Source of the DNA: Pelagomonas calceolata
Taxonomy: Eukaryota; Sar; Pelagophyceae; Pelagomonadales; Pelagomonadaceae
Direction of reading: 5' to 3'
Length of the DNA stretch: 64,000 nt
Assembly: GCA_918797485.1 (NCBI GenBank)
Contig: CAKKNE010000002.1
Coordinates: 3,748,501 to 3,812,500, forward strand
Shown here in pieces: positions 1 through 64,000 of the stretch (position 1 is the first letter of the stretch; each line of letters starts with the position of its first letter). The notes beneath the pieces were generated by a model. It had not been told where the DNA came from. It saw only the letters and a list, made by a program, of their open reading frames with translations, and did not search any database. A program made the position numbers and the translations under genes.

Positions 1-196
1 GGCGCCGACGCTCGCGGCGGCGTCGGCCGAGTTCTTCCCGGAGCACGCGACGCTGGGCGCGACGCTCGCCACGAGCCTGCTGCGCCACCGCGAGCAGGCC
101 TGGCGCGACGCCGAGGAGGACTACCTCTCGCGGCTGCTGACGCTCGCGTTCTGCGCCTTCTGCGGCGTCGCGGACTACGCGATCATGGTGCACTAA
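1..196 (+). CDS. 3' end of unrecognised protein (partial)
   Basis: An open frame starts at base 2 and runs for 64 codons to a TAA at 194-196. It enters from outside the window, so only the C-terminus is visible. The residues are alanine- and leucine-rich with a likely helical stretch ending in CGVADYAIMVH. Codon use is strongly GC-biased, like the neighbouring real genes, which is the main reason to call it coding. I recognise no domain. It faces the ankyrin gene (310-1506), leaving 113 bp between the two stop codons. Confidence 0.5.
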   Translation, partial: APTLAAASAEFFPEHATLGATLATSLLRHREQAWRDAEEDYLSRLLTLAFCAFCGVADYAIMVH

Positions 197-309
197 GTCT
201 ATTGGATTGGAGCCCCTTGTCAAGGGCCTTTTTTTGTATGTGTTGTGTGTTGTGTTGTGTGTCTGCCCGGCGGCGTGGAGGTGAACGCAGGTCAGAGAGA
301 GGGAGGCAC

Positions 310-1506
310 TTAGCAAGGAGGGGGGTCGCGGTCCGTGCGCCAGAATTGGAGGATCTTCCAGGCCAGCTCCTTCGGGAGCGGCGGCGCCTCCGTCGACTCG
401 GGAACGGGAAAGAGGCGCGCGAGGACCGGCGGCGGCGACGCGCGGCCCGCGGCGCAGAGACACCGGAGGACAATAAGTTGTTTGCGGGGGGCGGCTACGT
501 AGCGCTTCCAGGAGCCCGCCGCGCGCACTTCGGCGAGCAGCGCCTGGAACGCCTCGACCGCGCCGGTCCGCCGGCAAAATTCCGGCATCGCCGGGATGCC
601 GCCGTCGGAGATATCGTTGTCCAGTTGATAATTTACAATCGCCTCTGCATTGTCGCCAACGCTGTCCACCAAATCAAGGTCCGCACCAGCAGCCAGAAGC
701 TCGCGGACGACGCCGAGCGAAACGTACCCAGCCATTGCTGCGGCCATCAGGAGAGGCGTCACGCCGCCCGGGGTCGACCTGGCGTTCACCGCGGCCCCGT
801 GCTTCACAAGCAGACGAACGATGCCCTGGTGACCCATCGAGGTGGCGACTTGGGCGTTGGCGATCGACCAATGATCCGTCATTCGACTCCAGTCGTTCGT
901 CAGCACGGCGCGATGGAGCGCCGTGTCCCCGCTCCCGAGCGGACGACCCGCGGAGGCCCCGTAGCGCAGCAGGACGCGGACGGTGTCCACCGCTCCGACC
1001 CCGACCGCGTAGCCCAGCGCGCCACCGGCCCCCTCCTCGACGCGGGCGCCCGCCGCGCAGAGGAGCTCGGCGACGGGCGCGCACGCCGGCCGACACGTCA
1101 TGCAGGCGTTCGCGAGGAGCGTCGTGCCCGCGGCCTCTCCGTTCAGTTTGATCGCGTGGGGCGAGCCGCCCGCCGCGAGCCACTCCCTGACCACCTCGAT
1201 CCTGCCCTCGCGCGCGGCGAGCGCGACCTCGTCCTCAGGAACAGGCCGCCCTCCGGCACCGCCTTCGGCGGCGCGGCGCTGTGCGTCAGCAGCACGGCGA
1301 CGGGCCAAGAGGCCGCCGCCGGCCAGAGGGAGGCCACCCTCGAGCCCAAGTGGGAATTGTAACGGAGCGCCCGGCGGGTATTGCTGCATAGGCACCTGGA
1401 CCACGGGCGCGGCGCCGGGCGGCGCGTACGGCACGAACGGCGCGCCCGATGCCCACGGCGGCGGCGCCGGCTGGGCCGGCTGGGCCTCGAGCCCCGGCTG
1501 GTCCAT
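310..1506 (-). CDS. Ankyrin-repeat protein with C-terminal FWR-type tail
   Basis: The frame encodes 398 aa. The first 75 residues are proline/glycine/alanine-rich and look disordered. Ankyrin repeats follow from about residue 90 to 290, seen as units such as DTALHRAV and a G-VTPLLMAA-type unit, with spacer helices of the VVRELLAAGADLD type. The last 90 residues carry a block of the form GSWKRYV, then LIVLRCLC, then LPKELAWKILQFWR. A similar block ends the ankyrin protein at 18007-19008, and a weaker one ends that at 61783-62463. Ankyrin repeats bind proteins; the partner cannot be told from sequence. The start at 1506 is the first Met of the frame and precedes the Pro-rich leader, so the true start could be further in. 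Confidence 0.8.
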   Translation of the reverse strand: MDQPGLEAQPAQPAPPPWASGAPFVPYAPPGAAPVVQVPMQQYPPGAPLQFPLGLEGGLPLAGGGLLARRRAADAQRRAAEGGAGGRPVPEDEVALAAREGRIEVVREWLAAGGSPHAIKLNGEAAGTTLLANACMTCRPACAPVAELLCAAGARVEEGAGGALGYAVGVGAVDTVRVLLRYGASAGRPLGSGDTALHRAVLTNDWSRMTDHWSIANAQVATSMGHQGIVRLLVKHGAAVNARSTPGGVTPLLMAAAMAGYVSLGVVRELLAAGADLDLVDSVGDNAEAIVNYQLDNDISDGGIPAMPEFCRRTGAVEAFQALLAEVRAAGSWKRYVAAPRKQLIVLRCLCAAGRASPPPVLARLFPVPESTEAPPLPKELAWKILQFWRTDRDPPPC

Positions 1507-2414
1507 AGATATAGATGTCAGACACCGCGACCCCAGGCCGTGGGTTGGGCTTTTTGACCTCGAACCCGGCCTATCTGTGAGATTGAGATTGTTGGGGCAC
1601 GAGATTGGCTGCCCCAGCTTTTTTTTTGGCTGGAGATATCAGCTGAGGCTTACTGGGATGCTCAGCAGCATCGGACGCTCGGCGCCCCATCCGATAGAAA
1701 AGTGCGACCGCGGTTCGCCTCACGGCTCGTCCGATAGGTAGATACATACTTGGTTCTGAAAACCCGCGGGTTCCTAGTGTGTCGATACGCTAGATCACTA
1801 GGTCTTGCGGCTCGCCAAAATACACCAGCGATTGACGGCGCCATCTACCGTCCAAATGGGACATCATATCAACTCCAGCCCAGTTTTCATACACACTCGA
1901 CGGAACCGGAGCCGACGGCGCGCGCTCGGAGGGCGGGAGAAGAATTCTACTAGACAACTCCCGAGTTTATGTTCGTTTCCTTTCGTTTGTTAGTGGTAGA
2001 GTCCATCTAGGCCAAATCAGCCCGCACTGAGCTATTTTAGATATTCCGTTAGAGCCTCGCGGTGAGGCGATTTCGCGACCCCACATTTATGTGAAGGTGG
2101 GCTCAAGACCTGAACCCGCGAGTATCAGCGACGACACCATCCAGATGGACCATAACGCCGTTGTTCTATTCACAATCGACCGACTTGCCCGTTCTCCGCG
2201 GACGACGGTGCGTACGCGGGGCACTGGATTGGCCCCAGACCGGTGGTTTATAAAATAAATTTGCGTTTCAGGCGCCTTTTTTGTGGGACGGGCCAGATAA
2301 CCGGCCTGAGCGGCTACTACATTGCTCGAGACCCCACGATGCTCGGCGCGGGTCAGTTTAATGTGGCGCTTTTAGTCTATTATGGCAAGTTACTTTGGCG
2401 GAGATAACGCCCCA
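1507..2414. other. Intergenic, about 0.9 kb
   Basis: No convincing gene is seen. Base composition is clearly lower in GC than in the genes. At 1595-1635 there are two small hairpin-capable pieces: GGGGCA paired with TGCCCC, and a CCAGC/GCTGG pair around a run of T. The short open frames here have no codon bias and no recognisable domain. Confidence 0.4.
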
Positions 2415-3528
2415 CTAGCCGGGGTCGCGGGGTCCCCGAGGGAGTGGGTGTTGGTCCCGGCCTACTCGGAGAGGCCGTGGAAGAGTCCTGAGAAGGGTGC
2501 CCATCCTCTGCTCCCCCGCAGCGAAGGGAGCGCGTAGGTCCGGGACGATGCCGTCGCGCGTCCTCTTCGACTTTTCACGAAAATATCGCCCTCGCGCCGC
2601 GCCGCGGATGAGGTCCTCGAAGGCGCCGTGGACCTGATGTATGACGGGCACATCCGCCTCCCGGAGCGTGTCGCGCAGCTCCAGCTCCATCGCCGACGAC
2701 CAGATCGTCCGCGCCCCATACTTGTTACAGAGCCGCGTCGAGGTGAAGAAGATGTCGCCGCGCGGGTCGACGCGTAGGCCGGTGTCGCCGATGAGCGTAC
2801 CGACCCACGGCGCCATGGCCGGCGACGCCAGGCCGAACGAATTCGAGACGACCTCCGCCCAGAAGCGGTTCTTCAGGCGCAACACGCTATGCGGAATCGC
2901 CTGCAGGGTGGAAATCAAACATAGGGCTGGGTGCACCCATAGGAATATTATTAATTAACTAACTATCATTTCGGCCGGCAGACACCTCCTAAAAATTCCG
3001 CGCGCGCGCGTTACCCCCCCTCTGGCGCGTAACTAGGGTAACACGCGATGCTCAACATCCGCCTCCTGAGCCCCCCACAGACCACCCTAGGCACAGTTCG
3101 AGGCCTGTGGGATCATTATTACACCGAATTTCGCCCGTTTAGGTCTTGTTTTGGACCTAGGTGACGGGTTTTGCTGATTTAACCCCCCTCCCTCTACTTC
3201 AACTTTACGTTGAACTTCAGTCTGACGCGGCATAAATATCCGAGGTTTACTCCTATAATATTTTGATTTCTACCCTGATCGCCTGCCAGAACGAGCGAGC
3301 CGCCTTGCACGCTTGCGCGCTCATGAACGACTCGCGTCGCGCGTCGTCACCCGGCAAGGCCGATAACTCTGCCTTCAGCACCGCAGCGGCGGCGGCCTCG
3401 CGTTGGCGCGAAACCTCGCGTTGGACGCGTAGAATCGGGAGACCGTTGTCGTCGAGGCCCGCGTCCTCCACGGGCACGGCGAGCGGGCCCACCTCAATGT
3501 CGCCGCGTTGCGCGTCACACCTCATCAA
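2415..3528 (-). CDS. Unrecognised split gene interrupted by an introner (possible retroelement-derived C-terminus)
   Basis: Two open segments, 3274-3528 and 2415-2900, read in one frame once the introner-type intron 2901-3273 is removed (85 codons, then 162 with the stop). Exon 1 ends in SFWQAIR and exon 2 starts AIPHSVLRLKN, so the join repeats the residues made by the target duplication. The pattern SAQA...FW.AIP...RLKN.F...FGLASP, with later GDIFF and a GIVPDLRAP motif, loosely resembles the region after the reverse transcriptase in some LINE proteins; this is a weak family impression, not a firm match. There is no RT core here, so if that is right it is only a fragment. GC is lower than in neighbouring genes. 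The start at 3528 is simply the first Met. Confidence 0.4.
2904..3277 (-). mobile_element. Introner element with TIRs and perfect 8-bp target duplication
   Basis: The two ends are inverted copies of each other: CAGGGTGGAAATCAAA at 2904 and CAGGGTAGAAATCAAA read inward on the other strand from 3277 (15 of 16 match). The element is flanked by identical 8-mers ATCGCCTG at 2896-2903 and 3278-3285. Read on the minus strand, GT at 3273 and AG at 2901 would splice out almost exactly the element (373 nt) and leave the frame open. This is what a DNA-transposon-like introner looks like. Inside it lies the 46-bp segment 3166-3211 that recurs at the right edge of the window. No coding capacity is seen, so it would need transposase from elsewhere. 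Confidence 0.85.
3166..3211. repeat. Repeat R5, copy 1
   Basis: About 46 bp from GGGTTTTGCTGATTT through a C-run to CTACTTCAACTTTACGTT. It matches 63953-64000 almost base for base, differing only in the length of the C run and one A. The 3' end can form a hairpin, TTCAAC with GTTGAA around TTTAC. This copy sits inside the introner 2904-3277. Confidence 0.8.
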
Positions 3529-3620
3529 CTAAGCCCGGACCCCCCGAAACGAAGTAAAACAGGTTTTTTTATAGAGAGGGACGCGGCACGGCCTGCAAGC
3601 GCCACACAGCATCGCGCGTC

Positions 3621-6600
3621 ATGCAGCCGGCGACCTACGCCTCGGTGGCGCACGTCGGCTGGGAGCGGAGCATCCGCTGGGAGGCGCCGGACGACGACGA
3701 CGCCGCGGAGCGCGCCGCGCCCATCGTCGGCGGCGACGCCCGCGTCGCGAGCGGCGCCTGGACGCGCGCCATCCGCTGGGACGGGGACCAAACCGCCGCG
3801 CCGAGCGATGAAACGACGCACGCGCCCGCGGACGAGGACGCGCGCGCCGCGCGCGCGTACCGCGAGCCGGCGGGCCGGCAGTCGCGGCGGCGCGCGGCGG
3901 GGAACCAGCGCCTGCCCAAGGCCGCGAACGCGCGGCCGGCGCAGCTGCACCGCTTCGTGAGCGCGGACACGGCGAACCGCGCCCGGGAGCTCTTCCACCG
4001 GCCGCGCGTCGACCACCGGCTGCTGCGGGCGCCGTGGCGCCTCGCGGCGCGCGGGCGGTCGGCGGCGCAGCGCGGCGCGCGGCAGCTGCGGGCGCGGTCG
4101 CTGGACCAGGTCCGCGCCGAGGACCTCCGGGCGGGCGACGGCGACCTGTTCGTGGGGGAGCTCTCCGAGGAGCGGCCGGGCCTCGTGGCGAACCCGGGCA
4201 TGAGCTTCGCGCTGTGCCGCCTGCGGCGCGGCGTCGAGGGCCGCGCGTCCGACGACGACGACGACCGCGACGGCGTCGCGGTCGACCTAGGGATGGAGGC
4301 GCCGTCGCCGCTGCTCGGGGACCTGCCGGAGCCCGGCCGCGAGCTCCTGGTCGGCGTCTCGAACTTGCAAAGGCGGCCGGTCTTCCCGCACGCGTCGCGC
4401 GACTTCCTGCTGTGCCTCCGGCCGCGGCTGCGCAAGGACCTCGGCAAGGCCGCGGAGGTGGCGTGGACCTGCCGGCCGCTGCGGAAGCACGTCGTCGCGG
4501 CGCTCGGCCAGGGCGAGCCGCGCATCGAGGTGCCGCCGGCCGGGTCGAAGCGGTACGCGGCGCTCCAGGAGCCGCTCGCCGCGTTCCACATCGCGCGCGC
4601 GCTGCTGGCCAAGAGCTCGGCGGCCAAGGGCGACGTCAAGCACGCGACGTTCCCGGCGTCCGACCTCGGGCGCGCACTCTTCGCGTCGGCGCCCGCGCCG
4701 CTCGCGCTGGTGAAGCGCGCGGCGGCCGAGGTCGCCGAGCGCGTGCGCGACGTGCACGGCGAGGCGCTGAAGAGCGTCGAGGGCGAGGACCTCTGGACGC
4801 ACCGGGCCCAGGCGGTCCGGCCCGACGACGTGGCGCTGCGCTTCGCGCCCGAGGACGTGTGCGCCTACGAGTCGGCGTCGGCGTCGCTCAAGCGGCTGAA
4901 GCACCTCGGGTTGCGGCGGCCGCAGCTCCTGGGCGGGCCGGCGGGCGTCGCGCCGGCGTGCCGCAAGCTCTTCGAGGTGAAGCGCGCCGCGGACGCGCGC
5001 GCCAAGGACCTCGAGACGCGCGCCCGGGGCGACCCGGGCCCCGCGCCGTCCCTCGGGGACCTGTGCGCGGCGGCCCGGCGGCGCTGCGCGGAGGCGGACG
5101 CGACGCTCCGCGCCGCGATGCGCGTGCACGAGGAGCTGAGCTTCGCGCCGGCGCACCTGACGAGCGGGTTCTGCGACGCGGTCCTGAAGAAGACGCAGCA
5201 CGCCGTGCTGCGGCTCGAGGGCCCCGGCGACCCGAGCGGCTGCGGCGACGCGTTCTCGTTCGCCCGGTCGACGCTGCGGGAGCTGCGGCGGGGCGACGTG
5301 ATCCACAAGGCGTCGGGCCAGGCCGTCAAGGAGGCCTACGACGAGCGCGTCAACGCGATCGCGCGGCGGCAGCGGCACGCGCTGTCGGGCCGCGGCCACG
5401 ACGGGGCGCACGTGGAGGACGACGCGCTCAAGGACCTGCGGGGCGGCTTCGTGGGCCGCGGCGCGCGGGGGCCCTACGCCACGTCCAGCGGCTACGACGC
5501 CGCCAAGGCGCAGAAGGCGCGGGACCAGAACAAGCGGCGGAAGGGCGGGTCGCACGGGCGGCGGTCGCCCGTCGAGGCCGACGACGACCTGGAGGACCTC
5601 GAGGCGGACCTCGAGCAGGACCTGCTGCAGGGCGAGGCCAAGGACGAGGACGAGCGGCAGCTCGAGTCGTTCCGGCGGGCCCTGCAGCAGGAGAGCAACG
5701 TCCAGCAGGCGAGCGGGCCGCCCAAGTTCCTCGTGCGACGGCTGACGCGGCGGCTGGTCCACGGGCGCGAGGTCGTCGCGGTCACGTTCGTGAACAGTTC
5801 GCACGAGGTCGACCGGGTGGCGCGGCGGACGGGCGTCTCGCTCGAGGCCGACGACGACGCCCTCGTGCTGGACGTGCCGCTGGACGACCGACGCCAGGCG
5901 CCGGGCCCCAAGAAGCTCACACTGCGCCTCGGGGCGAAGGAGGAACCGAAGAAACGCACGGGCGCCGTCAAGCTCAACCTCACGAAACTGCGGGGCCGCG
6001 CCGACGACTACAAGGCGGAGGCCAAGCGCCAGAAGGCCGAGCAGCAGCGCGCCGAGGCGGCGGCCTACCACCGGCCCGTCGCGAAGCGCGAGGGCCCGCG
6101 CGCCGACGCGCAGAACAAGCCCCACGTCCAGCTCGCGAAGCTGCTGCGGCAAGAGTGCCTGAACCCCATGTACGCGCGGCCCGGGTGCCGACCCTTCGTC
6201 CGGCCCGTCTCGACGAAGACGTTCCCGCTGTACAAGACGAAGATCACCAAGCCGATGGACCTCTCGACGATCAAGTCGCGGCTCGAGCGCTACGTCTACC
6301 GGGACCGCGAGGGCTTCATGGCGGACATGGACCTGATCGCGACGAACTCCATCACGTTCAACGGCCCCGAGCACCCGATCTCCAAGGAGGCCCTGGCGAT
6401 GGCGCGCGCGGCGCGCGCGGCGTGCGACTCGTTCGACGACGAGCTGGGCGCGCTGGAGCGGGCGACGAAGGCCATGATGGCGGCGGCGCCGAAGCGGCGG
6501 CGGGCCTCGCCGCCGCCGGCGGCCGCCGCGCCCGCGCCCGCGCCCGGCGACGGCGTCGCGCTCGCCTTCGCCGGCATCGGGCGCGCGCCGGTGCCGACGA

Positions 6601-6824
6601 ACGCGCGGACGCCGCCGACGTCGCCGCCGCCCCAACTCGCGCCGCCGGGCGCGCCCGTGCGCCAGGCCTCGACGGCGCCCCAGCAACCGCTGCTCCGCGT
6701 CGCGGCGGCCCGGCCGGCGGCGACTTCCTCGCCGCCGCCGAGCACGCCGTTCCTCGCCGCCGCGCTGGCGGACGACTCGTCCTCGGGCGAGGAGGAGGCC
6801 GTCGGGGGCGGGGCGATTAATTGA
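3621..6824 (+). CDS. TAF1: TAF1-like TFIID subunit with bromodomain
   Basis: The frame encodes 1067 aa. TAF1 is the largest TFIID subunit and helps load RNA polymerase II at promoters. The N-terminus has two short W-SIRW / W-AIRW acidic motifs (about residues 13 and 51) like those of TAF1 and its relatives. The long middle part has the TAF1 core signature: a VANPGMS motif near residue 190, then a region ending in GQGEPRIEVPP near 295. A single bromodomain lies at about 834-935, with KITKPMDLSTIKSRL and the acetyl-lysine-binding Asn in SITFNGPEHPIS. A lysine-rich coiled segment precedes it, and the tail is a Pro/Ala-rich acidic stretch. Human TAF1 has two bromodomains and is longer; one is normal in plants and algae. 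There is no sign of an intron. Confidence 0.8.
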   Translation: MQPATYASVAHVGWERSIRWEAPDDDDAAERAAPIVGGDARVASGAWTRAIRWDGDQTAAPSDETTHAPADEDARAARAYREPAGRQSRRRAAGNQRLPKAANARPAQLHRFVSADTANRARELFHRPRVDHRLLRAPWRLAARGRSAAQRGARQLRARSLDQVRAEDLRAGDGDLFVGELSEERPGLVANPGMSFALCRLRRGVEGRASDDDDDRDGVAVDLGMEAPSPLLGDLPEPGRELLVGVSNLQRRPVFPHASRDFLLCLRPRLRKDLGKAAEVAWTCRPLRKHVVAALGQGEPRIEVPPAGSKRYAALQEPLAAFHIARALLAKSSAAKGDVKHATFPASDLGRALFASAPAPLALVKRAAAEVAERVRDVHGEALKSVEGEDLWTHRAQAVRPDDVALRFAPEDVCAYESASASLKRLKHLGLRRPQLLGGPAGVAPACRKLFEVKRAADARAKDLETRARGDPGPAPSLGDLCAAARRRCAEADATLRAAMRVHEELSFAPAHLTSGFCDAVLKKTQHAVLRLEGPGDPSGCGDAFSFARSTLRELRRGDVIHKASGQAVKEAYDERVNAIARRQRHALSGRGHDGAHVEDDALKDLRGGFVGRGARGPYATSSGYDAAKAQKARDQNKRRKGGSHGRRSPVEADDDLEDLEADLEQDLLQGEAKDEDERQLESFRRALQQESNVQQASGPPKFLVRRLTRRLVHGREVVAVTFVNSSHEVDRVARRTGVSLEADDDALVLDVPLDDRRQAPGPKKLTLRLGAKEEPKKRTGAVKLNLTKLRGRADDYKAEAKRQKAEQQRAEAAAYHRPVAKREGPRADAQNKPHVQLAKLLRQECLNPMYARPGCRPFVRPVSTKTFPLYKTKITKPMDLSTIKSRLERYVYRDREGFMADMDLIATNSITFNGPEHPISKEALAMARAARAACDSFDDELGALERATKAMMAAAPKRRRASPPPAAAAPAPAPGDGVALAFAGIGRAPVPTNARTPPTSPPPQLAPPGAPVRQASTAPQQPLLRVAAARPAATSSPPPSTPFLAAALADDSSSGEEEAVGGGAIN

Positions 6825-7168
6825 TTTATTATGGTGTTCAAGTTCGCTTCTAAATTGTAGCCACGCCTTCAAGTTGCTTTGCTTAGAGCTAGGCCGCCTA
6901 GCCACCAACGACGCCTTACTCCGCGAGAAAGGTTTCGCAGTAGTAAAAGCATTTGGTAAGGCTGCAGGGACTCGGATAATATCGACCGGCCGGTCCTTCT
7001 ATCGATCCGACGAGCAAAATCTCTCGGTTGTGGATTCTCTAGCACGTCGTCAAAAATCTCTACTCGGTACTGGTATGTGTACATTACGGCCCTTTTTACC
7101 GCACCAACTGAGCACCTCTGCGAGCTGCTCTGTGCCTTGAAACAGGCGTTTTACGCCAGTTATCTATT
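6825..7168. other. Intergenic between TAF1-like gene and NPRL2, carries repeat R2
   Basis: The 344 bp between two plus-strand genes should contain the 3' end of the first and the promoter of the second. Repeat R2 lies at 6874-6905. Nothing else was recognised. Confidence 0.5.
6874..6905 (+). repeat. Repeat R2, copy 1
   Basis: TTGCTTTGCTTAGAGCTAGG followed by CCGCCTAGCCAC. The core CTAGGC-C-GCCTAG is a perfect inverted repeat with a one-base centre. Other copies are at 49466-49494 and, on the other strand, 56511-56547. All three lie between genes, just past a stop codon. Confidence 0.85.
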
Positions 7169-8500
7169 ATGCCCGTGACCTGCGTGGCGCGCGCCTTTTA
7201 TGCTGAGTTCGACGACGTCAAGGGCCCGGTGGTCCTCTACGAGGAGCCGCCGGGCTGCCTGACCCGGGACGAGGAGGGCCGGCGCATCTGGGAGTGCTTC
7301 GGCGACTACGTGATCACGGGCCGGGAGCCGCTCGACGGCGTGGCGGTGCGCGCGCGCGCGGGGCGGGACGCGGTGCTCTGCGTGCCGCAGATCCTGCGGA
7401 GCGAGACGCGCTACGTGCGGAACGCGTTGCTCTTCGGGCTGGGCGTGGCGGTGCCGGGCGCGGACCTCCCGGCGGCCACGGGGGCCTGCCTGCCGGCGCT
7501 GCAGCGCCTCTCGCGATCCCTGAGGGCGCTCGAGGCGGAGGCCCAGGACGCGTCGTGGGCCGCGCGCAAGGAACGATTGGAGGCGGCGCTGCCGGCCGTC
7601 CTCGAGGCGCTGGAGCGCGCCGCGGCCCAGGCGTGCCGGCGGCACGTCCCGCCGGCGCCGCCGACGCCGTGGCCCGCGACGCGCGACCCGAACGTCCTGG
7701 CCCTCGCGCGGCCCTGGCTCAGCCGCAGAAACGCCAAGGCCTCGGTCGTGCACGGCGGCCTGGACGAGCGGCGGCCGCCGCCGGCCGTCGAGCCCTACGA
7801 GGTGCCCATTCTGCTCGCGCGGCCGCGCGACCTCCTGCGCCTCTCGTCGCACCGGTACGGGGACGACGCCTGGGACCTCGCGGTCCAGCAGGTCATCCCG
7901 CACGTCGACGGCGTGCGGTCCGCGAAGCAGCTGGCGCGCGCGGCGCGCGTCGACCTGGACGTGGTGCTCCGGTCGCTGCGCGTCCTGCGCCACTACCGCT
8001 GCCTCGCCGTCGTCGACACGTTCCAGTACCAGAACGTCTACCGCGCCACGGACCGGCTCTCGCGGCTGGCGGCGTCGCGGCGCGCGCTGGAGGGCTGCGC
8101 GCGGTTCTGCTTCCGCGGCGAGGCGCGCAAGAGCCTGCAGGGCCTCGACGCGCTGCGGCTGTACTGCGCCTTCCAGGACGCGCGGAGCGTCAAGGACGTG
8201 CTGCTCGAGGCGGCGCGGGCGGCGCCCAAGGTCGTCGCGGCGCTCGACGCTCGCGCCTTCGTCGCGTTCGGCCTCGTGCACGGCCTGCTCGTGCGCGTGC
8301 ACCGCTTCCCCGTCGCGGTGCGCGCGGCGCAGCCGTCGCGGGCGCGGACGCCGCCGCCGCCCTTCCTGGACCGGCTCGTGTTCCTGTGCGACGGCTCGCG
8401 GCGCATGGACGCCGTCTGCACGGACGTGGACCTGCCCGCGGCGCGCTGCGACGCCGAGCTGCGGGAGCACGGGTACGCGACGATCGATGTGTATAGGTGA
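7169..8500 (+). CDS. NPRL2: NPRL2-like GATOR1/SEACIT subunit
   Basis: The frame encodes 443 aa, close to the family length. NPRL2 pairs with NPRL3 and DEPDC5 in the GATOR1 complex, the GTPase-activating complex that turns off Rag GTPases and TORC1 when amino acids are short. The N-terminal longin-like part opens with the typical ARAFYAEFDDVKGPVVLYEE pattern, followed by DYVITGREPL. In the middle are WDLAVQQVIPHVDGVRS and VDTFQYQNVY, which match the strongly conserved NPRL2 motifs for the winged-helix and linker region. The start gives the longin strand directly, so 7169 is very likely right. No intron is seen. Confidence 0.93.
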   Translation: MPVTCVARAFYAEFDDVKGPVVLYEEPPGCLTRDEEGRRIWECFGDYVITGREPLDGVAVRARAGRDAVLCVPQILRSETRYVRNALLFGLGVAVPGADLPAATGACLPALQRLSRSLRALEAEAQDASWAARKERLEAALPAVLEALERAAAQACRRHVPPAPPTPWPATRDPNVLALARPWLSRRNAKASVVHGGLDERRPPPAVEPYEVPILLARPRDLLRLSSHRYGDDAWDLAVQQVIPHVDGVRSAKQLARAARVDLDVVLRSLRVLRHYRCLAVVDTFQYQNVYRATDRLSRLAASRRALEGCARFCFRGEARKSLQGLDALRLYCAFQDARSVKDVLLEAARAAPKVVAALDARAFVAFGLVHGLLVRVHRFPVAVRAAQPSRARTPPPPFLDRLVFLCDGSRRMDAVCTDVDLPAARCDAELREHGYATIDVYR

Positions 8501-9076
8501 AATTACTGAAATGATTGGGAAATCCCGATATAAAACGGTACGGGTTTCGCAGGTCAGCCATTAGAGTTGTTCAACCAGGGCTAGCTCATAGTCCTCTCTT
8601 TACTCATACAGGTGGCGGTGACACGACTCGGCCTGGGCATGTGGCAAACGATTACAATCCTCCAGTGCCCTCCCAGGCAGACCCTGCTCCCCGACCCGAC
8701 GGTGAAGACGTGACGCTGGATCCGGACCTTTAGAGGCCTGGTTCTAGTGCGTCCATCCCCCAGGGACTAGGCTAGCGTCCCCAAAACCGAGTAACGACCG
8801 AGCAGGGAGAAGGCTCCTAGGAGCTTGTTCCTTTTTTTTAGGTCTTCCTTAATTAATTTATTTTATTTTCTAGCTACTAACCATTAGAGTTGAGCCATTC
8901 AGAGCCGACTGGGGGAAGCTTATGCTAAGGACTAGGGACTAAACCCCACCGTGCTGCAAGTCGTCCGGAGCCGTCCCCGGCGCCGCGCCCGTCTCAGCAT
9001 AGAACGCGCCGAACTCGGGCTCCCCGACTACATACCGAGTGCGCTGCCGGGCAGCCCAGAACCCCTGCGCGCGATT
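8501..9076. other. Intergenic, 0.58 kb
   Basis: Contains an AT-rich tract at 8842-8872 (CTTCCTTAATTAATTTATTT), also seen as a close variant at 49449 and 16376. These tracts lie after gene ends and may be 3' processing sequence. A frame open from 8951 leads into the small ORF at 9077. No other feature is seen. Confidence 0.4.
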
Positions 9077-9277
9077 ATGGACGAAGACGCCTTCAAGGAG
9101 TCCCTGATCGGGCTGCTCGTAACACTCCCAGATTATCAGGGCGGCGGCCACGGCGTCATCAAAGACATAAAAGGAAACGTCGTGCAGGTCGTCGTGCTAG
9201 GCGACAAGGGCGAGACGATCGTTGCTTCCCACATGGACGAGCTCGAAGCCGTTCAGCCCCCCGCGGACACGCAATGA
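9077..9277 (+). CDS. Small unrecognised ORF
   Basis: A 66-aa frame beginning MDEDAFKESLIGLL. The middle reads HGVIKDIKGNVVQVVVLGDK then SHMDELEAV, a pattern of beta strands ending in an acidic helix that recalls KOW/SH3-like barrels. I cannot name a family. The frame is open upstream to 8951, so the start is uncertain. Codon use is less GC-biased than in neighbouring genes. It may be a fragment or an exon of the same locus as 9332-9535. Confidence 0.35.
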   Translation: MDEDAFKESLIGLLVTLPDYQGGGHGVIKDIKGNVVQVVVLGDKGETIVASHMDELEAVQPPADTQ

Positions 9278-9331
9278 GCGCGTTCCCCTTCCGCGTGCCG
9301 AAGGGTTATCCACGAGCGCGGGGCCCGGGCG

Positions 9332-9535
9332 GTGCGGGCAGTTGGTACGCCTCCGGAGCTGACGCTGCGAGGCCGGGCGAAGACCGAGCACCGAGTCATG
9401 CAGTTTCTATGCAAGAATAAAACCGAGATCATCAGAAAGGTGCTCGCGTTCCGGCCCTGCCCGAACTTCGACCCGGATGAGCCCGAATTCTTGGAGCCGG
9501 CGGACGTCGTCATGCCTATGCCAGTGCTAAAATAA
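9332..9535 (+). CDS. Small unrecognised ORF
   Basis: A 67-aa frame with sensible protein composition: RVMQFLCKNKTEIIRKVLAF, then a proline/acidic tail FDPDEPEFLEPADVV. The frame is open upstream without a stop through the region just before the Met, so it could be a downstream exon. I do not recognise it. It lies 93 bp from the stop of Rpn6 on the other strand, so the two genes converge. Confidence 0.35.
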   Translation: MRAVGTPPELTLRGRAKTEHRVMQFLCKNKTEIIRKVLAFRPCPNFDPDEPEFLEPADVVMPMPVLK

Positions 9536-9628
9536 CTCTACTCTACTCTACTATCTGTCCACGCCGGGCGCGCCGCGCCGCCGCCGCGACGCCTCCACGA
9601 AAGGAGCTCGGGCATAGTAGTAGATAAG

Positions 9629-10972
9629 TTAGACGTCGAGCGCCTTCGCGCGCGCGAAGAGCGACTCGACGACGTCGCTCACGTTGCGGATCACGTCCAG
9701 CGCGCCGTCGTGCGTCGCGTCGCCGGCGAGCTCCGCGTGGAGGATGAGCTGGCCCTCGCCCTGGGCCAGGACGCCGCGCAGCTTCTTGTCGAGGACCATC
9801 TGCGCGAGCTTCTTCTCCACCTTGGCGACGGGCAGGCCGATGAGCTCCGCGACGCGAGCGATCTCGACGCGCGAGAACGGCTCGATGATGCGCCCGAGGT
9901 TCTTCTCGAGGATGCGGTCGTACAGTAAATCGAGGTGGTGCGCGATGAGCAGGTCCGACCGGAGCTGCGCGCCGTACTTGGCCGTGCACGCCTCGAACTG
10001 CGCGAGCGACCGCGCCTTCGCGGCGCGCGCGACGGCGGCCATCGAGTCCAGGTTCGGGCCGGCGTACTTGACGTACTGCGCGCTCGTCGCCGCGGCCGTC
10101 GCCGCGTCGAGCAGCGCGTCCGCGCCGCGCGCCGAGCCCTTGAGCGGCTCCTGCAGGATCTGGCAGAGCAGCATGTACTTGAGGCAGCGCGTCGCGTCCG
10201 CCTCGCGGTCGGGCAGCGTGTCGTAGGCCTCGTAGGCCTCCAGGAAGTAGCTGTGGGCCGTGTGGTAGTCCTGCTCCTCGCAGTGGAGGCTCCCCGACAT
10301 CTCGTCGAGCTCGGCCTGGAGCCGGGGCCCGACGTAGACGGCGTTGCCGTTCGTCCGCGCCGCCGTCAGGGCCGCCTTCGCCTTGGGCACGTTGCGCAGC
10401 GCGCCGTGGATCTTCGCCTCGACGAGGTGCGTCTCGACGAGCATCTGCTTGTCGTCGAGCTGCTTCAGCTCCCGCAGCAACCGCGTGACGAGGCTCAGCG
10501 CGTCGTCGTAGCGCGCGCGCTCGAAGTCGATCTGCACGAGCCGCGCCTCGACGCGCTGCCGCAGGAAGGTCCGCTTCTCGGCGCGGCACCACGCGACGAC
10601 CTTCAGGCACAGCTCCGCCTGGAGGTCGAGCGTGTCGGCGTGCGCCGCGACGATGTCCAGCAGCTTGCGCACGATCTTCGCGACCTTGGCCTTGGCGACC
10701 TGGCCGAAGAACGGCGCCGCGCGCTCGAGGAGCACGGCGACGTCGCCGAAGTTCTTGTTCTTCGAATCTCGCTCGGCGAGCTTGTAGACGCACTGCTCCT
10801 TGGCCCGCGCGCCGGCCTCGGTCAGCGCGTGCTCCGCGTCCGTGAGCACGGCGAGGTACGCGGCGCCGGGGTCCGACGCGTTCGCCGCGGCCTCGAACGC
10901 GACCTCGAGGGGGTCCGGCGGCGCCTCGGCGGCGTCGTCGAGGTCCATGGCCGTCGCCTGGAGGGCGTCCAT
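9629..10972 (-). CDS. PSMD11: 26S proteasome lid subunit Rpn6 (PSMD11)
   Basis: The frame encodes 447 aa, the usual Rpn6 length. Rpn6 is a PCI-domain subunit of the 19S regulatory lid and clamps the lid to the 20S core. The N-terminal two thirds are helical repeats of the TPR-like solenoid. The PCI domain at about residues 260-420 carries motifs near-identical to animal and plant Rpn6: YSYF-like HSYFLEAYEAYDTL, LKYMLLCQIL, YDRILEKNLGRIIEPFSRV and KLAQMVLDKKLRGVLAQGEG. The C-terminal helix NVSDVVESLFARAKAL matches the lid helical-bundle tail. No intron is seen, and the start falls naturally at the first Met. Confidence 0.95.
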   Translation of the reverse strand: MDALQATAMDLDDAAEAPPDPLEVAFEAAANASDPGAAYLAVLTDAEHALTEAGARAKEQCVYKLAERDSKNKNFGDVAVLLERAAPFFGQVAKAKVAKIVRKLLDIVAAHADTLDLQAELCLKVVAWCRAEKRTFLRQRVEARLVQIDFERARYDDALSLVTRLLRELKQLDDKQMLVETHLVEAKIHGALRNVPKAKAALTAARTNGNAVYVGPRLQAELDEMSGSLHCEEQDYHTAHSYFLEAYEAYDTLPDREADATRCLKYMLLCQILQEPLKGSARGADALLDAATAAATSAQYVKYAGPNLDSMAAVARAAKARSLAQFEACTAKYGAQLRSDLLIAHHLDLLYDRILEKNLGRIIEPFSRVEIARVAELIGLPVAKVEKKLAQMVLDKKLRGVLAQGEGQLILHAELAGDATHDGALDVIRNVSDVVESLFARAKALDV

Positions 10973-11183
10973 GGCGCTCCTGCGGCGCGACGGCGGGCCG
11001 CGGCGAGTCGAGTTAGGGACCCTCTATGGAAGGCGCTGGAAGGCGTGGCGCGAGCGTTTTCGCACCAGCGGTCCGCGCGGGCGAGAAGTTTCCAGCCCAG
11101 CCCAGCGGTCGCGCGGGCGGTCAGCGGCCAATGCTTGGACTGGGCCGTGGCGCGAAGGCATGCGGCCTGCTTGCTACGCATCC

Positions 11184-11211
11184 CTAGTGTCTTACCTGTA
11201 CAGGCCGCTAG
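11184..11211 (+). repeat. Repeat R1, copy 1 (28 bp variant)
   Basis: Starts CTAGTGTCTTACC, ends CAGGCCGCTAG, with an extra palindrome CCTGTACAGG in the middle. It is preceded by TGCGGCCTGCTTGCTA at 11161-11176, which also precedes copy 2. Confidence 0.8.
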
Positions 11212-11304
11212 CGCGCGGGATTTCCTCACGCGGGAGCCCTGGAAGCCGTAACCCGGGGACGGGATCTCCTCAAACTGGCTCATTGCCGAACTGCGGCCTG
11301 CTTG

Positions 11305-11326
11305 CTAGTGTCTTACAGGACGCTAG
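11305..11326 (+). repeat. Repeat R1, copy 2
   Basis: The 22-bp form: CTAGTGTCTTACA then GGACGCTAG. With the flanking bases the ends read GCTAG...CTAGC. Confidence 0.85.
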
Positions 11327-11703
11327 CAACGGGTCCGTACGCCTGGAACCAATATTTCGCCCCACGGACTTCTCTTCTTTAATGGACTCTGGCAACGTTA
11401 CATTTCATCAAGGTGCGTGGTTTTCCTACTAGCTTTCTGCAGCGCCGAGCCGAGCAACGCCGAGTCTTTGCTCTACCGTGCGTACATCCTCGCGCCGGCC
11501 GCCAGTGCATCGCCCTAACCAAACGAAAAGCGTGTCGTGCGTCGTTGCTGTGGGCGAAACGCCGACGAGGTGGCGCTGTTTGGAGCAACCTGACGAGCAC
11601 TAAGGCTGTAGAGTCTAAGACAAAGCTAAAGCTAAATCACTTGCGATCGAGCCCCGAGCCTCCAGAGCTCGCGGGTTTCTACGTCGACAGCCATTTTGGG
11701 GGT

Positions 11704-11740
11704 GGGTTCAATAAGCGACTCTCTCTCTCTACGCACTAGT
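11704..11740 (+). repeat. Repeat R4, copy 1
   Basis: GGGTTCAATAAGCGACTCTC and TCTCTCTACGCACTAGT. A close match lies at 41105-41162. The following CCTGAAGCACCGTGAC also resembles the CCTAGCACCGTAACAG that ends the second copy. Confidence 0.75.
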
Positions 11741-11849
11741 CCTGAAGCACCGTGACGTATCCCACACTCGGCCGTTGCACGCACCCGGGGCCCGAGAGGG
11801 GCTAGCCACAATAACGTCGACGCAGGGGCTCCCCCACAATGGATTCAAG

Positions 11850-12647
11850 TTACGCCGCCTCCTCCTCCCCGCGGCGGAAGGCCGGGAACGGCACCGCGCC
11901 GCCCAAAAGCTCATCAACCCCGACGGCCTTGACGGCGTCGCTGACGCGGACCCACGCGCCCCGCGGGCCCGGCACGGCGCCGCGCACGAACACCAAGTCG
12001 CGGTCCGCGTCGACCGCGTGGACCACCAGGTTCTGCGCCGTCCGCCGCCGGCCGCCCATGCGGCCCGCCATCTTCTTGCCGCGCATGACGCGGCCCGGGT
12101 CCTGGCAGCCGCCCATGGAGCCGTGCGCGCGGTGCGTCTTGCTGACGCCGTGCGACGCGCGCTGGCCGCCGAAGTTCCAGCGCTTCATGGGGCCCTGGAA
12201 GCCCTTGCCCTTGGTCACGCCCTGGACGTCGACCTTCTGCCCCTCGACGAAGTGGTCCGCCCCGATCGCGAAGCCCCGCTCCAGCACCGCGTCGGGCGAG
12301 ACGCGGAACTCGGCCAGGAGGCGCGGCACCGCCCCGTCCTCGCAGAAGTGGCCCCGCGCCGCGGCCGTGGCCCGCGCGGCCCGCTTCAGGCCCGCGCCGA
12401 GCTGCAGCGCGGTGTACCGCTCCTTGGCCTCCGTCTTGACCTGGACGACGCGGCAGTTGTCCACGTGCAGCGCGGTCAGCGCGTGGCGCCGCCCGGAATC
12501 GTCCCAGGCGCCGACCATGCCGACCTTGACGGCGAGCGCGCCCGTCCGCCGCGTCACCTCCGCGCGGCGCGCGGACGGGCGGCCGTGGCTCTGGGTGTGG
12601 CGCACGAAGCGGCGCGCTAAGTGAGAAGCGCGGCGATGGAGGAGCAT
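11850..12647 (-). CDS. MRPL3: Mitochondrial large-subunit ribosomal protein uL3m
   Basis: The chosen start at 12647 gives 265 aa; an upstream Met at 12791 would add 48 residues with no family match. From 12647 the protein opens MLLHRRASHLARRFVRHTQS, a basic amphipathic leader typical of mitochondrial import. The body is bacterial-type L3: VKVGMVGAWDDSGRRHALT near the start, then the core VTKGKGFQGPMKRWNF followed by H-GSMGGCQDPGRVMRGKKM and GRMGG, the loop that reaches the peptidyl transferase centre. uL3 is needed for early assembly of the 50S-type subunit. A plastid location is less likely because there is no signal peptide. It is divergent from the nucleoporin gene, sharing 300 bp of upstream DNA. 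Confidence 0.9.
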   Translation of the reverse strand: MLLHRRASHLARRFVRHTQSHGRPSARRAEVTRRTGALAVKVGMVGAWDDSGRRHALTALHVDNCRVVQVKTEAKERYTALQLGAGLKRAARATAAARGHFCEDGAVPRLLAEFRVSPDAVLERGFAIGADHFVEGQKVDVQGVTKGKGFQGPMKRWNFGGQRASHGVSKTHRAHGSMGGCQDPGRVMRGKKMAGRMGGRRRTAQNLVVHAVDADRDLVFVRGAVPGPRGAWVRVSDAVKAVGVDELLGGAVPFPAFRRGEEEAA

Positions 12648-12947
12648 TTGTTTGCCGTCGTCGTACGCGCGGAGCAGCGCCTGGCGTCGTGCGCTTTTAG
12701 GCGAGGGTGTCCGGTGTGCTGGCTCGAGCGATGCGTTTCGCGCAGCCGACAGGAGTCCCTCGCGTCTCGAAAAAATATTTTCGGGCTGCAAAGGTGGCGT
12801 GGAGAGATAGGCTTGCTAGAGAGGGGCTAGCGACCAGTAAGACACTAGGCATCCCTAGCAAGCCGCCGGGGCCGGGGCCGCCGCCGCATTTATCGCCACA
12901 AGCTCATAGCTACCTCGCGGTCTTTCTGACTGGTCGTAGATCGCGCC
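12648..12947. promoter_or_regulatory. Divergent promoter region of uL3m and the FG nucleoporin
   Basis: Exactly 300 bp separate two divergent starts, so both promoters must fit here unless transcripts overlap. Repeat R1 lies inside it at 12827-12848. No TATA box is evident; the core signals are not identifiable by eye. Confidence 0.4.
12827..12848 (-). repeat. Repeat R1, copy 3
   Basis: Reads CTAGCGACCAGTAAGACACTAG's 22 bases on the plus strand in two halves, CTAGCGACCAG and TAAGACACTAG; this is the reverse complement of the R1 pattern with one changed base. It is close to a second CTTGCTAG word at 12813. Confidence 0.8.
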
Positions 12948-14738
12948 ATGGCGTTCAGCTTCGGCGCGCCAACGGCGACCGCTGCTCCGACCTTTGGCGC
13001 GCCCGCTCCAGCGGCGGGTGGTTTCTCCTTTGGCGCCGCGACGGCGGCGCCCGCTGGAGGAGGATTTTTCGGGGGCGCCGCCGCTGGGCAGAAGCCCGCG
13101 ACGGGTTTGTTCGGCGCTCCGGCCGCGGCGCCGGCCGCCGGGCTATTTGGCGCACCCGCCGCGGCGCCCGCTGGCGGCCTCTTCGGAGCGCCCGCCGCGG
13201 CGCCCGCTGGCGGCCTCTTCGGAGCGCCCGCCGCGGCGCCCGCTGGCGGCCTCTTCGGAGCGCCCGCCGCGGCCCCTGCAGCAGGCGGTTTCGCCATCGG
13301 GGCCCCCAAGCCAGCCGGAACGGGTCTTTTTGGGGGGACGACAGCACCAGCGCCGGCGGGCGGCCTCTTCGGCGCGACGCCAGCCCCGGCTCCGGGCGGT
13401 CTTTTTGGGGGGACGACAGCACCAGCGCCGGCGGGAGGCCTCTTCGGCGCCCCAGCCGCGGCGCCGGCGGGCGGCCTCTTCGGCGCGACGCCGGCGCCCG
13501 CTGCGGGCGGCGGCCTCTTCGGCGCGACGCCCGCTCCAGCGAGCGGCCTTTTTGGCTCGACGCCGGCGTCCGCCGCCGGGGGGCTTTTCGGGGCCAAGCC
13601 CGCCGGGACGGGCCTCTTCGGCGCGCCGGCGCCGGCGGCGGGCGGCCTCTTCGGCGCGACGCCCGCGCCCGCCTACGGCGCCCCGAGCGCCGGCGGCGGC
13701 CTGTTCGGCGGCGCGGCGGGCGGGGGCCTCTTCGGCCAGCAGCCCGCGTACGGCCAGCCGCAGCAGATGGTCGCGGCGCCGGCGACGCAGCCGGCGACGC
13801 GCTTCGAGCAGCTGCCGGCGACGCCGGCGACGCTCGGCCGCGACGGCGTGCTCGCCGTCGAGAAGCACCTGGCCCAGAACCGCACGCTCCAGAAGCGCGT
13901 CGCGCTCGCGGCGCAGCCCGTCCGCGAGGGCATGGCGCACCTGCGCGAGGCCGTCGCGGCCGCGCGGGGCGCGCTCGAGCGCGCCGAGCACGAGCAGCGG
14001 CGGGCCGCGACGGTGGGCGGCGGGCTGCGGCTGGAGGCCGCGGCGCTGCGGCGGGACGGCGAGGAGCTCGCGGCGCGCGCCTCGAGCCGCAGCGCGGGGG
14101 ACTCGCTCCGCCTCGCGCGCGAGCTGCCGGCGCCGCTGCTCTGGCGCCACCTCGCGAACATGGAGAAGCGCCTGGCCGCGTACGCCCGGGACGTCACGAC
14201 CGTGCGGCCGGCGCGGCGGGACGGCGCGCGCGCCGACGACGACTCCGCGAACTTCCAGCTCGCGCGCGTCCTCGCGGCGCAGCGCGACGCGTTCCTGCGC
14301 GTGGCGGACGACGTGGCGCGCATGCACGCGCGCGTCGACGACGCGCGCCGCGGCGTGCGCCGCCGCGACCCCGGCCTGGACCCCTTCGCCGAGGCGGACC
14401 GCGAGGAGAAGGCGGCCGCGCGCGAGCTCGACGCCGAGATCCGCCTGGGCGCGCAGCGCGCGGCGGCCGCGGCGCCGGCGGCCGCCGTGCCCGGCGTCGC
14501 CGCGCCCGCCGGAGGCCTCTTCGGCAGCGCGCCGGCGCCCGGGGGGAGCCTGTTCGGCGCGACGACTGCGCCGCCCGCGCCGGCGCTCACGCGCACGGCC
14601 ACGCCGGCGACGGGCCTCTTCGGCGCGCCCGCGGCGGCGGCGCCGGCGGGCGGCCTCTTCGGCGCGCCGGCGGCCGCGGCGCCCGTGACGACGCTCTCGG
14701 CGAAGAAGCCCTCGCGCAACCGCAAGAAGGGGCGATAG
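12948..14738 (+). CDS. FG-repeat nucleoporin, Nup58/Nup62-complex type
   Basis: The frame encodes 596 aa. Residues 1-270 are some twenty FG units, mostly of the GLFGA kind, spaced by Ala/Pro/Gly; such regions form the permeability barrier of nuclear pores. Residues about 285-500 form an alpha-helical domain with long coiled stretches and the segment LPAPLLWRHLANMEKRLAAY, which resembles the central coiled domain of NUP58/p45. A second FG stretch (about 505-580) and a basic tail KKPSRNRKKGR follow. FG regions on both sides of a helical core is the NUP58 layout, hence the tentative name; NUP54 or NUP62 would usually have FG on one side only. At DNA level, 13173-13280 contains three tandem 36-bp copies. 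Confidence 0.75.
   Translation: MAFSFGAPTATAAPTFGAPAPAAGGFSFGAATAAPAGGGFFGGAAAGQKPATGLFGAPAAAPAAGLFGAPAAAPAGGLFGAPAAAPAGGLFGAPAAAPAGGLFGAPAAAPAAGGFAIGAPKPAGTGLFGGTTAPAPAGGLFGATPAPAPGGLFGGTTAPAPAGGLFGAPAAAPAGGLFGATPAPAAGGGLFGATPAPASGLFGSTPASAAGGLFGAKPAGTGLFGAPAPAAGGLFGATPAPAYGAPSAGGGLFGGAAGGGLFGQQPAYGQPQQMVAAPATQPATRFEQLPATPATLGRDGVLAVEKHLAQNRTLQKRVALAAQPVREGMAHLREAVAAARGALERAEHEQRRAATVGGGLRLEAAALRRDGEELAARASSRSAGDSLRLARELPAPLLWRHLANMEKRLAAYARDVTTVRPARRDGARADDDSANFQLARVLAAQRDAFLRVADDVARMHARVDDARRGVRRRDPGLDPFAEADREEKAAARELDAEIRLGAQRAAAAAPAAAVPGVAAPAGGLFGSAPAPGGSLFGATTAPPAPALTRTATPATGLFGAPAAAAPAGGLFGAPAAAAPVTTLSAKKPSRNRKKGR
13173..13280 (+). repeat. Tandem 36-bp coding repeat in the nucleoporin
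   Basis: Three almost identical 36-bp units encode GGLFGAPAAAPA in tandem. The DNA identity is higher than needed to keep the protein, so they are likely recent duplications or kept alike by gene conversion. Allele length may vary. Confidence 0.85.
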
Positions 14739-14808
14739 AACCCCTGGGCCCCCGTTAAGTTCAGCAACTAGTGGCGCTATAGATAAATAGGGCCGCCCGA
14801 ACGGATTT

Positions 14809-14830
14809 CTGTTACTGTGCTAGGACTAGT
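14809..14830 (-). repeat. Repeat R4, partial copy
   Basis: CTGTTACTGTGC followed by TAGGACTAGT is the reverse complement, with one mismatch, of the end of the R4 copy at 41154-41177. It sits in the 251-bp gap between the nucleoporin and the MYND gene. Confidence 0.65.
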
Positions 14831-14989
14831 GGGCGGAGACACGGTGGGGGAGACACGCGCTCGTCGCCGCGGCCGAGCTAGGGAGAGTATTGGTACGGCG
14901 GTGCTACGACTAGTGGCTACCGCAGTAGTGAGAGTCCCGACCAAGAGGTACCATGGTACTATACCTAGAGTAAGGTACCTTGTCCGACT

Positions 14990-16195
14990 GTGATTCCGAT
15001 CACGGCTTTGCGAGAGCTAAGGCAGCCAGCTCCGATTACTATGGTTATGGGCAAGGGCGTAGAGGAGCAAAAAGCCGGCGTAGACTGGCTGCTGAAAAAC
15101 TACGCCCACCTAGAGCAGCACCGGCTGACAGGTGACGATGATGTTATAGTCGTCGATTTACGGGTCGATCGTGGCAAGGACGTGTGGTCGCTCGATGCCG
15201 AGTTGGTCGCTGCCTCAGCGAAGATGCTCTCGAGCAAGAAGCTGTCCGATGCCGTGCGCTATTTCGACGGTATTGGCTACCCGCAGTCTTATGGGAAACC
15301 GCTGCTGAAACAATTATTCAAGAAGGCGGCAAATCAAAACTTGCTGCTAGCGGCAGTTGGTGACAGCAGGCGTGAAGTGGCCCGGGAAGACTTTAGTCAC
15401 TGCGTCGCGTGTACCACCACGAAGGGCATCTTGGACTTGCGGTCAAAACTCGTGTCATCAATGGCGGCGAAACGAGCCGGCGTTGAGCTATCAGATGCCA
15501 TTGGCTACAACGATATAGGGGCCGCTAAAATGGACAACAGTGAGCGTAAGCGGTGTGGGATGTGCGGGAAGGAAGGCCAAAACATGCGTTGCTGCGCCGC
15601 GTGCGGGCAGGTGCGCTATTGTGACCGCGACTGCCAAAAGCGACACTGGAAACAACACAAGACCGTGTGTCGAAGGCGGCAGGAAGCCACCGCCATGACG
15701 AACCAATTACACGACCAGCTTGGGAGTCTTGAAACGGGACATAACACTGTCAAATGGATTAGCGATGAAGGCCTCGGCAAATTTCCATCTAAAGAGCAAC
15801 ACTCAGAATTTACAAAGGCAGTTGGTGCTTTCAGGACAAACTTCCTGGAGTCAGGATTAGTCGCTAAAATGGTGTGGGATCATGCAGGCGATAAGAGCGT
15901 GCCGCTGCATTGCAACATTGACTACGGAGATTATGTCGACTTTATGAGTCGATGGTGTGACGGCCGGCCCGGCAGTCGAACAAATATCAACATGCTTGTG
16001 TGTCTCAGTTCCGACCTTGATAAAATGCGAGCGACGGGGGCTATCACCGAAGTGGGAGCGCGAATGATGCGTGACGTATTTGCCAAAGTGGATCCGAAGA
16101 CGCATTTTAGCTGCTGTTTCACGTACAAAGTACTCGGGCCGTTTGCAGAAGTGATACTCTCAGTGCCGTGGTCAACCCACGACAACGCCCCTTGA
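14990..16195 (+). CDS. MYND zinc-finger protein, unusually low GC
   Basis: The frame encodes 401 aa. A MYND finger lies at about residues 187-225: RCGMCGKEGQNMRCCAACG, then VRYCDRDCQKRHWKQHK and the last Cys, with the expected zinc-binding Cys/His order. MYND fingers bind short proline-containing peptides. The N-terminal 180 residues and C-terminal 170 residues match no family I know; no SET domain is present, so this is not a SMYD methyltransferase. Composition and codon choice (many A/T third positions) are clearly unlike the GC-rich genes on both sides, suggesting relaxed selection, recent origin or transfer. The start at 14990 is the first in-frame Met; MVMGKG 17 residues later is an alternative. 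Confidence 0.75.
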   Translation: MIPITALRELRQPAPITMVMGKGVEEQKAGVDWLLKNYAHLEQHRLTGDDDVIVVDLRVDRGKDVWSLDAELVAASAKMLSSKKLSDAVRYFDGIGYPQSYGKPLLKQLFKKAANQNLLLAAVGDSRREVAREDFSHCVACTTTKGILDLRSKLVSSMAAKRAGVELSDAIGYNDIGAAKMDNSERKRCGMCGKEGQNMRCCAACGQVRYCDRDCQKRHWKQHKTVCRRRQEATAMTNQLHDQLGSLETGHNTVKWISDEGLGKFPSKEQHSEFTKAVGAFRTNFLESGLVAKMVWDHAGDKSVPLHCNIDYGDYVDFMSRWCDGRPGSRTNINMLVCLSSDLDKMRATGAITEVGARMMRDVFAKVDPKTHFSCCFTYKVLGPFAEVILSVPWSTHDNAP

Positions 16196-16412
16196 GGCTT
16201 GTAGTCTTCCTACGCGCTGCCCGATAAATGTTCCCATGTACTAAGTTCTTGGGCCCCGGGGCCCTCGCACCGCGCCGCCACGTGCGCCGCCCGAGACCAC
16301 TGCGCCGACCCCCACGCCATCGAGCGGATGGTTCACCGACGGACGATTCCAACTTGTTCAAAAACAACAAGTTACTTCCTTTAATTTATTTTTTATTTTT
16401 TATTTATTTTAG

Positions 16413-17198
16413 TTACGCCGGCGCGTTCGCGAGCGGCCGCAGCGCCCCCAGCGCGGCCAGCGAGGAGACCTTCTGGCCGACGCCCTTGAGCGCGGCCAGC
16501 GACGGCCGCTCGTCCTCCGGGTCGTCCCGCGTGGCGATGTAAACGTGGAGGACGGCGCCGTCGGGGTGCCGCGGGTCCGTCTGCGGCTTCGGGACCTTGG
16601 CGCGCTCCAGGGTCCAGCCGAAGGCGCGCCGGGCGTCGCCGGCGTCCCGCTCCGACACCGCCTCGAGGACCTCCTCCCAGTCGTCCGCGTGCGACACGAC
16701 GAGGAACCGGCCGCCGGGCCGCAGCACCCGCGACACCTCGCGGCAGACGGCGTGGACGTTGCCCTCGGCGCCCTTGCCGCAGCGGATCACGTCGAGTGTC
16801 GCCTTCGCGATCACGAGGTCGAAGCTCTCGTCGGGGAACTCGAGCGCGCACGCGTTGCCGTGCATGAACTTGTTGTTGCGGTGCGGCCCCGACGCGTAGC
16901 GCTCGAGCTGCGCGATGACGCACGCGCGGCTGATGTCGATGTTCATGACGTACTTGTACCCGGCCCCGCACAGCGCCTCGCCGAGCCGCGACGTGCCGCA
17001 CCCGAGGTGCAGGACCTCGACGTCCTTCCCGGCCGCCTGCGCCTCGATGAGGCCCTCGAGGGCGTCGTAGCGCGCGTACCAGTCGAAGGGCTCCTTGTCG
17101 CGCATGTAGCGCTCGTCCCAGTAGCGCGTCGTGCCGAAGGCCTTCGGCGTCGGCTCCCCGTCCTGCGTGGGCTGCTCGCTCGCCACCGTGTTCGCCAT
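16413..17198 (-). CDS. METTL12/13-type SAM-dependent methyltransferase
   Basis: 261 aa from the Met at 17198; an upstream extension to 17420 adds only low-complexity sequence. The N-terminus has YWDERYMRDKEPFDWY, the motif of the EEF1A lysine methyltransferase group (METTL13/EEF1AKMT4-like). The SAM-binding motif I is VLHLGCGTSRLGE and the acidic loop is NIDIS. Post-motif elements are FDLVIAKATLDVI and VLRPGGRFLVVSH. By family the substrate would be a lysine or N-terminus of a protein such as elongation factor 1A, but that is inference. It lies tail to tail with the MYND gene, 217 bp apart. Confidence 0.85.
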   Translation of the reverse strand: MANTVASEQPTQDGEPTPKAFGTTRYWDERYMRDKEPFDWYARYDALEGLIEAQAAGKDVEVLHLGCGTSRLGEALCGAGYKYVMNIDISRACVIAQLERYASGPHRNNKFMHGNACALEFPDESFDLVIAKATLDVIRCGKGAEGNVHAVCREVSRVLRPGGRFLVVSHADDWEEVLEAVSERDAGDARRAFGWTLERAKVPKPQTDPRHPDGAVLHVYIATRDDPEDERPSLAALKGVGQKVSSLAALGALRPLANAPA

Positions 17199-18006
17199 GA
17201 CGGGCTGCCCCAACAGCGCCGATCGATGAAATGGTGTCGATGCTAGAGAATCCGAGCTACCCTCTGATAAGTTGTTCTGTATTTTGCGTTGGCCGTCGCG
17301 TGGAGCCCCGCCCATGGCTGGGGGGGGGGGAGAGTAAAGGGCGAGGGGACGCCCCAACAACGTGCATTTACTCGCGAACGACGGGCCTATGGCTGCGCTG
17401 CCCGACGACGACGGCAGCACCGCCAGGCCCTGCTTATGGGTCTGCGGCAGGGGCGACGGCGGACGCCTTCAGGGTCCGAGGCGGGGCTCGGCCGGAGCTC
17501 TAGATCTAGCCGGCCGTAAGAAGCTACTGTGTGCTAGGCTTGAAACATATCTTAGGCACACGACACAGGGTCCGCCCGGTCTACGCGCTCACGAGTTCCG
17601 CGAGGGCTTGCGCGGCGTCGATGTCGTGGAAGTCTCCCTCCAGATACTCTAGGCCTAAGTTGATGGTGCTGTTGCAGAGGGCGACCAAGCTCCAGGGCTC
17701 GCCTTTTTTATATTCCATATGATGACAGACCAGGGGCCAATGCTTGTTTGGCCCGAGCCCCACACCGTTAGGTGGGGGACTAATTTTATACCTTTTGTCT
17801 ATACTACTAATGCCAACGGTAAAATATTTGGCGATTTCTATGTCAGTTTTTTTGACATATTTTTTATTAGTTGGTCAAAAAGGGGGGATGGTTTTTATGT
17901 TTGATTTCTAAAAAATGGAAAAAGTATATTTTATGGCTCATCCGTCAGGATGGGACATAAAGTATACATTTTCCCTATACTACTGCGCGACGTACACTCT
18001 AGGTAG
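17199..18006. other. Intergenic, 0.8 kb with an AT-rich stretch
   Basis: 17760-17990 is an AT-rich stretch with long T and A runs and a hairpin TATGTCA/TGACATA at about 17838-17860. A 60-codon minus-strand frame at 17581-17763 (NLGLEYLEGDFHDI...) has protein-like composition but no family and no support as a gene. Nothing else was recognised. Confidence 0.4.
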
Positions 18007-19008
18007 TTACCCAGCGTCTCGCCAGAACGAGAGAATATTCCACACCACGCCGTTGTCGCCCTGCCTAAGCACAAACGCGAGGGCGTTCCGCTGCTTCGCA
18101 TCGCGGCCGCGCGGCCTCCGCCGTCGCGGTGGGAGCGCAGCGCGGCCGCGTTGGATCTGTGTCCGCAGGATCAGAACGTCTATGTGTGCGCGTAGGAGCC
18201 ACTTCTTGAAGCTTCCTGCCGCCGCCACGCCAGTGATCATATTTGATAACTCAATGAAATGAGGGTCGAGGTCGTGAGATCTCCCACGCTGGACGCTTCG
18301 TTTCCAGTGGAGATCCCGTCTCCGCCGCCACTTTTCGAGACCCCGTCTCCGCTGTTCGAGAACCCACGTGGGATTTGTTCCGTCGTTGTGAGGAGAGTCC
18401 GCCCTGGCGCCCGCCCGCAACAGGGCACGCGCAAGCCCTAGGATCTGTCCCGGTGCCCTCCCCTGTCCCGGTGCCCTCCCCATCCGTAAACCGCCATTAG
18501 AGATGATCTTTCCCAGCAGCGTGGTATCAAAGGAGGGGCTCGCACGCGCTCGGACCGTCACATTAGGATTGGCCCCAAATTCGAGGAGTAAGTCAAACCA
18601 TGGTAGCGCATTCCGAAACACATGCTGCGAGGCATATTCTAGCGGGCACACGCCATGGCCGTCGTCGAGGTTGGCGTCGGCGCCGTGCTCCAATAGCATC
18701 CGTGCTATGGCGAGCATTTGGAAGTCATAGTCCGCAATGGCGATCATTTGCAACTCATGGCCCCAATGGGGCATTTCCCGCCGGCCCGTATAGGCGCCAT
18801 TACAAACTATGCACAGCGTGAGAAGGGTGACCGTTCCGCCTTCCAGGGGCCATCTTCCCACCTGAAGCATTTCTGGAAGGGTGGCGTTCACATAGGCTGC
18901 CTCTGTGTCCACGAGCCATTGTTCCACCAAATCCTTGTCCCCCTCTTGCACCGCCCGGATGATGGCCAGCGGGATAGGGCCGGTGTGCTCCTCCGCGCTG
19001 CTGGACAT
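18007..19008 (-). CDS. Ankyrin-repeat protein with C-terminal FWR-type tail
   Basis: The frame encodes 333 aa. It begins MSSSAEEHTGPIPLAIIRAV with a DKDLVEQWL helix, then ankyrin units such as ARMLLEHGADANLDDGHG and FDLLLEFGANPNVTVRA (about residues 20-200). A tandem GRAPGQ-GRAPGQ insert is encoded by two 15-bp-spaced copies at about 18441-18480. The last 65 residues repeat the tail type of the protein at 310-1506: GSFKKWLLRAHIDVLILRTQ, a basic linker and VVWNILSFWRDAG. GC is lower than in the housekeeping genes. Ankyrins bind proteins; the partner is unknown. Confidence 0.8.
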   Translation of the reverse strand: MSSSAEEHTGPIPLAIIRAVQEGDKDLVEQWLVDTEAAYVNATLPEMLQVGRWPLEGGTVTLLTLCIVCNGAYTGRREMPHWGHELQMIAIADYDFQMLAIARMLLEHGADANLDDGHGVCPLEYASQHVFRNALPWFDLLLEFGANPNVTVRARASPSFDTTLLGKIISNGGLRMGRAPGQGRAPGQILGLARALLRAGARADSPHNDGTNPTWVLEQRRRGLEKWRRRRDLHWKRSVQRGRSHDLDPHFIELSNMITGVAAAGSFKKWLLRAHIDVLILRTQIQRGRAALPPRRRRPRGRDAKQRNALAFVLRQGDNGVVWNILSFWRDAG

Positions 19009-19636
19009 GATTTTTTGCGAAGGCTGGGGCTGCTCGACTCCGTGTCTCCGATCCTGCAGGATGGGGAGCTAGTGTTTAGCCAAGAGGAGGGCGGGGGGGA
19101 CTACCCCCGGCAGCATGCCACTACCTACCACACCTCTACAGGGGTCCCTGGGAAAAAAATGGGGTTAGAAAAATCCCACTAGCTCCGTTTTACCCCCCCT
19201 ATTTTGCCCGCGGGCAGCCCCGCGACCAGCGTAACGTCGACTCGATGAGTACCGCGGTCAGAAGCACGGCGAGAGGACTACTCTACGGACAGGAACAGAT
19301 GGCAGTCGCGCAAGTCGACCTGCGGCTTGTCTCTGCTGTGGCTCGACCCCCCTACTACGCCCCCACTACCACTACCACCAACCACCACTCCTTGGGGAGA
19401 TCCTACAAATCTCGGGATGCTGTGGGTTGGGCTTTCCCCGCTCGCCTCTTGTGTTTAGCCTACTCGTAAGAACCACTTAATCCGCCGGCAGGGTCCAGCG
19501 AGCGGAGGCTCGGAAAGTGCTCGTCGAAGGAATCTTGTAACAATGAAAGTTACAGGCAGCTAGGGCGGGCAATACGCGAAGACCAACCAAGGCGAAGGCT
19601 ATGCTTAGACAAGGGGGGGGGAGGGGGTCGAGGGAT
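19009..19636. other. Intergenic, 0.63 kb
   Basis: Contains C- and G-runs (19185-19200, 19612-19626) and a short CAC/ACC-rich patch at 19360-19390. No gene, repeat family member or RNA was recognised. Confidence 0.35.
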
Positions 19637-21979
19637 TCAGGCGGCGGCGGCCTCGCGCGCCGCCGGCTCGTCGGCCAGCCACGCGTCCGTCTGCGCGAGC
19701 GCCGGGCGCACGTGGCCCGGCGCGCGCTCGGCGTGGCCGAGCTTCTCGAAGGCCTGGACCTGGACGATGCGGTCCCGCGCCGCGGCCGCGGCCTCGAGGA
19801 TCTTCTGCTCGTCCGCCGTCGGGTGCTTGCGCGCGCGCTTGCACGCGCGCTCGATCGCGTCGGCCTCGAGGCAGAGCGACAGCGCCCCCAGCACCTCCTT
19901 CTGGTAGGCGCCCGACGTGTAGACGCCCGGCAGGAGTAAAGTAGACACGTAGTCCGAGTCCCGCGTCGTCAGGAGGTCCGCCGTGGCCTTGGTCAGAGCG
20001 TCGGTCGGGGCCTTCGTCGTGGCCCCGAAGTCGCCCAGCGGCGCGACGGCCGTCCGCAGGACGGACCCCACCACGTGGTGCGCGCCCGCGGGCATTTTCG
20101 GAACGTTGTCCGCCGCGTGCTTCAGCGCCTCGAAGGCCTCCGCCTCGAGCCGGAGCAGGGCGTGCTCCGCCACGCGCTGCAGGCCGGCATCCACTTTATC
20201 GTGGTTCCGCGCGTAGTGGTGCAGGCACCCATACCCCAAGAAGACCGCGCCGATCGCGTCCGCGAGGCGGCCCATGAACATCTCCTCAAATTTTAACCTG
20301 CCGCCCAACAGCAAAGCTAAATCGGCGGCCACGGCGAAATTGGCAGAAAGGCGCTGCAGTCTATCTTCATGCAGCTTCACGAACGCGTCCGGCTTCATCG
20401 AACCGGTCTCGCCGCCCTTCAGTGAGACCGCATCCTTCACGCCGGCCACGACGCTCCTCCCGAAGTTAGTAGCACCATGAGAGGCCATGTTCTTGACGCC
20501 CGCCATGAACTTTGACGGCGCATCCCCAGAATCGGACTGCAACGCTTCCACAACGTCCAACAAGTGGGGGTGGCACCGCATGAGACCTTGCCCGATGATC
20601 TGGAAGGACCGCGTCATGATGTTCGCGCCCTCGACGGTAATGGCGATGGGGAAGGACATGTAGGCACTGCCCAAGTAGTTGGACGCGCCCATCGAGATGC
20701 CCGCGCCCCCGGACACGTCCATGGCGTGGTTGATGATGTCCCGCCCCCGATTCGTCACGTTCTGCTTCATGATCGACGAGAGGACCATGGGCGCCTCGTG
20801 GTTGTCCACAATAGCATTCATTAATTCTGTGGAGGCCATGGCGATGTACCCGTCCGACGCCATGAGCGCCAACGCCTCCTGGACGCCGCCGAACTCGGCG
20901 ATGGGCACCTTGAACTGCTTCCGGGCGCGCGCATAGGCGCCGACCATGGGCGCGGCCCCTTTGCCCAACCCGACGGCCATCGCCGGCAGCGAGACGCCCC
21001 TTCCTTCCGCGAGGCATTCCACGAACATGTGCCAGCCGAAGCCGCACCGCTCCTGCCCTCCTAGTATGGCGTCCATGGGCACCCACACATCGCTACCCTT
21101 GACCGTGCCGTTCATGAAGGCCGCGTGCAAGGGGCAATGTCTAGGGCCCATCTCGAGGTTGTCGTGGCTGCGTTCTAGTAAAGCTACGGTAAAGCCCTCC
21201 TCCCCATTGCCCTTGAGGAGGTTATTCGGGTCTTGTAACTCAAAACCAATACCCACTAAACCGGCGACGGGCGCCAGCGTGATGTAGCGCTTGTCGAAGG
21301 TGCACTTGACTCCAATTTCGCCGTCGCGCTCCTCCACCACACCATAGCTCCCGATGAGTGAAGTAGCGTCGCTCCCGGAATGAATACCCGTCAACCCGAA
21401 ACAGGGGATGAACGTGCCGTCCGCTAACAGAGGTAGATAGTACTTCTGCTGCTCCGGCGTGCCGTACCTCACGAGCAGCTCGCCGGGGCCCAGCGAGTTC
21501 GGCACGGCCACGGTGGATGCTAAATCCGAAGACGCCGTGCCCAGCTTGACCAAGACGGCGGACGTCGCCGCCGTCGAGAAGCCCTTGCCGCCCCACTCCT
21601 TCGGAATTTTTAAAGCAAAAAACCCCTGCCTACGCATGAACCGCCAGACCTCGTCCGAGAAATCCTTGTCCTCCAGCACCTTGAAGTCGTCCACCAAACC
21701 ACAGAGCTCCTCGGTCTCGTTGGCTAAAAAACTTTTCTCCTCGTCCGTGAGCGTCACGAGCGGCGCGTACGTCGTCAGCAAATTTTCCAAAGAGGGCTTG
21801 CCCGAGAAGATCTCCCGGTCAAAACCGACGGTGCCGCAGCCCAGCGCGACGCGCTCCGTGTCGGAAATCTTGGGCATCATTTTGCGAGCGGCTTCGTAGG
21901 CCGCGCGCGCGACGAAGGTCCTCCGTGACACGGCGGGGCGCGCGGCCGCGGCCGCGCGCTGCAGGGCCTGGCGGCGCAT
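19637..21979 (-). CDS. FadE-type acyl-CoA dehydrogenase, probably mitochondrial
   Basis: The frame encodes 780 aa, close to bacterial FadE (about 815) and far longer than usual eukaryotic acyl-CoA dehydrogenases (about 400). It would oxidise acyl-CoA to trans-2-enoyl-CoA with FAD, the first step of beta-oxidation. The N-terminus (MRRQALQRAAAAARPAVSRR) is a basic, alanine-rich leader fitting mitochondrial import. The catalytic half (about 90-500) has KIPKEWGGKGFS, FGLTGIHSGSDATSL and GGAGISMG. Residues about 520-770 are the helical C-terminal extension typical of FadE (DUF1974-like), including FMGRLADAIGAVFLGYG. The FadE layout suggests bacterial ancestry; transfer timing cannot be told here. 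Confidence 0.9.
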   Translation of the reverse strand: MRRQALQRAAAAARPAVSRRTFVARAAYEAARKMMPKISDTERVALGCGTVGFDREIFSGKPSLENLLTTYAPLVTLTDEEKSFLANETEELCGLVDDFKVLEDKDFSDEVWRFMRRQGFFALKIPKEWGGKGFSTAATSAVLVKLGTASSDLASTVAVPNSLGPGELLVRYGTPEQQKYYLPLLADGTFIPCFGLTGIHSGSDATSLIGSYGVVEERDGEIGVKCTFDKRYITLAPVAGLVGIGFELQDPNNLLKGNGEEGFTVALLERSHDNLEMGPRHCPLHAAFMNGTVKGSDVWVPMDAILGGQERCGFGWHMFVECLAEGRGVSLPAMAVGLGKGAAPMVGAYARARKQFKVPIAEFGGVQEALALMASDGYIAMASTELMNAIVDNHEAPMVLSSIMKQNVTNRGRDIINHAMDVSGGAGISMGASNYLGSAYMSFPIAITVEGANIMTRSFQIIGQGLMRCHPHLLDVVEALQSDSGDAPSKFMAGVKNMASHGATNFGRSVVAGVKDAVSLKGGETGSMKPDAFVKLHEDRLQRLSANFAVAADLALLLGGRLKFEEMFMGRLADAIGAVFLGYGCLHHYARNHDKVDAGLQRVAEHALLRLEAEAFEALKHAADNVPKMPAGAHHVVGSVLRTAVAPLGDFGATTKAPTDALTKATADLLTTRDSDYVSTLLLPGVYTSGAYQKEVLGALSLCLEADAIERACKRARKHPTADEQKILEAAAAARDRIVQVQAFEKLGHAERAPGHVRPALAQTDAWLADEPAAREAAAA

Positions 21980-22400
21980 GGTGGCTCTTGCTTTTATTAT
22001 TCTTCGGCGCTCGGGAGGCGCAGAGCTTCCTCAGAAGCTAGCGACAGGGAGTGCACTTGCCGGGGTAATGCGCTCGGCGCGCGGTCCGTCGGGAGCGGCG
22101 CTGCTGCGAGGTGGCGCCGGCGGTACGGGAGACCTGCGTACCCGGCTGGCTCAAGCTCCTCGACACGTTTGATGCTTTTAAGGAAGTCTCTACTAGAGCT
22201 TGGAGGCATCCTAGTGTCTTTCAGGCCGCTAGTCGACGACTTGACAGCCATGTCGCGTCGTTAATGTACAAGAACAGCGGTCGGCGGCCAAAAACACGCC
22301 ATCGCGGCGACGCCCGCGAGTCCAAGTTCACGGCCCCGCGACGGACGCCGAACGCCCACAGACGAAACAGCAGATTACACCAGCACACCGCGGCCGGGGC
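21980..22400. other. Intergenic, 0.42 kb, promoter of the FadE-type gene
   Basis: Upstream DNA of the minus-strand dehydrogenase and downstream DNA of the Myb-like gene. It carries repeat R1 at 22211-22232. No other signal was recognised. Confidence 0.4.
22211..22232 (+). repeat. Repeat R1, copy 4
   Basis: CTAGTGTCTTTCA then GGCCGCTAG: the consensus with one changed base. Confidence 0.85.
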
Positions 22401-23411
22401 TCAGTCCTCGAGGAAGTCGAAGAGCGCGTCGTCGACCTCCGCGTCGTCCAGGAGCTCGGTGCCGAGGAAGTTGGCCTCGAGGAGCGGGTACAGGGGCGGC
22501 GGCGTCGCCGACCGCCCGGGCGCCGGGGCGGCGGCCGGCCCGGGGGCGGACGGCGCGGCCGCGGGCGCGCGCGGGCCCTCGAAGAGCGTGAGCTGGTTCG
22601 TCCGCCGCTGGAGCATCTCGCGGTGCAGCGCCATCTGGCGGCCCATGTCGTCGCCGTGGGGATTTAGATTCGCGGCGGCGGCGGGCGCGGGCAGCGGCGC
22701 GCGCGGCGCCGGCGCCGGCGCCGCGAGCGGTGGGAGCAGCGGCGGCGCGGCCGCGCCGAGCCGCGCGGTGAGCGTCGTGAACGGCGACAGCGGCGCGGCG
22801 GGCGACGGCGGCGGCGGCGGGCCGGCGAGGAGGCGTTGGGCGGCGGCGGCGAACGGCCGCAGGCCGCCGTTGGGCGCGGCGGCGGGCGCGGCGGCGGGCG
22901 CGGCGTCGGGCGCCGGCGCGGGCGCCGCGGTCGCCGCGCGGCCGCCGAGCGCCGCGCGCAGCTGGCGCTGGCGCTCGATCGTCTCGCGCAGCCCCGCCAG
23001 GGTCTGGCGCAGCGCGTCGTTGGCCTCGAGCGCGTCCTCGACGCTCCGCTCGGCCAGCGCGGCGCCGCGCGTCAGGGCGTCGAGCGCCGCCGCGGCGTCG
23101 GCCGAGTCGCCGGCGCTCGGCCGCGGCGGCCCGGCGCCGCCGGCCGCCGGCCGCTGCCGGCGGAACGCCGCGAGCTGCGCCTCGACGGTCGCCGCGTCGA
23201 GGTGTTCGCCCGGCGCGACGGCGGGCAGCTCGCCCGCGACGGCGTGCACCGTGGCCGCGCGGAGCCCCACGTCGAAGATCGCCGTCTGGAACGCCGCGTG
23301 CAGGTCGTCGCCCCAGACGAAGCGCCGCTTCTTGCGCTTCCCGTCGCCGGCGGTGGGCGAGGGCCGCCGCTTGCCGCCGGAGCGCGTGCCTCCTTGATCG
23401 ACCGCCTCCAT
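22401..23411 (-). CDS. Myb/GARP-like putative transcription factor
   Basis: The frame encodes 336 aa. After a basic stretch (GKRKKRRF, a likely nuclear signal) at about residue 25 comes RFVWGDDLHAAFQTAIFDVG and then ATVHAVAGEL, ending with VEAQLAAFRRQ near 90. This fits the single-repeat Myb fold of GARP/G2-like factors, including the W-DLH-F pattern, though the usual SHLQKYR ending is altered to AQLAAFRRQ. The middle is Ala/Pro low complexity. The C-terminus, ELLDDAEVDDALFDFLED, is an acidic/hydrophobic stretch resembling an activation domain. It is called from a weak match, so sequence-specific DNA binding is probable but not shown. Confidence 0.6.
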   Translation of the reverse strand: MEAVDQGGTRSGGKRRPSPTAGDGKRKKRRFVWGDDLHAAFQTAIFDVGLRAATVHAVAGELPAVAPGEHLDAATVEAQLAAFRRQRPAAGGAGPPRPSAGDSADAAAALDALTRGAALAERSVEDALEANDALRQTLAGLRETIERQRQLRAALGGRAATAAPAPAPDAAPAAAPAAAPNGGLRPFAAAAQRLLAGPPPPPSPAAPLSPFTTLTARLGAAAPPLLPPLAAPAPAPRAPLPAPAAAANLNPHGDDMGRQMALHREMLQRRTNQLTLFEGPRAPAAAPSAPGPAAAPAPGRSATPPPLYPLLEANFLGTELLDDAEVDDALFDFLED

Positions 23412-23870
23412 TGCTGGGGCTATTGCTTGGGCCCGAGACCAGCAATGGGAGGTGTGTGGTCGGCCATTATGCTGACATACTCTTCAGTTTCAGGTGCAGT
23501 GGTGCAGCAACAATCACAAAAGTCCTGAAATCAGCAGGGAGAGTCACAAAAGTCATTTTACCCAGTGTGAGAGCACCCACAGTGCGCCAGATGCATATAC
23601 CCGCAACGTGCACCCCCCCAAAATCCATTTGACTATAGTTATTTCGATAATAGCGGGACTTGCAAAGTAACAGAAATGAGTTAGGATGGGCGTACCGTAA
23701 CCGAGTGCAATCTCGAGAGGTGCCTCGCCGCCACTGGCCCGCCAAGGCCTAACTACAATTCGCGCAACGTTACTCGGCCCCCCGCTGCCGCCGAACGAAC
23801 GCAGCACGCGCCGCGGCGTCGACGGCGGCGAGCCGCGACCGCGTCTCCGGGTGCGCGCGCGGCCGCAGCG
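23412..23870. other. Intergenic, but with a possible lost C-terminus of the next gene
   Basis: 23412-23769 shows no gene. 23770-23903 is open on the minus strand in the frame that the PG-rich-repeat gene would enter if the 17-bp duplication at 23904-23937 were single. Confidence 0.4.
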
Positions 23871-24659
23871 TCAGGGTCCGCGCGAAGCCGTCGCCCTGGA
23901 CGCGGCGCGTCGACCGCTGCGGCGCGTCGACCGCTGCGGCGCGCCCGCGCGCGGCCCGGCCGCCTCGCTCTCGACGGCGTCGACGAGCGCCGGCGCCGTC
24001 GACGGGCGCGGCTTCGGTGGCCGCGGTCGGAGAAAGGGGGGCGTGTGCAGCGTCCCGCTGCGGAACGGCGCCGCGCCGGTGATCGCCCGCGCCCAGGGGA
24101 TCTCGACGCGCCCCGGCGGCGCCGGATCCGCCTGGAGGTGCGGGGCGCACCCGCCCGGGCCCCACGAGCCGCCCGGGCCCGGCACCGCGCGGAAGGGCCC
24201 GCGGCGCGTGCCGCTCCGGAACGTCGCGGCGGCCGCCGAGGGCCGGCGCGCCCAAGTATTAATGTGGGCGTAAGCGCCGGGGCCCGGGCCGGCGACGTAG
24301 ACGCAGCCCGGCTCCGGCGCGACGCCCCAGGGGCTCTTGTAGGGCGCGCGGCTCCGCCGCAGCGCCGCCGCCCGCGCGTCGTACGCGCCGTCGCCGTCGG
24401 CCGCCGTCGCCGGCGCGACGCGGCCGCCGAAGGTCGGGTCCGAGAACGTGCGCCGGTCGTCCTGGGCGAACCGCTGGGACGCGGCGTAGGGCGAGGGCCC
24501 GGGGCGGTGCTGGTAGTCCCAGCCCGACAGGTGGCCGGCCGCGGTCGGCGCGTTCGTTATAGACCGGTCCAGGTCGTAGGTGTGGCGCGCGCGGAGGCCC
24601 GTGGGCCTCCGCTTCGCGACCCAGGCCGCGAAGGAGGCCCGGTGGCGCGGCGGCGCCAT
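23871..24659 (-). CDS. PG-rich-repeat (SHIPPO/STPGR-like) protein
   Basis: The frame encodes 262 aa. It contains units GPGPGAYAHI, PGPGGSWGPGG, PSPYAASQRFAQDDRR and repeated FRSGT motifs, the style of sperm-tail PG-rich repeat proteins that sit on axonemal or cortical microtubules. The name is tentative because the repeats are loose. Near the end, a 17-bp tandem duplication at 23904-23937 changes the frame; with a single copy, the frame would run on to a stop at 23770, adding a basic segment ending AAFVRRQRGAE. So the present C-terminus may be new or an assembly artefact. The start at 24659 is the first Met of a dense coding region. Confidence 0.55.
   Translation of the reverse strand: MAPPRHRASFAAWVAKRRPTGLRARHTYDLDRSITNAPTAAGHLSGWDYQHRPGPSPYAASQRFAQDDRRTFSDPTFGGRVAPATAADGDGAYDARAAALRRSRAPYKSPWGVAPEPGCVYVAGPGPGAYAHINTWARRPSAAAATFRSGTRRGPFRAVPGPGGSWGPGGCAPHLQADPAPPGRVEIPWARAITGAAPFRSGTLHTPPFLRPRPPKPRPSTAPALVDAVESEAAGPRAGAPQRSTRRSGRRAASRATASRGP
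23904..23937. repeat. 17-bp tandem duplication that shifts a reading frame
   Basis: Two exact copies of GGCGCGTCGACCGCTGC stand head to tail. Seventeen is not a multiple of three, and removing one copy would join the frame of 23871-24659 to the minus-strand frame ending at 23770. Confidence 0.85.
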
Positions 24660-25451
24660 GCTTGGCAGCTCGATGGCGTCGAGCAGCAGCTTTCAATGGG
24701 GGCTGCCTGTTTGCTGTTGCGGCCCGGCGCTCGCGTGGCTCCTTTTCGGGCACAGTGGCTCCTTGGGTCGGTGCTTCCTACACGCTCATCTAGCGCGAGA
24801 GCCTGCATGCAGCCGCCCCCTGCCGCTGCGCCCCTTGCGGTAATATCCGTCCCAGTCGCGCCGGAACCGTCCCTAGGAGTGGGCCCAGGGGGAGTTCTCA
24901 GCGTCGTGGCGTGCGGGTGCGGGTTGCTTGATTTCGGAAAACTTTCATCGAAAAAACTTTCACGATCCTGTTTCACAAGCCGCACGTGAAGTTCCATAAA
25001 ATGAAGCAAAGCAAGAACCTGACGGAGGCGAAGTGGCGCCTCGGCCTCAAGATCTGCGAGGGACGTCGGGCCTACGGACACGCTCCCGCGTTTAGTTTCA
25101 CGGCCCAGCGGGTGGTTGCGGGCATCTCGTGCGGAGAGCAGACCTGGGACGCCTGGCCTCGCGAAGACCGCTTCCTGGAACCCGTGCCGTATGCAAATTT
25201 GCTCTCGGCAGCGGAGCACTTTTGCTCGCCGACCTGGCCTTTTTCTAATAATTTAGAGGGCGCAGAAGTGCTCCCTGGAAGCCTTTTTATCCACCACAGA
25301 AGACTAGAGCATGAAACCGCTCACGCGCACGACAAAAATGGCAAAAGCGGTTAAAAACAAGGCACATTTATTTTGCTCGATCGCCCACTTGTTAAAGTGC
25401 CTCGAGGGCATCTTCGACGAGTAGGCGCGCCGATCTTGTGTAAGTAGTAGT
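24660..25451. other. Intergenic, 0.8 kb
   Basis: Short open frames on both strands here lack a family match or consistent codon bias. Near 24935-24960 the word AACTTTCA occurs twice. No gene or repeat family member was recognised. Confidence 0.35.
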
Positions 25452-26274
25452 CTAGTAATCACGTATGCACCGTCGGAACGACAGCTCCAGCGTCGGCACC
25501 GAAACTGCGGTAGTAGTCCAAGTCGCAGAGCCAAATGCACCCAGCAATTCCTCGTCCTTCCGCCGTCGGCGTCGCGACGGCCTAGCCTCAAATCGAGGCG
25601 CCGCCACGTCGAAACAACGCGCACCAACGAACTGCGCCGACGCGACCAGCACCGACCCGGAGACGACCTCTGGAGGCAGCTCGAGTCGGGCACTGCTACA
25701 AGCCGTCGGCTCCAGCGCGACGGACACCACCGACGACCCGTCTCGACGTAGCCGGGCGTGCAAGGCGTTTGCGTCGCCGTTGCGTGCGCTCGCGCCACTT
25801 CTTCTGCGCCGCGAGGACCCGGCACCTGTAGAAATAGTGGTGGAGCAGCGCCGTCGACAGCTCGTCGCATCGCAGAAGTGCCGGCTGGTGCTCCGCGATG
25901 GCATCGACCGCACGACGCGTGATATCGAAGCATTTCGCACGCAAAATACGGCTGCCCCCTGGCTGATGCGGCCGACTGGGACTGCCACATAGGAGTGCGT
26001 TTTTTGCGCTACAAATTGCGTAATGCTGGGGCCTGGCCTTAAAAAAGAAAAACCGTGAGTTCAGATTTTGCGTTTTCGCTGGCCGCCGCGTTTTTGGAGC
26101 AGAGTCGGCGGGCCTTCGAGGCAGTGCCAGTCGCGACGTCGAGGACCACGGAAGCGTCCGGAGCCGCGCCTGGGCCGTGGACGGAGGTCTCCTGGGACGC
26201 CTGGAGCGAAAACTACCGGGATTTAGGCAAAGACCGTGCGGGTATGCAATGTAGTAAGTTTCAACCAAGCCCAA
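25452..26274 (-). pseudogene. Possible gene remnant, unrecognised
   Basis: Two minus-strand frames look protein-like in sequence. Around 25790-25950 one reads FDITRRAVDAIAEHQPALL and LLHHYFYRCRVLAAQKKWRE. Around 25452-25770 another reads SARLELPPEVVSGSVLVASA and ends TTTAVSVPTLELSFRRC. They lie in different frames with no clear GT-AG pair between them, so the locus is either a decayed gene or one with an intron I cannot place. I do not recognise the family. The overlapping plus-strand frame 25465-25992 is probably its shadow. Confidence 0.3.
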
Positions 26275-26404
26275 GATTAGGTTTGATCTTGCGCTGTTGC
26301 TCGTGTTGACCTAGAGGAGCCATGACGCGGACCCGGTAGCGCCTCGGCGCGTGACCTCACAGGCTACGAAGCCTTAAAACAGGTAACAAGAGGCCACCGC
26401 AGCC

Positions 26405-28771
26405 ATGCGGAGGGTGTGGAGCCTCACCCTGCTGACCACGGCCGCGGCCCTATCCTTAAGGCCCCGCGGCACGACGAAGCGCCCGGCGACGCCCGCGGTC
26501 CGGGAGAAGGAACTGAACCTGCCGCCCTTCGACCTCGGCGCGAACCTGTCCGAGACGTTGGATGAGGCCGCCGCGCGCGCGGACGGCGCCGTGCGCGACC
26601 GGCTCGGCGCCATGGGTATTGAGGACGTGTCCGGGGACTGGGCGACGCGCGTCCTGGATCTTGGGAGGCGGGCGACGCGGCTCGGCGCGCGCGAAACCGC
26701 GGCGCTCGTGGATTTGAAGCTGAGGGAGACCGAGGCGGCGATGCGCGAGATCGAGGAGGGTGTCAAGGACGGCCTCGCGCCGCTGGCGCCTTTACAATAT
26801 CGCGTCGAGGACGATGCGGCGAAGGCTTTGGATTTGAGCATCGAGATCGAGGGCGTGGACGAGCTGACCGAGGCCGTGTCCGCGGCGGCCGGCGCGCGGG
26901 CGACGGTGCCGACGATGACGTCCCGGAGGCGGTTTAGGAGATTTAGAGCGGCGGCGCGCACGACGGCCATCTGGCGGACCGCGGTCGGGTTTGCGTTTCG
27001 CGTGGCACGAAATCGGCGCAAGTTTAGTGACGCGCAGGGGCCCGAGGCCGTCGCCGCGCGGTCGAAGCTGGCGGCGGACTTCCGGGACGCGTTGTTGAGA
27101 TTGGGGCCTACTTTCATCAAATTCGGGCAGCTGTTGTCGACGCGCGTAGATGTACTACCGCCAGAAGTCATCAAGGAGCTCGCGACGCTCCAAAATGAGG
27201 TGCCTTCGTTTAGTCCGGACCGGGCCATCACAATTGTCAAAGAGGAACTCGGCGTCAAGGACATTTACGACGTCTTCGAGACGTTCGAGCGCGAACCGTT
27301 AGCCGCGGCTTCCTTAGCCCAGGTTCATAGAGCAACACTCAAAGAGAACGGCGACGAAGTTGTGGTCAAAGTCCAGAGAGATGGATTACGGGAGCAGTTC
27401 GACGTGGACTGTGCGAACATCAAGTTCCTAGCTAGGTTAGCCGATAGGTTCGACCCCGAGAACGAGGGCGTCGCTTCGGATTGGAAGGGCATCGCGGACA
27501 CGTCCGAAACGGTTTTGTACCGAGAAATCGACTTCTTAGTTGAAAGGGACGCCGCCGTCAAGTTCCGAGAAGCCTTCGAAGGTAAGAACGGTCAGAAGGC
27601 CATGGACTACGTGAAGGTGCCGCGCACGTACGACCCCTACTGCACGTCCAAGTTGTTAGTGTTGGAGTACGTGCCGGGCACGAAGATTAACGACGTCGAG
27701 GGTCTACAGCAACTAGATGGCGTCGAACTCCCGACGCTCTCGAGACGTTTAACGTTTAGCTACTTGGAACAGTTGTGCCGGCACGGTTTTTTTCATTGCG
27801 ACCCCCACCCGGGCAACGTGGCCGTCGACGACCAGGTGCCGGGCGGCCGGTTGATCTACTACGACTTTGGGATGATGGAGACCATTGAACGCGACGTGAA
27901 GGCGGGGTTCGTGGATTTGGTGTATTCGTTATACAAGAATGAACCCATTATTGCGTGCGACGCGCTCGAGACGATGGGCGTGTTGCGACCGGGCTTGGAT
28001 CGGTTTAGCATCGAGAGGATCGCGAAGAACTACCTCGATTCGTTCTGCGCCACGGTCGAATCCAAGAACGCGAAGGGCGTCACGGGTATCGATGACGGCG
28101 CGGCGAAGTGGGAGACGGAGATGACGGAGGAAGAACAAAAGGCCGCCCGGAAGGCGCGGCGGGCGCAGATCGGCAAGGACCTCTTCGCGACGCAGGCCGA
28201 GCGGCCGTTCGTCTTCCCGCCGAAGTTCACGTTCGTCTTTCGGGCCCTGTCGACGATTGATGGGATTGGCAAGTCCCTGGACGGGGGTTATGATTTGTCG
28301 CGGTTAAGCCAACCGTATCTGAGGGAGTTGGCGGATCTGCGGGACGGGAGTCGCTACGCGACGGCGTTTTCGGAACTCCTGTCGAAGGTCGGGTGGCGGC
28401 CGAAGGACGTGAAGCAGGTCGTCATGGCGCCGCGGACCTTGGCAAGCGCGGACAAGTCCATTAAGAGGATTGAGGCCGGCGATTTGAGGTTACGAGTGCG
28501 ATCGGTCGAGCTCGAGACGCAGCTCCAGAACGTGGAGACGCGGCAGCGGCTCTTCGGGGCGGCCGCCGTCGCGGTCCTCTTGGCGCAGACGTCGCTGGGG
28601 GGCGTCGCCGCGACCTACGAAGGCGCCGCGCGCGTCTGGCGGCTGGTGTTATCGAGGGGCTGCGGCGTCGGCGCGGCGTGGGCGTCGCTCGAGGCCTTCG
28701 GGGCTTATTGTCTGCTGCGCAAGGCGGACCAGAACAAGAAGCGCTTCGCGAACCAGCTGAAGGACTGCTAG
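26405..28771 (+). CDS. ABC1/UbiB-family atypical kinase, likely plastid
   Basis: The frame encodes 788 aa. ABC1K proteins of plastids regulate prenyl-quinone and lipid metabolism in plastoglobules. The N-terminus MRRVWSLTLLTTAAALSLRP looks like a signal peptide followed by a basic Ser/Arg transit region, as needed for a complex plastid. The kinase-like domain spans about 225-560: the family KxGQ motif in TFIKFGQLLSTR, the A-rich nucleotide loop AAASLAQVHRA, the Lys in VVVKVQRDG, the Glu in YREIDFLVE, HCDPHPGN near 464 and YDFGMM near 486. The C-terminal 200 residues include one hydrophobic stretch around VAVLLAQTSLGGVAA. Substrate is not predictable. The start is the first Met and gives the targeting leader directly. 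Confidence 0.92.
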   Translation: MRRVWSLTLLTTAAALSLRPRGTTKRPATPAVREKELNLPPFDLGANLSETLDEAAARADGAVRDRLGAMGIEDVSGDWATRVLDLGRRATRLGARETAALVDLKLRETEAAMREIEEGVKDGLAPLAPLQYRVEDDAAKALDLSIEIEGVDELTEAVSAAAGARATVPTMTSRRRFRRFRAAARTTAIWRTAVGFAFRVARNRRKFSDAQGPEAVAARSKLAADFRDALLRLGPTFIKFGQLLSTRVDVLPPEVIKELATLQNEVPSFSPDRAITIVKEELGVKDIYDVFETFEREPLAAASLAQVHRATLKENGDEVVVKVQRDGLREQFDVDCANIKFLARLADRFDPENEGVASDWKGIADTSETVLYREIDFLVERDAAVKFREAFEGKNGQKAMDYVKVPRTYDPYCTSKLLVLEYVPGTKINDVEGLQQLDGVELPTLSRRLTFSYLEQLCRHGFFHCDPHPGNVAVDDQVPGGRLIYYDFGMMETIERDVKAGFVDLVYSLYKNEPIIACDALETMGVLRPGLDRFSIERIAKNYLDSFCATVESKNAKGVTGIDDGAAKWETEMTEEEQKAARKARRAQIGKDLFATQAERPFVFPPKFTFVFRALSTIDGIGKSLDGGYDLSRLSQPYLRELADLRDGSRYATAFSELLSKVGWRPKDVKQVVMAPRTLASADKSIKRIEAGDLRLRVRSVELETQLQNVETRQRLFGAAAVAVLLAQTSLGGVAATYEGAARVWRLVLSRGCGVGAAWASLEAFGAYCLLRKADQNKKRFANQLKDC

Positions 28772-28811
28772 GTTTCGCGTAAGGTCGTCTTACGCCCCCC
28801 ATGAAAAAAAC

Positions 28812-29846
28812 CTAGGCCCGCGCCGCCGCGGCGTCGTACTTCCGCTTCGTGCGGTAGAAGAGGACGCCGAACACCACACACGTGCCGAGGACGGCGCCGC
28901 CCCCCAACTTATGCCCGAAGACGACGCAGCTGACGGTCAAACTCAGCATCTGCCGCGTCGTCATCATGATCGTGAAGACGATCGGCCCGAACTTTTTAAT
29001 GGTGTAGAAGATGAAGAGCTGGCCCGTCGCGCTCGTTAGTGAGAGTGTTAGCACGTTCGCTAAAGCAGCGGGGTTCGCCGCGAGGAATGCCAATGATAAA
29101 CCCATCTCGCCCGTCCATAATAAATTCATCGACGTGAAGAGTAACGAAAAGAAGTTCACCCCGAACATCATCTGGTACTGGTCCACGCGATACGTCTTAT
29201 ATACTCTATCCTGCCACTGGCTCGTAAACGAATCGCAGAAGACGTAGACGCAGAGGATCAATATACCGAGTACGGTATCACCTTCCACACCAGAAGCGTG
29301 CTCCTTCTTGGCCTTTTCCGTCAGCATGAAGAGAGCCACGCCGGCCGTAATCCCAATGGCCTCGATATACTCAATCAGGGGATAGTTCTTCTTGTGGAAG
29401 AACTTTCCTACCAACATCACCGGGATGACTTTACTGGATTTGAATAGTGTTTGTGTTGGAAAAGACACATATTTGAGGCACTCGTACTGGGCCCAACTAG
29501 ACATGATGTTGCTAAACGAACAGGGCGAGAACTGGTAGAACGGCGCGCGCGGGCCCGGCTGCCGGAGCACGTTCGACTTGTACAAACTCAGCAGGCCGGC
29601 CACCACCAACGCCAACGTCCTATTCGCGCACACCAAAAACACGGTCGAGGGGAACATGCCCGTGTCGTAGCGCTGCGTCATGACCTTCTCCTGGATGAAG
29701 CCCCAGGTCACGTAGGAGCCCTGGAGCCCCACGAAGCAGCATCCTAATTTTATAGCTTTCGACTGGAACGTCTCCTCCTCTTGTCGTATTTCGCGCGCCG
29801 CCTCGACGTCGATCGACTTTTGCCTTTCGGCCTTCGCGCGGTTCAT
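28812..29846 (-). CDS. SLC35B-type nucleotide-sulfate/sugar transporter (PAPS transporter-like)
   Basis: The frame encodes 344 aa with about nine or ten hydrophobic helices. It matches the SLC35B2/PAPST1 pattern: TWGFIQEKVMTQRYD, FLVCANRTLALVVAGL, the FSNIMSSWAQYECLKYVSFP block and TQTLFKSSKVIPVMLVGKFF. This family moves 3'-phosphoadenosine-5'-phosphosulfate, or for some members UDP-sugars, into the Golgi or ER. The SSW-QYE-LK-VSFPTQ-L-K-SKVIPVM string is strongest in PAPS transporters. The window also encodes a PAPS-using sulfotransferase (60056-61405), in line with that role. The C-terminus is basic (TKRKYDAAAARA). It converges with the ABC1 kinase gene, 40 bp between stops. Confidence 0.85.
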   Translation of the reverse strand: MNRAKAERQKSIDVEAAREIRQEEETFQSKAIKLGCCFVGLQGSYVTWGFIQEKVMTQRYDTGMFPSTVFLVCANRTLALVVAGLLSLYKSNVLRQPGPRAPFYQFSPCSFSNIMSSWAQYECLKYVSFPTQTLFKSSKVIPVMLVGKFFHKKNYPLIEYIEAIGITAGVALFMLTEKAKKEHASGVEGDTVLGILILCVYVFCDSFTSQWQDRVYKTYRVDQYQMMFGVNFFSLLFTSMNLLWTGEMGLSLAFLAANPAALANVLTLSLTSATGQLFIFYTIKKFGPIVFTIMMTTRQMLSLTVSCVVFGHKLGGGAVLGTCVVFGVLFYRTKRKYDAAAARA

Positions 29847-30376
29847 GACGACGCTCGTCTTGGTCCGCGGTGCCGCCGTCCCCGGCGCGCTGGGCTAAGT
29901 CTTGGTCCGCGGTGCCGCCGTCTCCGGCGCGCTGGGATAAATTAGTTGTGAGCAGGCGCCGTCCCCTGCCGCTGGGATAAATGAGCCGTAAACAGGCTGT
30001 CCGGCGTTTGGATCGATGCGCTCCGCTCGAAGTGCGACTCGCTGAACACGCGACCTTTTGAGCACGATCTAAGCACCTGCAACCGGTCGGCTGTATAATC
30101 TGAGTGGATTCTATATTTATCCGCGGCCACCACTGCCTAGGTAACCGGTATGGGATCGGTATGGTACATCACATCGATATCGATGGTCGCGGCCTGTGCG
30201 ACGGCTAGGCAATTGACTTGGTTACGCGTTTGGCATATACGTGTAACTGCTTGTACGAAAACATCCATCCGCCGTGCGTGCAGAAACGGTACCACCCCAC
30301 ACAAACGCTGCCGCTGCCGCCGCCGCCGCGTGAACAAATACTGCCGTAGCGCACAAGCTGAGCACAAGAGGTCACC
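29847..30376. other. Intergenic, divergent promoters of the transporter and TPR genes
   Basis: 530 bp between divergent starts. The transporter side holds a 42-bp tandem duplication (29857-29940). The TPR side has a GC-rich CCGCTGCCGCCGCCGCC tract about 50-70 bp before the start. No RNA gene or TATA box was recognised. Confidence 0.4.
29857..29940. repeat. 42-bp tandem duplication
   Basis: Two copies, 29857-29898 and 29899-29940, each starting GTCTTGGTCCGCGGTGCCGC and ending GCGCGCTGGG(A/C)TAA, with two mismatches. The copies lie in the region upstream of the transporter gene, partly overlapping nothing coding. Confidence 0.85.
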
Positions 30377-31921
30377 ATGAACATGGGCGGCATGGGCGAG
30401 GCGAAGCTCGACGGCACGCCGTTCAACGTGCTCATGCAGCAGGCCGTCAAGCTCAAGACGCACGTGCACAAGATCGACCGCGTCCGCTTCGACGCGTGGC
30501 CGAAGTTTTACCAGAACACGGCCTTCGTCAAGGACGAGCACAAGAAGGAGCGGACGCTCGCCTACGACGACCGCATGGCCTGCGCGCGGGCCTACAAGGA
30601 GAAGGGCGACGCGGCCTTTAAATCTGGAAAGATGATCGAGGCCTGCAACGAGTACGAGGCCTGCGGCGGTTTATTTAAGTGGGCCACGACGCTGCGCGAG
30701 GACTGGCGCACGCGGAGTCTGGAAGACGAGGACATCCGCGAGGAGGAGTTTTTGGGGGAGACGGACGACCAGAGACGTGCGATCGCTTCTCTGAGAGTGA
30801 AGTGCTACTGCAACCTTGCCAGAGCTTACGCGAAACAAAAAGAACATAAGACCGCGGTGCACGCCTGCGACTGGGCTTTGGCGGTGGACCCGGCGTCGGC
30901 CGCCGCTTTATACTTGCGAGCCGCGTTTCTGACAGAGCCGGCGTCGAGCGGCACGACGGAGCGCGACGCCGCCATCGCGGACCTCGAGAAGGCTTGTGAA
31001 GTCGTCGAGGCGGGGTCGAGGACAGCCAAGGACGTCGAAACGTTGTTACGGGAGTTGAAGAGATTGCGGCGCGTCGGCCGCGCGAACGATAAGGCGTACG
31101 GCGGCATGTTCGACCGCGGCGCCGTGTATGGGGAGGACGAATCTTCAAGAAGACGGGCGGCGGACGCGCGCGCGAAGAAGGACGAAGCGGCGACGGCGGA
31201 CGACTTCACGGAGCCGACGCGGCCGGGCGACGGCCGGTGCTCGGCGCGGCCCGCGCCCGAGAGCGAGCTCGCGGCGTGCGACGCGTTGATCGCGGAGTAC
31301 GAGCGCACAGGCCAGCACGAGAAGGCGGCGGAGTTGAGGGATGGCGTGGCGCAGGCGCGCGCGAAATTAGAAAGAGCGCGCGCCGTCCAGCGGGGCGACG
31401 CGGCGCTGGACTTCTCGAAGCCGACGGCGGCGATGGCCGCGGACGCGAAAGCTAGAGGCATCGACCTGGACGACCCGCGCGTCCAGCAGATGCTGCGCGA
31501 GCTGCAGGAGGAGCGCCTCGAGTCCCAGACGGAGGCGGGGCGCGCGCGCGTGCGGCGGCGCGACGCGGCGCGCGCCGAGGCCGCGCGCATGACGACGGCG
31601 CAACTTCTGAAAGCTCTGAAGGACGAGGACGTGCCGCACGCGCACTGCGCGAGCGCCGACGACCTGCGGGAGCTTTATGTGAGGTACCGCGGCGACCCCG
31701 AGGCGACGCGCGCCGCGGCGGCCGAGGCGGCCGCCGCGGCGGCGGGCGGCGGCGCCAACTGGCTCCAGCTCGTCGGCGCGAGCCTCCTGTTTGTGTTGTG
31801 GCGCGTCTGGACGTCGGGCCTCCTCGCGCCGGCGCCCAGTAGTAATACTGACGCGGCGCGGAACCCCTACCTCGACGCGGAGCCCCAGGCGGCCTTTGGC
31901 GGGGAGGACGGCGAGTTCTGA
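30377..31921 (+). CDS. TPR protein with C-terminal membrane anchor
   Basis: The frame encodes 514 aa. TPR-like helices at about 65-220 include ACARAYKEKGDAAFKSGKMI and CYCNLARAYAKQKEHKTAVH, the layout seen after the FKBP domain in immunophilin co-chaperones, but no FKBP domain is present. TPR domains of this class bind the C-termini of Hsp70/Hsp90. The middle is charged and helical. Near residue 470, WLQLVGASLLFVLWRVW is a single hydrophobic helix followed by 35 mostly polar residues, suggesting a tail anchor in ER or outer organelle membrane. The start MNMGGMGEAKLDGTPFNVLM is the first Met; MGGMGE two codons on is equally possible. Confidence 0.75.
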   Translation: MNMGGMGEAKLDGTPFNVLMQQAVKLKTHVHKIDRVRFDAWPKFYQNTAFVKDEHKKERTLAYDDRMACARAYKEKGDAAFKSGKMIEACNEYEACGGLFKWATTLREDWRTRSLEDEDIREEEFLGETDDQRRAIASLRVKCYCNLARAYAKQKEHKTAVHACDWALAVDPASAAALYLRAAFLTEPASSGTTERDAAIADLEKACEVVEAGSRTAKDVETLLRELKRLRRVGRANDKAYGGMFDRGAVYGEDESSRRRAADARAKKDEAATADDFTEPTRPGDGRCSARPAPESELAACDALIAEYERTGQHEKAAELRDGVAQARAKLERARAVQRGDAALDFSKPTAAMAADAKARGIDLDDPRVQQMLRELQEERLESQTEAGRARVRRRDAARAEAARMTTAQLLKALKDEDVPHAHCASADDLRELYVRYRGDPEATRAAAAEAAAAAAGGGANWLQLVGASLLFVLWRVWTSGLLAPAPSSNTDAARNPYLDAEPQAAFGGEDGEF

Positions 31922-32048
31922 CTAATTTTGCTTTTTGCCAGTCCGAGTCCCGGTGGATTCCTCGTTTACCCCGTCCCATCCGAGTCGCGCGGGAAACCCT
32001 ACTGCACTTTTTGGATTCCTCGGTTACCCCCCGTGCGGGAAACCTAGA

Positions 32049-33752
32049 TCAGGCCTTCTCGAGCTCGCGGCCGCGCTCGAGCGCGAGCTCGTAGGCCTTG
32101 ACGAGGTCGGCCGTGCCCTTGCCGCGGGGCTCGGGCCGCGACTCGAGCGGCACGACGGCGTTCTCCGGTAATATATCAAACTGGTTCTCGCCGAAGTAGA
32201 TGACCATGCGCTGCCGCGGCATGCGCGCGCCCGGCCGCGGCGGCGGTAGCGCCTCCATGAACTTGGTCGCGGCCGGCAGGCAGAGCTCGCCGGGCCACCA
32301 GGGGTGCGCGCCCGACTTGGCCCAGACCAAGACCCCGAGCTTCTGTACCGACAAAAGCGAGTCGTCCTGCTGCGGCTTGTTGTCCGAGAACGTCGACGAC
32401 CCGACGATGCGGTAGACCGTCTGCGGTCTATTTAAATCGAGCCACTCCGAGTGGCCGTCGTCGTAGTCGACGCGGTGCCTTCCATCCTTCGCCCGATACT
32501 CGGTCACGACGCCCGCGTACCAGACCTTGTCGCGCGGCCAGTGCACCTCGACCCTCTTATCCACCAGGGCCTCGGGGTCGCCCGCGTGGGGCTTGACGTG
32601 CTGCAATTCCATGACGTCGTCGTCGCCGGCCTCCTTCCGGACCTCCTCGTCCGCCGCGGCGAACGTCGCCCCGGCCTCCGTCTCCCGGCCGATGTTCGCC
32701 TCCAGAACCTGGCGCCACTTGTGCTCGAAGGCCGCCCGGAGGACCTGCGCCATCCTATATACGACCACGTCGTCCGCGTTCGGCGACGGCTCGCAGTACA
32801 GCGCCGCGTTCGCGTGCACCCTCCTCACGTCCGCCGCGAAGCCCGCCGCGCCCGTCTCCCTGTACCCGTCTCCCTCCAACCGCCGCTGGATCAGCCCCAG
32901 GTCGACGGGGTCGCTCACGAGCTCCGTGTACCTAGGGACGCCCTCGACGGGCCGCGCGAAGGGCTCGGACACGTCCAGCTGGCGCAGCCAGCCCAGCACC
33001 TCCAAACACGCGCCGCGCGGCACGCGCGCCGCGGCCTCGACGCCCGCCCGGTGCTCGCGGAAGTGGCCCTCGGCGGCGTCCGCGTCGAGCCACCGTAAGC
33101 CGAGCGACGCGTCGTCCAAAAGCAGGTGGAGGCGCCCCTTGGCCGCGACGACCGAGTGCGCGCCCCGGGCCGTGTCGAGCTTCGCGTCGAGGACGACGCG
33201 CCCCGGGAGCCGCCCGCGCACGGCCGCGCCGACCGTGCCGGACTCGGCCGCCTTCTGGCGCTTCGGCGGGGGCTCGTCGCTCACGGGCGAGCGCTGGATC
33301 TGGGGCACATCATTAATTGGCTCGCCGGCCTGCATCTGCATGACGCGCGTCCCCTGTTGCTCAACATAATCCTGCAGCCGGTCGCAGATCGTGACACCCA
33401 GCTTGGCGAAGTCGACCGTGAACTCGTCGCCGTTCTGGATCGTCTGCTGGCCGAAGATGATCGTGACGACGTCCTGGAGGCACGGCGGCGGGAGGCCCGA
33501 GACCACGAGCGACAGCTGCTGCCGCGCCTCGAAGGTCCAGCGCGCCGCCGCCGCCGCCGGGGGGGGCGGCGGCGCCGGCGCCGGCGGCGGCGCCGGCGGC
33601 TGCGGCGGCGCGGCGTCGCTGGGCGGCGGAAAAAATGCATTGATCTCCTCGGGGGTTCGTGGGTTGCGCGGCAGGGGTATCTTCCTTGACGTCGGCGGCT
33701 GCGGCGCCGCGTCGTCGGGGGTTTCTAGCTTGGGCATCGGTGGGCGCTCCAT
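32049..33752 (-). CDS. NET-bromodomain-Tudor-PWWP chromatin reader
   Basis: The frame encodes 567 aa and combines four reader or interaction modules. A Pro/Ala-rich leader is followed by a NET (ET)-like domain at about 73-140 (FEARQQLSLVVSGLPPPC). A bromodomain lies at about 248-345, with YTELVSDPVDLGLIQRRL and the acetyl-lysine Asn in HANAALYC. A Tudor-like fold spans about 397-440 (VEVHWPRDKVWYAGVVTEY, then DYDDGHSEWLDL). A PWWP domain at about 470-540 contains VWAKSGAHPWWPGEL and an aromatic strand YFGENQFDIL. NET normally follows bromodomains in BET proteins; here it precedes. By family it should read acetylated and methylated histones. The start and stop are clean; no intron is seen. Confidence 0.88.
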   Translation of the reverse strand: MERPPMPKLETPDDAAPQPPTSRKIPLPRNPRTPEEINAFFPPPSDAAPPQPPAPPPAPAPPPPPAAAAARWTFEARQQLSLVVSGLPPPCLQDVVTIIFGQQTIQNGDEFTVDFAKLGVTICDRLQDYVEQQGTRVMQMQAGEPINDVPQIQRSPVSDEPPPKRQKAAESGTVGAAVRGRLPGRVVLDAKLDTARGAHSVVAAKGRLHLLLDDASLGLRWLDADAAEGHFREHRAGVEAAARVPRGACLEVLGWLRQLDVSEPFARPVEGVPRYTELVSDPVDLGLIQRRLEGDGYRETGAAGFAADVRRVHANAALYCEPSPNADDVVVYRMAQVLRAAFEHKWRQVLEANIGRETEAGATFAAADEEVRKEAGDDDVMELQHVKPHAGDPEALVDKRVEVHWPRDKVWYAGVVTEYRAKDGRHRVDYDDGHSEWLDLNRPQTVYRIVGSSTFSDNKPQQDDSLLSVQKLGVLVWAKSGAHPWWPGELCLPAATKFMEALPPPRPGARMPRQRMVIYFGENQFDILPENAVVPLESRPEPRGKGTADLVKAYELALERGRELEKA

Positions 33753-33977
33753 TCCGTCGGCTCTTTTTTAATTTCTCTTTCTGTGACTGCGGTCTCGCCT
33801 TTTTAGGAGAGGCCTGGATTTTTTGCGCGCGAGGAGGCTCTGCTTTTTTTCTATGGTATACCCGCTGACAGAGCTGCACTACGGCCGACTAGTGGGATTT
33901 GACAAAGTTGACTTTTTGTTTGGTTGACTTTATTAGATGTAGAGACTGGTCGTTTGCTGGTATCAGTTAACTGGACG

Positions 33978-35617
33978 ATGGCCGCAAATACGCTGCCCCC
34001 GGGCAGGCTGAAGTACCTGGAGGGCCTCGCGCCGGACCAGGCCACCTTCCAGAAGTACGTCGAGGATGAGGCGCGCTCGCGCGGCTGGGTAAAGCCCACC
34101 GAGCTGCTGCCCCGCGCCGCGCGGTCGCGCCGCGCGCCGCCGCCGTCCCCGGACCCCGCCCCCAAGAAACAGGGGCTGAAGAGGCGCCGCGAGACGTGGG
34201 AAAAGCTGCCCTCGTCGTCCCAGAAGCGCTCGCGCGGCGACGGCGCGGCGCGGCCGCGGGTCCTTCAGACCATAACAAACCGCGCCCCGCAGTCCCTGGA
34301 CAGCGTCGTCGTCGCCTGCGACGACGAGCGCGTCGAGGGCACCGCCATTGCCGTCGTCGGCGACACTGTGCAGGTCCAGCCGTTCGCGCAGGGCTCGGAA
34401 CCGCTCGTCGTGAAGAAGGAGGAGACCGCCGTCACGGTGGCGCGCGCTCCCGAGGCGCTCGAGGACGTCCTCGCCGCGCGACGGACGCCGTTCTTCGCCC
34501 CGAAGGTCGGACCCATCTTCTCGGGCGACTCGCTGTTGCTCAAGGACGGCAGCATGGTCGTCTTCCTGCAGCCCTCGTCGTCCTCAAGGATCGAGGTCTT
34601 GGAGCTCTACAAGATCGACGCGTTGCCCAAACACATCAACAGGTCGACTGCGTCCACCTGCGATGTCGTCCTCTCGTCGACTTCTAGAGAGGTCTCGGTG
34701 ACCTCCGTCGTGGGGCCTGTGTGGGTCGTGTCGCAGGACAAGGCCAGAAGTGGTGCCTACGACGGCCTCGCGCGAGTCTACACCCTCGACCAGTGGTTTG
34801 ATGGTACGTCGCCGGCGCTGCGACCGCTTCCAGAGCGCTGCGTCGCGTCGCTGATCGACGACAGGCCGTCGACGATGAGCGGCTTGTGGGACTTGTTAAA
34901 CGTGCGCGTCGCCGTTGCTGATGCCGTCGGCGAGCTCCTCCGCGGGAAAAAAAAAGCGGGCGCCGTTACGACGTGCGTTTCGAAGTTGTGGCGCTGGGCC
35001 TACCTCCGCGCGTCGGGCATGTGGATCGGAAGTTCACGGCGAAGCGCGTCGTGGCGCGCGGGCGGCCAGGCGGCGCCGACGTGACGCGCCTCCAGTTCTA
35101 CCGTTTCGAGCGGTTCTCGCTTAGCGGCGATGACGTGGTGCGCCTGGAGAGCGAGTTCCGGATCTTGGCGCGGCGACGCGGTCTACGAGTACCCCTAAAA
35201 GGCGGCTTCAAGGAGACGAGGGTGCCGACGACGCTGGACGAGTTCAGCAAGCTCGTGCGGGTGACGTGCACTTACAACGTCGACACCGGCGAATTGAAGC
35301 TCAACGCCCGCTTCGAGGTCAAGTCGCCCGCCGAGGCCGGTGCCACGAACGCACAGATCTGACGGCGCCGTCGCCGTTGCCACCGCCGGAGACGGCCGTC
35401 GAGCCGTCGCGCCCGTCGAAGACGCGCGTCCGCGACGGTCGTCGCGGAGTTGCAGATGAAACAGTTCGAGCTCGACGGCGTCGTTTACACTATCACGGCG
35501 GCGACGGCGGCGTCGTGCGAGTTTAGGGAGGCCTACCCGGTCGCCGGCGCGGACGTGCCGACGCTCACGCGTCCAACGTCTGAAGTCCATGCACTCGTCG
35601 CAGCCTACGAAGAGTAA
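33978..35617 (+). CDS. Gene A of the convergent unit, unrecognised (damaged)
   Basis: Coding signal begins MAANTLPPGRLKYLEGLAPD at 33978 (a Met at 33924 is also in frame) and continues, not all in one frame, to 35617. The first 130 residues are basic and Ser/Arg-rich. A globular part reads GPIFSGDSLLLKDGSMVVFL and later GPVWVVSQDKARSG, loosely like a BAH or SH3-type barrel. The last part, around 35100-35350, is also protein-like (VTRLQFYRFERFSLSGDD). I cannot name a family. Its end is 8 bp from that of the opposing gene B. Confidence 0.4.
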
Positions 35618-35625
35618 GTCACAAT

Positions 35626-38600
35626 TTACCAGTCTATCACGCGCTTCTGCTTCCAGCCGATGACCTTGAGCTCGCCGGGCTTGACCAGGCCTGTGAGCCA
35701 CATCATCCGCCGCTGCATCCACTTGCCCAGCGCGGCGACGCGCGTCGCCCGCGTCGCCTCGTGGCCGCAGTGGCCGCCGCGCTGCGTCCGCGTGAGGAAG
35801 AAGCGCTTGATCAAGTGGTTCACGCTCTCGAAGCCCTGGTTCGAGTAGCGGTACAAGTTCCGGTACTTTCGCAAATAAGCAGTAATGTGGCCCGAGCCGA
35901 TGTGGAAGTGTTCGTGAGGCCTTCGCCGTGAAAGTCGTCAGTAGCCGATGGTAGGTCTCCTGGGCGAGGTCGTCGGCTTTGGCAATCTCGACGTCCGTGA
36001 GATCTTCTCGTTTTCGATATAGCACCATCAATTCCTCGTAGCCGCGGACGAGGTCGAGGACGACCCGCCGCTTGGCGTCGTCCGGGAAGCACGCGCCGAT
36101 GAGCCGTGCCGACGTTAGCAAAGATCTTCCGGGCGCGGCCGCAATTCAACGGATGGCCTCGACGGAATCTTCGTCCTTGGAGAGCGGCGCCGTCCACTTG
36201 CCCTCGCGGCCGTTCGGGCAGCCGAAGCCTTTCGTTCTAATCGCCCTCCAGCGGCCGCAGCTTCGCCAGGGCCACGCTCTTCTCGTAGATCAAATAAATT
36301 GTTGAGGATGAGCCGCAACGAGCGCTCGCGCGTCCGGTTTTCTAAATGCAAGACGCACGGGACCATATGCTCGACCAGGGAGATGAGCGCATCAGAATTT
36401 GGCGTGGCGTGTTCTAATTGCGCTTGAAGTTCGTAATATTGGTCAACCAATTTCAGGCGCGTCTTCTCGACGCGCGAACCGAGGTTGCCCGTCACCGCCA
36501 GGCCGAAATCAACAAGACAATCGTTCACGACCAGCGAAAATTGCGTTTTTTGTGCTGGGGTCGCAGTTCGACAGTCGAACTTTGCGTAAAACCCGTTTTG
36601 GTTGGGGTTTTCCAATTCCAAGCAATGCTGACCGCAATAAGCAGCGAAGCGCGCGTGCAAGTGGGCCGAGGTGCCGCCCGCATCGAGCCCAGCCTCCGCG
36701 GCGAGCTCGCGCAGCTGCGCCGCACTTAAAGTCTTGGCCTCGCGCATGTAGCGGTAGGCTGGGGGCAGCTCCCTCTGAGCTCCGTGAGCGCAGCGGCAGC
36801 CGTAGCGCGCCACTCGTCTACGGCAGCCGGCGTCGACATCTCCGCGTGGTAGCACACTAACCGACCCGCTGCTCTGCAGACGTCGCAAAGGTCGTCAACT
36901 ACCTTGGGCGTCGTCATCTGCCTGTTGGTCTGCGCGCAACAATAACACGGCCGCGCGTTCTCCGACGTCCCAGTCGCGAAGCCCTTCTTCGACACCGTCT
37001 GGAGGTTGGCCATGTCGCCCGAGCAGACGTAATCAACGTGAACGGCGCGGCCCTCTGCCTCTGACTGGTAGACACCATCGGTTTGCGCCGTCGCCGCTGT
37101 ACTGAAGTGATCCGTCACGTCGTCTAAAGCTTCGTACAGGGGCGGCTCTCGTGGCCAACGGCTAACGTAGTAATATGAACCCGATCAGGCGACTGGAAGT
37201 CGGTGATAGGCTTGCCAGTGATCGGTCGACCGCGCGGCTGTCGTTGACGTGGATCCCTTGCATCGTAAAGTCGTCGCTTTTCGTGATGTTGCTGCCGTCT
37301 TGCGTGCCTCTGATCCTCCGCGGATCCGCGGACTGCGTCCAGTCTCAAGGGCCGCGCTACTGCTTTCCGATGACGTCGAGGACCGCGCCCGTCGCAATGC
37401 CGACCGCCTCGTAAGTGCCGTCGCCCGCGGACGTTTCGTAACCGAAACCTTGTGGCCATCAGCAGCAACCTCTCGACCAGCTTGGCTGTTTCCTGGAGCG
37501 CGAACTTCGTGGGGAATAACAGCATCACGTGCTTGCCCAACGTCTCCCCGAGCGCAACGAGAGCCGCCCGCTCTCTGGCCCGCATGGCCTCGCTCGCAGC
37601 GTAGTTCCCCGTCATCTCCACGTCCATGGTCTTCAGTAGTTCGGCTGGAGAGAAAATCTCCTGGAGGCGCCGGTACTCCGCGCACGCAAAGTGAGCTCGC
37701 ACGAGGCCAATCTCCCCCCGCCCGCGAGAGTGTTGACACCACGCGTAGTCGGCTAGGAGACGCAGACACTTCTGTTGCTTTCTTTTGAGCGTACCACCAC
37801 AAATTCTACTGAGAAAGTCGCCGACGGCGTGGACCACGGGCCACAACGACTCGCCTTCGAAGTCCGAATCCGGCGGCGGCTCCTCCGGTAAATACGCAAC
37901 ACGAGAACCCAGCCAGGCGCCTCGAAGCCGTCGAAGGCCATAAAGCTCGAGGTTGAGCTGGCTTTGTTTCTTTTTCAAATCGGCGACTTCAGTTCTCTGC
38001 GCGTCGAGTTGCCGCTGCAACTCGCGCGTGTTTGTCCGGAACCCCTCCTCCAATCGCCGCCGCTCCTCGTCTAGCCGCGCCGCCGCGCGTCGCTCACAGT
38101 CTATTTTCCATAGTTCTTTCTCTTGTGAAAATTTGGCTCTAAGGCGATCAACGTCGCGCCGTCGTGCCGCTCTCTCCGCGGAGAGCGCGTTCGCCTCGCG
38201 GTCCAGAGAGAGAAGCATAAGTCTTGCCGAGTCGGTGGCGCTCCTCGCGAAGACTGCGTCCTGTCTGTCGCGTAGCTCCGCGTGGGCCGCGACGGCCGCC
38301 GCGCGCGCGCGGCTTCCGCGCGGTCGCACGCCGCGAGCGCGTCTTCGGCGCGCTGCTCTAGGGCCATTAAATCTCGTCGTGTCACGGGCCGTGGTACTGG
38401 CGCGACTTCGTCGAGGTCGACCACGTCTTCGTCCGGCACGAGCAGCTCAGCATCATCAACCGGATCCACGCGCGTGACCTTCTCGCCGGGCGTCGTGTAC
38501 ATCCTAGGCCGCGCGGACGTCGGGCGCTTCTCGCCGGACCGCGCCGTCGTCTTCGACGGCTTGCGCGGCGCTCGGGGCGGCTGCTTCCTCTTGCACTGGA

Positions 38601-38928
38601 ACTTCTCCTCTGGTCGCGGGAACGGCGGCTCGACGCCATCGGGGTACTCCTCGAGCGCGCGCGCGCGGTTCTGCACGGCTGGCAAGAAGTAGATGCACCG
38701 CGGCTCCTTATCAATTTCGTACGACTTCCGCCAGTACCGACCCTCGGCATCAAAGGTCACCCTTGTCCTCGCGGTGGGACCGAGCGCCGCGTTGAGCGCG
38801 GCGCGCGTCGCCACGCCGTCCATCTCCATGAGGAGCTCGTCGTCGCTGAGGAAGACGTCCCCCTCCGGCATTGGCAGGGCGTCGAAGATGTGCTGATCGT
38901 CCGCCGCGGGCTTCCACACCCGCGGCAT
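35626..38928 (-). pseudogene. Gene B of the convergent unit, unrecognised (damaged, several frames)
   Basis: The block opens MPRVWKPAADDQHIFDALPM with an acidic start, then a basic Pro/Arg stretch and a long coiled coil (about 37.9-38.25 kb). A helical part follows near 37.5-37.9 kb, containing CLRLLADYAWCQHSRGRGEI. Near 36.2-36.75 kb is a helix-extension-helix-like AKTLSAAQLRELAAEAGLDA (SAP-like), and near 35.63-35.87 kb is RYSNQGFESVNHLIKRFF with RTQRGGH. The last motif recalls the C-terminus of repetitive, transposon-associated proteins in other eukaryotes, but I cannot name the family. Coding signal is split over several frames, so this copy looks broken. Confidence 0.4.
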
Positions 38929-39231
38929 CGTGGCAGCACCAACGTTCTCGGGCTGTGAACAAGTTATTAAAACTTGATTAGAGTATGCTGCGCAGCAGCT
39001 GCGTGTGGGCTGCCTCCCCCAATCAAGTTTTAATGCGATGCAGCTGGACCGAGATCGCAGCGCTTTTAGCAGCGCCGCTGGGCGCTCAGCTACCCCCTGG
39101 TTTTCCTACAAGTTACTGCAATACATAATGTAACTAGGGGGGCTTGGTATCCTACCAGTAGGCCGTAGTGGTTACTTATGGTACTACCCCCCCACAGACC
39201 CGCACTAAGGGACAACAGGACACGTTAATAA
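38929..39231. other. Intergenic with a long hairpin
   Basis: 303 bp between the start of gene B and the end of the reductase-rhodanese gene. It contains the hairpin 38966-39034. No other feature was recognised. Confidence 0.4.
38966..39034. repeat. Inverted repeat, 14-bp perfect stem
   Basis: ATTAAAACTTGATT at 38966-38979 and its exact reverse complement AATCAAGTTTTAAT at 39021-39034 enclose 41 bp rich in GCAGC words. It stands directly outside gene B, so it could mark the end of that unit, or be a transcript-end hairpin. Confidence 0.85.
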
Positions 39232-40695
39232 TCACCCCGCGTACGGTACGAGCGGGAGACCCGCTGCGCGCCACGCGTGGATGCCTCCGGTCACGTTGAC
39301 GGCGCGCGCAAATCCCGCGGCGCGCAGCACCGCTACGGCCGAGGCGGAGCGATTGCCCGACCGGCACCCGACGTAGATCTCCTCGCCCCGTCGGAACTCG
39401 AGTTCGACGTCCTCGAGGAAGTCCGCGGGCGAGACGGGCTCGCGGTCGCCGTTGTGAGGGAAGGGAATGTTGACCGAGCCCTCCACCACGTCCTCGGCGA
39501 CGAACTCCATCTCGCTGCGGCAGTCGAGGTACCGGGCGCCCCCGGCTTCCAGCGCGCGCTGGGCACTCGCGCACGTCGCTTCCGGTGGCGCCAGCTCCGG
39601 TGGCTCTGTCGCCTCCGGCGGCGCCGGGGCCTCGCGCGCCTCGAGCGCCCGCGCGAGGCCGTCGACGTCCTCGACCGACCGCACGCCCACCGACACCCGC
39701 GCGAGCGGCCGGGCCAGGGCGTCGCGGAGGGCCCACGCCTCCAGGCGCTCGCCGTCGCGGAGCGGCGCCGCGGCCGCCGCGCAGCGCGCGGCCGCGTCGC
39801 GCGCGGCCAGGTCCGCGTTCGCGCGGACGGCCCGGCCGTAGGCCTCGAAGTAGCCCTGGAGCACGTCGGCCGAGGCCTCGTCGAGGGCCTCGAACTTGGC
39901 GTGGAGGAGCGGCACGAGCTGCGTCGCGATCTCGTGCTCCCACCGCTCGAACGAGTCGAACTGCGCCAGCGACGCGTTCAGGTCGCCGACGAGCTGCCGG
40001 ACCCAGGCGCAGCCCTCGACGACGTCGGCGTCGGCGCCGGCGGGCGCCTCGAAGTGCGCCAGCGCCCGCTGCGACGCCGGGACGTAGCCCGCGAGGTCCG
40101 CCGCGCCCGCGGCCGGCGACGCGAAAACGCCGCCCGTCGCCAGGTTCCGGAGCGGCGCGCAGCCCAGGAGCTCGACGCCGCGCGCGGCGAGCGCGGCCTG
40201 GCTCGCGCGGAGCGCCGCCGCGTCCGCCGGCGTCGTCGGCAGGCGCAGCGGCCCGTCGAGCGCCGCGTCCCACCAGTCGTGCTCCACCGCGCCCGCGTCG
40301 CGGCTTGAGACGCCCACCGCCCGCGCGCCGCCGGTGGCGCGCACCGCCGCGGCCGCCGCCTCGACGACGCGCCGCCGCTCGTCGCGCGGGACCTCCTCGG
40401 GCCCGTGCAGCAGCGCCGCGTCGAGCGGCCGCCCCAGGAGTTCGGCGCACCGCTCGACCTCGGCCGCGACGCGGTCGGCGGCGAGCGAGTGCGCGATCCG
40501 ACCGTCCTGCGCGGCGAAGTAGCCCACGCGCGCGACGACGCGCGCGCTCGCGTCCGCCTTCGCGAACGCGGCCGCGGCGGCCCAGCAGCGCGCCGCCGGG
40601 CCGGGCAGGTCGAGCACCCGCGCGAGGCCCTTCGCCGCGGCACGGTCCAGGATCTCCGTGCCCGCGACGCGGGCGCAGTTGAGGGCCAGCTTCAT
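39232..40695 (-). CDS. Aldo/keto reductase-like domain fused to a rhodanese domain
   Basis: 487 aa from MKLALNCARVAGTEILDRAA at 40695; an extra 7 residues are possible from 40716. Residues 1-200 look like an aldo/keto reductase TIM barrel: ARVGYFAAQDGRIAHSL, VERCAELLGRPLDAALLHGP. The usual AKR catalytic Asp-Tyr-Lys-His set is not obvious, so this half may be degenerate. A helical linker follows. Residues about 375-485 are a rhodanese fold: ARYLDCRSEMEFVAEDV, NIPF, and the active loop YVGCRSGNRSASA with the persulfide-forming Cys, ending GGIHAWRAAGLPLVPYAG. The role is probably sulfur transfer or thiol chemistry coupled to a redox step; the substrate is unknown. Confidence 0.75.
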   Translation of the reverse strand: MKLALNCARVAGTEILDRAAAKGLARVLDLPGPAARCWAAAAAFAKADASARVVARVGYFAAQDGRIAHSLAADRVAAEVERCAELLGRPLDAALLHGPEEVPRDERRRVVEAAAAAVRATGGARAVGVSSRDAGAVEHDWWDAALDGPLRLPTTPADAAALRASQAALAARGVELLGCAPLRNLATGGVFASPAAGAADLAGYVPASQRALAHFEAPAGADADVVEGCAWVRQLVGDLNASLAQFDSFERWEHEIATQLVPLLHAKFEALDEASADVLQGYFEAYGRAVRANADLAARDAAARCAAAAAPLRDGERLEAWALRDALARPLARVSVGVRSVEDVDGLARALEAREAPAPPEATEPPELAPPEATCASAQRALEAGGARYLDCRSEMEFVAEDVVEGSVNIPFPHNGDREPVSPADFLEDVELEFRRGEEIYVGCRSGNRSASAVAVLRAAGFARAVNVTGGIHAWRAAGLPLVPYAG

Positions 40696-40874
40696 AGTTA
40701 TGACTGCCGCGTGCACCGACGCCGGATGGCTTTTTTAGTAGCTTGTTATGACTCCTCGTTGCTGATGCAAGCAGCAATACTCAAACGCTGCCTCGTAAAC
40801 GCTGTCGACTTCGCGACTTCGAATCCGTGAAAACGGTACGGCCCGGGCTCGATGTAAGATGCCGAGGTCTAGGC

Positions 40875-40895
40875 CTAGTTTCTTTAGACCGCTAG
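40875..40895 (+). repeat. Repeat R1, degenerate copy
   Basis: CTAGTTTCTTT then AGACCGCTAG, 21 bp, differing from the consensus by two or three bases and one deletion. Confidence 0.55.
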
Positions 40896-41104
40896 CTCTA
40901 TCTCTTGACGGCGGACGGATAGCCCATCGAACAGGCCAAGGCACGTCACTGCTCGCAAACCGGCCGGCCTCTGCTCGGAGCGAAACCTCGCACCGTTCGT
41001 GTCTGGGTTCTCGGGGGTTGGGGCGCCCGGTGAAACAACACCCGGCTCTGTCGCCAATCCCTACAAGACACAGTGGCGAAGCGCTCGGGGTCCGGTCTAC
41101 CTGG

Positions 41105-41177
41105 GGGTTCAATAAGCGACTCTCTCTTTCTAAGCGCTAGGACGCCACTCTATGGACTAGTCCTAGCACCGTAACAG
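41105..41177 (+). repeat. Repeat R4, copy 2 (longest)
   Basis: Begins GGGTTCAATAAGCGACTCTC, then TTTCTAAGCGCTAGG, a 15-bp spacer and GGACTAGTCCTAGCACC. The first part matches 11704-11740, and the last part matches 14809-14830 on the other strand. Confidence 0.75.
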
Positions 41178-41220
41178 ATAATCAACGACCGGAGATGGCA
41201 AAAACAAAGCCTTAAGCCCC

Positions 41221-42091
41221 CTAAGCCTCTTCGTCCATCTTGTCGGCGCGGCGCTCCGCCCGCCGGTTGTACACCGGGCAGCCCGGCACACAGCGGCAGC
41301 AGCACCAGAGCAAGCAGGTGCAGAACAGGACGAAGGCGAGGCAGACGGAGACGACGGCGTTGATGTTCAGTTCGAGGCAGTCCCCCCTCTTCTCGGCGCA
41401 GCACCGCCTGCGGGGCGCCGCGTCGGGTCGGCGGCGCGGGGAAGGGGACGCGGCGGCGGCACTCCTCGAAGCACCCCTTGGCGTCCTTGCGATCGCGCCA
41501 CTGAGACTGGTCCGGGTATTCTCGCTCGAGCGTCGCCTCATCCTTTTCCCAGACCCCGACGGCGCCCGACCAGCGGAAGGGGAAGTTTCTGTATTCCTTC
41601 ATTTCCCAGAGCCGCTTGGTGCTGTTCCAGGACGCCCCCTCCGTCTTTTCCAGGACGTCCTCTCCGTCGTCTTGCTCAGAATAGTTCAGGAGGTAGATGT
41701 CCGAGCCCGCGACATGGTATGCTTTTTGCGTGCCGTCAACGCCGCGGACGACGGTCAGCACGTTGCCGTCGGTCGAGGTCACTTTGAGGACCTCGTCGTC
41801 GATCAAGATGTATTTGCAGACCGAGGCACAGAAGGCTGCAGCATTGTCCACCAATACTTCCGTGTCCTTCGGAAGGAGAGCTACTGGTTCTCCGTCCTCG
41901 TCCACGTTCGAAAGCGTCGTCACCTTACCGGTTTTGCTGTACTCGTCGGGGGCCTTCTGCTCGCCCTGTTCGCAGATCCGGCAGTCGTCGTTGTACTGGT
42001 CCCCCTTGGCCCCGAGATACTTTTCAGGCCAATCCGCCGCGCGAGCCGTCGCGGCGACGAGCGCGCAGACGAGCGGGCCGCGGCATCTCAT
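41221..42091 (-). CDS. Spliced type I membrane protein, unrecognised
   Basis: Two exons, 41463-42091 and 41221-41407, with a 55-nt GT-AG intron at 41408-41462, give 271 aa. Without splicing, the frame ends in unlikely Arg/Leu-rich sequence; with it, a clean membrane protein appears. The start at 42091 gives the signal peptide MRCRGPLVCALVAATARA; an upstream extension to 42256 does not. The lumenal part (about 20-200) has paired cysteines (CRIC, ASVCKYI) and a beta-rich stretch with GNVLTVVRGVDGT. After RCCAEKRGDCLELN comes one transmembrane helix, VVSVCLAFVLFCTCLLWCCC, then a short basic tail. No family was recognised. It presumably resides in the secretory pathway or plasma membrane. Confidence 0.75.
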
Positions 42092-42753
42092 GGCGGCCGT
42101 CGTAGGGCCGGGGCCCGTCTCGCTTGGGAGGAAGGCTGCCCCGGGCGGGCGGCGGGTCCGAATCGCGCCCCGCTGTATCGCACCCGGCCGCGCGCGGCTC
42201 TGTGCTGCGACAGCGTCGAATGAATCGAAGCGGCAACGTGCCGGGTTTAGTCGCAAGGCAGCGCGATATTGTACCTGACCATATTATTTATTAAAAATAT
42301 TATTCGAATATTATTTAATATTATTCGATATTATTTAACAGGCATAATAGTAAAAAAAATGGTACTCCTCCTAAAAACCGCGCGCGCGGGGCACCCCCCC
42401 CCTCGGGCCGACCCCCCGCGACGGCCCATTACCGCACTCACCGGGTGTCCCCCGCCCCGTGCACCCCTCGGCGACGTGCCTGGGGCCAAAGGCAGCCCCA
42501 GACGCCAGTATTTTCCCAATTCAGCCCGTTTTACCAAAATTACCCGCACCATAAAATAATTTTTTTAAATTATCCTTAATTAATAAAATACAAATAATAT
42601 TGATAAAATATAAATAATATAATATAATTCGAATTGAATTTTGAAAAATATGGTATTATAGGTACAATACAGCGCGAAAGCCAGTGCCCCCCGCGCACCG
42701 CGACCGCCGACGGCGCGGCGCGGGACTACGAGTACTACGAGTCGCGACCCGGC
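42092..42753. other. Intergenic with an AT-rich island
   Basis: 42270-42370 and 42540-42670 are almost pure A/T, with repeated TATTATTCGATATTATTTAA-like words, on either side of a C-rich patch (42380-42480). This contrasts sharply with the GC-rich flanks. No gene was recognised. It could be an insertion or a spacer. Confidence 0.5.
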
Positions 42754-44172
42754 TTACTGCACCACGAGCCCCGCCGGCCCGCTCGTCGACTGCGACGGCA
42801 GCAGCGTGAAGCCCATGGCGTCGATCTCCTGCGAGGGAATGCCCAGGTCCACGAGCTTCTGCGAGTACGTGCGGAGCGCGTCGTTGTACGCCTTCTGGGC
42901 CCGCACGCGGTCGTACTTCGCGTCGCGCAGCAGCTCGTTCTTCCGCGCCAGGTCGCCCTCGAGCTCGGCGTGCGCGCGGCCGAGCGCCTCCGCGTCGAGG
43001 CCCGCCGCCGTGACGATCTGCGCGGTCTGCGCCGCCGCGTTGTCCACGGCCTGGCGCATCGTCGTCACCTTTTGTTCCAGGAGCACGTTCCCGACGTTCG
43101 CGCGCTGCCGCGCCTGTTGCACGGTCTGCTCGAAGGCGGCCCGCAGGCCGTCGCGCTCGATGATCGTCGCATGCGCCTCGTCCTTGAGCGCCGCGTGGGA
43201 CCGTTCCAACTTCTTGAGTCTATCTTCCAAGACCTTCATGCGGTTCCGCGAGTTTCGGAGCGAGAGCTTGTCCTTGTCCCGATCTCGTAACCTCGCCCGC
43301 AGCGCCGCGACCTCGGCGACGGCCACCGTCAGGGGCTCGCGCAGCTTGGCGTTCTCGGCGCTCACGTCCTTGGTGGTCACCTTATTTTGTTGCGCCTTCT
43401 CGCGCATGTCCTTGACCTCCGTTTTTAGGGACGTGATTAATTTCAGGTTGTCCGAGGTTATCGTATTATAGTACTGCTTCATCTGCCCGAAGGCCTTGTC
43501 GTGGTTCCTTATGAGATCATTGATGTGTAAATTTTTTCTCTCCTCGATCTCGTGGATGTGCACCTTGCGTCTCATCTTCAGGTCCGTCTCGAGCTGCTCG
43601 AGGCGCTTCTGGCACTTGGAACCGAGCTCCACAATCTCCTCCTCGAACTCCAACCTTAGATTCTTCAAGTTCTTGGCGTGCTGCTCCCTTAGTTCTCGCA
43701 CTTCCTCCGCATTGGAAATTTCCCTTTCTCCCAACTCCGTCCGGATGGACGTCTTCGCCTTCTTGAGCGCGTGCGTCCGCTGCTCGTGGGCCTCCTTCTC
43801 CTCGGTGTCGAAGTGCTTCGTGTCCTCGCCCACACCTCGCAACGCGTGGCGGTGCTCGTACTCCAGGTGGCGCACCTTCTGGAGGTAGACCCTCAACTCG
43901 ACGCGGTGGTTCTCCTCCATGAGCTCCATGTCCCGGTCCTTCTTCGCAATTTCACCTTTCACGTCCTCGACCTCGCTCCTACTTATGTCGTAGAACTGCT
44001 GGAGCGCGTCCCTCTCCAACTGGACGTAGTTCCGGTCCAGCGACTTCTTCGCGAGCGTCTGTTTGAGTAAGGGCACGACCTCCCGCAGCATCTCGAGGTC
44101 CATGGTCTCGTACTCATTCACCTCGTCGGGGGGCTTCTCGTCCTTCTTGCCCTTCTTGCCCTTCTTGCCCAT
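42754..44172 (-). CDS. DRC4: DRC4/GAS8 nexin-dynein regulatory complex subunit
   Basis: The frame encodes 472 aa, the usual length. DRC4 (GAS8, trypanin) is a coiled-coil subunit of the nexin-dynein regulatory complex that links doublet microtubules in motile cilia. The protein opens with lysine-rich MGKKGKKGKKDEKPP and is then almost wholly coiled coil. Diagnostic strings are LERDALQQFYDISRSEVE, IHEIEERKNLHINDLIRNHD, KAFGQMKQYYNTITSDNLKL and ITSLKTEVKDMREK. The DRC4 signature is the NHDKAF-YYN-IT-NLKLI stretch. The C-terminus is short and non-coiled. Its presence implies a motile flagellated stage. Confidence 0.95.
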   Translation of the reverse strand: MGKKGKKGKKDEKPPDEVNEYETMDLEMLREVVPLLKQTLAKKSLDRNYVQLERDALQQFYDISRSEVEDVKGEIAKKDRDMELMEENHRVELRVYLQKVRHLEYEHRHALRGVGEDTKHFDTEEKEAHEQRTHALKKAKTSIRTELGEREISNAEEVRELREQHAKNLKNLRLEFEEEIVELGSKCQKRLEQLETDLKMRRKVHIHEIEERKNLHINDLIRNHDKAFGQMKQYYNTITSDNLKLITSLKTEVKDMREKAQQNKVTTKDVSAENAKLREPLTVAVAEVAALRARLRDRDKDKLSLRNSRNRMKVLEDRLKKLERSHAALKDEAHATIIERDGLRAAFEQTVQQARQRANVGNVLLEQKVTTMRQAVDNAAAQTAQIVTAAGLDAEALGRAHAELEGDLARKNELLRDAKYDRVRAQKAYNDALRTYSQKLVDLGIPSQEIDAMGFTLLPSQSTSGPAGLVVQ

Positions 44173-44588
44173 GGTGTTGTTTTATGCGGCGCTTTGCGGT
44201 CTGCTAGTAGAGGGCTGCCCCTTCACGTATTTTGGCTGCCCGGCGCGTCGGAGGAGCTTGGGAAGAGCTTGTGAAGGGCTTGGCCTCTGAGCTGCCTCCG
44301 TCCCGCCGCGGCGTTGCTCAAAACGCGTATGCCTGCAGCGGCGCAGCCCAGTTTCTAGAAGGATAAGGGCAGTTTCATGAACTTACTAGCCTGGGGTCTA
44401 ATATTAGACGCATCTTCGGGGGGGGGTGCTGAGGCGGCTCTGCGTCGAAGGAGGCGAGCTGTTATGAAAAAACGCAAGGACCGGCCGCCGACGAATCGGC
44501 GACGCGCGGGGTCCCTCCCACGAGTATTCGCACCGTGACGGACGGCATCCGCCAGGCGTAAGGTTCACCTCACAAAACACACTTACGG
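44173..44588. other. Intergenic, 0.42 kb
   Basis: Upstream DNA of DRC4 and downstream DNA of the lysine-rich gene. No repeat family member, RNA or gene was recognised. Confidence 0.35.
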
Positions 44589-45038
44589 CTAGCGCTCGGA
44601 GACGGCGTTCATGTAGCGCAGCATCTCGCGGCGGCCGGCGTCGCGCGCGCGGTCCTCGGCCGACTTGTCGACCTTGAGCTTGATCCGCTTGCCCGAGACG
44701 GCCGAGCGGACGACGTCGCTCCCCGAGGAGGACGAGGACGAGGACGAGGACGATGCGGACCGTTTCCGTTTTCGCTTCTCCTTCTTCCGGCGCTTCTTCT
44801 CCTTCTTCCGTTTCTTTTTTTCGCGCTTGCGCTCCTTCTTCTCCCTGCGCTTCTCGCGGCGCCGCTTGGCGTCGCGGCCGCCGAGCGACGAGGCCGACGA
44901 CGACGACGCGTCGTCGCGCCGGCTGCGCGACAATTGCGCGGCGGCGTCCGGGTAATAGCCCGTCGCGCCGTCGCGCGTCGTGAAGACCATGCCGGCACGT
45001 GGGCCGGCATATCGTGCCGCGGGCTCGAAGGCAGGCAT
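44589..45038 (-). CDS. Lysine-rich small nuclear-type protein
   Basis: 149 aa from MPAFEPAARYAGPRAGMVFT at 45038; an upstream Met at 45176 adds unsupported sequence. The N-terminus has GMVFTTRDGATGYYPD. The middle is an extreme Lys/Arg/Glu helix of about 45 residues, then a ten-serine run with acidic neighbours (a likely CK2 site). The C-terminus KVDKSAEDRARDAGRREMLR looks conserved and helical. This pattern is common in small RNA-processing or nucleolar proteins, but I do not recognise a named family. Confidence 0.6.
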   Translation of the reverse strand: MPAFEPAARYAGPRAGMVFTTRDGATGYYPDAAAQLSRSRRDDASSSSASSLGGRDAKRRREKRREKKERKREKKKRKKEKKRRKKEKRKRKRSASSSSSSSSSSGSDVVRSAVSGKRIKLKVDKSAEDRARDAGRREMLRYMNAVSER

Positions 45039-45318
45039 GCTTAAGCTGCACCCAAAGCTGTCCACCGCTGTGATGTGGGACGACGATGCGTGGAAGTTTA
45101 GCAGCGCTCGTTGACAGCCTAGAGGAGGCGTCGAAACGCGGCGTAGGGGACCAAGCTGAGACCGCCCGCCTGTCAAAAAGTCAATCGATCAGAAAAACCC
45201 GCGCACAGGCTAAGACCATGTTAACACCAGGCCTAGGGGAGTCCAAGGAGATACGCGTCGTTAGGCGTTCGATCAGGTCAGTCGGGGGGCAGCAGAGGGG
45301 GCAGCGGGGGGAGCGCGC

Positions 45319-46284
45319 TCAGATGTGGAACTGGCCCGAGTCCGAGGGCAGCGGCGGCGGCGGGCCCGGCGCCGCGCCGTCGACGAGGCGCCGGTGCCAG
45401 TCGAGCCAGGCCTCGTAGGCCCGCGGCGGCAGCACCGCGCGCTGCACCGTGCCGCCGCGCGGCACGTCGCGCGCGAAGCGCACGACCTCGCGGACGACGA
45501 CCAGGTCGCCGGGCACGTCCGCCTGGCGGCGCCAGGGCCCGCCGAAGCAGGCGTCGTGGGCCGGGCGGTCCCACGCGAGCGGGTGCGGCCGCGACGGGTG
45601 GATGGCCTCGTTCTTGCGCTTCTGCGAGAAGCGCGTGTCCGGGCCCTTGTTCGCGAAGGACGAGGCCGGGGGCGGGCCGTCGTCCCCCAATATGGCCTCG
45701 TGGTCGCGCCAGACCTGCACGAGGGCCACGTCCACGGTCTTGTCCGCCGTCGGCAGGCCGCCCGCGCCCCGCCGAATCAGCGTGAACTGCCGGCCGCGGT
45801 AGCCATGGACTCGCCCCGCGGCCTCGCCCGACCGGAATCTTCGAGCCATGGGCCGCGAGACGACGCCCCGCCGGTTGTCCTCGGCGTCCCACCACACCTC
45901 GCCGTTCAGCGGCGACTGGAAGGCCACGCTGATCGTCGCGTTCTGCTGCGACGTGTTGAGCAAATCAGAACGCCCTCTGCAGACAAAATACGCGTGGTGC
46001 TCGCCCGCGAAGCGCCCGAACGGCGACGCCGACGACTGCACGGGCAGCCCGTCCGGGAAGCTCGCGTGCGGGCCCCGGTTCGCCAGCCCGCGCAGCAGCG
46101 CGTGGACCGCGCCCAAGCTGACGACGTCGCCCGCCGCCAGAGCTGCGACCGTCTCCAGGTCCGCGGGCGTCGCGCCCTTGCCCACCTCCCGCGTCGGCGC
46201 CTCCAGCGCCGGGGGCGGCGGCGGGCGGGGCTCGAGGAGCTCCTCGACGTCGATGAGGTTCGAGGCCCGGAGGATGCTGTCCAT
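45319..46284 (-). CDS. Unrecognised 321-aa protein
   Basis: The frame begins MDSILRASNLIDVEELLEPR. The middle has strong beta-type sequence and aromatic residues: AYFVCRGRSDLLNTSQQNAT, VWWDAEDNRRGVVSRP and TVDVALVQVWRDHEAI. The C-terminus has EVVRFARDVPRGGTVQRAVL and ends in a Pro-rich tail. Composition and codon bias are those of a real gene. No domain was recognised. It lies upstream of, and divergent from, the E(z) gene, with 445 bp between starts. Confidence 0.6.
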   Translation of the reverse strand: MDSILRASNLIDVEELLEPRPPPPPALEAPTREVGKGATPADLETVAALAAGDVVSLGAVHALLRGLANRGPHASFPDGLPVQSSASPFGRFAGEHHAYFVCRGRSDLLNTSQQNATISVAFQSPLNGEVWWDAEDNRRGVVSRPMARRFRSGEAAGRVHGYRGRQFTLIRRGAGGLPTADKTVDVALVQVWRDHEAILGDDGPPPASSFANKGPDTRFSQKRKNEAIHPSRPHPLAWDRPAHDACFGGPWRRQADVPGDLVVVREVVRFARDVPRGGTVQRAVLPPRAYEAWLDWHRRLVDGAAPGPPPPLPSDSGQFHI

Positions 46285-46729
46285 GGTGTTCGGCCTCTTT
46301 TTTTTGCCGGCGCCCTTGTCGACTGTGGCGCTCCCGGGGGCGGCTGTCGCCGACCGGGGGGGACCCTTGCCGCGCTCGGGGCAGCCCGCGCCGCGCTCGG
46401 GGCCGACAATGCGGGGCTGGATTACAGGAAGCCGGGCCTAATCCAGCCGCGTAGCGGCTCGGGTCTGAAAAGGGCCCGGCTTTGGCGCCGCCGCGGATAC
46501 GTCCGGAGAGGCCCTGCGCGCGCGCCGGAGGCGGAGGAGCTGGGGCTTTGTGCGGGTTTTGCGCCGCCTCGCGCGTTTTTTGAGCCGCGGCAATTCTGCA
46601 CCGACGGACAGTTGTGGGCATCCATCGCTGCGATAGTGCACGTCCACCGGCGCAAAAACGCAGCGGTGCTCCGCCACAAGAGCAAACACTTCCGCGAGAG
46701 TGGAGTGCTGAGCACAGCACTGAGCACAG
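46285..46729. promoter_or_regulatory. Divergent upstream region of the unknown gene and E(z)
   Basis: 445 bp between divergent starts should contain both promoters. Just before the E(z) start is a repeated AGCACAGCACTGAGCACAG word. No TATA box or known repeat was recognised. Confidence 0.35.
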
Positions 46730-49324
46730 ATGCAGGCGCCGCCGCCGCCGCCGCCGGACGCGCGCCGGCGCGTCCCGGACGTGGTCCAGCAGCTCGTGCA
46801 GCAGCACCGCGCTGATCAAAAGAAGAAGCTCGAGGACGTCCTCCGGCGGAACCGGAGCAGCCCGAACCAGGCGTCGCCGCGCCTCGCGGCGTTGCTCCCG
46901 ACGGCGACGCCAACGACCTGGCGCGCTTCAAAGCCAGCCTCCTCCCCACCTCGCTGGGCGTCCTTCGCGGCGACCGTCGCCTTGCCGGAAGATCTGGGCG
47001 ACGGCTGGCGCGCGGGCGGCCACTCGTTCGTCGGACGAGAGACGGTGCGCGCGCACGGGGAACGGGGCAAGGAGGAGCGCATGTCGTCGGGCGTCGTCGT
47101 GGCCTGGCTGCCGGCGACCGTCAAGGACCCGTTCCGCGACCGCGAGGGCCAGCCCGCGGATTTGTTTAGATTACGCTTCAAGGACGGCGACCTGAGTGGC
47201 GAGGTTGAGGATTTAGAAGCGCACGAGGTGGAGCAGTGTCTATCCGTCGACGCGCCGAACCCGCACGACGTCGGCGAGGGGCCCTTCGATCGGCCGTGGT
47301 GCAAGATCTTGCGGGGAGACGTGCGCGTGCCCCTGGCGACGCGGGGCCAGATCACGTGTCGGAGGTTGGAGAAGACGCCCCCCTTGCCGCCTTCTACCTC
47401 CTTCTCGCCGCTGTCGAGATCTCTGAAGACCGAGGATCAAGCCAAGCTGTCGTATACACCATATTTAGGCGAAAAGGAGGACGGCACCGAGTTGCTGGAC
47501 GGCTACGACGCCTCGGAGAAGCAAAAATCGATTGATGCGGGCGTGACGTGCCCCGCTTTATTAGATCAACGGCAGCGCAACATATCGGATATTGTGAGGG
47601 CCTGCGTCGAGGCCTGCGGCGCGTCGGCGGACGTGGTGGATGCGTTGGTCCAGTGCGGGTTTCACAGGCGGGACGTGCTTTCGTATATGAAACTCCCGGA
47701 GGCGAAAGCTGGAGTGGAGAAGAAGCGCGACGACGCGCTCCACAAGTCGTATGATGACGACGTCGACTCGCTCAAAAAAATACTGTGTCGGCGGTGCTTC
47801 CTGTACGATTGCAATAGGCATGGGTTGCAGATCTTCGGGAGCGGAGTTGAGAGAGGTGAAGACGCGGGCGACGTCTTTCCGGTGGAGACGCCGGTACACG
47901 ACGCGCCGCCTTTACTGAAGGGAGCGACGAGGGTCGACGTCGCGCGGCGCTTCCGGAGCGCGCCCCAAAGGACGTGGGGCGCGCGCGAGGACCGATTGTT
48001 GCCGCGCGCGCTGACCGTTTTCGGGGGTTGCGCGGCGCGCGCGGCGCAGGCCTTAGGCGTGTCCGGTGAAGATTTGAGACGCCGCGCGGCCGCCCTGTCG
48101 CTAGCATGCTCGACCGGTGACGAGGGCAAGTGGTGCTGTCGGCGGTGCGCGCCGCACGACCGGCCACCAAGGGAGGAGGACGCGCCGCCGCCGCCGAAAC
48201 GGCGCAAGAAGGGCGCCGGCGCCAAGGTCACCGACATCAAGAAAACCAAGCACCCGAAGCCGCACCCCGACCGCAAGTTCAAGGCCAAGAGCATCGAGAC
48301 GCCGGCCGTCTACTGCCGGCACGAGGGGCCCTGCACGCTCGAGAACTGCGAGTGCCTGCAGGCGGATCAGTACTGCTCGAAGTTCTGCGGGTGCTTCGTG
48401 CCCAAGGTGCCGCCGCGGCCGCGGGCCGTCGCCGCGCCGTGGTACGACGCGCGGCACGTGGAGAAGCCCGACTTCGACGACGCGACGGCGGCGTGGTTGC
48501 AAGCTAGACACGCGTGCCGCGGGGCCATGAGCTGGCCGCCGCCGCCGCCCAAGGCGCTGGGCGGGAAGAAGCCCTCGCGCCAGACGTGCCGGAACCAGTT
48601 CCCGGGCTGCCAGTGCAAGTCGCACTGCCAGACGCGGGCGTGCCCCTGCTTCGCGGCGGGCCGCGAGTGCGACGCGGACATTTGCGGGACCTGCGGCGCG
48701 GCGAAGGCCGACGACTACCCCGATTTACAGGCGAACCCCTTCCGTTGTAAGAATCGCGCATTAGCGAGGAAACAGACCGCGCGGACGGCGCTCGCCGAGT
48801 CCACGATCCCCGGCGCGGGCTGGGGTTTGTTTGCGCCGCACGGCGCGCAGAAGGGCGACCTCATGTGCGAGTACGTGGGCGAGGTGCTGAGCCAGCCCGA
48901 GGCTGAAAGAAGGGGCAAGATCTACGACAAGATCAACTCCTCTTATTTATTCAACCTGGACGAGGCGAGCGTCGTCGACGCGACGCGCTACGGGAACAAG
49001 TCCAGGTTCGCCAATCATAGTTCGGAGCCGAACTGCGGCACGCGCACCGTATTAGTAGATGGCACGCACCGCATCGGCCTGTACGCGGCCCAGGACATCC
49101 AGCGGGAGGACGAGCTCTTCTTCGACTACCGGTACACGGCCGAGGCGGAGACGGCGGGCCAGAAGAAGGTGGCGGTGCTCGTGGACTGGATGGTCGACGC
49201 GTCGGCGGCCGCGAACGTCAGCAACGGCCGCGGCGCGCGCGTCTTAGACGCGTCCGCGGCGGCGGCGCTCGCGCGGAAGGGGCCTGGAAAGAAGCGCAAG
49301 GCGGCGCGGAAGCACTCGGGGTGA
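46730..49324 (+). CDS. EZH2: E(z)/EZH-type histone H3K27 methyltransferase
   Basis: The frame encodes 864 aa. E(z) is the catalytic subunit of Polycomb repressive complex 2. A Pro-rich start is followed by a region binding other subunits and, at about 408-450, a SANT-like segment (RTWGAREDRLLPRALTVFGG). The pre-SET CXC domain spans about 520-680, with many paired cysteines such as CTLENCECLQADQYCSKFCG and CQCKSHCQTRACPCF. The SET domain is at about 683-815: GAGWGLFAP, EYVGEV, the SAM-site NHS in FANHSSEPNC, and FFDYRY. The tail is basic (KRKAARKHSG). The presence of all catalytic motifs suggests an active enzyme. No intron is seen. Confidence 0.95.
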   Translation: MQAPPPPPPDARRRVPDVVQQLVQQHRADQKKKLEDVLRRNRSSPNQASPRLAALLPTATPTTWRASKPASSPPRWASFAATVALPEDLGDGWRAGGHSFVGRETVRAHGERGKEERMSSGVVVAWLPATVKDPFRDREGQPADLFRLRFKDGDLSGEVEDLEAHEVEQCLSVDAPNPHDVGEGPFDRPWCKILRGDVRVPLATRGQITCRRLEKTPPLPPSTSFSPLSRSLKTEDQAKLSYTPYLGEKEDGTELLDGYDASEKQKSIDAGVTCPALLDQRQRNISDIVRACVEACGASADVVDALVQCGFHRRDVLSYMKLPEAKAGVEKKRDDALHKSYDDDVDSLKKILCRRCFLYDCNRHGLQIFGSGVERGEDAGDVFPVETPVHDAPPLLKGATRVDVARRFRSAPQRTWGAREDRLLPRALTVFGGCAARAAQALGVSGEDLRRRAAALSLACSTGDEGKWCCRRCAPHDRPPREEDAPPPPKRRKKGAGAKVTDIKKTKHPKPHPDRKFKAKSIETPAVYCRHEGPCTLENCECLQADQYCSKFCGCFVPKVPPRPRAVAAPWYDARHVEKPDFDDATAAWLQARHACRGAMSWPPPPPKALGGKKPSRQTCRNQFPGCQCKSHCQTRACPCFAAGRECDADICGTCGAAKADDYPDLQANPFRCKNRALARKQTARTALAESTIPGAGWGLFAPHGAQKGDLMCEYVGEVLSQPEAERRGKIYDKINSSYLFNLDEASVVDATRYGNKSRFANHSSEPNCGTRTVLVDGTHRIGLYAAQDIQREDELFFDYRYTAEAETAGQKKVAVLVDWMVDASAAANVSNGRGARVLDASAAAALARKGPGKKRKAARKHSG

Positions 49325-49755
49325 CTTAATTATTAGGTAGTGTTATTTTCTCTGCTTTGCTTCTCTATATTCCTCTTTTTTTTCTGCTGTAAACGGTGGT
49401 GCTAGGAGTCGGGCGGGGAATCCTTGTGTTGTTGCTTTGTTAATTGTCTTCCTTAATTTATTTATTTGCTTTGCTTAGAGCTAGGCCGCCTAGGCCCTAG
49501 CCACGACCCGCCGTTATTATTTACTTATTTATGTAGTAGCCCGGTTCCATACTGGTACATTGTATGGTATGGTACCATACCTCGGTCGCGGCTAAGTTGC
49601 TGCCGTGAGGACGCACCTGATTACGCGCTCCGTGGTTGTGCGCCCTAGATAACACGCGCTCGACGCCCTCGCAGCGCACGACCGCAAGCACGTACGCGCT
49701 GCCGCGCCGTGACGCACGCAAGGAACGCTAACAGCGCTGCGCCACAGCACAAGCT
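49325..49755. other. Intergenic, 0.43 kb, with R2
   Basis: Begins with an AT-rich 3' region including CTTCCTTAATTTATTTATTT (49449), then R2 at 49466-49494. A GGTATGGTATGGTACCATACC palindrome-like patch, written here as TATGGTA with TACCATA, lies at about 49563-49580. Confidence 0.5.
49466..49494 (+). repeat. Repeat R2, copy 2
   Basis: TTTGCTTTGCTTAGAGCTAG then GCCGCCTAG; identical to copy 1 over the 26-base core from GCTTTGC. Confidence 0.85.
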
Positions 49756-50958
49756 ATGGCCAAAGCGAAGCCCCAACCAAAGCGCAACACGCGCAGCACG
49801 GCGAAACCCGCCGCGAAGGCCGCGCCCAAAAAACGGCCCGCGGCCGCGAAGCCCGCGCCCAAAAAGAAGCCCGCCGCCGCGAAGCCCGCGCCCAAAAAGA
49901 AGCCCGCCGCCGCGAAGCCCCCGCCGAAGAAGCGGCCCGCGCGCAAGCCGTCGGCGCGCGCCCGCGAGGCCGAGGAGGCGCCCGCGGAGCGCCTGCGCAA
50001 GGCGGCGCGGACCCTCGGGGGCGACGCGGGGCCGCGGACGTCGTCGCGCCCGCGCAAGGCGAGCGCGCGCGCGCGCGAGGCGGCCGAGGACGTGGAGGAA
50101 GACGAGCAGCCGGCGCCCAAGAAGAAGGTGCGGAAGCGCGCGACGCAGTGGGCCGGCGTCCCGCCCGTGAACATCGCGGCGCCGCGGCCGCCCGCCTCGC
50201 GGGAGAAGGGCTACTACAAGGAGCGCGCCCTCCAGCGTCTCGGGGAATTGATCCCCAAGGCGGTCGAGCCGCCCAAAGAAATTAAAAAGTACCCCGTCGG
50301 GCCGCGCCGCGAGAAGGTGTTGACGCTGAGCGACCTCGAGGCCAAGGGCCTCGTGGGCGTCAAGAAGCCCATCCTCCCGAAGAGCTGGCTCGCGCACGAC
50401 GAGGACCTCGTGTTCGACACGGTCGACGTCGTCGTCAAGGCGGAGCCGACCTTCGGCATGTACCTGAAGAACGTCGACGAGCGCTGCGTCGTGCGCGGCT
50501 TCGTCGAAAACGCGGACGCCGTCGATAAATTGAAATGCAACGACGTGCTCATCGCCGTGGGCAACATCGACGCGCGCGCCGTCGGCTTCCGGGCGACGCT
50601 CGCCAAGCTCGAGAAGTGCTACGACACCGGCGCCGCGGCGCTGCGCGTGGCGCGGCCGCGGCTGCGGAGTGACCTCGTCTTCGAGGCGCGGACGTTCGCG
50701 GCGCCGGCCGCGGCGCCGGCGCCCGCGCCGGCGCCCGCGCCGGCTGCCGACGACGACGAGAGCTTCCTGGACCGGCCCGCGCTGCTCGCGCCGGCGCCCG
50801 GGCCGGCCCGCGCCGCCGCGGCTCCGGTCCCCGCGGCCCGCGGCGGCCCCGTCGCGCCGGTGCCCGGGCCCGCGCCGGCCGCGCTCCTGCCGGCCATCGA
50901 CGACGAGGAGGAGGAGGCCGAGCTCGTCTGCCGGCCGCGGAAGGTCGGCGGCGGATAA
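49756..50958 (+). CDS. Histone H1-like basic N-terminus with PDZ-like domain
   Basis: The frame encodes 400 aa. Residues 1-60 are tandem KPAPKKKPAAA units, as in histone H1 tails or nucleolar proteins. A basic/acidic Ala-rich linker runs to about 140. Residues about 225-300 look like a PDZ fold: VVVKAEPTFGMYLKNVDERC, FVENADAVDKLKCNDVLIAV, then a helix RATLAKLEKC. The tail is an Ala/Pro repeat with an acidic end. So a nuclear or DNA-associated protein that binds a partner C-terminus is plausible; no named family. It converges with the split gene at 50980, with 21 bp between stops. Confidence 0.65.
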   Translation: MAKAKPQPKRNTRSTAKPAAKAAPKKRPAAAKPAPKKKPAAAKPAPKKKPAAAKPPPKKRPARKPSARAREAEEAPAERLRKAARTLGGDAGPRTSSRPRKASARAREAAEDVEEDEQPAPKKKVRKRATQWAGVPPVNIAAPRPPASREKGYYKERALQRLGELIPKAVEPPKEIKKYPVGPRREKVLTLSDLEAKGLVGVKKPILPKSWLAHDEDLVFDTVDVVVKAEPTFGMYLKNVDERCVVRGFVENADAVDKLKCNDVLIAVGNIDARAVGFRATLAKLEKCYDTGAAALRVARPRLRSDLVFEARTFAAPAAAPAPAPAPAPAADDDESFLDRPALLAPAPGPARAAAAPVPAARGGPVAPVPGPAPAALLPAIDDEEEEAELVCRPRKVGGG

Positions 50959-50979
50959 GCAAGTTCTTATGTGAACTAT

Positions 50980-51472
50980 TTACTCGTTGACCGCGTGCAG
51001 CGCCGTGGTCGACGACATGGCGACCGAGCCCCCCGGCTCGATGAAGAAGTGAGGCCTGTGTGGAAATCAAATTTTGCGCGCCCCACGCCATCGACGCGAT
51101 GTTGTCTCCGTAGCTGCGTCTGCTCGATGGCGTGGCGATTCCTACGTTTTCCCCGCGACCGTGTCTGCTCGATGGCGTGGAATAGCGTAACTCACTGGTT
51201 GATTTCCACGCAGAGTGGGGCCCCGACATCTTGCCCGGCTTGACGTCGACGCCGTCGCCGTCGACGAAGCGCCAGCCGGCGTCGACGGCGCCCTGGAGCG
51301 ATTTGTACGTCTTCTTGAGGGCCGTGAGCGTCGCGCTCGCTTGCGGGCTGACGTTCTTCTTGAGGGCGGGGTCGGCGACGAACTTCCACGCCTTGCCGCC
51401 CTTCGGCGGCTCGTGGTACGGGATGTGGCACCCGCGGTCGCGAGAGCGGGAGCGACTCGGAGACCGGGACAT
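50980..51472 (-). CDS. Small SR-type protein split by an introner
   Basis: Exons 51210-51472 and 50980-51055 with the intron 51056-51209 give 112 aa in one frame. The start is MSRSPSRSRSRDRGCHIPYH, an Arg/Ser stretch like that of splicing-related proteins. Then comes a compact part: KAWKFVADPALKKNVSPQAS, TALKKTYKSLQGAVDAGWRF, VDGDGVDVKPG. The second exon reads PHFFIEPGGSVAMSSTTALH and ends AVNE. The splice sites are GT (51208-51209) and AG (51056-51057). I know no family name. Confidence 0.7.
51056..51213 (-). mobile_element. Introner element with TIRs and near-perfect 8-bp duplication
   Basis: Ends are CTGTGTGGAAATCAAA (from 51056) and, read inward from 51213 on the other strand, CTGCGTGGAAATCAAC. 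Flanking 8-mers are AGTGAGGC (51048-51055) and AGTGGGGC (51214-51221), 7 of 8 alike. Inside, GTCTGCTCGATGGCGTGG occurs twice (51118-51135, 51163-51180), and CCCCACGCCATCGACGCGA (51081-51099) is a 19-bp identity with the introner in MON1. The 154-nt intron it makes uses GTGGAAAT as donor and CACACAG as acceptor. Confidence 0.9.
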
Positions 51473-51935
51473 GGGTGAGTTATGTGTTCCGCCTGCGTGC
51501 AAATCGAGCAACCTCTCGGCGACGACGCGGGCGCGCGCGTAGACTCAAAAGCCAGGTCGAGCTCAGAGCTCCACCTTGAATCGAGACGTCGCGTCGACGC
51601 ACGCCCGACGAGCGCGGAGGCGAAGGCTGACTGACGCACTGTAAAAACGGTGAAGCCTGATTGGAGCGCTATGAGGTCGGATTTGTGAATGAAACCTGTT
51701 TTGATTGTGGGGCGTCGCGGCGACCTAAAGTACTCGCCAGACGAGATTATCTGAACGGCGGAGCTAGGATGGAAGGTATGTTTTAAAGCGCAACCTCTTT
51801 CAACCAGCCGCTTCACGCTCCTTGGTATGATCGTCGAGTTCGCGTTCCACGTTGGGGATTACTAAGAAACTACATTTCAGGTGATCAAAGTACGGAAACG
51901 AAGTATCTTATGTAGACGAACGAGGACGAAACGAC
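51473..51935. other. Intergenic, 0.46 kb
   Basis: Upstream of the split gene and downstream of the helicase. Short antisense frames are present without support. No repeat or RNA gene was recognised. Confidence 0.35.
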
Positions 51936-53717
51936 CTACCAGCGCCGGCCCTTGCCGCCGCCGCCGCCGCGCCCGCGGCCCGAGCCCGGGGGGTTGCCGG
52001 GCGGGCCCTTGAGGACGTTCAGGCCGCGCACGCCCTTGAGGCCCATCTTGCCGACGGTCTTGGCTTGCAAAGGAGGCGGCCCCGGCAGGGCCAGGACCTC
52101 CTCCGCGAAGACGTTGGCCTCTTCGACGAGGCGCTCCTTGTCCCACCGCAACCGCCTCAAAAAAGAATTGTAGAAGCCGAGCCAGGCCTGGTAGGAGGCG
52201 CCCGTCGTCTCGGGCGGCAGGCGCCGCGCCGCTTCATATAAAGCGGTCTCGAGCTGCACTGTTGGAGAGCCCTGGACGAGCTGCTGGAGCGGCAACGCCC
52301 GGATTTTCGCATCATTTAAAAAGAAGGCCTCGGTCCGGCATAATATGAGATCGCCGGACCCCTGCTTGCCCGCTCTCGCCGTCCGTCCCAGGCGATGGAC
52401 GTACTGCGCCGCGTCGGACGGCAGGCCCACCTGGATGACGCGCGTGACGTCGGGGTAGTCCATGCCCCGCGCCGTCACGTCGCTCGTGAGTAGGCAGGCC
52501 CCTCCGACGCTATTTCTGAAAATATCCGAGACCTTCGTGCGGTGACTTTGGGACTTCCGCGAGTGGATCTCCAAAATCTTCGTGTGTCTCAAGAAAGCAC
52601 ACGTCGGGTCCTTCGCCAGTTCCAAACACAATTCGGCGTAGAATTGGGTTAACCGAGCCGTCGTGAAGAAGGCGATGACCTTGTGCTCCGGGTCACTACA
52701 AGCATCGTTCAAGACCGCGATGAGTTCCGCGGCGCAGCCCTTCTGCGTCTCGCAGATCGTCGCTCTTTGAGGGACATTGACGTGGGTTTGTTGTTCTTCG
52801 CCGACCGTGTCCACGAAGTGGTACTGCGGCGACTTCATCGCTAATCTAGCGATCGACGCGACGTCGTCAGGCATCGTCGCGCTAAATAACAAAGTTTGGC
52901 GCGTCAGTTTGGTGGATTCAATAGCCCGCAGGATCTTTTCGATGGCCGGGCGGAAGCCCATGTCCAGCAACTGGTCCGCCTCGTCGAAAACGAGCGTTTC
53001 GAGGCTATCGCAGATGCCCGGCGCGACGCCCTGCGTGTTCTCGAGGTGGTCGTTCAGCCGCCCCGGCGTCGCCACGAGAATGTCGGGGGCTCTCCCGCCT
53101 CGCAACCCAAGTTCATTATAGTCCTTCTGGATCTTCGTGCCGCCGAACACGCACGCTACTCTTAGACCGTGGAACGTCGCGAGCAATTTCCCCTCCTCGA
53201 CGGTCTGGGCGGCGAGTTCCCGCGTGGGAGACAACACCAGAGCGGATAACCCTCTACGGTGAGGCTTGGACGCGGCCGCCCTATCCACAGAGGGCACCAT
53301 GAACGCGAGCGTCTTGCCCGTGCCCGTCTTCGCCTTGGCGACGACGTCTCCGCCGCGCGCGCAGACCGGTAGGGCTTGTTGCTGGACCTGGGTCATCGTC
53401 GGGTAGCCCAGGACTTCATCAATGGCTCGTAACGTGTTGGGCGACACGACGCCTTGCAAGGTGGCGAACGCGACGCCCGTCAGGTGGGCCCGCGTCGTGC
53501 TCGAAGTTCTAGCGGAAGCGTGCGGCGCCGGCGGCGCCGGCGGCGCGGCGTGCGGCTTCGGTCGGCCGTCCGTGTTCTGCTGCTTGCGCGGCGGCTTCGG
53601 CGGCGCGTCGCCGCCGCCCTTGCCACCGCGGCCGCGGCCGCCGCCGCGCCTCCTACGCTTCTGGCCCTTGCCGCCGCGACCGCGCCCGCCTCCGCCTCTG
53701 CCGTTGTTGTTGTCCAT
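51936..53717 (-). CDS. DEAD-box RNA helicase
   Basis: The frame encodes 593 aa. The N-terminus is a Gly/Arg/Lys-rich (RGG-like) stretch of 45 residues. The helicase core (about 85-480) has all the motifs: the Q-motif YPTMTQVQQQALP, motif I AKTGTGKT, Ia PTRELA, II VFDEAD, III SATMP, and in the second lobe motif V TSDVTARGMDYPDV and VI HRLGRTARAG. A helical C-terminal extension and a Gly/Arg/Lys tail follow. The core and extension resemble the Mss116/RH25-31 group, which act in organelle or cytosolic RNA remodelling. No targeting peptide is evident, so location is open. Confidence 0.93.
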   Translation of the reverse strand: MDNNNGRGGGGRGRGGKGQKRRRRGGGRGRGGKGGGDAPPKPPRKQQNTDGRPKPHAAPPAPPAPHASARTSSTTRAHLTGVAFATLQGVVSPNTLRAIDEVLGYPTMTQVQQQALPVCARGGDVVAKAKTGTGKTLAFMVPSVDRAAASKPHRRGLSALVLSPTRELAAQTVEEGKLLATFHGLRVACVFGGTKIQKDYNELGLRGGRAPDILVATPGRLNDHLENTQGVAPGICDSLETLVFDEADQLLDMGFRPAIEKILRAIESTKLTRQTLLFSATMPDDVASIARLAMKSPQYHFVDTVGEEQQTHVNVPQRATICETQKGCAAELIAVLNDACSDPEHKVIAFFTTARLTQFYAELCLELAKDPTCAFLRHTKILEIHSRKSQSHRTKVSDIFRNSVGGACLLTSDVTARGMDYPDVTRVIQVGLPSDAAQYVHRLGRTARAGKQGSGDLILCRTEAFFLNDAKIRALPLQQLVQGSPTVQLETALYEAARRLPPETTGASYQAWLGFYNSFLRRLRWDKERLVEEANVFAEEVLALPGPPPLQAKTVGKMGLKGVRGLNVLKGPPGNPPGSGRGRGGGGGKGRRW

Positions 53718-54181
53718 TTCTGCGCGTGCGCGTCTACTGTTGTGCTACTGTTGTGATGGCTGCTGCCAGCTGCCAAAAACGCAAAAAAGCTCGTCTTTGC
53801 GTCTATGGGCTGCTGCGCGATGCTAGGATGCTAATGTGAAATCAGCTTCTCGCGAATTATATATAGGTGCGCAGTCTCTCGTCGCCACGGCTTGGGCGTC
53901 GGCATCGATCGTGTCACAGGATGGGACCTGTCCGAAAGTAACTCCTCTAGCGTGGATAATGTCTTCGACACGTATATCAATTGCGCAAGAGAGGATTGAG
54001 AAAAGCGTGAGCTAGCGGTCTGTAAGACACTAGCAGCTCAATGCTTGCCTTGGCTGGCTCGGATCTGGCTAAGCTCACTATCAGGGCGCCTTAAAGCAAG
54101 CTCGCGTGGTGCCACCCACTGCTGCAGCGCGCAGCAGTAAATTCCGCATGCAGATCTAGCTGGCACAACCAAAAAGCAGAG
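53718..54181. promoter_or_regulatory. Divergent upstream region of helicase and amidotransferase
   Basis: 464 bp between divergent starts. A TATA-like AATTATATATAGG stands at about 53855. Repeat R1 is at 54012-54033. Neither has been shown to act as a promoter element. Confidence 0.35.
54012..54033 (-). repeat. Repeat R1, copy 5
   Basis: On the plus strand CTAGCGGTCTG then TAAGACACTAG; reverse complement of the R1 pattern with one changed base. Confidence 0.85.
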
Positions 54182-55069
54182 ATGTGCAGGCTGCTCCTCG
54201 TCGTCGACGACTCGGAGCAGAAGCTGCTCCCGCTCGTCTCCGCCCGGCGCCAGAACAAGCGCGGGCAGCTCTTCGGCCTGAGCAAGGGCGAGCGGCTGCA
54301 CGGCTTTGGCGTGGCCTGGCTCACCGGGCGCGCCGCGGGCGCGGTGGTGACCACGCGTCCGCCCAGCGACGACCTAAATGTGCGTCGCGTCCTAGGCGCA
54401 ACATCGTCACGTCTCGCTCTAGCCTTCATCCGGAGCTGCGCCTGCGACCGCTGCCCCGCGACGACGTACTGCCCCGCGTCCGACGCGAACGCGCAGCCCT
54501 TCGTGCGCGGCGGCGCCTCGGGCTTGGTTGTGGCGCACGTCGGCATCTTGCACCACCACCGCGAGTTATTGAGGGACGGCGGCGAGGCGGGCCGCCGCGC
54601 GGCGGCCGTCGCGGACTGCGGCGACGCGGGGAACAGCGACGCGGCGTTCCTCTACCGCCTCGTCGCGTCCTACTACGACGACTTTGGGGGCGACCTCGAG
54701 CGCGCCGTGCGCGCGACGCTCGACCTGGTCTCGGCGACGGGCCCTCCCTCAAGCCTCAACCTCGTGGCCACGGACAAGACCGGTCGCGTCGTCGCCTGCC
54801 GCCGGCGGAGCCCCGGCGACGGCCAGGCTCCGCCGCCGTTGTTCTACGCCTCGACGGCGACGGGCGCGCTCCTCGCGAGCGCGCCCGTGCGCTGGCCGGG
54901 CGCCGAAGCTTGGACGGAGGTCACGGCCGACGGCGTGGTCGTCGTCGAGGGCGCGCGCGTCCGCGCGGCCGCGCCCGTCGCCACGAAGCCGCGGCCGTGG
55001 GCCTTCGTGCCGCCGCCGCGCGCGCCCGCGCCGCGCGCGCCGGCGGCCGCCGTCGCCGCCCAGGCCTAG
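54182..55069 (+). CDS. Class II glutamine amidotransferase (Dug3/EgtC-like)
   Basis: The frame encodes 295 aa. The protein starts MCRLL, so Cys2 becomes the N-terminal nucleophile after Met removal, as in class II amidotransferases. This family (YafJ, EgtC, Dug3) cleaves gamma-glutamyl amides such as glutathione or ergothioneine precursors. Supporting motifs are RGQLFGLSKGERLHGFGVAW and LVVAHVGILHHHRELL, matching the GWG and H-R-A-(T/S) strands around the active site. The C-terminal 80 residues are Ala/Pro-rich and fit no fold. The start is certain because Met-Cys must be terminal. The methyltransferase on the same strand begins only 37 bp after its stop. Confidence 0.85.
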   Translation: MCRLLLVVDDSEQKLLPLVSARRQNKRGQLFGLSKGERLHGFGVAWLTGRAAGAVVTTRPPSDDLNVRRVLGATSSRLALAFIRSCACDRCPATTYCPASDANAQPFVRGGASGLVVAHVGILHHHRELLRDGGEAGRRAAAVADCGDAGNSDAAFLYRLVASYYDDFGGDLERAVRATLDLVSATGPPSSLNLVATDKTGRVVACRRRSPGDGQAPPPLFYASTATGALLASAPVRWPGAEAWTEVTADGVVVVEGARVRAAAPVATKPRPWAFVPPPRAPAPRAPAAAVAAQA

Positions 55070-55106
55070 CGCGAAGACCGACGCGGTCGGCGCGGCGGAC
55101 GCCAGG

Positions 55107-56429
55107 ATGCGCGCCGTCGTCGCCCGCGTCGCGTCCGCCAACCGAAGCGGGCTCGGCGCACATCTCGCGGCGGCGAAGAAGCGGCGGCTCGCGGCGCTCC
55201 GGGCGGGCGCGAGCGCCGACGACCTCGTGGCGTCGCTCGAGGCTTTTGCGGCGGCCCTCGCGCGCGCCGACGGCGGCGAGCAAGCGGCGCTTGTCGAGCG
55301 GGATCGAGTGGCATGCGCCAGCGGCTTAACGCGCGAGGCTGCCGCGGCGACGGGCGACGCCGTGGCGACCGGCGCCAACGGGGCGGCCACCGACCGCCGC
55401 GCCCTCGCGGAATCCCAGGCACGGCTCTACGACGCGCGATACTCGAGTTCCTCGGCCGCGGAGGGCCAGGACCGCGCGGGCGTCGAGGAGGTCCACACCA
55501 CCGTCGCGCGGGAGACCGAGGCCATCGCTTCGGCCATCGCCGACGTCGGGGACGGCACCACAGTGCACCTGCTGGACTTTGGAAGCGGCAACGGGCGATG
55601 CTTCGCGGCGAGCCGCGCCGCCGCGCGGGCCCGGGGCAAGGCGCTCGCCGTCACGGCGTACGACGTCTCATCGGGAGCGCTGGGCGCCTTCCGCCGGGCG
55701 CTCGTCGACGACCACGGCTTCGCCGCCGACGGCGGCGGCGCGCTCGGCGACGTCGTCGCCGGTGCGGACCGCGTCCGCTTCGTGCAGGGCAGCGCGACGG
55801 CGCCGCCCGAGGCGCTGCGGAGCCTCGGCAGCTTCGACGTCGCCTTGTCGGGCTGGGGGACGACGTCGGCGATCCCGGACCTGCGGCCAGGCGAAGGGCG
55901 GCAGCTGCAGTTCCTCGCCGAACTGTGCCGCCGCGCGCCGCGGTTGCTCAACGTCGTGTCCTCCGAGAACAATTTCCTCGGACCGCAGGCGCGGTTCCGC
56001 GAAATCCGCCGGCGGCGCGCGGCCGCCGTCGGGGAAGACGCTGCGCGACTGGACGCGGAGCTGCGGCTGGCGACGTCCGAGGGCTCTTTTTACTACGAAG
56101 TGAACAATGAGGAATACTTCTATTCGGCCGTGTCGCCGCGCGTCGAGGAACGGAGGCTGCGCGCCGCCGGCTTCCGCGACGTCGACGTGCGCGCGTGCAA
56201 CGTCGCGTCGTTCCGCGACCTTCTGGCGTCGCCGCGGCTCGCGCGGCTAGAGCGCGCGGTCCTCAAACTCGTCGACGGGAACCAGCACCTGCGGCTCCAG
56301 CTGCTCCTGACGCGCCTTGCGGAAAAAGCCGCGCGCCGGCGCCTCCAACGCGTCGCGCCGCTCTTCGACCCGGACCGCACGCTCGTTGACCAGTGCGCGC
56401 GCTACTTGTGCTCATATGCGAGCCGCTGA
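55107..56429 (+). CDS. Class I SAM-dependent methyltransferase
   Basis: 440 aa from the Met at 55107; the frame is open upstream to 54684 but overlaps the amidotransferase. Residues 1-110 are helical. The SAM-binding part has motif I LLDFGSGNGRCFAASRA near 155, the acidic strand end TAYDVSSGALGAF and motif IV-like FDVALSGWGTTSAIPDL. The C-terminal part, with SFYYEVNNEEYFYSAV and DRTLVDQCARYL, has no known equivalent. The substrate is unknown. Its close spacing to the amidotransferase suggests a joint transcript or a once-fused gene, but this is inference. Confidence 0.75.
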   Translation: MRAVVARVASANRSGLGAHLAAAKKRRLAALRAGASADDLVASLEAFAAALARADGGEQAALVERDRVACASGLTREAAAATGDAVATGANGAATDRRALAESQARLYDARYSSSSAAEGQDRAGVEEVHTTVARETEAIASAIADVGDGTTVHLLDFGSGNGRCFAASRAAARARGKALAVTAYDVSSGALGAFRRALVDDHGFAADGGGALGDVVAGADRVRFVQGSATAPPEALRSLGSFDVALSGWGTTSAIPDLRPGEGRQLQFLAELCRRAPRLLNVVSSENNFLGPQARFREIRRRRAAAVGEDAARLDAELRLATSEGSFYYEVNNEEYFYSAVSPRVEERRLRAAGFRDVDVRACNVASFRDLLASPRLARLERAVLKLVDGNQHLRLQLLLTRLAEKAARRRLQRVAPLFDPDRTLVDQCARYLCSYASR

Positions 56430-56510
56430 GGTCTGTTCTCTGTTTGTGTATAAGTATCCTTGTAAGTTCGTGTGCGGTTACGCAGGGCTCCCCCACGCGG
56501 CGGCGGCAGG

Positions 56511-56547
56511 GTGGCTAGGAAGCCGCCTAGCTCTAAGCAAAGCAAGC
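56511..56547 (-). repeat. Repeat R2, copy 3
   Basis: On the minus strand GCTTTGCTTAGAGCTAGG, then CGGCTTCCTAGCCAC: a variant of the core with two extra bases between the inverted arms. It stands in the 131-bp gap between the methyltransferase stop and the ankyrin gene stop. Confidence 0.8.
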
Positions 56548-56560
56548 TACAAAACAACTA

Positions 56561-59500
56561 TCACAGCGACGTCAGCCGCGGCAGGCCCATGAACGCGTCG
56601 AGACGGTCGTGGCGCCGCTGGCGCAGCTCGTCGAGGCGGTCGTGGCGCCGCTGGCGCAGCTCCTTGCGCAGGCGCCGACGCTCGAGCCGTTGGTTTTCCT
56701 CGGCGGCGGCTTTGCGCGCCTCGATCGCGGCCTCCCGGCGTGCGATCTCGTCGACCACCTCTTGTTCGGCCGCCGCGGCGCGCTCGCGGCGGCGGCGCTT
56801 CCGCGAGGCCGGGCGCATCGACTTCCGCCGGGGCCGTTCCGCGTCGTCGAAGGACCGCAGCGGCTCGTCGTCGAAGGTCACGTTGGAGCGCCGGTGCGGC
56901 GAGTGGGGCGGCGAGTCGTCGCCCGGCAATTCGGTCGCGACCTCGTGCCGGTCCGAGCGGCGCAGCAGCGTGCCGCCGCGCGTCGTCGGCCGGAAGGTGC
57001 CGCCCGGCGTGCAGGGTTTGATGAGGCGTTTGGTCTGCGGTGTCATCGGCCGGCGGACGCCGCGCTCGTCGACGGGCAGGCCCTCGATCGAGCCGTTCGG
57101 CGTGAGCGGCCGCTCGGTGCCGCCGCCCGTCAGCGGCCGCAGGAGGCGCGTGCCGCGCGGCGTAGCGTATAATCTAGATCCGCCCGGCGACCGCGGCGTG
57201 CGCGGCCGGCCTCTTTTCAAGTTCTGGGCCTCGACGGACTCCCTTACCAACACCGTGCCGCCGGGCGTCGTCGGCCGCAGCGTCCCGCCGGCCGTGTTCG
57301 GCCGCGGCACGCCGCTCACGCTCGTCGCCGGCCGCGCGAGGTAGGCCTGAAGATCTAACGCGTCGGACGCCGCCGTGTCCGGGCGCTGCGGGTCCGCGAG
57401 CGGGTCGAGCTGGGCCGGCACGAGCAGTGGAATGCAGCGCGTCATCTCCGTCGCGCCGGCCTCGGGCATGCGCCGCGCCGCCGGGTCGTCCTTGTCCACG
57501 TCTTCCTCCTTGGCGCGGCGCGGCGGCGCCTTCTTGCACCGCAGATGCGTCGGCCGCTCCCCGTCGTTGTCTCGGAGCGGCGCCTGCTTCGGCCGCATCG
57601 CCGCGCGGAGCGCGTCGTAGTCGGGCGACGGCGGCAGTAGCTCGCAGGCGAGGGCGCCGTCGCTCGCGGGGACGACGCGCGCCTTCGGCGTCGACTCGTA
57701 GAGCGCGCGGGCGACGCCGAGGCACCGCTCGCGCCAGTGCGCGAGGGGCTCGTCCGTGAAGTAGTTGCCCGCCCGCTGCGAGCCGCCCTCGTCCGACGCG
57801 CCCTGGTCCTCGGCGCCCGTCGCGAGCGCGACGGCGAACGCCGCCAGCGGGCACAGCTTCCGCGCGCCGCCCCGGTAGAACGCCGCGGGCCGGTGGTAGG
57901 CCAGCACGCGCCGCACGGTCTGCGGCGTGACCCTCTCGTCGAATGGCGCCCGCTTCGCGACGAGGTGGAGCGGCAGGTAGCCGTCGCCGTCCCGCAGCGC
58001 GCAGCTCCCCGCGCCGCCCGCGTCGGCCACGGCGCGCAGCACGTCGCCGCCCACGCCGGCGTCCCGTTTCAAGAGCGTATGCAGCAGATCGACGGGAATC
58101 GGCTCGGGGTCCCGGTGCTTCTCGACGCGGAGCCGCTTCTGCAGCGCGTCGTCCGCGCCGATCTCGACGAGCTTGACTAATGGTAAACCGGCGCCCGCCT
58201 TGCGCCGCCGGGGCTTCGCGCGCGCGATGGCGCGGGACACGTCCGTGAGCGAGCTCGGGCCTCTCGTCGTCGCGGCGCCCATGAGCACGCCCTGGAGGTC
58301 CGCCGGCGCCGCGTCGCAGGCCGTTAACTCCCGGGACCCCTTGATCCGCCAGGCCGGCGGGTAGGCACCGACCAGAGCCTGGCAGAGCGGCTTCGCCCGG
58401 TCGGCGCCCCACTCGACCTGGGTGTCTCGGCCGACGTCGAGGTCCGCGGCCCGGGCCTCGCGCTGGTCCGTGCACGCGTAGGCCAGCAAGTGCAACGGCA
58501 GGTCCCCGTACTCGTCCCGCGTCCGCGCGGCCTTTCTTCCAGAAACGCCGCGCAGCAGCAGCCGCAGCACCCGCAGATCCTGCTGCTGCGGCGGCCGCCG
58601 ACAGAACGCGTGGAGCGGCGTCCAACCGCGCGCGGCCTTGGCCCCGACGGCGAGCGGGTGCAACCTTATCAAAGATTGGATCTCCGCGAGCGTCACCTCG
58701 CACTCGCCGTTCGCCAGCAACAAGTGGAGCGGTAGGTTGCCCCGGGCGTCGGCATGAAACGCCGCCGCCGGGCACGCCCTCAAGCAAAAACCCAGCGACC
58801 ACCCGTCGAGCGTCGCGCCGCACCGCGCGACGACGTCGTGCAGCAGGAGGCGCCCCGTGTTCTCGTCGGCCGCGTCCGCGACGAGACCCGTCTCCTGGTG
58901 CAGCTCCTGGATCACCTCCACCACCCCAAAGACCGCGCCGTTACTGCAGGCCTCCTCGCACCGGCGGCGGTACGCGCCGCGCACCTTCAGGTCCAAACTC
59001 CGGTGCTGCGCCGCGAAGGTGCGTAGCTGATCGTCCGAGCAGGTCATGCGCTGCTTGCACAGTTCGAGCGCGGGCAGCTCCTTGGGGAGCAGCTCGACGG
59101 GCAACCGGTCGCCCCACTCGGCGCCGTCCGGCAAGTAGGTTAACGCGCCGTCGGGGTAGGCCTGGCGCACGGCCGTGATGGTACTCGGCGTCGCCCGGGC
59201 CTTGCCCCGCGCGAAGGCCTGCTGGCACAGGAGCTGTAAGGGTATCCAGCCCGTCGACGTGGGCATCTTCGCCGCGATGGGCCCCGCGGCACATAAAGCG
59301 CGCAGCATCAACGGCGTCGGCCGCGCCGTGAGATAGCACAGGAGGTGGAGGGGGTACCACCCATCATGATTCGGCGTCTGCGCCGCCTGGGGGCACCACC
59401 GTAACACGTGCAAAAAAATAGTCTCCTCGAGCGGCTTGTGCCGCAGCAACGCGTGGAGAAGGAGCCGCAGCTTCGGTCGCCGCGGGTCGTTCGTCCACTG

Positions 59501-59650
59501 GAGCACCGCGTGGACGTCGCCGTGCTCCGCCGCCCGATAGAGTTCGTTCGCGCGCGCCGCCCGTTTCACGGACTGGAGGTGCGCGACGGTGTGGGACTGT
59601 TCCCTGGCTTTCCGGAGCGCTTGCGCGCGGCGGCGGGCCTGGGCGCCCAT
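56561..59650 (-). CDS. Large ankyrin-type protein with RP-T-GGT repeats and coiled-coil tail
   Basis: The frame encodes 1029 aa. The N-terminal 400 residues hold helical units with GWYPLHLLCYL, GWIPLQLLC, GNLPLHLLL, GWTPLHAFC and GDLPLHLLAY, i.e. ankyrin repeats of the form common in stramenopiles. Further units run to about 650. Residues about 780-900 are degenerate 9-residue repeats of the RPTTPGGT type (RPNTAGGTL, RPLTPNGSI, RPMTPQTKR, KPCTPGGTF). The C-terminal 110 residues are a highly charged coiled coil with a tandem RRHDRLDELRQ encoded by near-identical DNA at 56596-56662. Function is unknown; scaffold or cytoskeletal binding is plausible. Confidence 0.75.
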   Translation of the reverse strand: MGAQARRRAQALRKAREQSHTVAHLQSVKRAARANELYRAAEHGDVHAVLQWTNDPRRPKLRLLLHALLRHKPLEETIFLHVLRWCPQAAQTPNHDGWYPLHLLCYLTARPTPLMLRALCAAGPIAAKMPTSTGWIPLQLLCQQAFARGKARATPSTITAVRQAYPDGALTYLPDGAEWGDRLPVELLPKELPALELCKQRMTCSDDQLRTFAAQHRSLDLKVRGAYRRRCEEACSNGAVFGVVEVIQELHQETGLVADAADENTGRLLLHDVVARCGATLDGWSLGFCLRACPAAAFHADARGNLPLHLLLANGECEVTLAEIQSLIRLHPLAVGAKAARGWTPLHAFCRRPPQQQDLRVLRLLLRGVSGRKAARTRDEYGDLPLHLLAYACTDQREARAADLDVGRDTQVEWGADRAKPLCQALVGAYPPAWRIKGSRELTACDAAPADLQGVLMGAATTRGPSSLTDVSRAIARAKPRRRKAGAGLPLVKLVEIGADDALQKRLRVEKHRDPEPIPVDLLHTLLKRDAGVGGDVLRAVADAGGAGSCALRDGDGYLPLHLVAKRAPFDERVTPQTVRRVLAYHRPAAFYRGGARKLCPLAAFAVALATGAEDQGASDEGGSQRAGNYFTDEPLAHWRERCLGVARALYESTPKARVVPASDGALACELLPPSPDYDALRAAMRPKQAPLRDNDGERPTHLRCKKAPPRRAKEEDVDKDDPAARRMPEAGATEMTRCIPLLVPAQLDPLADPQRPDTAASDALDLQAYLARPATSVSGVPRPNTAGGTLRPTTPGGTVLVRESVEAQNLKRGRPRTPRSPGGSRLYATPRGTRLLRPLTGGGTERPLTPNGSIEGLPVDERGVRRPMTPQTKRLIKPCTPGGTFRPTTRGGTLLRRSDRHEVATELPGDDSPPHSPHRRSNVTFDDEPLRSFDDAERPRRKSMRPASRKRRRRERAAAAEQEVVDEIARREAAIEARKAAAEENQRLERRRLRKELRQRRHDRLDELRQRRHDRLDAFMGLPRLTSL
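56596..56662. repeat. Tandem coding repeat, two copies of about 36 bp
   Basis: GTCGAGACGGTCGTGGCGCC and GTCGAGGCGGTCGTGGCGCC start two near-identical units that continue GCTGGCGCAGCTC. They encode the repeated RRHDRLDELRQ/RRHDRLDAF at the C-terminus of the large ankyrin protein. Confidence 0.75.
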
Positions 59651-60055
59651 CCTTGCGGCGGGCGAGGCTGCCCCCGAGCGCCCGGCGACACAAAACTGAT
59701 GGATGGGGCTGCCTCCAAGACCAGCGCTCTCCCTGGGAGCCCAACATAACTCCCGAATCTCGCAAAGTCGAGCCTGAGACGACGCGAGAAGCGGAGCGCC
59801 CGAGCCATCGGAGGCCCCTGGAGATCCCTTTTCGGAGGCTGCGTTTTCCCCAACCTAGCGGTAAGACACTAGAGTTGTCAAAATTATTGGCCAACTTTTT
59901 GTGGCATCGGCAGCACGCCAGTCGTCGCATTGGTTCGAGGAGGACTGCAGAGATCGTCGAGCAGCATCGACAGCGTCGCAGTTGAGCAAGCACGCGGGCT
60001 CAACGCCCTTCAGCAGAGCTGCAGCAGAGCTGCGACACGTGACGCTGCCGACGCG
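59651..60055. promoter_or_regulatory. Divergent upstream region of ankyrin and sulfotransferase genes
   Basis: 405 bp between divergent starts, with a short R1 copy at 59855-59872. An upstream Met for the sulfotransferase frame exists at 59930, but the sequence between looks non-coding. Confidence 0.4.
59855..59872 (-). repeat. Repeat R1, short copy
   Basis: CTAGCGGTAAGACACTAG, 18 bp: the same ends as R1 with the middle four bases missing. Confidence 0.75.
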
Positions 60056-61405
60056 ATGGGCAGCGACGACGGCGCGAAGGGCCGCGAGGGCAAGGGCGCC
60101 GCCTCGCTCGGCACGCTGCTCTTCCTCGTGTGCTTCGTCGCGCCGATGCTGCTCGTCGAGCAGTACCTCGTGAGGCGGCGGGGGCTGACGCTCGCGAAGC
60201 TCAAGGGCGAGGTGCAGGCCGTGCGCGCGCACCCGGGCCAGGCTATTGGGGATGCGGTCCGCATCGTCGAGGGCGAGGCGCGCGACGCGATCGAGCGCGG
60301 GCGGAACTTGGAGCGGCACATCGAGGCGATGCTGCACCGCCAGCGGCCGCCCGAGGCCCCCCCGGTCGTGGCGACGCCGGTCGTCCCACAAAAGGTGAAG
60401 AAGCCCCTGCGCGACATGCTGCTGGACCTCGCCTTGCTCGCGCCGCGCGACGCTTTAGCAGTTTTAGATAAGGACCCGCTCGGCGTCGAGCGCGTGACGA
60501 ACGCTTCCGAGTGGCGCTGCCCCGCCGAGCGCCTCCTCTCGTCGAGTAACGCCCCGAGCCGCGAAGCGCTCAGGCGCATGCGCGAGAATCGGGACGGCGC
60601 GTTCCTCTGGTTCGACCACCTCTCCAAGGCGGGCGGCACGTCCTTCTGCAAGTTCGCGCGCAAGAACGTGGGCTTCAAGAGCACGCCGCGCTACTACTGC
60701 ATGCCGTCCGACGGCGCGGACATCCCGGGCACCGACGGGCGGGTGGGGCGGTGGCCCGCTTCACAATTACGGGAGTATTTGCAAAGGACGCGGCACCGCG
60801 TCGTGGCGAGCGAGTGGGACCCCTTCCCGGCGCAGATGCTGGAGTCCTTTAGAGATGACGCGGTCCTCGCGTCGATCATCCGGGACCCCTTGGATCGGTT
60901 GGTCTCGGCGCACAAGTTCTGGGGCGTCTTGAATAATCCATCCAAAAACGCGCCGGATCCCGTGAAGTGGTTGAGGAACATGGACAAGCGGGCCCGCTCC
61001 AGAACGATGGCGCAGGCGCCTCGGGACTACCTCCAGCAGGTCGCGCGGAACAATTTTGCGGTATGGAAGTTCGCGTTTTCTACCGACGGCCGCTTCCACG
61101 ACTGCAAGGGCGACGCGGCCTGCGGCCGGGCCGCCCTGCAGGCCGCCGTGGCCACTCTCTCGAAGTTCCACGTCCTCGCGCCGACGACGTGGCAGGCCCA
61201 CGCGGGGCCGCTCTACGCGCGCCTCGGCTGGTCGAAGCTCGAGGAGGAGCACGTCGTCAACATCGGCACGGTCCAGGACTCGTCGTCGCGGAGGGCGCTG
61301 CCCGACGCGGACTACGCCGCGCTCCGCGAGGCGAACGTCCTCGACGAGATCCTCTGGCACTGGGCCCGGCGCGCGTTCCTGGAGAGCCTGCACTGCGCGC
61401 CGTGA
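60056..61405 (+). CDS. Golgi-type carbohydrate sulfotransferase-like protein
   Basis: 449 aa from the Met at 60056. A signal-anchor helix LGTLLFLVCFVAPMLLVEQY at about 17-37 gives a type II membrane protein. After a helical stem, the PAPS-binding signatures appear: 5'-phosphosulfate loop FDHLSKAGGTSFCKF near 190 and the 3'-phosphate site IIRDPLDRLVSAH near 275. The pattern is that of the sulfotransferase-2 superfamily, which acts in the Golgi lumen on sugars of glycoproteins or polysaccharides. Acceptor unknown. A PAPS-transporter-like gene in the same window could supply its donor. Confidence 0.82.
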   Translation: MGSDDGAKGREGKGAASLGTLLFLVCFVAPMLLVEQYLVRRRGLTLAKLKGEVQAVRAHPGQAIGDAVRIVEGEARDAIERGRNLERHIEAMLHRQRPPEAPPVVATPVVPQKVKKPLRDMLLDLALLAPRDALAVLDKDPLGVERVTNASEWRCPAERLLSSSNAPSREALRRMRENRDGAFLWFDHLSKAGGTSFCKFARKNVGFKSTPRYYCMPSDGADIPGTDGRVGRWPASQLREYLQRTRHRVVASEWDPFPAQMLESFRDDAVLASIIRDPLDRLVSAHKFWGVLNNPSKNAPDPVKWLRNMDKRARSRTMAQAPRDYLQQVARNNFAVWKFAFSTDGRFHDCKGDAACGRAALQAAVATLSKFHVLAPTTWQAHAGPLYARLGWSKLEEEHVVNIGTVQDSSSRRALPDADYAALREANVLDEILWHWARRAFLESLHCAP

Positions 61406-61782
61406 GTAACTTTAGAGGCCTAGAGTTCGAAAAACCCGTTTTAAGGCGCCTGGCGCGCGCGAATCCGCGCGCGCCGACTGGGGCTCACTCGTTTACCAGA
61501 CCAGAGCGCGCATTGATCACACCATTTCTTGAGAAATAGTCCCCCCAGGCGCCCGGGTCCACTGGGCGCCTTGACTTTGTGTCTCAAGTGGGCAGTGACT
61601 GCTCATATCTCTATAGTAGAGCAGGGAGCGACAATGGGAATTCCCGGGAGCGGGAATTCCCGGGAGTTCCCGGGAATTCCCGACCCCTAGATCTCGCTCC
61701 CCGGGAATTGCTCAACTATACATATCTCTCACGTCCCGGACGCCGCGGAACACGCTCTCTCGACCATCTGGCGTACAATATT
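61406..61782. other. Intergenic, 0.38 kb, with hairpins and a palindromic array
   Basis: Contains the hairpin GGCGCGCGC-GAATCC-GCGCGCGCC at about 61453-61476, a second AGGCGCCC/GGGCGCCT at 61550-61574 and the GGGAATTCCC array at 61636-61682. Start region of the small ankyrin gene. Confidence 0.55.
61636..61682. repeat. Array of four GGGAATTCCC-like palindromes
   Basis: GGGAATTCCC at 61636, 61652 and 61672 and GGGAGTTCCC at 61662, with steps of 16, 10 and 10 bp. It lies about 100 bp before the ankyrin start codon, on one face of the helix, as expected for clustered protein-binding sites, but could be simple repeat growth. Confidence 0.7.
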
Positions 61783-62463
61783 ATGAGTGATCGACGCATA
61801 CACAAAGCCGCTAGACGGGCCGACCTCGACGCGTTGCGACGAGAGCTCGCGAAAGGCGTCTCGCCAAACGCATCAGGTCAGTATGGCCGGACGCCTCTCC
61901 ACTGTGTGTGCCGCCGCGCCGGCAACACGAAAGCACGCGTCGCCTGTGTACCTATGCTCCTCCAAGCGGGAGCGGATGTTAATGCGCCGGACGCGGACCA
62001 GTACATACCGCTTCATTTCGCTGCCCGCCAGAGCAACGCGATCGTCGTCGCCGCCCTGCTCGAAGCCGGCGCCGACGTGAACCGGGGCGACGCATACGGT
62101 CAAACGCCTCTTCACTTGGTGTGGCATAGTATTGAAGTCGGGTCTGCATTACTGCTCCTCAGACACGGCGCCGCGGTCAACGCGCAAGACGATTCGGGGC
62201 GCACGCCCCTGAGCAACGCAAGTTACATTGACTCGGAGTCCCGCCGCCGCCTCGTCCCGATCCTCCTCCGCGCCGGCGCCGCCCTCCCCGCGCACACGAC
62301 CAACGCGTACCTCCAGAAAGTGATCGCCGCGGGCGGCTTCGGCCGCTACGAGCGCAACCACCTCGACGCCCTCGCCGCAACGTTCGCCCCGCATTTCTCC
62401 CACCTCCCGCCGGAGATAGTCCGCCTCGTCGTCGAGTACGCCTTCCACGCGGGCTACTACTGA
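61783..62463 (+). CDS. Small ankyrin-repeat protein
   Basis: 226 aa from MSDRRIHKAARRADLDALRR at 61783. Four clear ankyrin units follow: GRTPLHCVCRRAGN, VPMLLQAGADVNAPDADQYI, PLHFAARQSNAIVVAALLEA, GQTPLHLVWHSIEVG, with GRTPLSNAS ending the series. The tail (GGFGRYERNHLDALAATF, then LPPEIVRLVVEYAFHAGYY) resembles the tail type of the two other ankyrin proteins here, with LP-E-VW/V-YAF in place of ILQFWR. Protein-protein binding is expected. Codon use is mixed, with more A/T third positions in the first half. Confidence 0.82.
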   Translation: MSDRRIHKAARRADLDALRRELAKGVSPNASGQYGRTPLHCVCRRAGNTKARVACVPMLLQAGADVNAPDADQYIPLHFAARQSNAIVVAALLEAGADVNRGDAYGQTPLHLVWHSIEVGSALLLLRHGAAVNAQDDSGRTPLSNASYIDSESRRRLVPILLRAGAALPAHTTNAYLQKVIAAGGFGRYERNHLDALAATFAPHFSHLPPEIVRLVVEYAFHAGYY

Positions 62464-62477
62464 GTAAACAAGCAACA

Positions 62478-63797
62478 TCACATTATCAGGTCGCTTCGCT
62501 CCGCGCGCTCCTGGAGCGCGGCGAGCGCGTCGACGACCTCGGCCGTCGGGACGCGCCCGCGGAGCGTGGCGAAGACCAGGTACCGCCCGCGCGGCGCGCA
62601 CGCGTAGGTCCGGCCGCCGGCGGCGGCGCAGGCCAGCGCGCCGCGCTCGCCGCGGCACCGATCCACGAGGCGGTCGTACTCGCGCGACGCGGCCGCGTCG
62701 CCGCCGGGCGCGCAGAGGCACAGCTTCGTGCCGTCCCGCTCAAAGACGACGGCCGCGTGCTCGCAACCGCCACACACGTCCGGCGGCAGGTCGTTGGTCG
62801 CGTCGCGGAGCGCCTGGAACCTGCGTGGACATAGAATTTAGGTGCCCCACGCCATCGACGCGACGAAGATCTCCGCGTTGGTTAATTTCCACACCGCCCG
62901 GCACGCCCCAGCCTCGAGGAGCGCGGCCTCGAGCCGCGCGCGGCTCGCGTGGAACCGCTCGAAGGCGTCCGGCGCCGCGCCGACCAGCGCCAGCACGGCG
63001 TCGTCCCCGAGGCCCGCGACGTAGGCATGCAAAAAGCCCTGCGATCCCAACACGGGCAGGCACACGGGCGTCCACGCGGCGGCCCCACTCGAGAGCGCGC
63101 TCCGCTGCGAACTCAGAAAGTTGACGAGCGTCGCCACGTCGCGCGTTTCCAGTGAAACGGTCCTAGGCTTCGCCAGGCCCGCGAGGCGGTTCTTCCAGAG
63201 CAGGGCGGCGCAGACGACGGGCACCGGTTTCAACGAGGCGACCGCGTCCTTCAGCTCCCTCTGAATAGCTTTGCGGACGCGCCGTTCCAGCGGCACCGTA
63301 GATACGCTCTCCGTCGCGAGGCCGAGCGGCCCTAGGATGGATAGAGACCGGTCCCACGACCGCGCCAGGCCGGCCAACACGAGCTTCGCACTGCCTAACA
63401 ACGCCGCGACGTCGGCGTTCGGCCGCTGCTTGAGCGCGGCGTGGATCTTGTCCGTCAGGCTCGAGAGCACGGCGTCGTGCGCCGCGGCCGTGCAGCGGCG
63501 CAGCGCCGCGGCGCTCTCGCGGACGCCGCTCGCCACGAAGATGAGTTCTCCTCGTCTATCAATCACAATTTTACGGTCGCCGGCGTCGATCTCATTTATT
63601 GATGCGATCGCGACGCACGCGCTCACGACGGCGGACGTCGTCGCGAGGCGCCCGGGGTCCACGCCGCCGTCGCTGCACCAGACGGGCTTGCCCGAGGGGC
63701 TGACGATGTATAATGTTGCTTTTTGTTTTTTTGAGGCGTCTTCTTGCAGGGAGAGGGTGGCGAGGGCCTCTGCCATGGCTCGGAGAGCTGTGTACAA
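62478..63797 (-). CDS. MON1: MON1, Rab7 exchange-factor subunit, split by an introner
   Basis: Exons 62893-63797 and 62478-62820 around the 72-nt intron 62821-62892 give 415 aa in one frame. MON1 with CCZ1 activates Rab7 on late endosomes, leading to fusion with vacuole or lysosome. The N-terminal longin domain reads ATLYIVSPSGKPVWCSDG and IDRRGELIFVASG. The middle shows LKQRPNADVAALLGSAKLVL. The most telling motif is TPVCLPVLGSQGFLHAYVAG, the conserved MON1 PICLP signature. Exon 2 gives the third longin part with RYLVFATLRGRVPTAEVVDA. Without splicing the protein stops at WGT before the last 110 residues. A Met 7 codons in (63776) is an equally likely start. Confidence 0.9.
62821..62896 (-). 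mobile_element. Short introner in MON1
   Basis: Ends are CTGCGTGGACATAGAATTTA and, inward from 62896 on the other strand, CGGTGTGGAAATTAACC. The flanking 8-mers CCTGGAAC (62813-62820) and CCCGGCAC (62897-62904) agree at 6 of 8, a worn duplication. At 62845-62863 it shares 19 identical bases with the introner at 51056-51213, so it is a shortened relative. Donor GTGGAAAT and acceptor CACGCAG match the other introner's layout. Confidence 0.85.
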
Positions 63798-63915
63798 ACT
63801 GGAGCACAGCTCTCGTCCTACGCAGGCAGCGCTCTCAGGAGACAGTGCTAGAGCGGCGCTCGGGCGCTGCGTTTAGGGCCATTGCGCTGATGACTAGGGC
63901 TATTGTGTGTGCTTT

Positions 63916-63937
63916 CTAGTGTCTTAGTGGCCGCTAG
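63916..63937 (+). repeat. Repeat R1, copy 7
   Basis: CTAGTGTCTTAGT then GGCCGCTAG; one or two changes from the consensus. It is 16 bp upstream of the R5 copy. Confidence 0.85.
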
Positions 63938-63952
63938 CGTTTAGGGCTATTT

Positions 63953-64000
63953 GGGTTTTGCTGATTTACCCCCCCCCTCCCTCTACTTCAACTTTACGTT
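63953..64000. repeat. Repeat R5, copy 2 (cut by the window end)
   Basis: GGGTTTTGCTGATTT, a C run, then CTCCCTCTACTTCAACTTTA ending ACGTT at the last base. It matches 3166-3211, the inside of the first introner. Whether a full element continues beyond the window is not visible. Confidence 0.8.

What the first reader, a model, noticed from the sequence alone, without database searches (positions are those of the whole stretch)
2904..62896. One family of introners supplies introns to otherwise intronless genes
Three introns (2901-3273, 51056-51209, 62821-62892) share the same structure: inverted ends of the type CTGYGTGGAAATCAA, an 8-bp duplication of the target, the donor site within the left end (GTGGAAAT or GTAGAAAT) and the acceptor CAG at the right end. 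In each case removal keeps the frame. The sequence shows the ends and duplications; introners with these features are known in Aureococcus from published genome work, so the class is described, but these copies, and the range from 76 to 374 bp, show how one family makes introns of very different size.
Basis: partly seen in the sequence, partly recalled or inferred. Interest (0 to 1): 0.7.

Follow-up and report, generated by a model that had tools for sequence, protein, structure and literature searches.

The report
Introners in Pelagomonas, splice sites corrected
Two of the three segments are copies of a small jumping DNA element that plants ready-made introns into the genes of a marine alga, borrowing one splice site from the gene it hits; the third looks like a related but different element, and the whole class is already known.

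Summary
The inverted ends and 8-bp duplications are real (0 comparable structures in 60 shuffles). The genome fits Pelagomonas calceolata, not Aureococcus (PMC9481584). Copies B (51056-51213) and C (62821-62896) belong to a large introner family: 1,676 exact copies of the 15-bp end, reversed control 0. With coding strand taken only from codon scores, 78 of 78 copies whose duplication matches in at least 6 of 8 bases have GT or GC at its first two bases on the coding strand (background 18%), and the element itself ends in CAG. So the intron is duplication + element, removed exactly, with the donor taken from the target: the mechanism published for Aureococcus (recalled). Copy A (2904-3277, 374 bp) is not in this family: its ends are CAGGG...CCCTG, without a terminal 3' splice site, and a search with it gave 10 matches. 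In the window copy the end matches the introner end at positions 5-15; base 2 decides whether an element finishes in CTG or CAG. That suggests, but does not prove, that introners arose from an A-like element. No RNA was examined.

The parts
51056..51213 (-). Copy B: introner, subfamily I, 158 bp; in sense (minus) reading CTGCGTGGAAATCAACC...TTTGATTTCCACACAG
   Evidence: exact inverted ends; 70.9 bits to a profile built without the window copies; minus-strand coding flanks with continuous frame
51214..51221 (-). Copy B donor-side target duplication, GCCCCACT in sense; GC is the predicted 5' splice site (GC-AG intron 51056-51221, 166 nt)
   Evidence: row window 51056; family rule 78 of 78
51048..51055 (-). 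Copy B exon-side target duplication, GCCTCACT in sense
   Evidence: 7 of 8 match
62821..62896 (-). Copy C: introner, subfamily I, 76 bp, in a MON1-like gene
   Evidence: 36.8 bits to a profile built without the window copies; spliced protein matches PF19037 Fuz_longin_2 (44 bits); one in-frame stop inside the insert
62897..62904 (-). Copy C donor-side target duplication, GTGCCGGG in sense; GT is the predicted 5' splice site (GT-AG intron 62821-62904, 84 nt)
   Evidence: row window 62821
62813..62820 (-). Copy C exon-side target duplication, GTTCCAGG in sense
   Evidence: 6 of 8 match
2904..3277 (.). Copy A: 374-bp element with hAT-like ends (CAGGGTRGAAATCAA), separate low-copy family; differs by 1 base of 374 from the copy at C3:4541880-4542253
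2896..2903 (.). Copy A target duplication, left (ATCGCCTG)
   Evidence: 8 of 8
3278..3285 (.). Copy A target duplication, right (ATCGCCTG)
   Evidence: 8 of 8

Best explanation
B and C are copies of a non-autonomous cut-and-paste DNA transposon that works as an introner. A transposase (not found) inserts it and duplicates 8 bp of the target. Each inverted end reads CTGYGTGGAAATCAA, so whichever way round it lands the downstream end reads TTGATTTCCACRCAG and supplies a 3' splice site. The 5' splice site is taken from the target: an insertion in a gene is tolerated when the 8-bp target begins with GT (about three quarters) or GC (about one fifth to one quarter) on the coding strand. The spliceosome then removes duplication plus element, restoring the original mRNA exactly. 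Shown here: ends, duplications, coding-strand GY rule, frame continuity, copies in both orientations. Inferred: splicing itself, the transposase, selection as the cause of the GY rule. Copy A is a separate, probably related, low-copy element without its own 3' splice site; whether its host gene splices it out is unknown.
For: Genome counts: 850+826 exact ends, reversed control 0. 97 end-pairs collected: sense duplication starts GT in 75 and GC in 18; sense right end AG in 96 of 97. Among 69 with clear coding flanks: GT 52, GC 15, frame continuous 66, insert shifts frame or brings a stop in 59. Of copies with duplication at least 6 of 8: 78 of 78 GY at the sense start, against 5.0% GT + 12.9% GC in coding flanks; the opposite end shows AC/GC in 26 of 78. 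Genome-wide, GT stands at the start of the 8 bases outside 694 of 1,676 exact ends. End base 2 (the A of the acceptor AG when read downstream) is changed in 7 sense-left and 0 sense-right ends of 96; the 96 were filtered for a CAG end, but the only introner this removed was L081_518, which has a 2-base shift. Exact joining gives higher Pfam scores than 12 extra bases in 4 of 5 genes tried (kinesin 192.7 v 184.8; ABC 100.8 v 99.1; XRN 95.7 v 94.0; SNF2 28.3 v 24.7; acyltransferase 22.1 v 22.3, below cut-off and aligned beside the junction), and aligns without gap at the junction with OSM-3 kinesin and with both ABCA4 domains. Both orientations in clear genic copies: 34 v 22, 12 unclear, of 68.
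Against: No RNA evidence was examined. Coding strand comes from a codon model trained on one 64-kb window, and it was also assigned to the 28 of 97 copies without clear coding flanks. Where the two duplication copies differ so that only one has GY, six keep it on the donor side (L048, L065, L070, L078, L081_518, L087) and three on the exon side (L017, L062_530, L080_522); one more (L006_1802) has it on neither; nearly all ten have poorly matching duplications (0-5 of 8), and L081_518 is misaligned by its 2-base shift, so this comparison alone is weak. About half of the sample was picked by an exact-core pattern, so core conservation cannot be judged in it. The five genes were chosen from 13 printed for looking conserved; three of the four gains are small. 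PMC9860276 Fig. 2F reports for 'Aureococcus sp.' a different outcome: both splice sites in the element and 12 extra bases. B would be a GC-AG intron with a weak donor.
Confidence: 0.87

Rival explanations
1. The element carries both splice sites (CTGY|GTGGAAAT ... CAG|) and each insertion adds 12 bases, four codons, to the mRNA, as the reader's limits for B and C imply and as PMC9860276 Fig. 2F describes for an 'Aureococcus sp.' introner.
For: Frame is kept either way; the published example has the same arithmetic, 4 bp + 8 bp (passages read). GT at end positions 5-6 is present in 93 of 97 sense-left ends.
Against: It does not explain GY at the duplication start in 78 of 78. Positions 5-6 are as well kept in the right end (92 of 97), where they would not matter, and are partly fixed by ascertainment. 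Four copies lost GT there (L011, L028, L039, L099_720) but all have GY in the duplication. Exact joining fits conserved domains better in 4 of 5 genes.
Confidence: 0.08
2. The inserts are ordinary transposons that are not spliced; the genes are broken.
For: No RNA data here; A is a recent insertion (1 difference in 374 bases from another copy) with 10 in-frame stops.
Against: 59 of 69 clear genic copies would break the frame if read through, yet the best coding frames on the two sides agree in 66 of 69; the strand-specific GY rule and acceptor asymmetry have no reason to exist without splicing.
Confidence: 0.04
3. For copy A only: A acts as an intron by luck of the target, using CAG of the duplication as acceptor with either GC in the duplication (exact, GC-AG) or GTAGAAAT inside the end (9 extra bases, the reader's version).
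For: Both are in-frame and stop-free options; coding signal over 240 bases on both sides continues in frame.
Against: On the donor side the signal is lost when 450 bases are scored. No relative of the host protein was found in the genome or in Pfam, so the gene itself is uncertain; none of the other three full-length A-type copies has coding signal on both sides.
Confidence: 0.35

Closest known systems
Introner elements of Aureococcus anophagefferens (Huff, Zilberman and Roy 2016, Nature; paper not held; recalled from its abstract)
   Same: Short non-autonomous DNA transposons, target duplication, one splice site in the element and the other taken from the duplicated target, exact splicing. 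Inverted ends and the 8-bp size there are recalled.
   Different: Another genus; I could not compare sequences of the two families. Whether those insert in both orientations I do not know.
Introner-like introns of Pelagomonas calceolata (PMC9481584, 2022; passages read)
   Same: Same genome by size, contig number and organelle lengths; reported intron length peak about 210 bp, compared there with introner elements.
   Different: The passages I saw give only the length peak; anatomy and splice-site source are not in them. Its Supplementary Note 3 was not seen.
'Aureococcus sp.' introner family 4, TARA_AOS_82_MAG_00129 (PMC9860276, 2022; passages read)
   Same: 8-bp duplication; small intron (77 bp by its coordinates); 4 bp of element before the donor.
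   Different: Reported to carry both splice sites and add 12 bp. Sequence not available here, so identity with this family is untested.
hAT superfamily non-autonomous elements (for copy A)
   Same: Ends CAGNG (end rule recalled), 8-bp duplication; the genome holds one hAT transposase element with CAGGG ends and an 8-of-8 duplication.
   Different: That element's inner end sequence differs from copy A's, so it is not shown to be its partner.

Membership tests
Introner (DNA-transposon type, splice site taken from target) | many similar copies inserted in many genes | tested here: met
   1,676 exact ends; 69 of 97 sampled copies with clear coding flanks
Introner (DNA-transposon type, splice site taken from target) | terminal inverted repeats and target-site duplication | tested here: met
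   B and C; duplication at least 6 of 8 in 78 of 97
Introner (DNA-transposon type, splice site taken from target) | one splice site in the element, the other in the duplicated target | tested here: met
   GY at sense start of duplication 78 of 78; terminal AG 96 of 97. Sequence evidence only
Introner (DNA-transposon type, splice site taken from target) | spliced out of mRNA | not testable with these tools
   no RNA reads; indirect support from frame and domain tests
Introner (DNA-transposon type, splice site taken from target) | insertion between nucleosomes | not tested
   no nucleosome data
Introner family of B and C, for copy A | ends CTGY...RCAG and shared interior | tested here: not met
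   ends CAGGG...CCCTG; interior not matched, only about the first 33 bases weakly, 8.3 bits
hAT superfamily, for copy A | 8-bp duplication and CAGNG ends (end rule recalled) | tested here: met
   four of four full-length copies with 8 of 8 duplications and CAG[G/T]G ends
hAT superfamily, for copy A | moved by a hAT transposase | tested here: inconclusive
   one hAT element found in the genome, ends CAGGGCAGCAGAAGG, not matching inside

The most novel reading that the evidence does not exclude
The introner family descends from an A-like hAT element still present in the same genome. A-type ends read CAG[G/T]GTRGAAATCAA in three of four full-length copies and finish in CTG; introner ends read CTGYGTGGAAATCAA and finish in CAG. 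An A-to-T change at base 2 of both ends turned a plain transposon into one that brings a 3' splice site in either orientation, after which only a GY in the target was needed. This would be a traceable one-letter origin of a mass source of introns.
Probability: 0.25. Interest if true: 0.68.

Novelty: new member of a known kind. Interest (0 to 1): 0.42.

Why it matters
It gives a clear anatomy for an abundant introner family (roughly 1,600 copies by my estimate) in an ocean alga with a chromosome-scale genome and RNA data, and a sharp, cheap test between exact splicing and the 12-base addition reported for a related sample. A low-copy, probable relative that lacks the splice site offers a possible before-and-after comparison for how a transposon becomes an intron maker.

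Tried and rejected
One family for all three: rejected. Autonomous partner: the one hAT transposase found (no second match to its protein) sits in its own element with different inner ends; P-element-type PF21787 gave 0 matches, but its control rang nowhere either, so this says little; other transposase families were not searched. The lone A-type end at C1:5176901 was followed as a possible autonomous element; it is a 120-bp fragment with no partner closer than 4 mismatches in the 11 kb read. Copy A's host gene: no second copy in the genome, no Pfam match. Matches at 27409 and 51493 have no credible partner (profile E 0.24 and 1.3). L115 is a lone end; L116 holds one more introner with GT on the donor copy and GC on the exon copy (not in the counts). 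The first profile search was circular for B and C, which were in its training set; it was repeated without them. Rows dropped before counts: of 100 end-pairs three A-type ones (L037, which is the window copy fetched again, L038, L040) leave 97; L081_518 (2-base shift at its end) is also out of the 96.

Full report
What is there. The window holds three pairs of inverted ends flanked by 8-bp repeats: A 2904-3277, B 51056-51213 and C 62821-62896. The repeats match in 8, 7 and 6 of 8 bases. Sixty dinucleotide-preserving shuffles of the window gave no structure passing the same rule. A codon model trained on the window puts all three in minus-strand sequence with coding signal on both sides, and the best frames continue across the insert. 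The spliced host of C matches the MON1-type longin domain PF19037 at 44 bits; the hosts of A and B matched no family above its cut-off.

Which organism. The genome has 32,445,274 bases in 8 contigs; contigs 7 and 8 are 90,574 and 39,373 bases. PMC9481584 describes Pelagomonas calceolata RCC100 as six nuclear contigs of 32.4 Mb, a plastid of 90 kb and a mitochondrion of 39 kb (passages read). So this is very probably Pelagomonas, like Aureococcus a pelagophyte, and not Aureococcus. I did not compare marker genes.

The family. The 15-bp end CTGYGTGGAAATCAA occurs 1,676 times exactly, its reversed control never. The listing is capped; its first 1.55 Mb of contig 1 appear complete for both strands and hold 77 such ends, 40 of them in 20 facing pairs (counted by hand), which suggests roughly 1,600 copies if ends decay independently. 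I collected 100 end-pairs from the window and 104 fetched loci, many of which overlap: three are A-type, 97 are introners, 69 of these with clear coding signal on both sides. The interiors fall into two types, 46 and 42 of 96. B and C match the first type also when the window copies are left out of the profile (70.9 and 36.8 bits). Lengths run from 60 to 206 bp. About half of the sample came from a pattern that fixed the length range, so the length distribution is not representative; among the 37 copies reached through the unrestricted search (15 of them picked as close pairs), 8 are 202-206 bp long.

How it is spliced. The family says otherwise. With the coding strand set only by codon scores, 78 of 78 copies whose duplication matches in at least 6 of 8 bases have GT or GC at its first two positions on the coding strand; coding flanks show GT at 5.0% and GC at 12.9% of positions. 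In the clear genic subset with such duplications it is 40 GT and 15 GC of 55. The other end of the duplication shows the mirror signal (AC or GC) in only 26 of 78. The element's own downstream end is AG in 96 of 97; the exception, L081_518, has a 2-base shift at its end. At base 2 of the end, which becomes the A of the acceptor AG when read downstream, 7 upstream ends are changed and no downstream end of 96 (two-sided p 0.016; the filter for a CAG end removed only L081_518 and the A-type copies). Genome-wide, GT opens the 8 bases outside 694 of the 1,676 exact ends. The simplest reading is an intron made of duplication plus element, with a donor borrowed from the target and an acceptor supplied by the element, removed without trace.

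Tests against the 12-base alternative. Both models keep the frame, so frame cannot separate them. Conserved domains can. For five genes, chosen from the 13 printed because they looked conserved, I compared the protein joined exactly with the protein carrying four extra residues: exact joining scored higher in four of five (kinesin by 7.9 bits, SNF2 3.6, ABC 1.7, XRN 1.7) and 0.2 bits lower in the acyltransferase, whose match is below the cut-off and does not span the junction. The exactly joined kinesin and ABC proteins align without a gap at the junction to OSM-3 kinesin and to both ABCA4 domains. Four copies have lost the GT inside the end but keep GY in the duplication (L011, L028, L039, L099_720). 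The published intron-length peak of about 210 bp also fits 203 + 8 better than 203 - 4.

Results that do not fit or are weak. Of 97 copies, six have GY only on the donor-side duplication, three only on the exon side (L017, L062_530, L080_522) and one on neither (L006_1802). The duplications of these ten match in 0-5 of 8 bases, and L081_518 among the six is misaligned by its shift, so they may be rearranged copies, or the rule may have exceptions. The frames on the two sides disagree in 3 of 69 clear genic copies. PMC9860276 Fig. 2F (passages read) reports a 12-bp addition for an introner in an 'Aureococcus sp.' metagenome assembly; I could not see that sequence, so I cannot say whether it is the same family read differently or a different one.

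Orientation and phase. Using an interior landmark, clear genic copies lie in both orientations, 34 against 22 with 12 unclear of 68 (two-sided p 0.14). Because the ends are inverted, each end reads as a 3' splice site when it lies downstream, so orientation need not matter. Intron phases 0/1/2 are 24/9/22 of 55, in step with the availability of GT in coding sequence (6.9%, 1.8%, 6.3%), as reported in general terms for introners (Huff et al. 2016, recalled; not held).

Copy A is something else. Its exact ends occur five times in the genome. A search with the whole element found 10 matches, a lower bound: four full length including itself, the rest partial. One copy on contig 3 differs by a single base in 374, so A or that copy moved recently. 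All four full-length copies have 8 of 8 duplications. Of the three outside the window, two show no positive coding score in any frame on either side, and the contig 5 copy shows one on each side but on opposite strands (5 and 16 over 240 bases; none over 450). A lacks a terminal AG. Its host reading frame could be restored by two options that use CAG of the duplication as acceptor, but the coding signal on the donor side is lost over 450 bases and the host protein has no relative found here, so its status as an intron is open.

A link between A and the introners. Both have 8-bp duplications, and three of the four full-length A-type copies share GTRGAAATCAA at positions 5-15 of both ends (the contig 5 copy has GTACAAATCAA); they differ from introners in the outer bases, CAG[G/T] against CTGY. 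Base 2 decides whether the element finishes in CTG or in the acceptor CAG. Beyond the ends the similarity is weak (8.3 bits over about 31 bases). CAGTGTRGAAATCAA occurs 22 times; at least two of these (in L058 and L116) are introners whose upstream end has changed, so this pattern alone does not mark A-type copies. Descent of the introners from an A-like hAT element is an attractive but unproven reading. The ends CAGNG are a recalled hallmark of hAT; one hAT transposase element was found (C4:4499549-4503199, ends CAGGGCAGCAGAAGG, duplication TTGCTCGC), with different inner ends.

Verdict. Literature searches were made; among the papers they listed I found no description of splice-site anatomy for Pelagomonas introners, but I read passages of only two papers, supplements could not be read here, and most subscription papers are not held.

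Noticed in passing
L036:3749-7399 (G000:C4:4499549-4503199): A complete-looking hAT element: 15 of 15 inverted ends, 8 of 8 duplication, 721-aa frame with the hAT dimerisation domain; its protein has no second match in the genome.
   Followed up: partly
window 63951-64000 (continues to G000:C2:3812566): Right-end fragment of a further A-type element, 88% identical to copy A over 114 bases, ending CAGTGTGGAAACCAA in reverse.
   Followed up: partly
window 42328-42410: Weak similarity to copy A (12.7 bits) in a stretch that is AT-rich, then C-rich; may be compositional.
   Followed up: no
window 12930-14735 (+): Long frame with many tandem repeats of the type GGCCTCTTCGGC (GLFG-like units), as in nucleoporins (repeats; nucleoporin reading from memory).
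   Followed up: no
window 49808-49972: 33-bp tandem repeats encoding lysine-, alanine- and proline-rich units in a 408-aa plus-strand frame, histone H1-like by eye.
   Followed up: no
L015, L033, L085, L097: Pairs of introners only about 70-143 bp apart, leaving short stretches between them.
   Followed up: no
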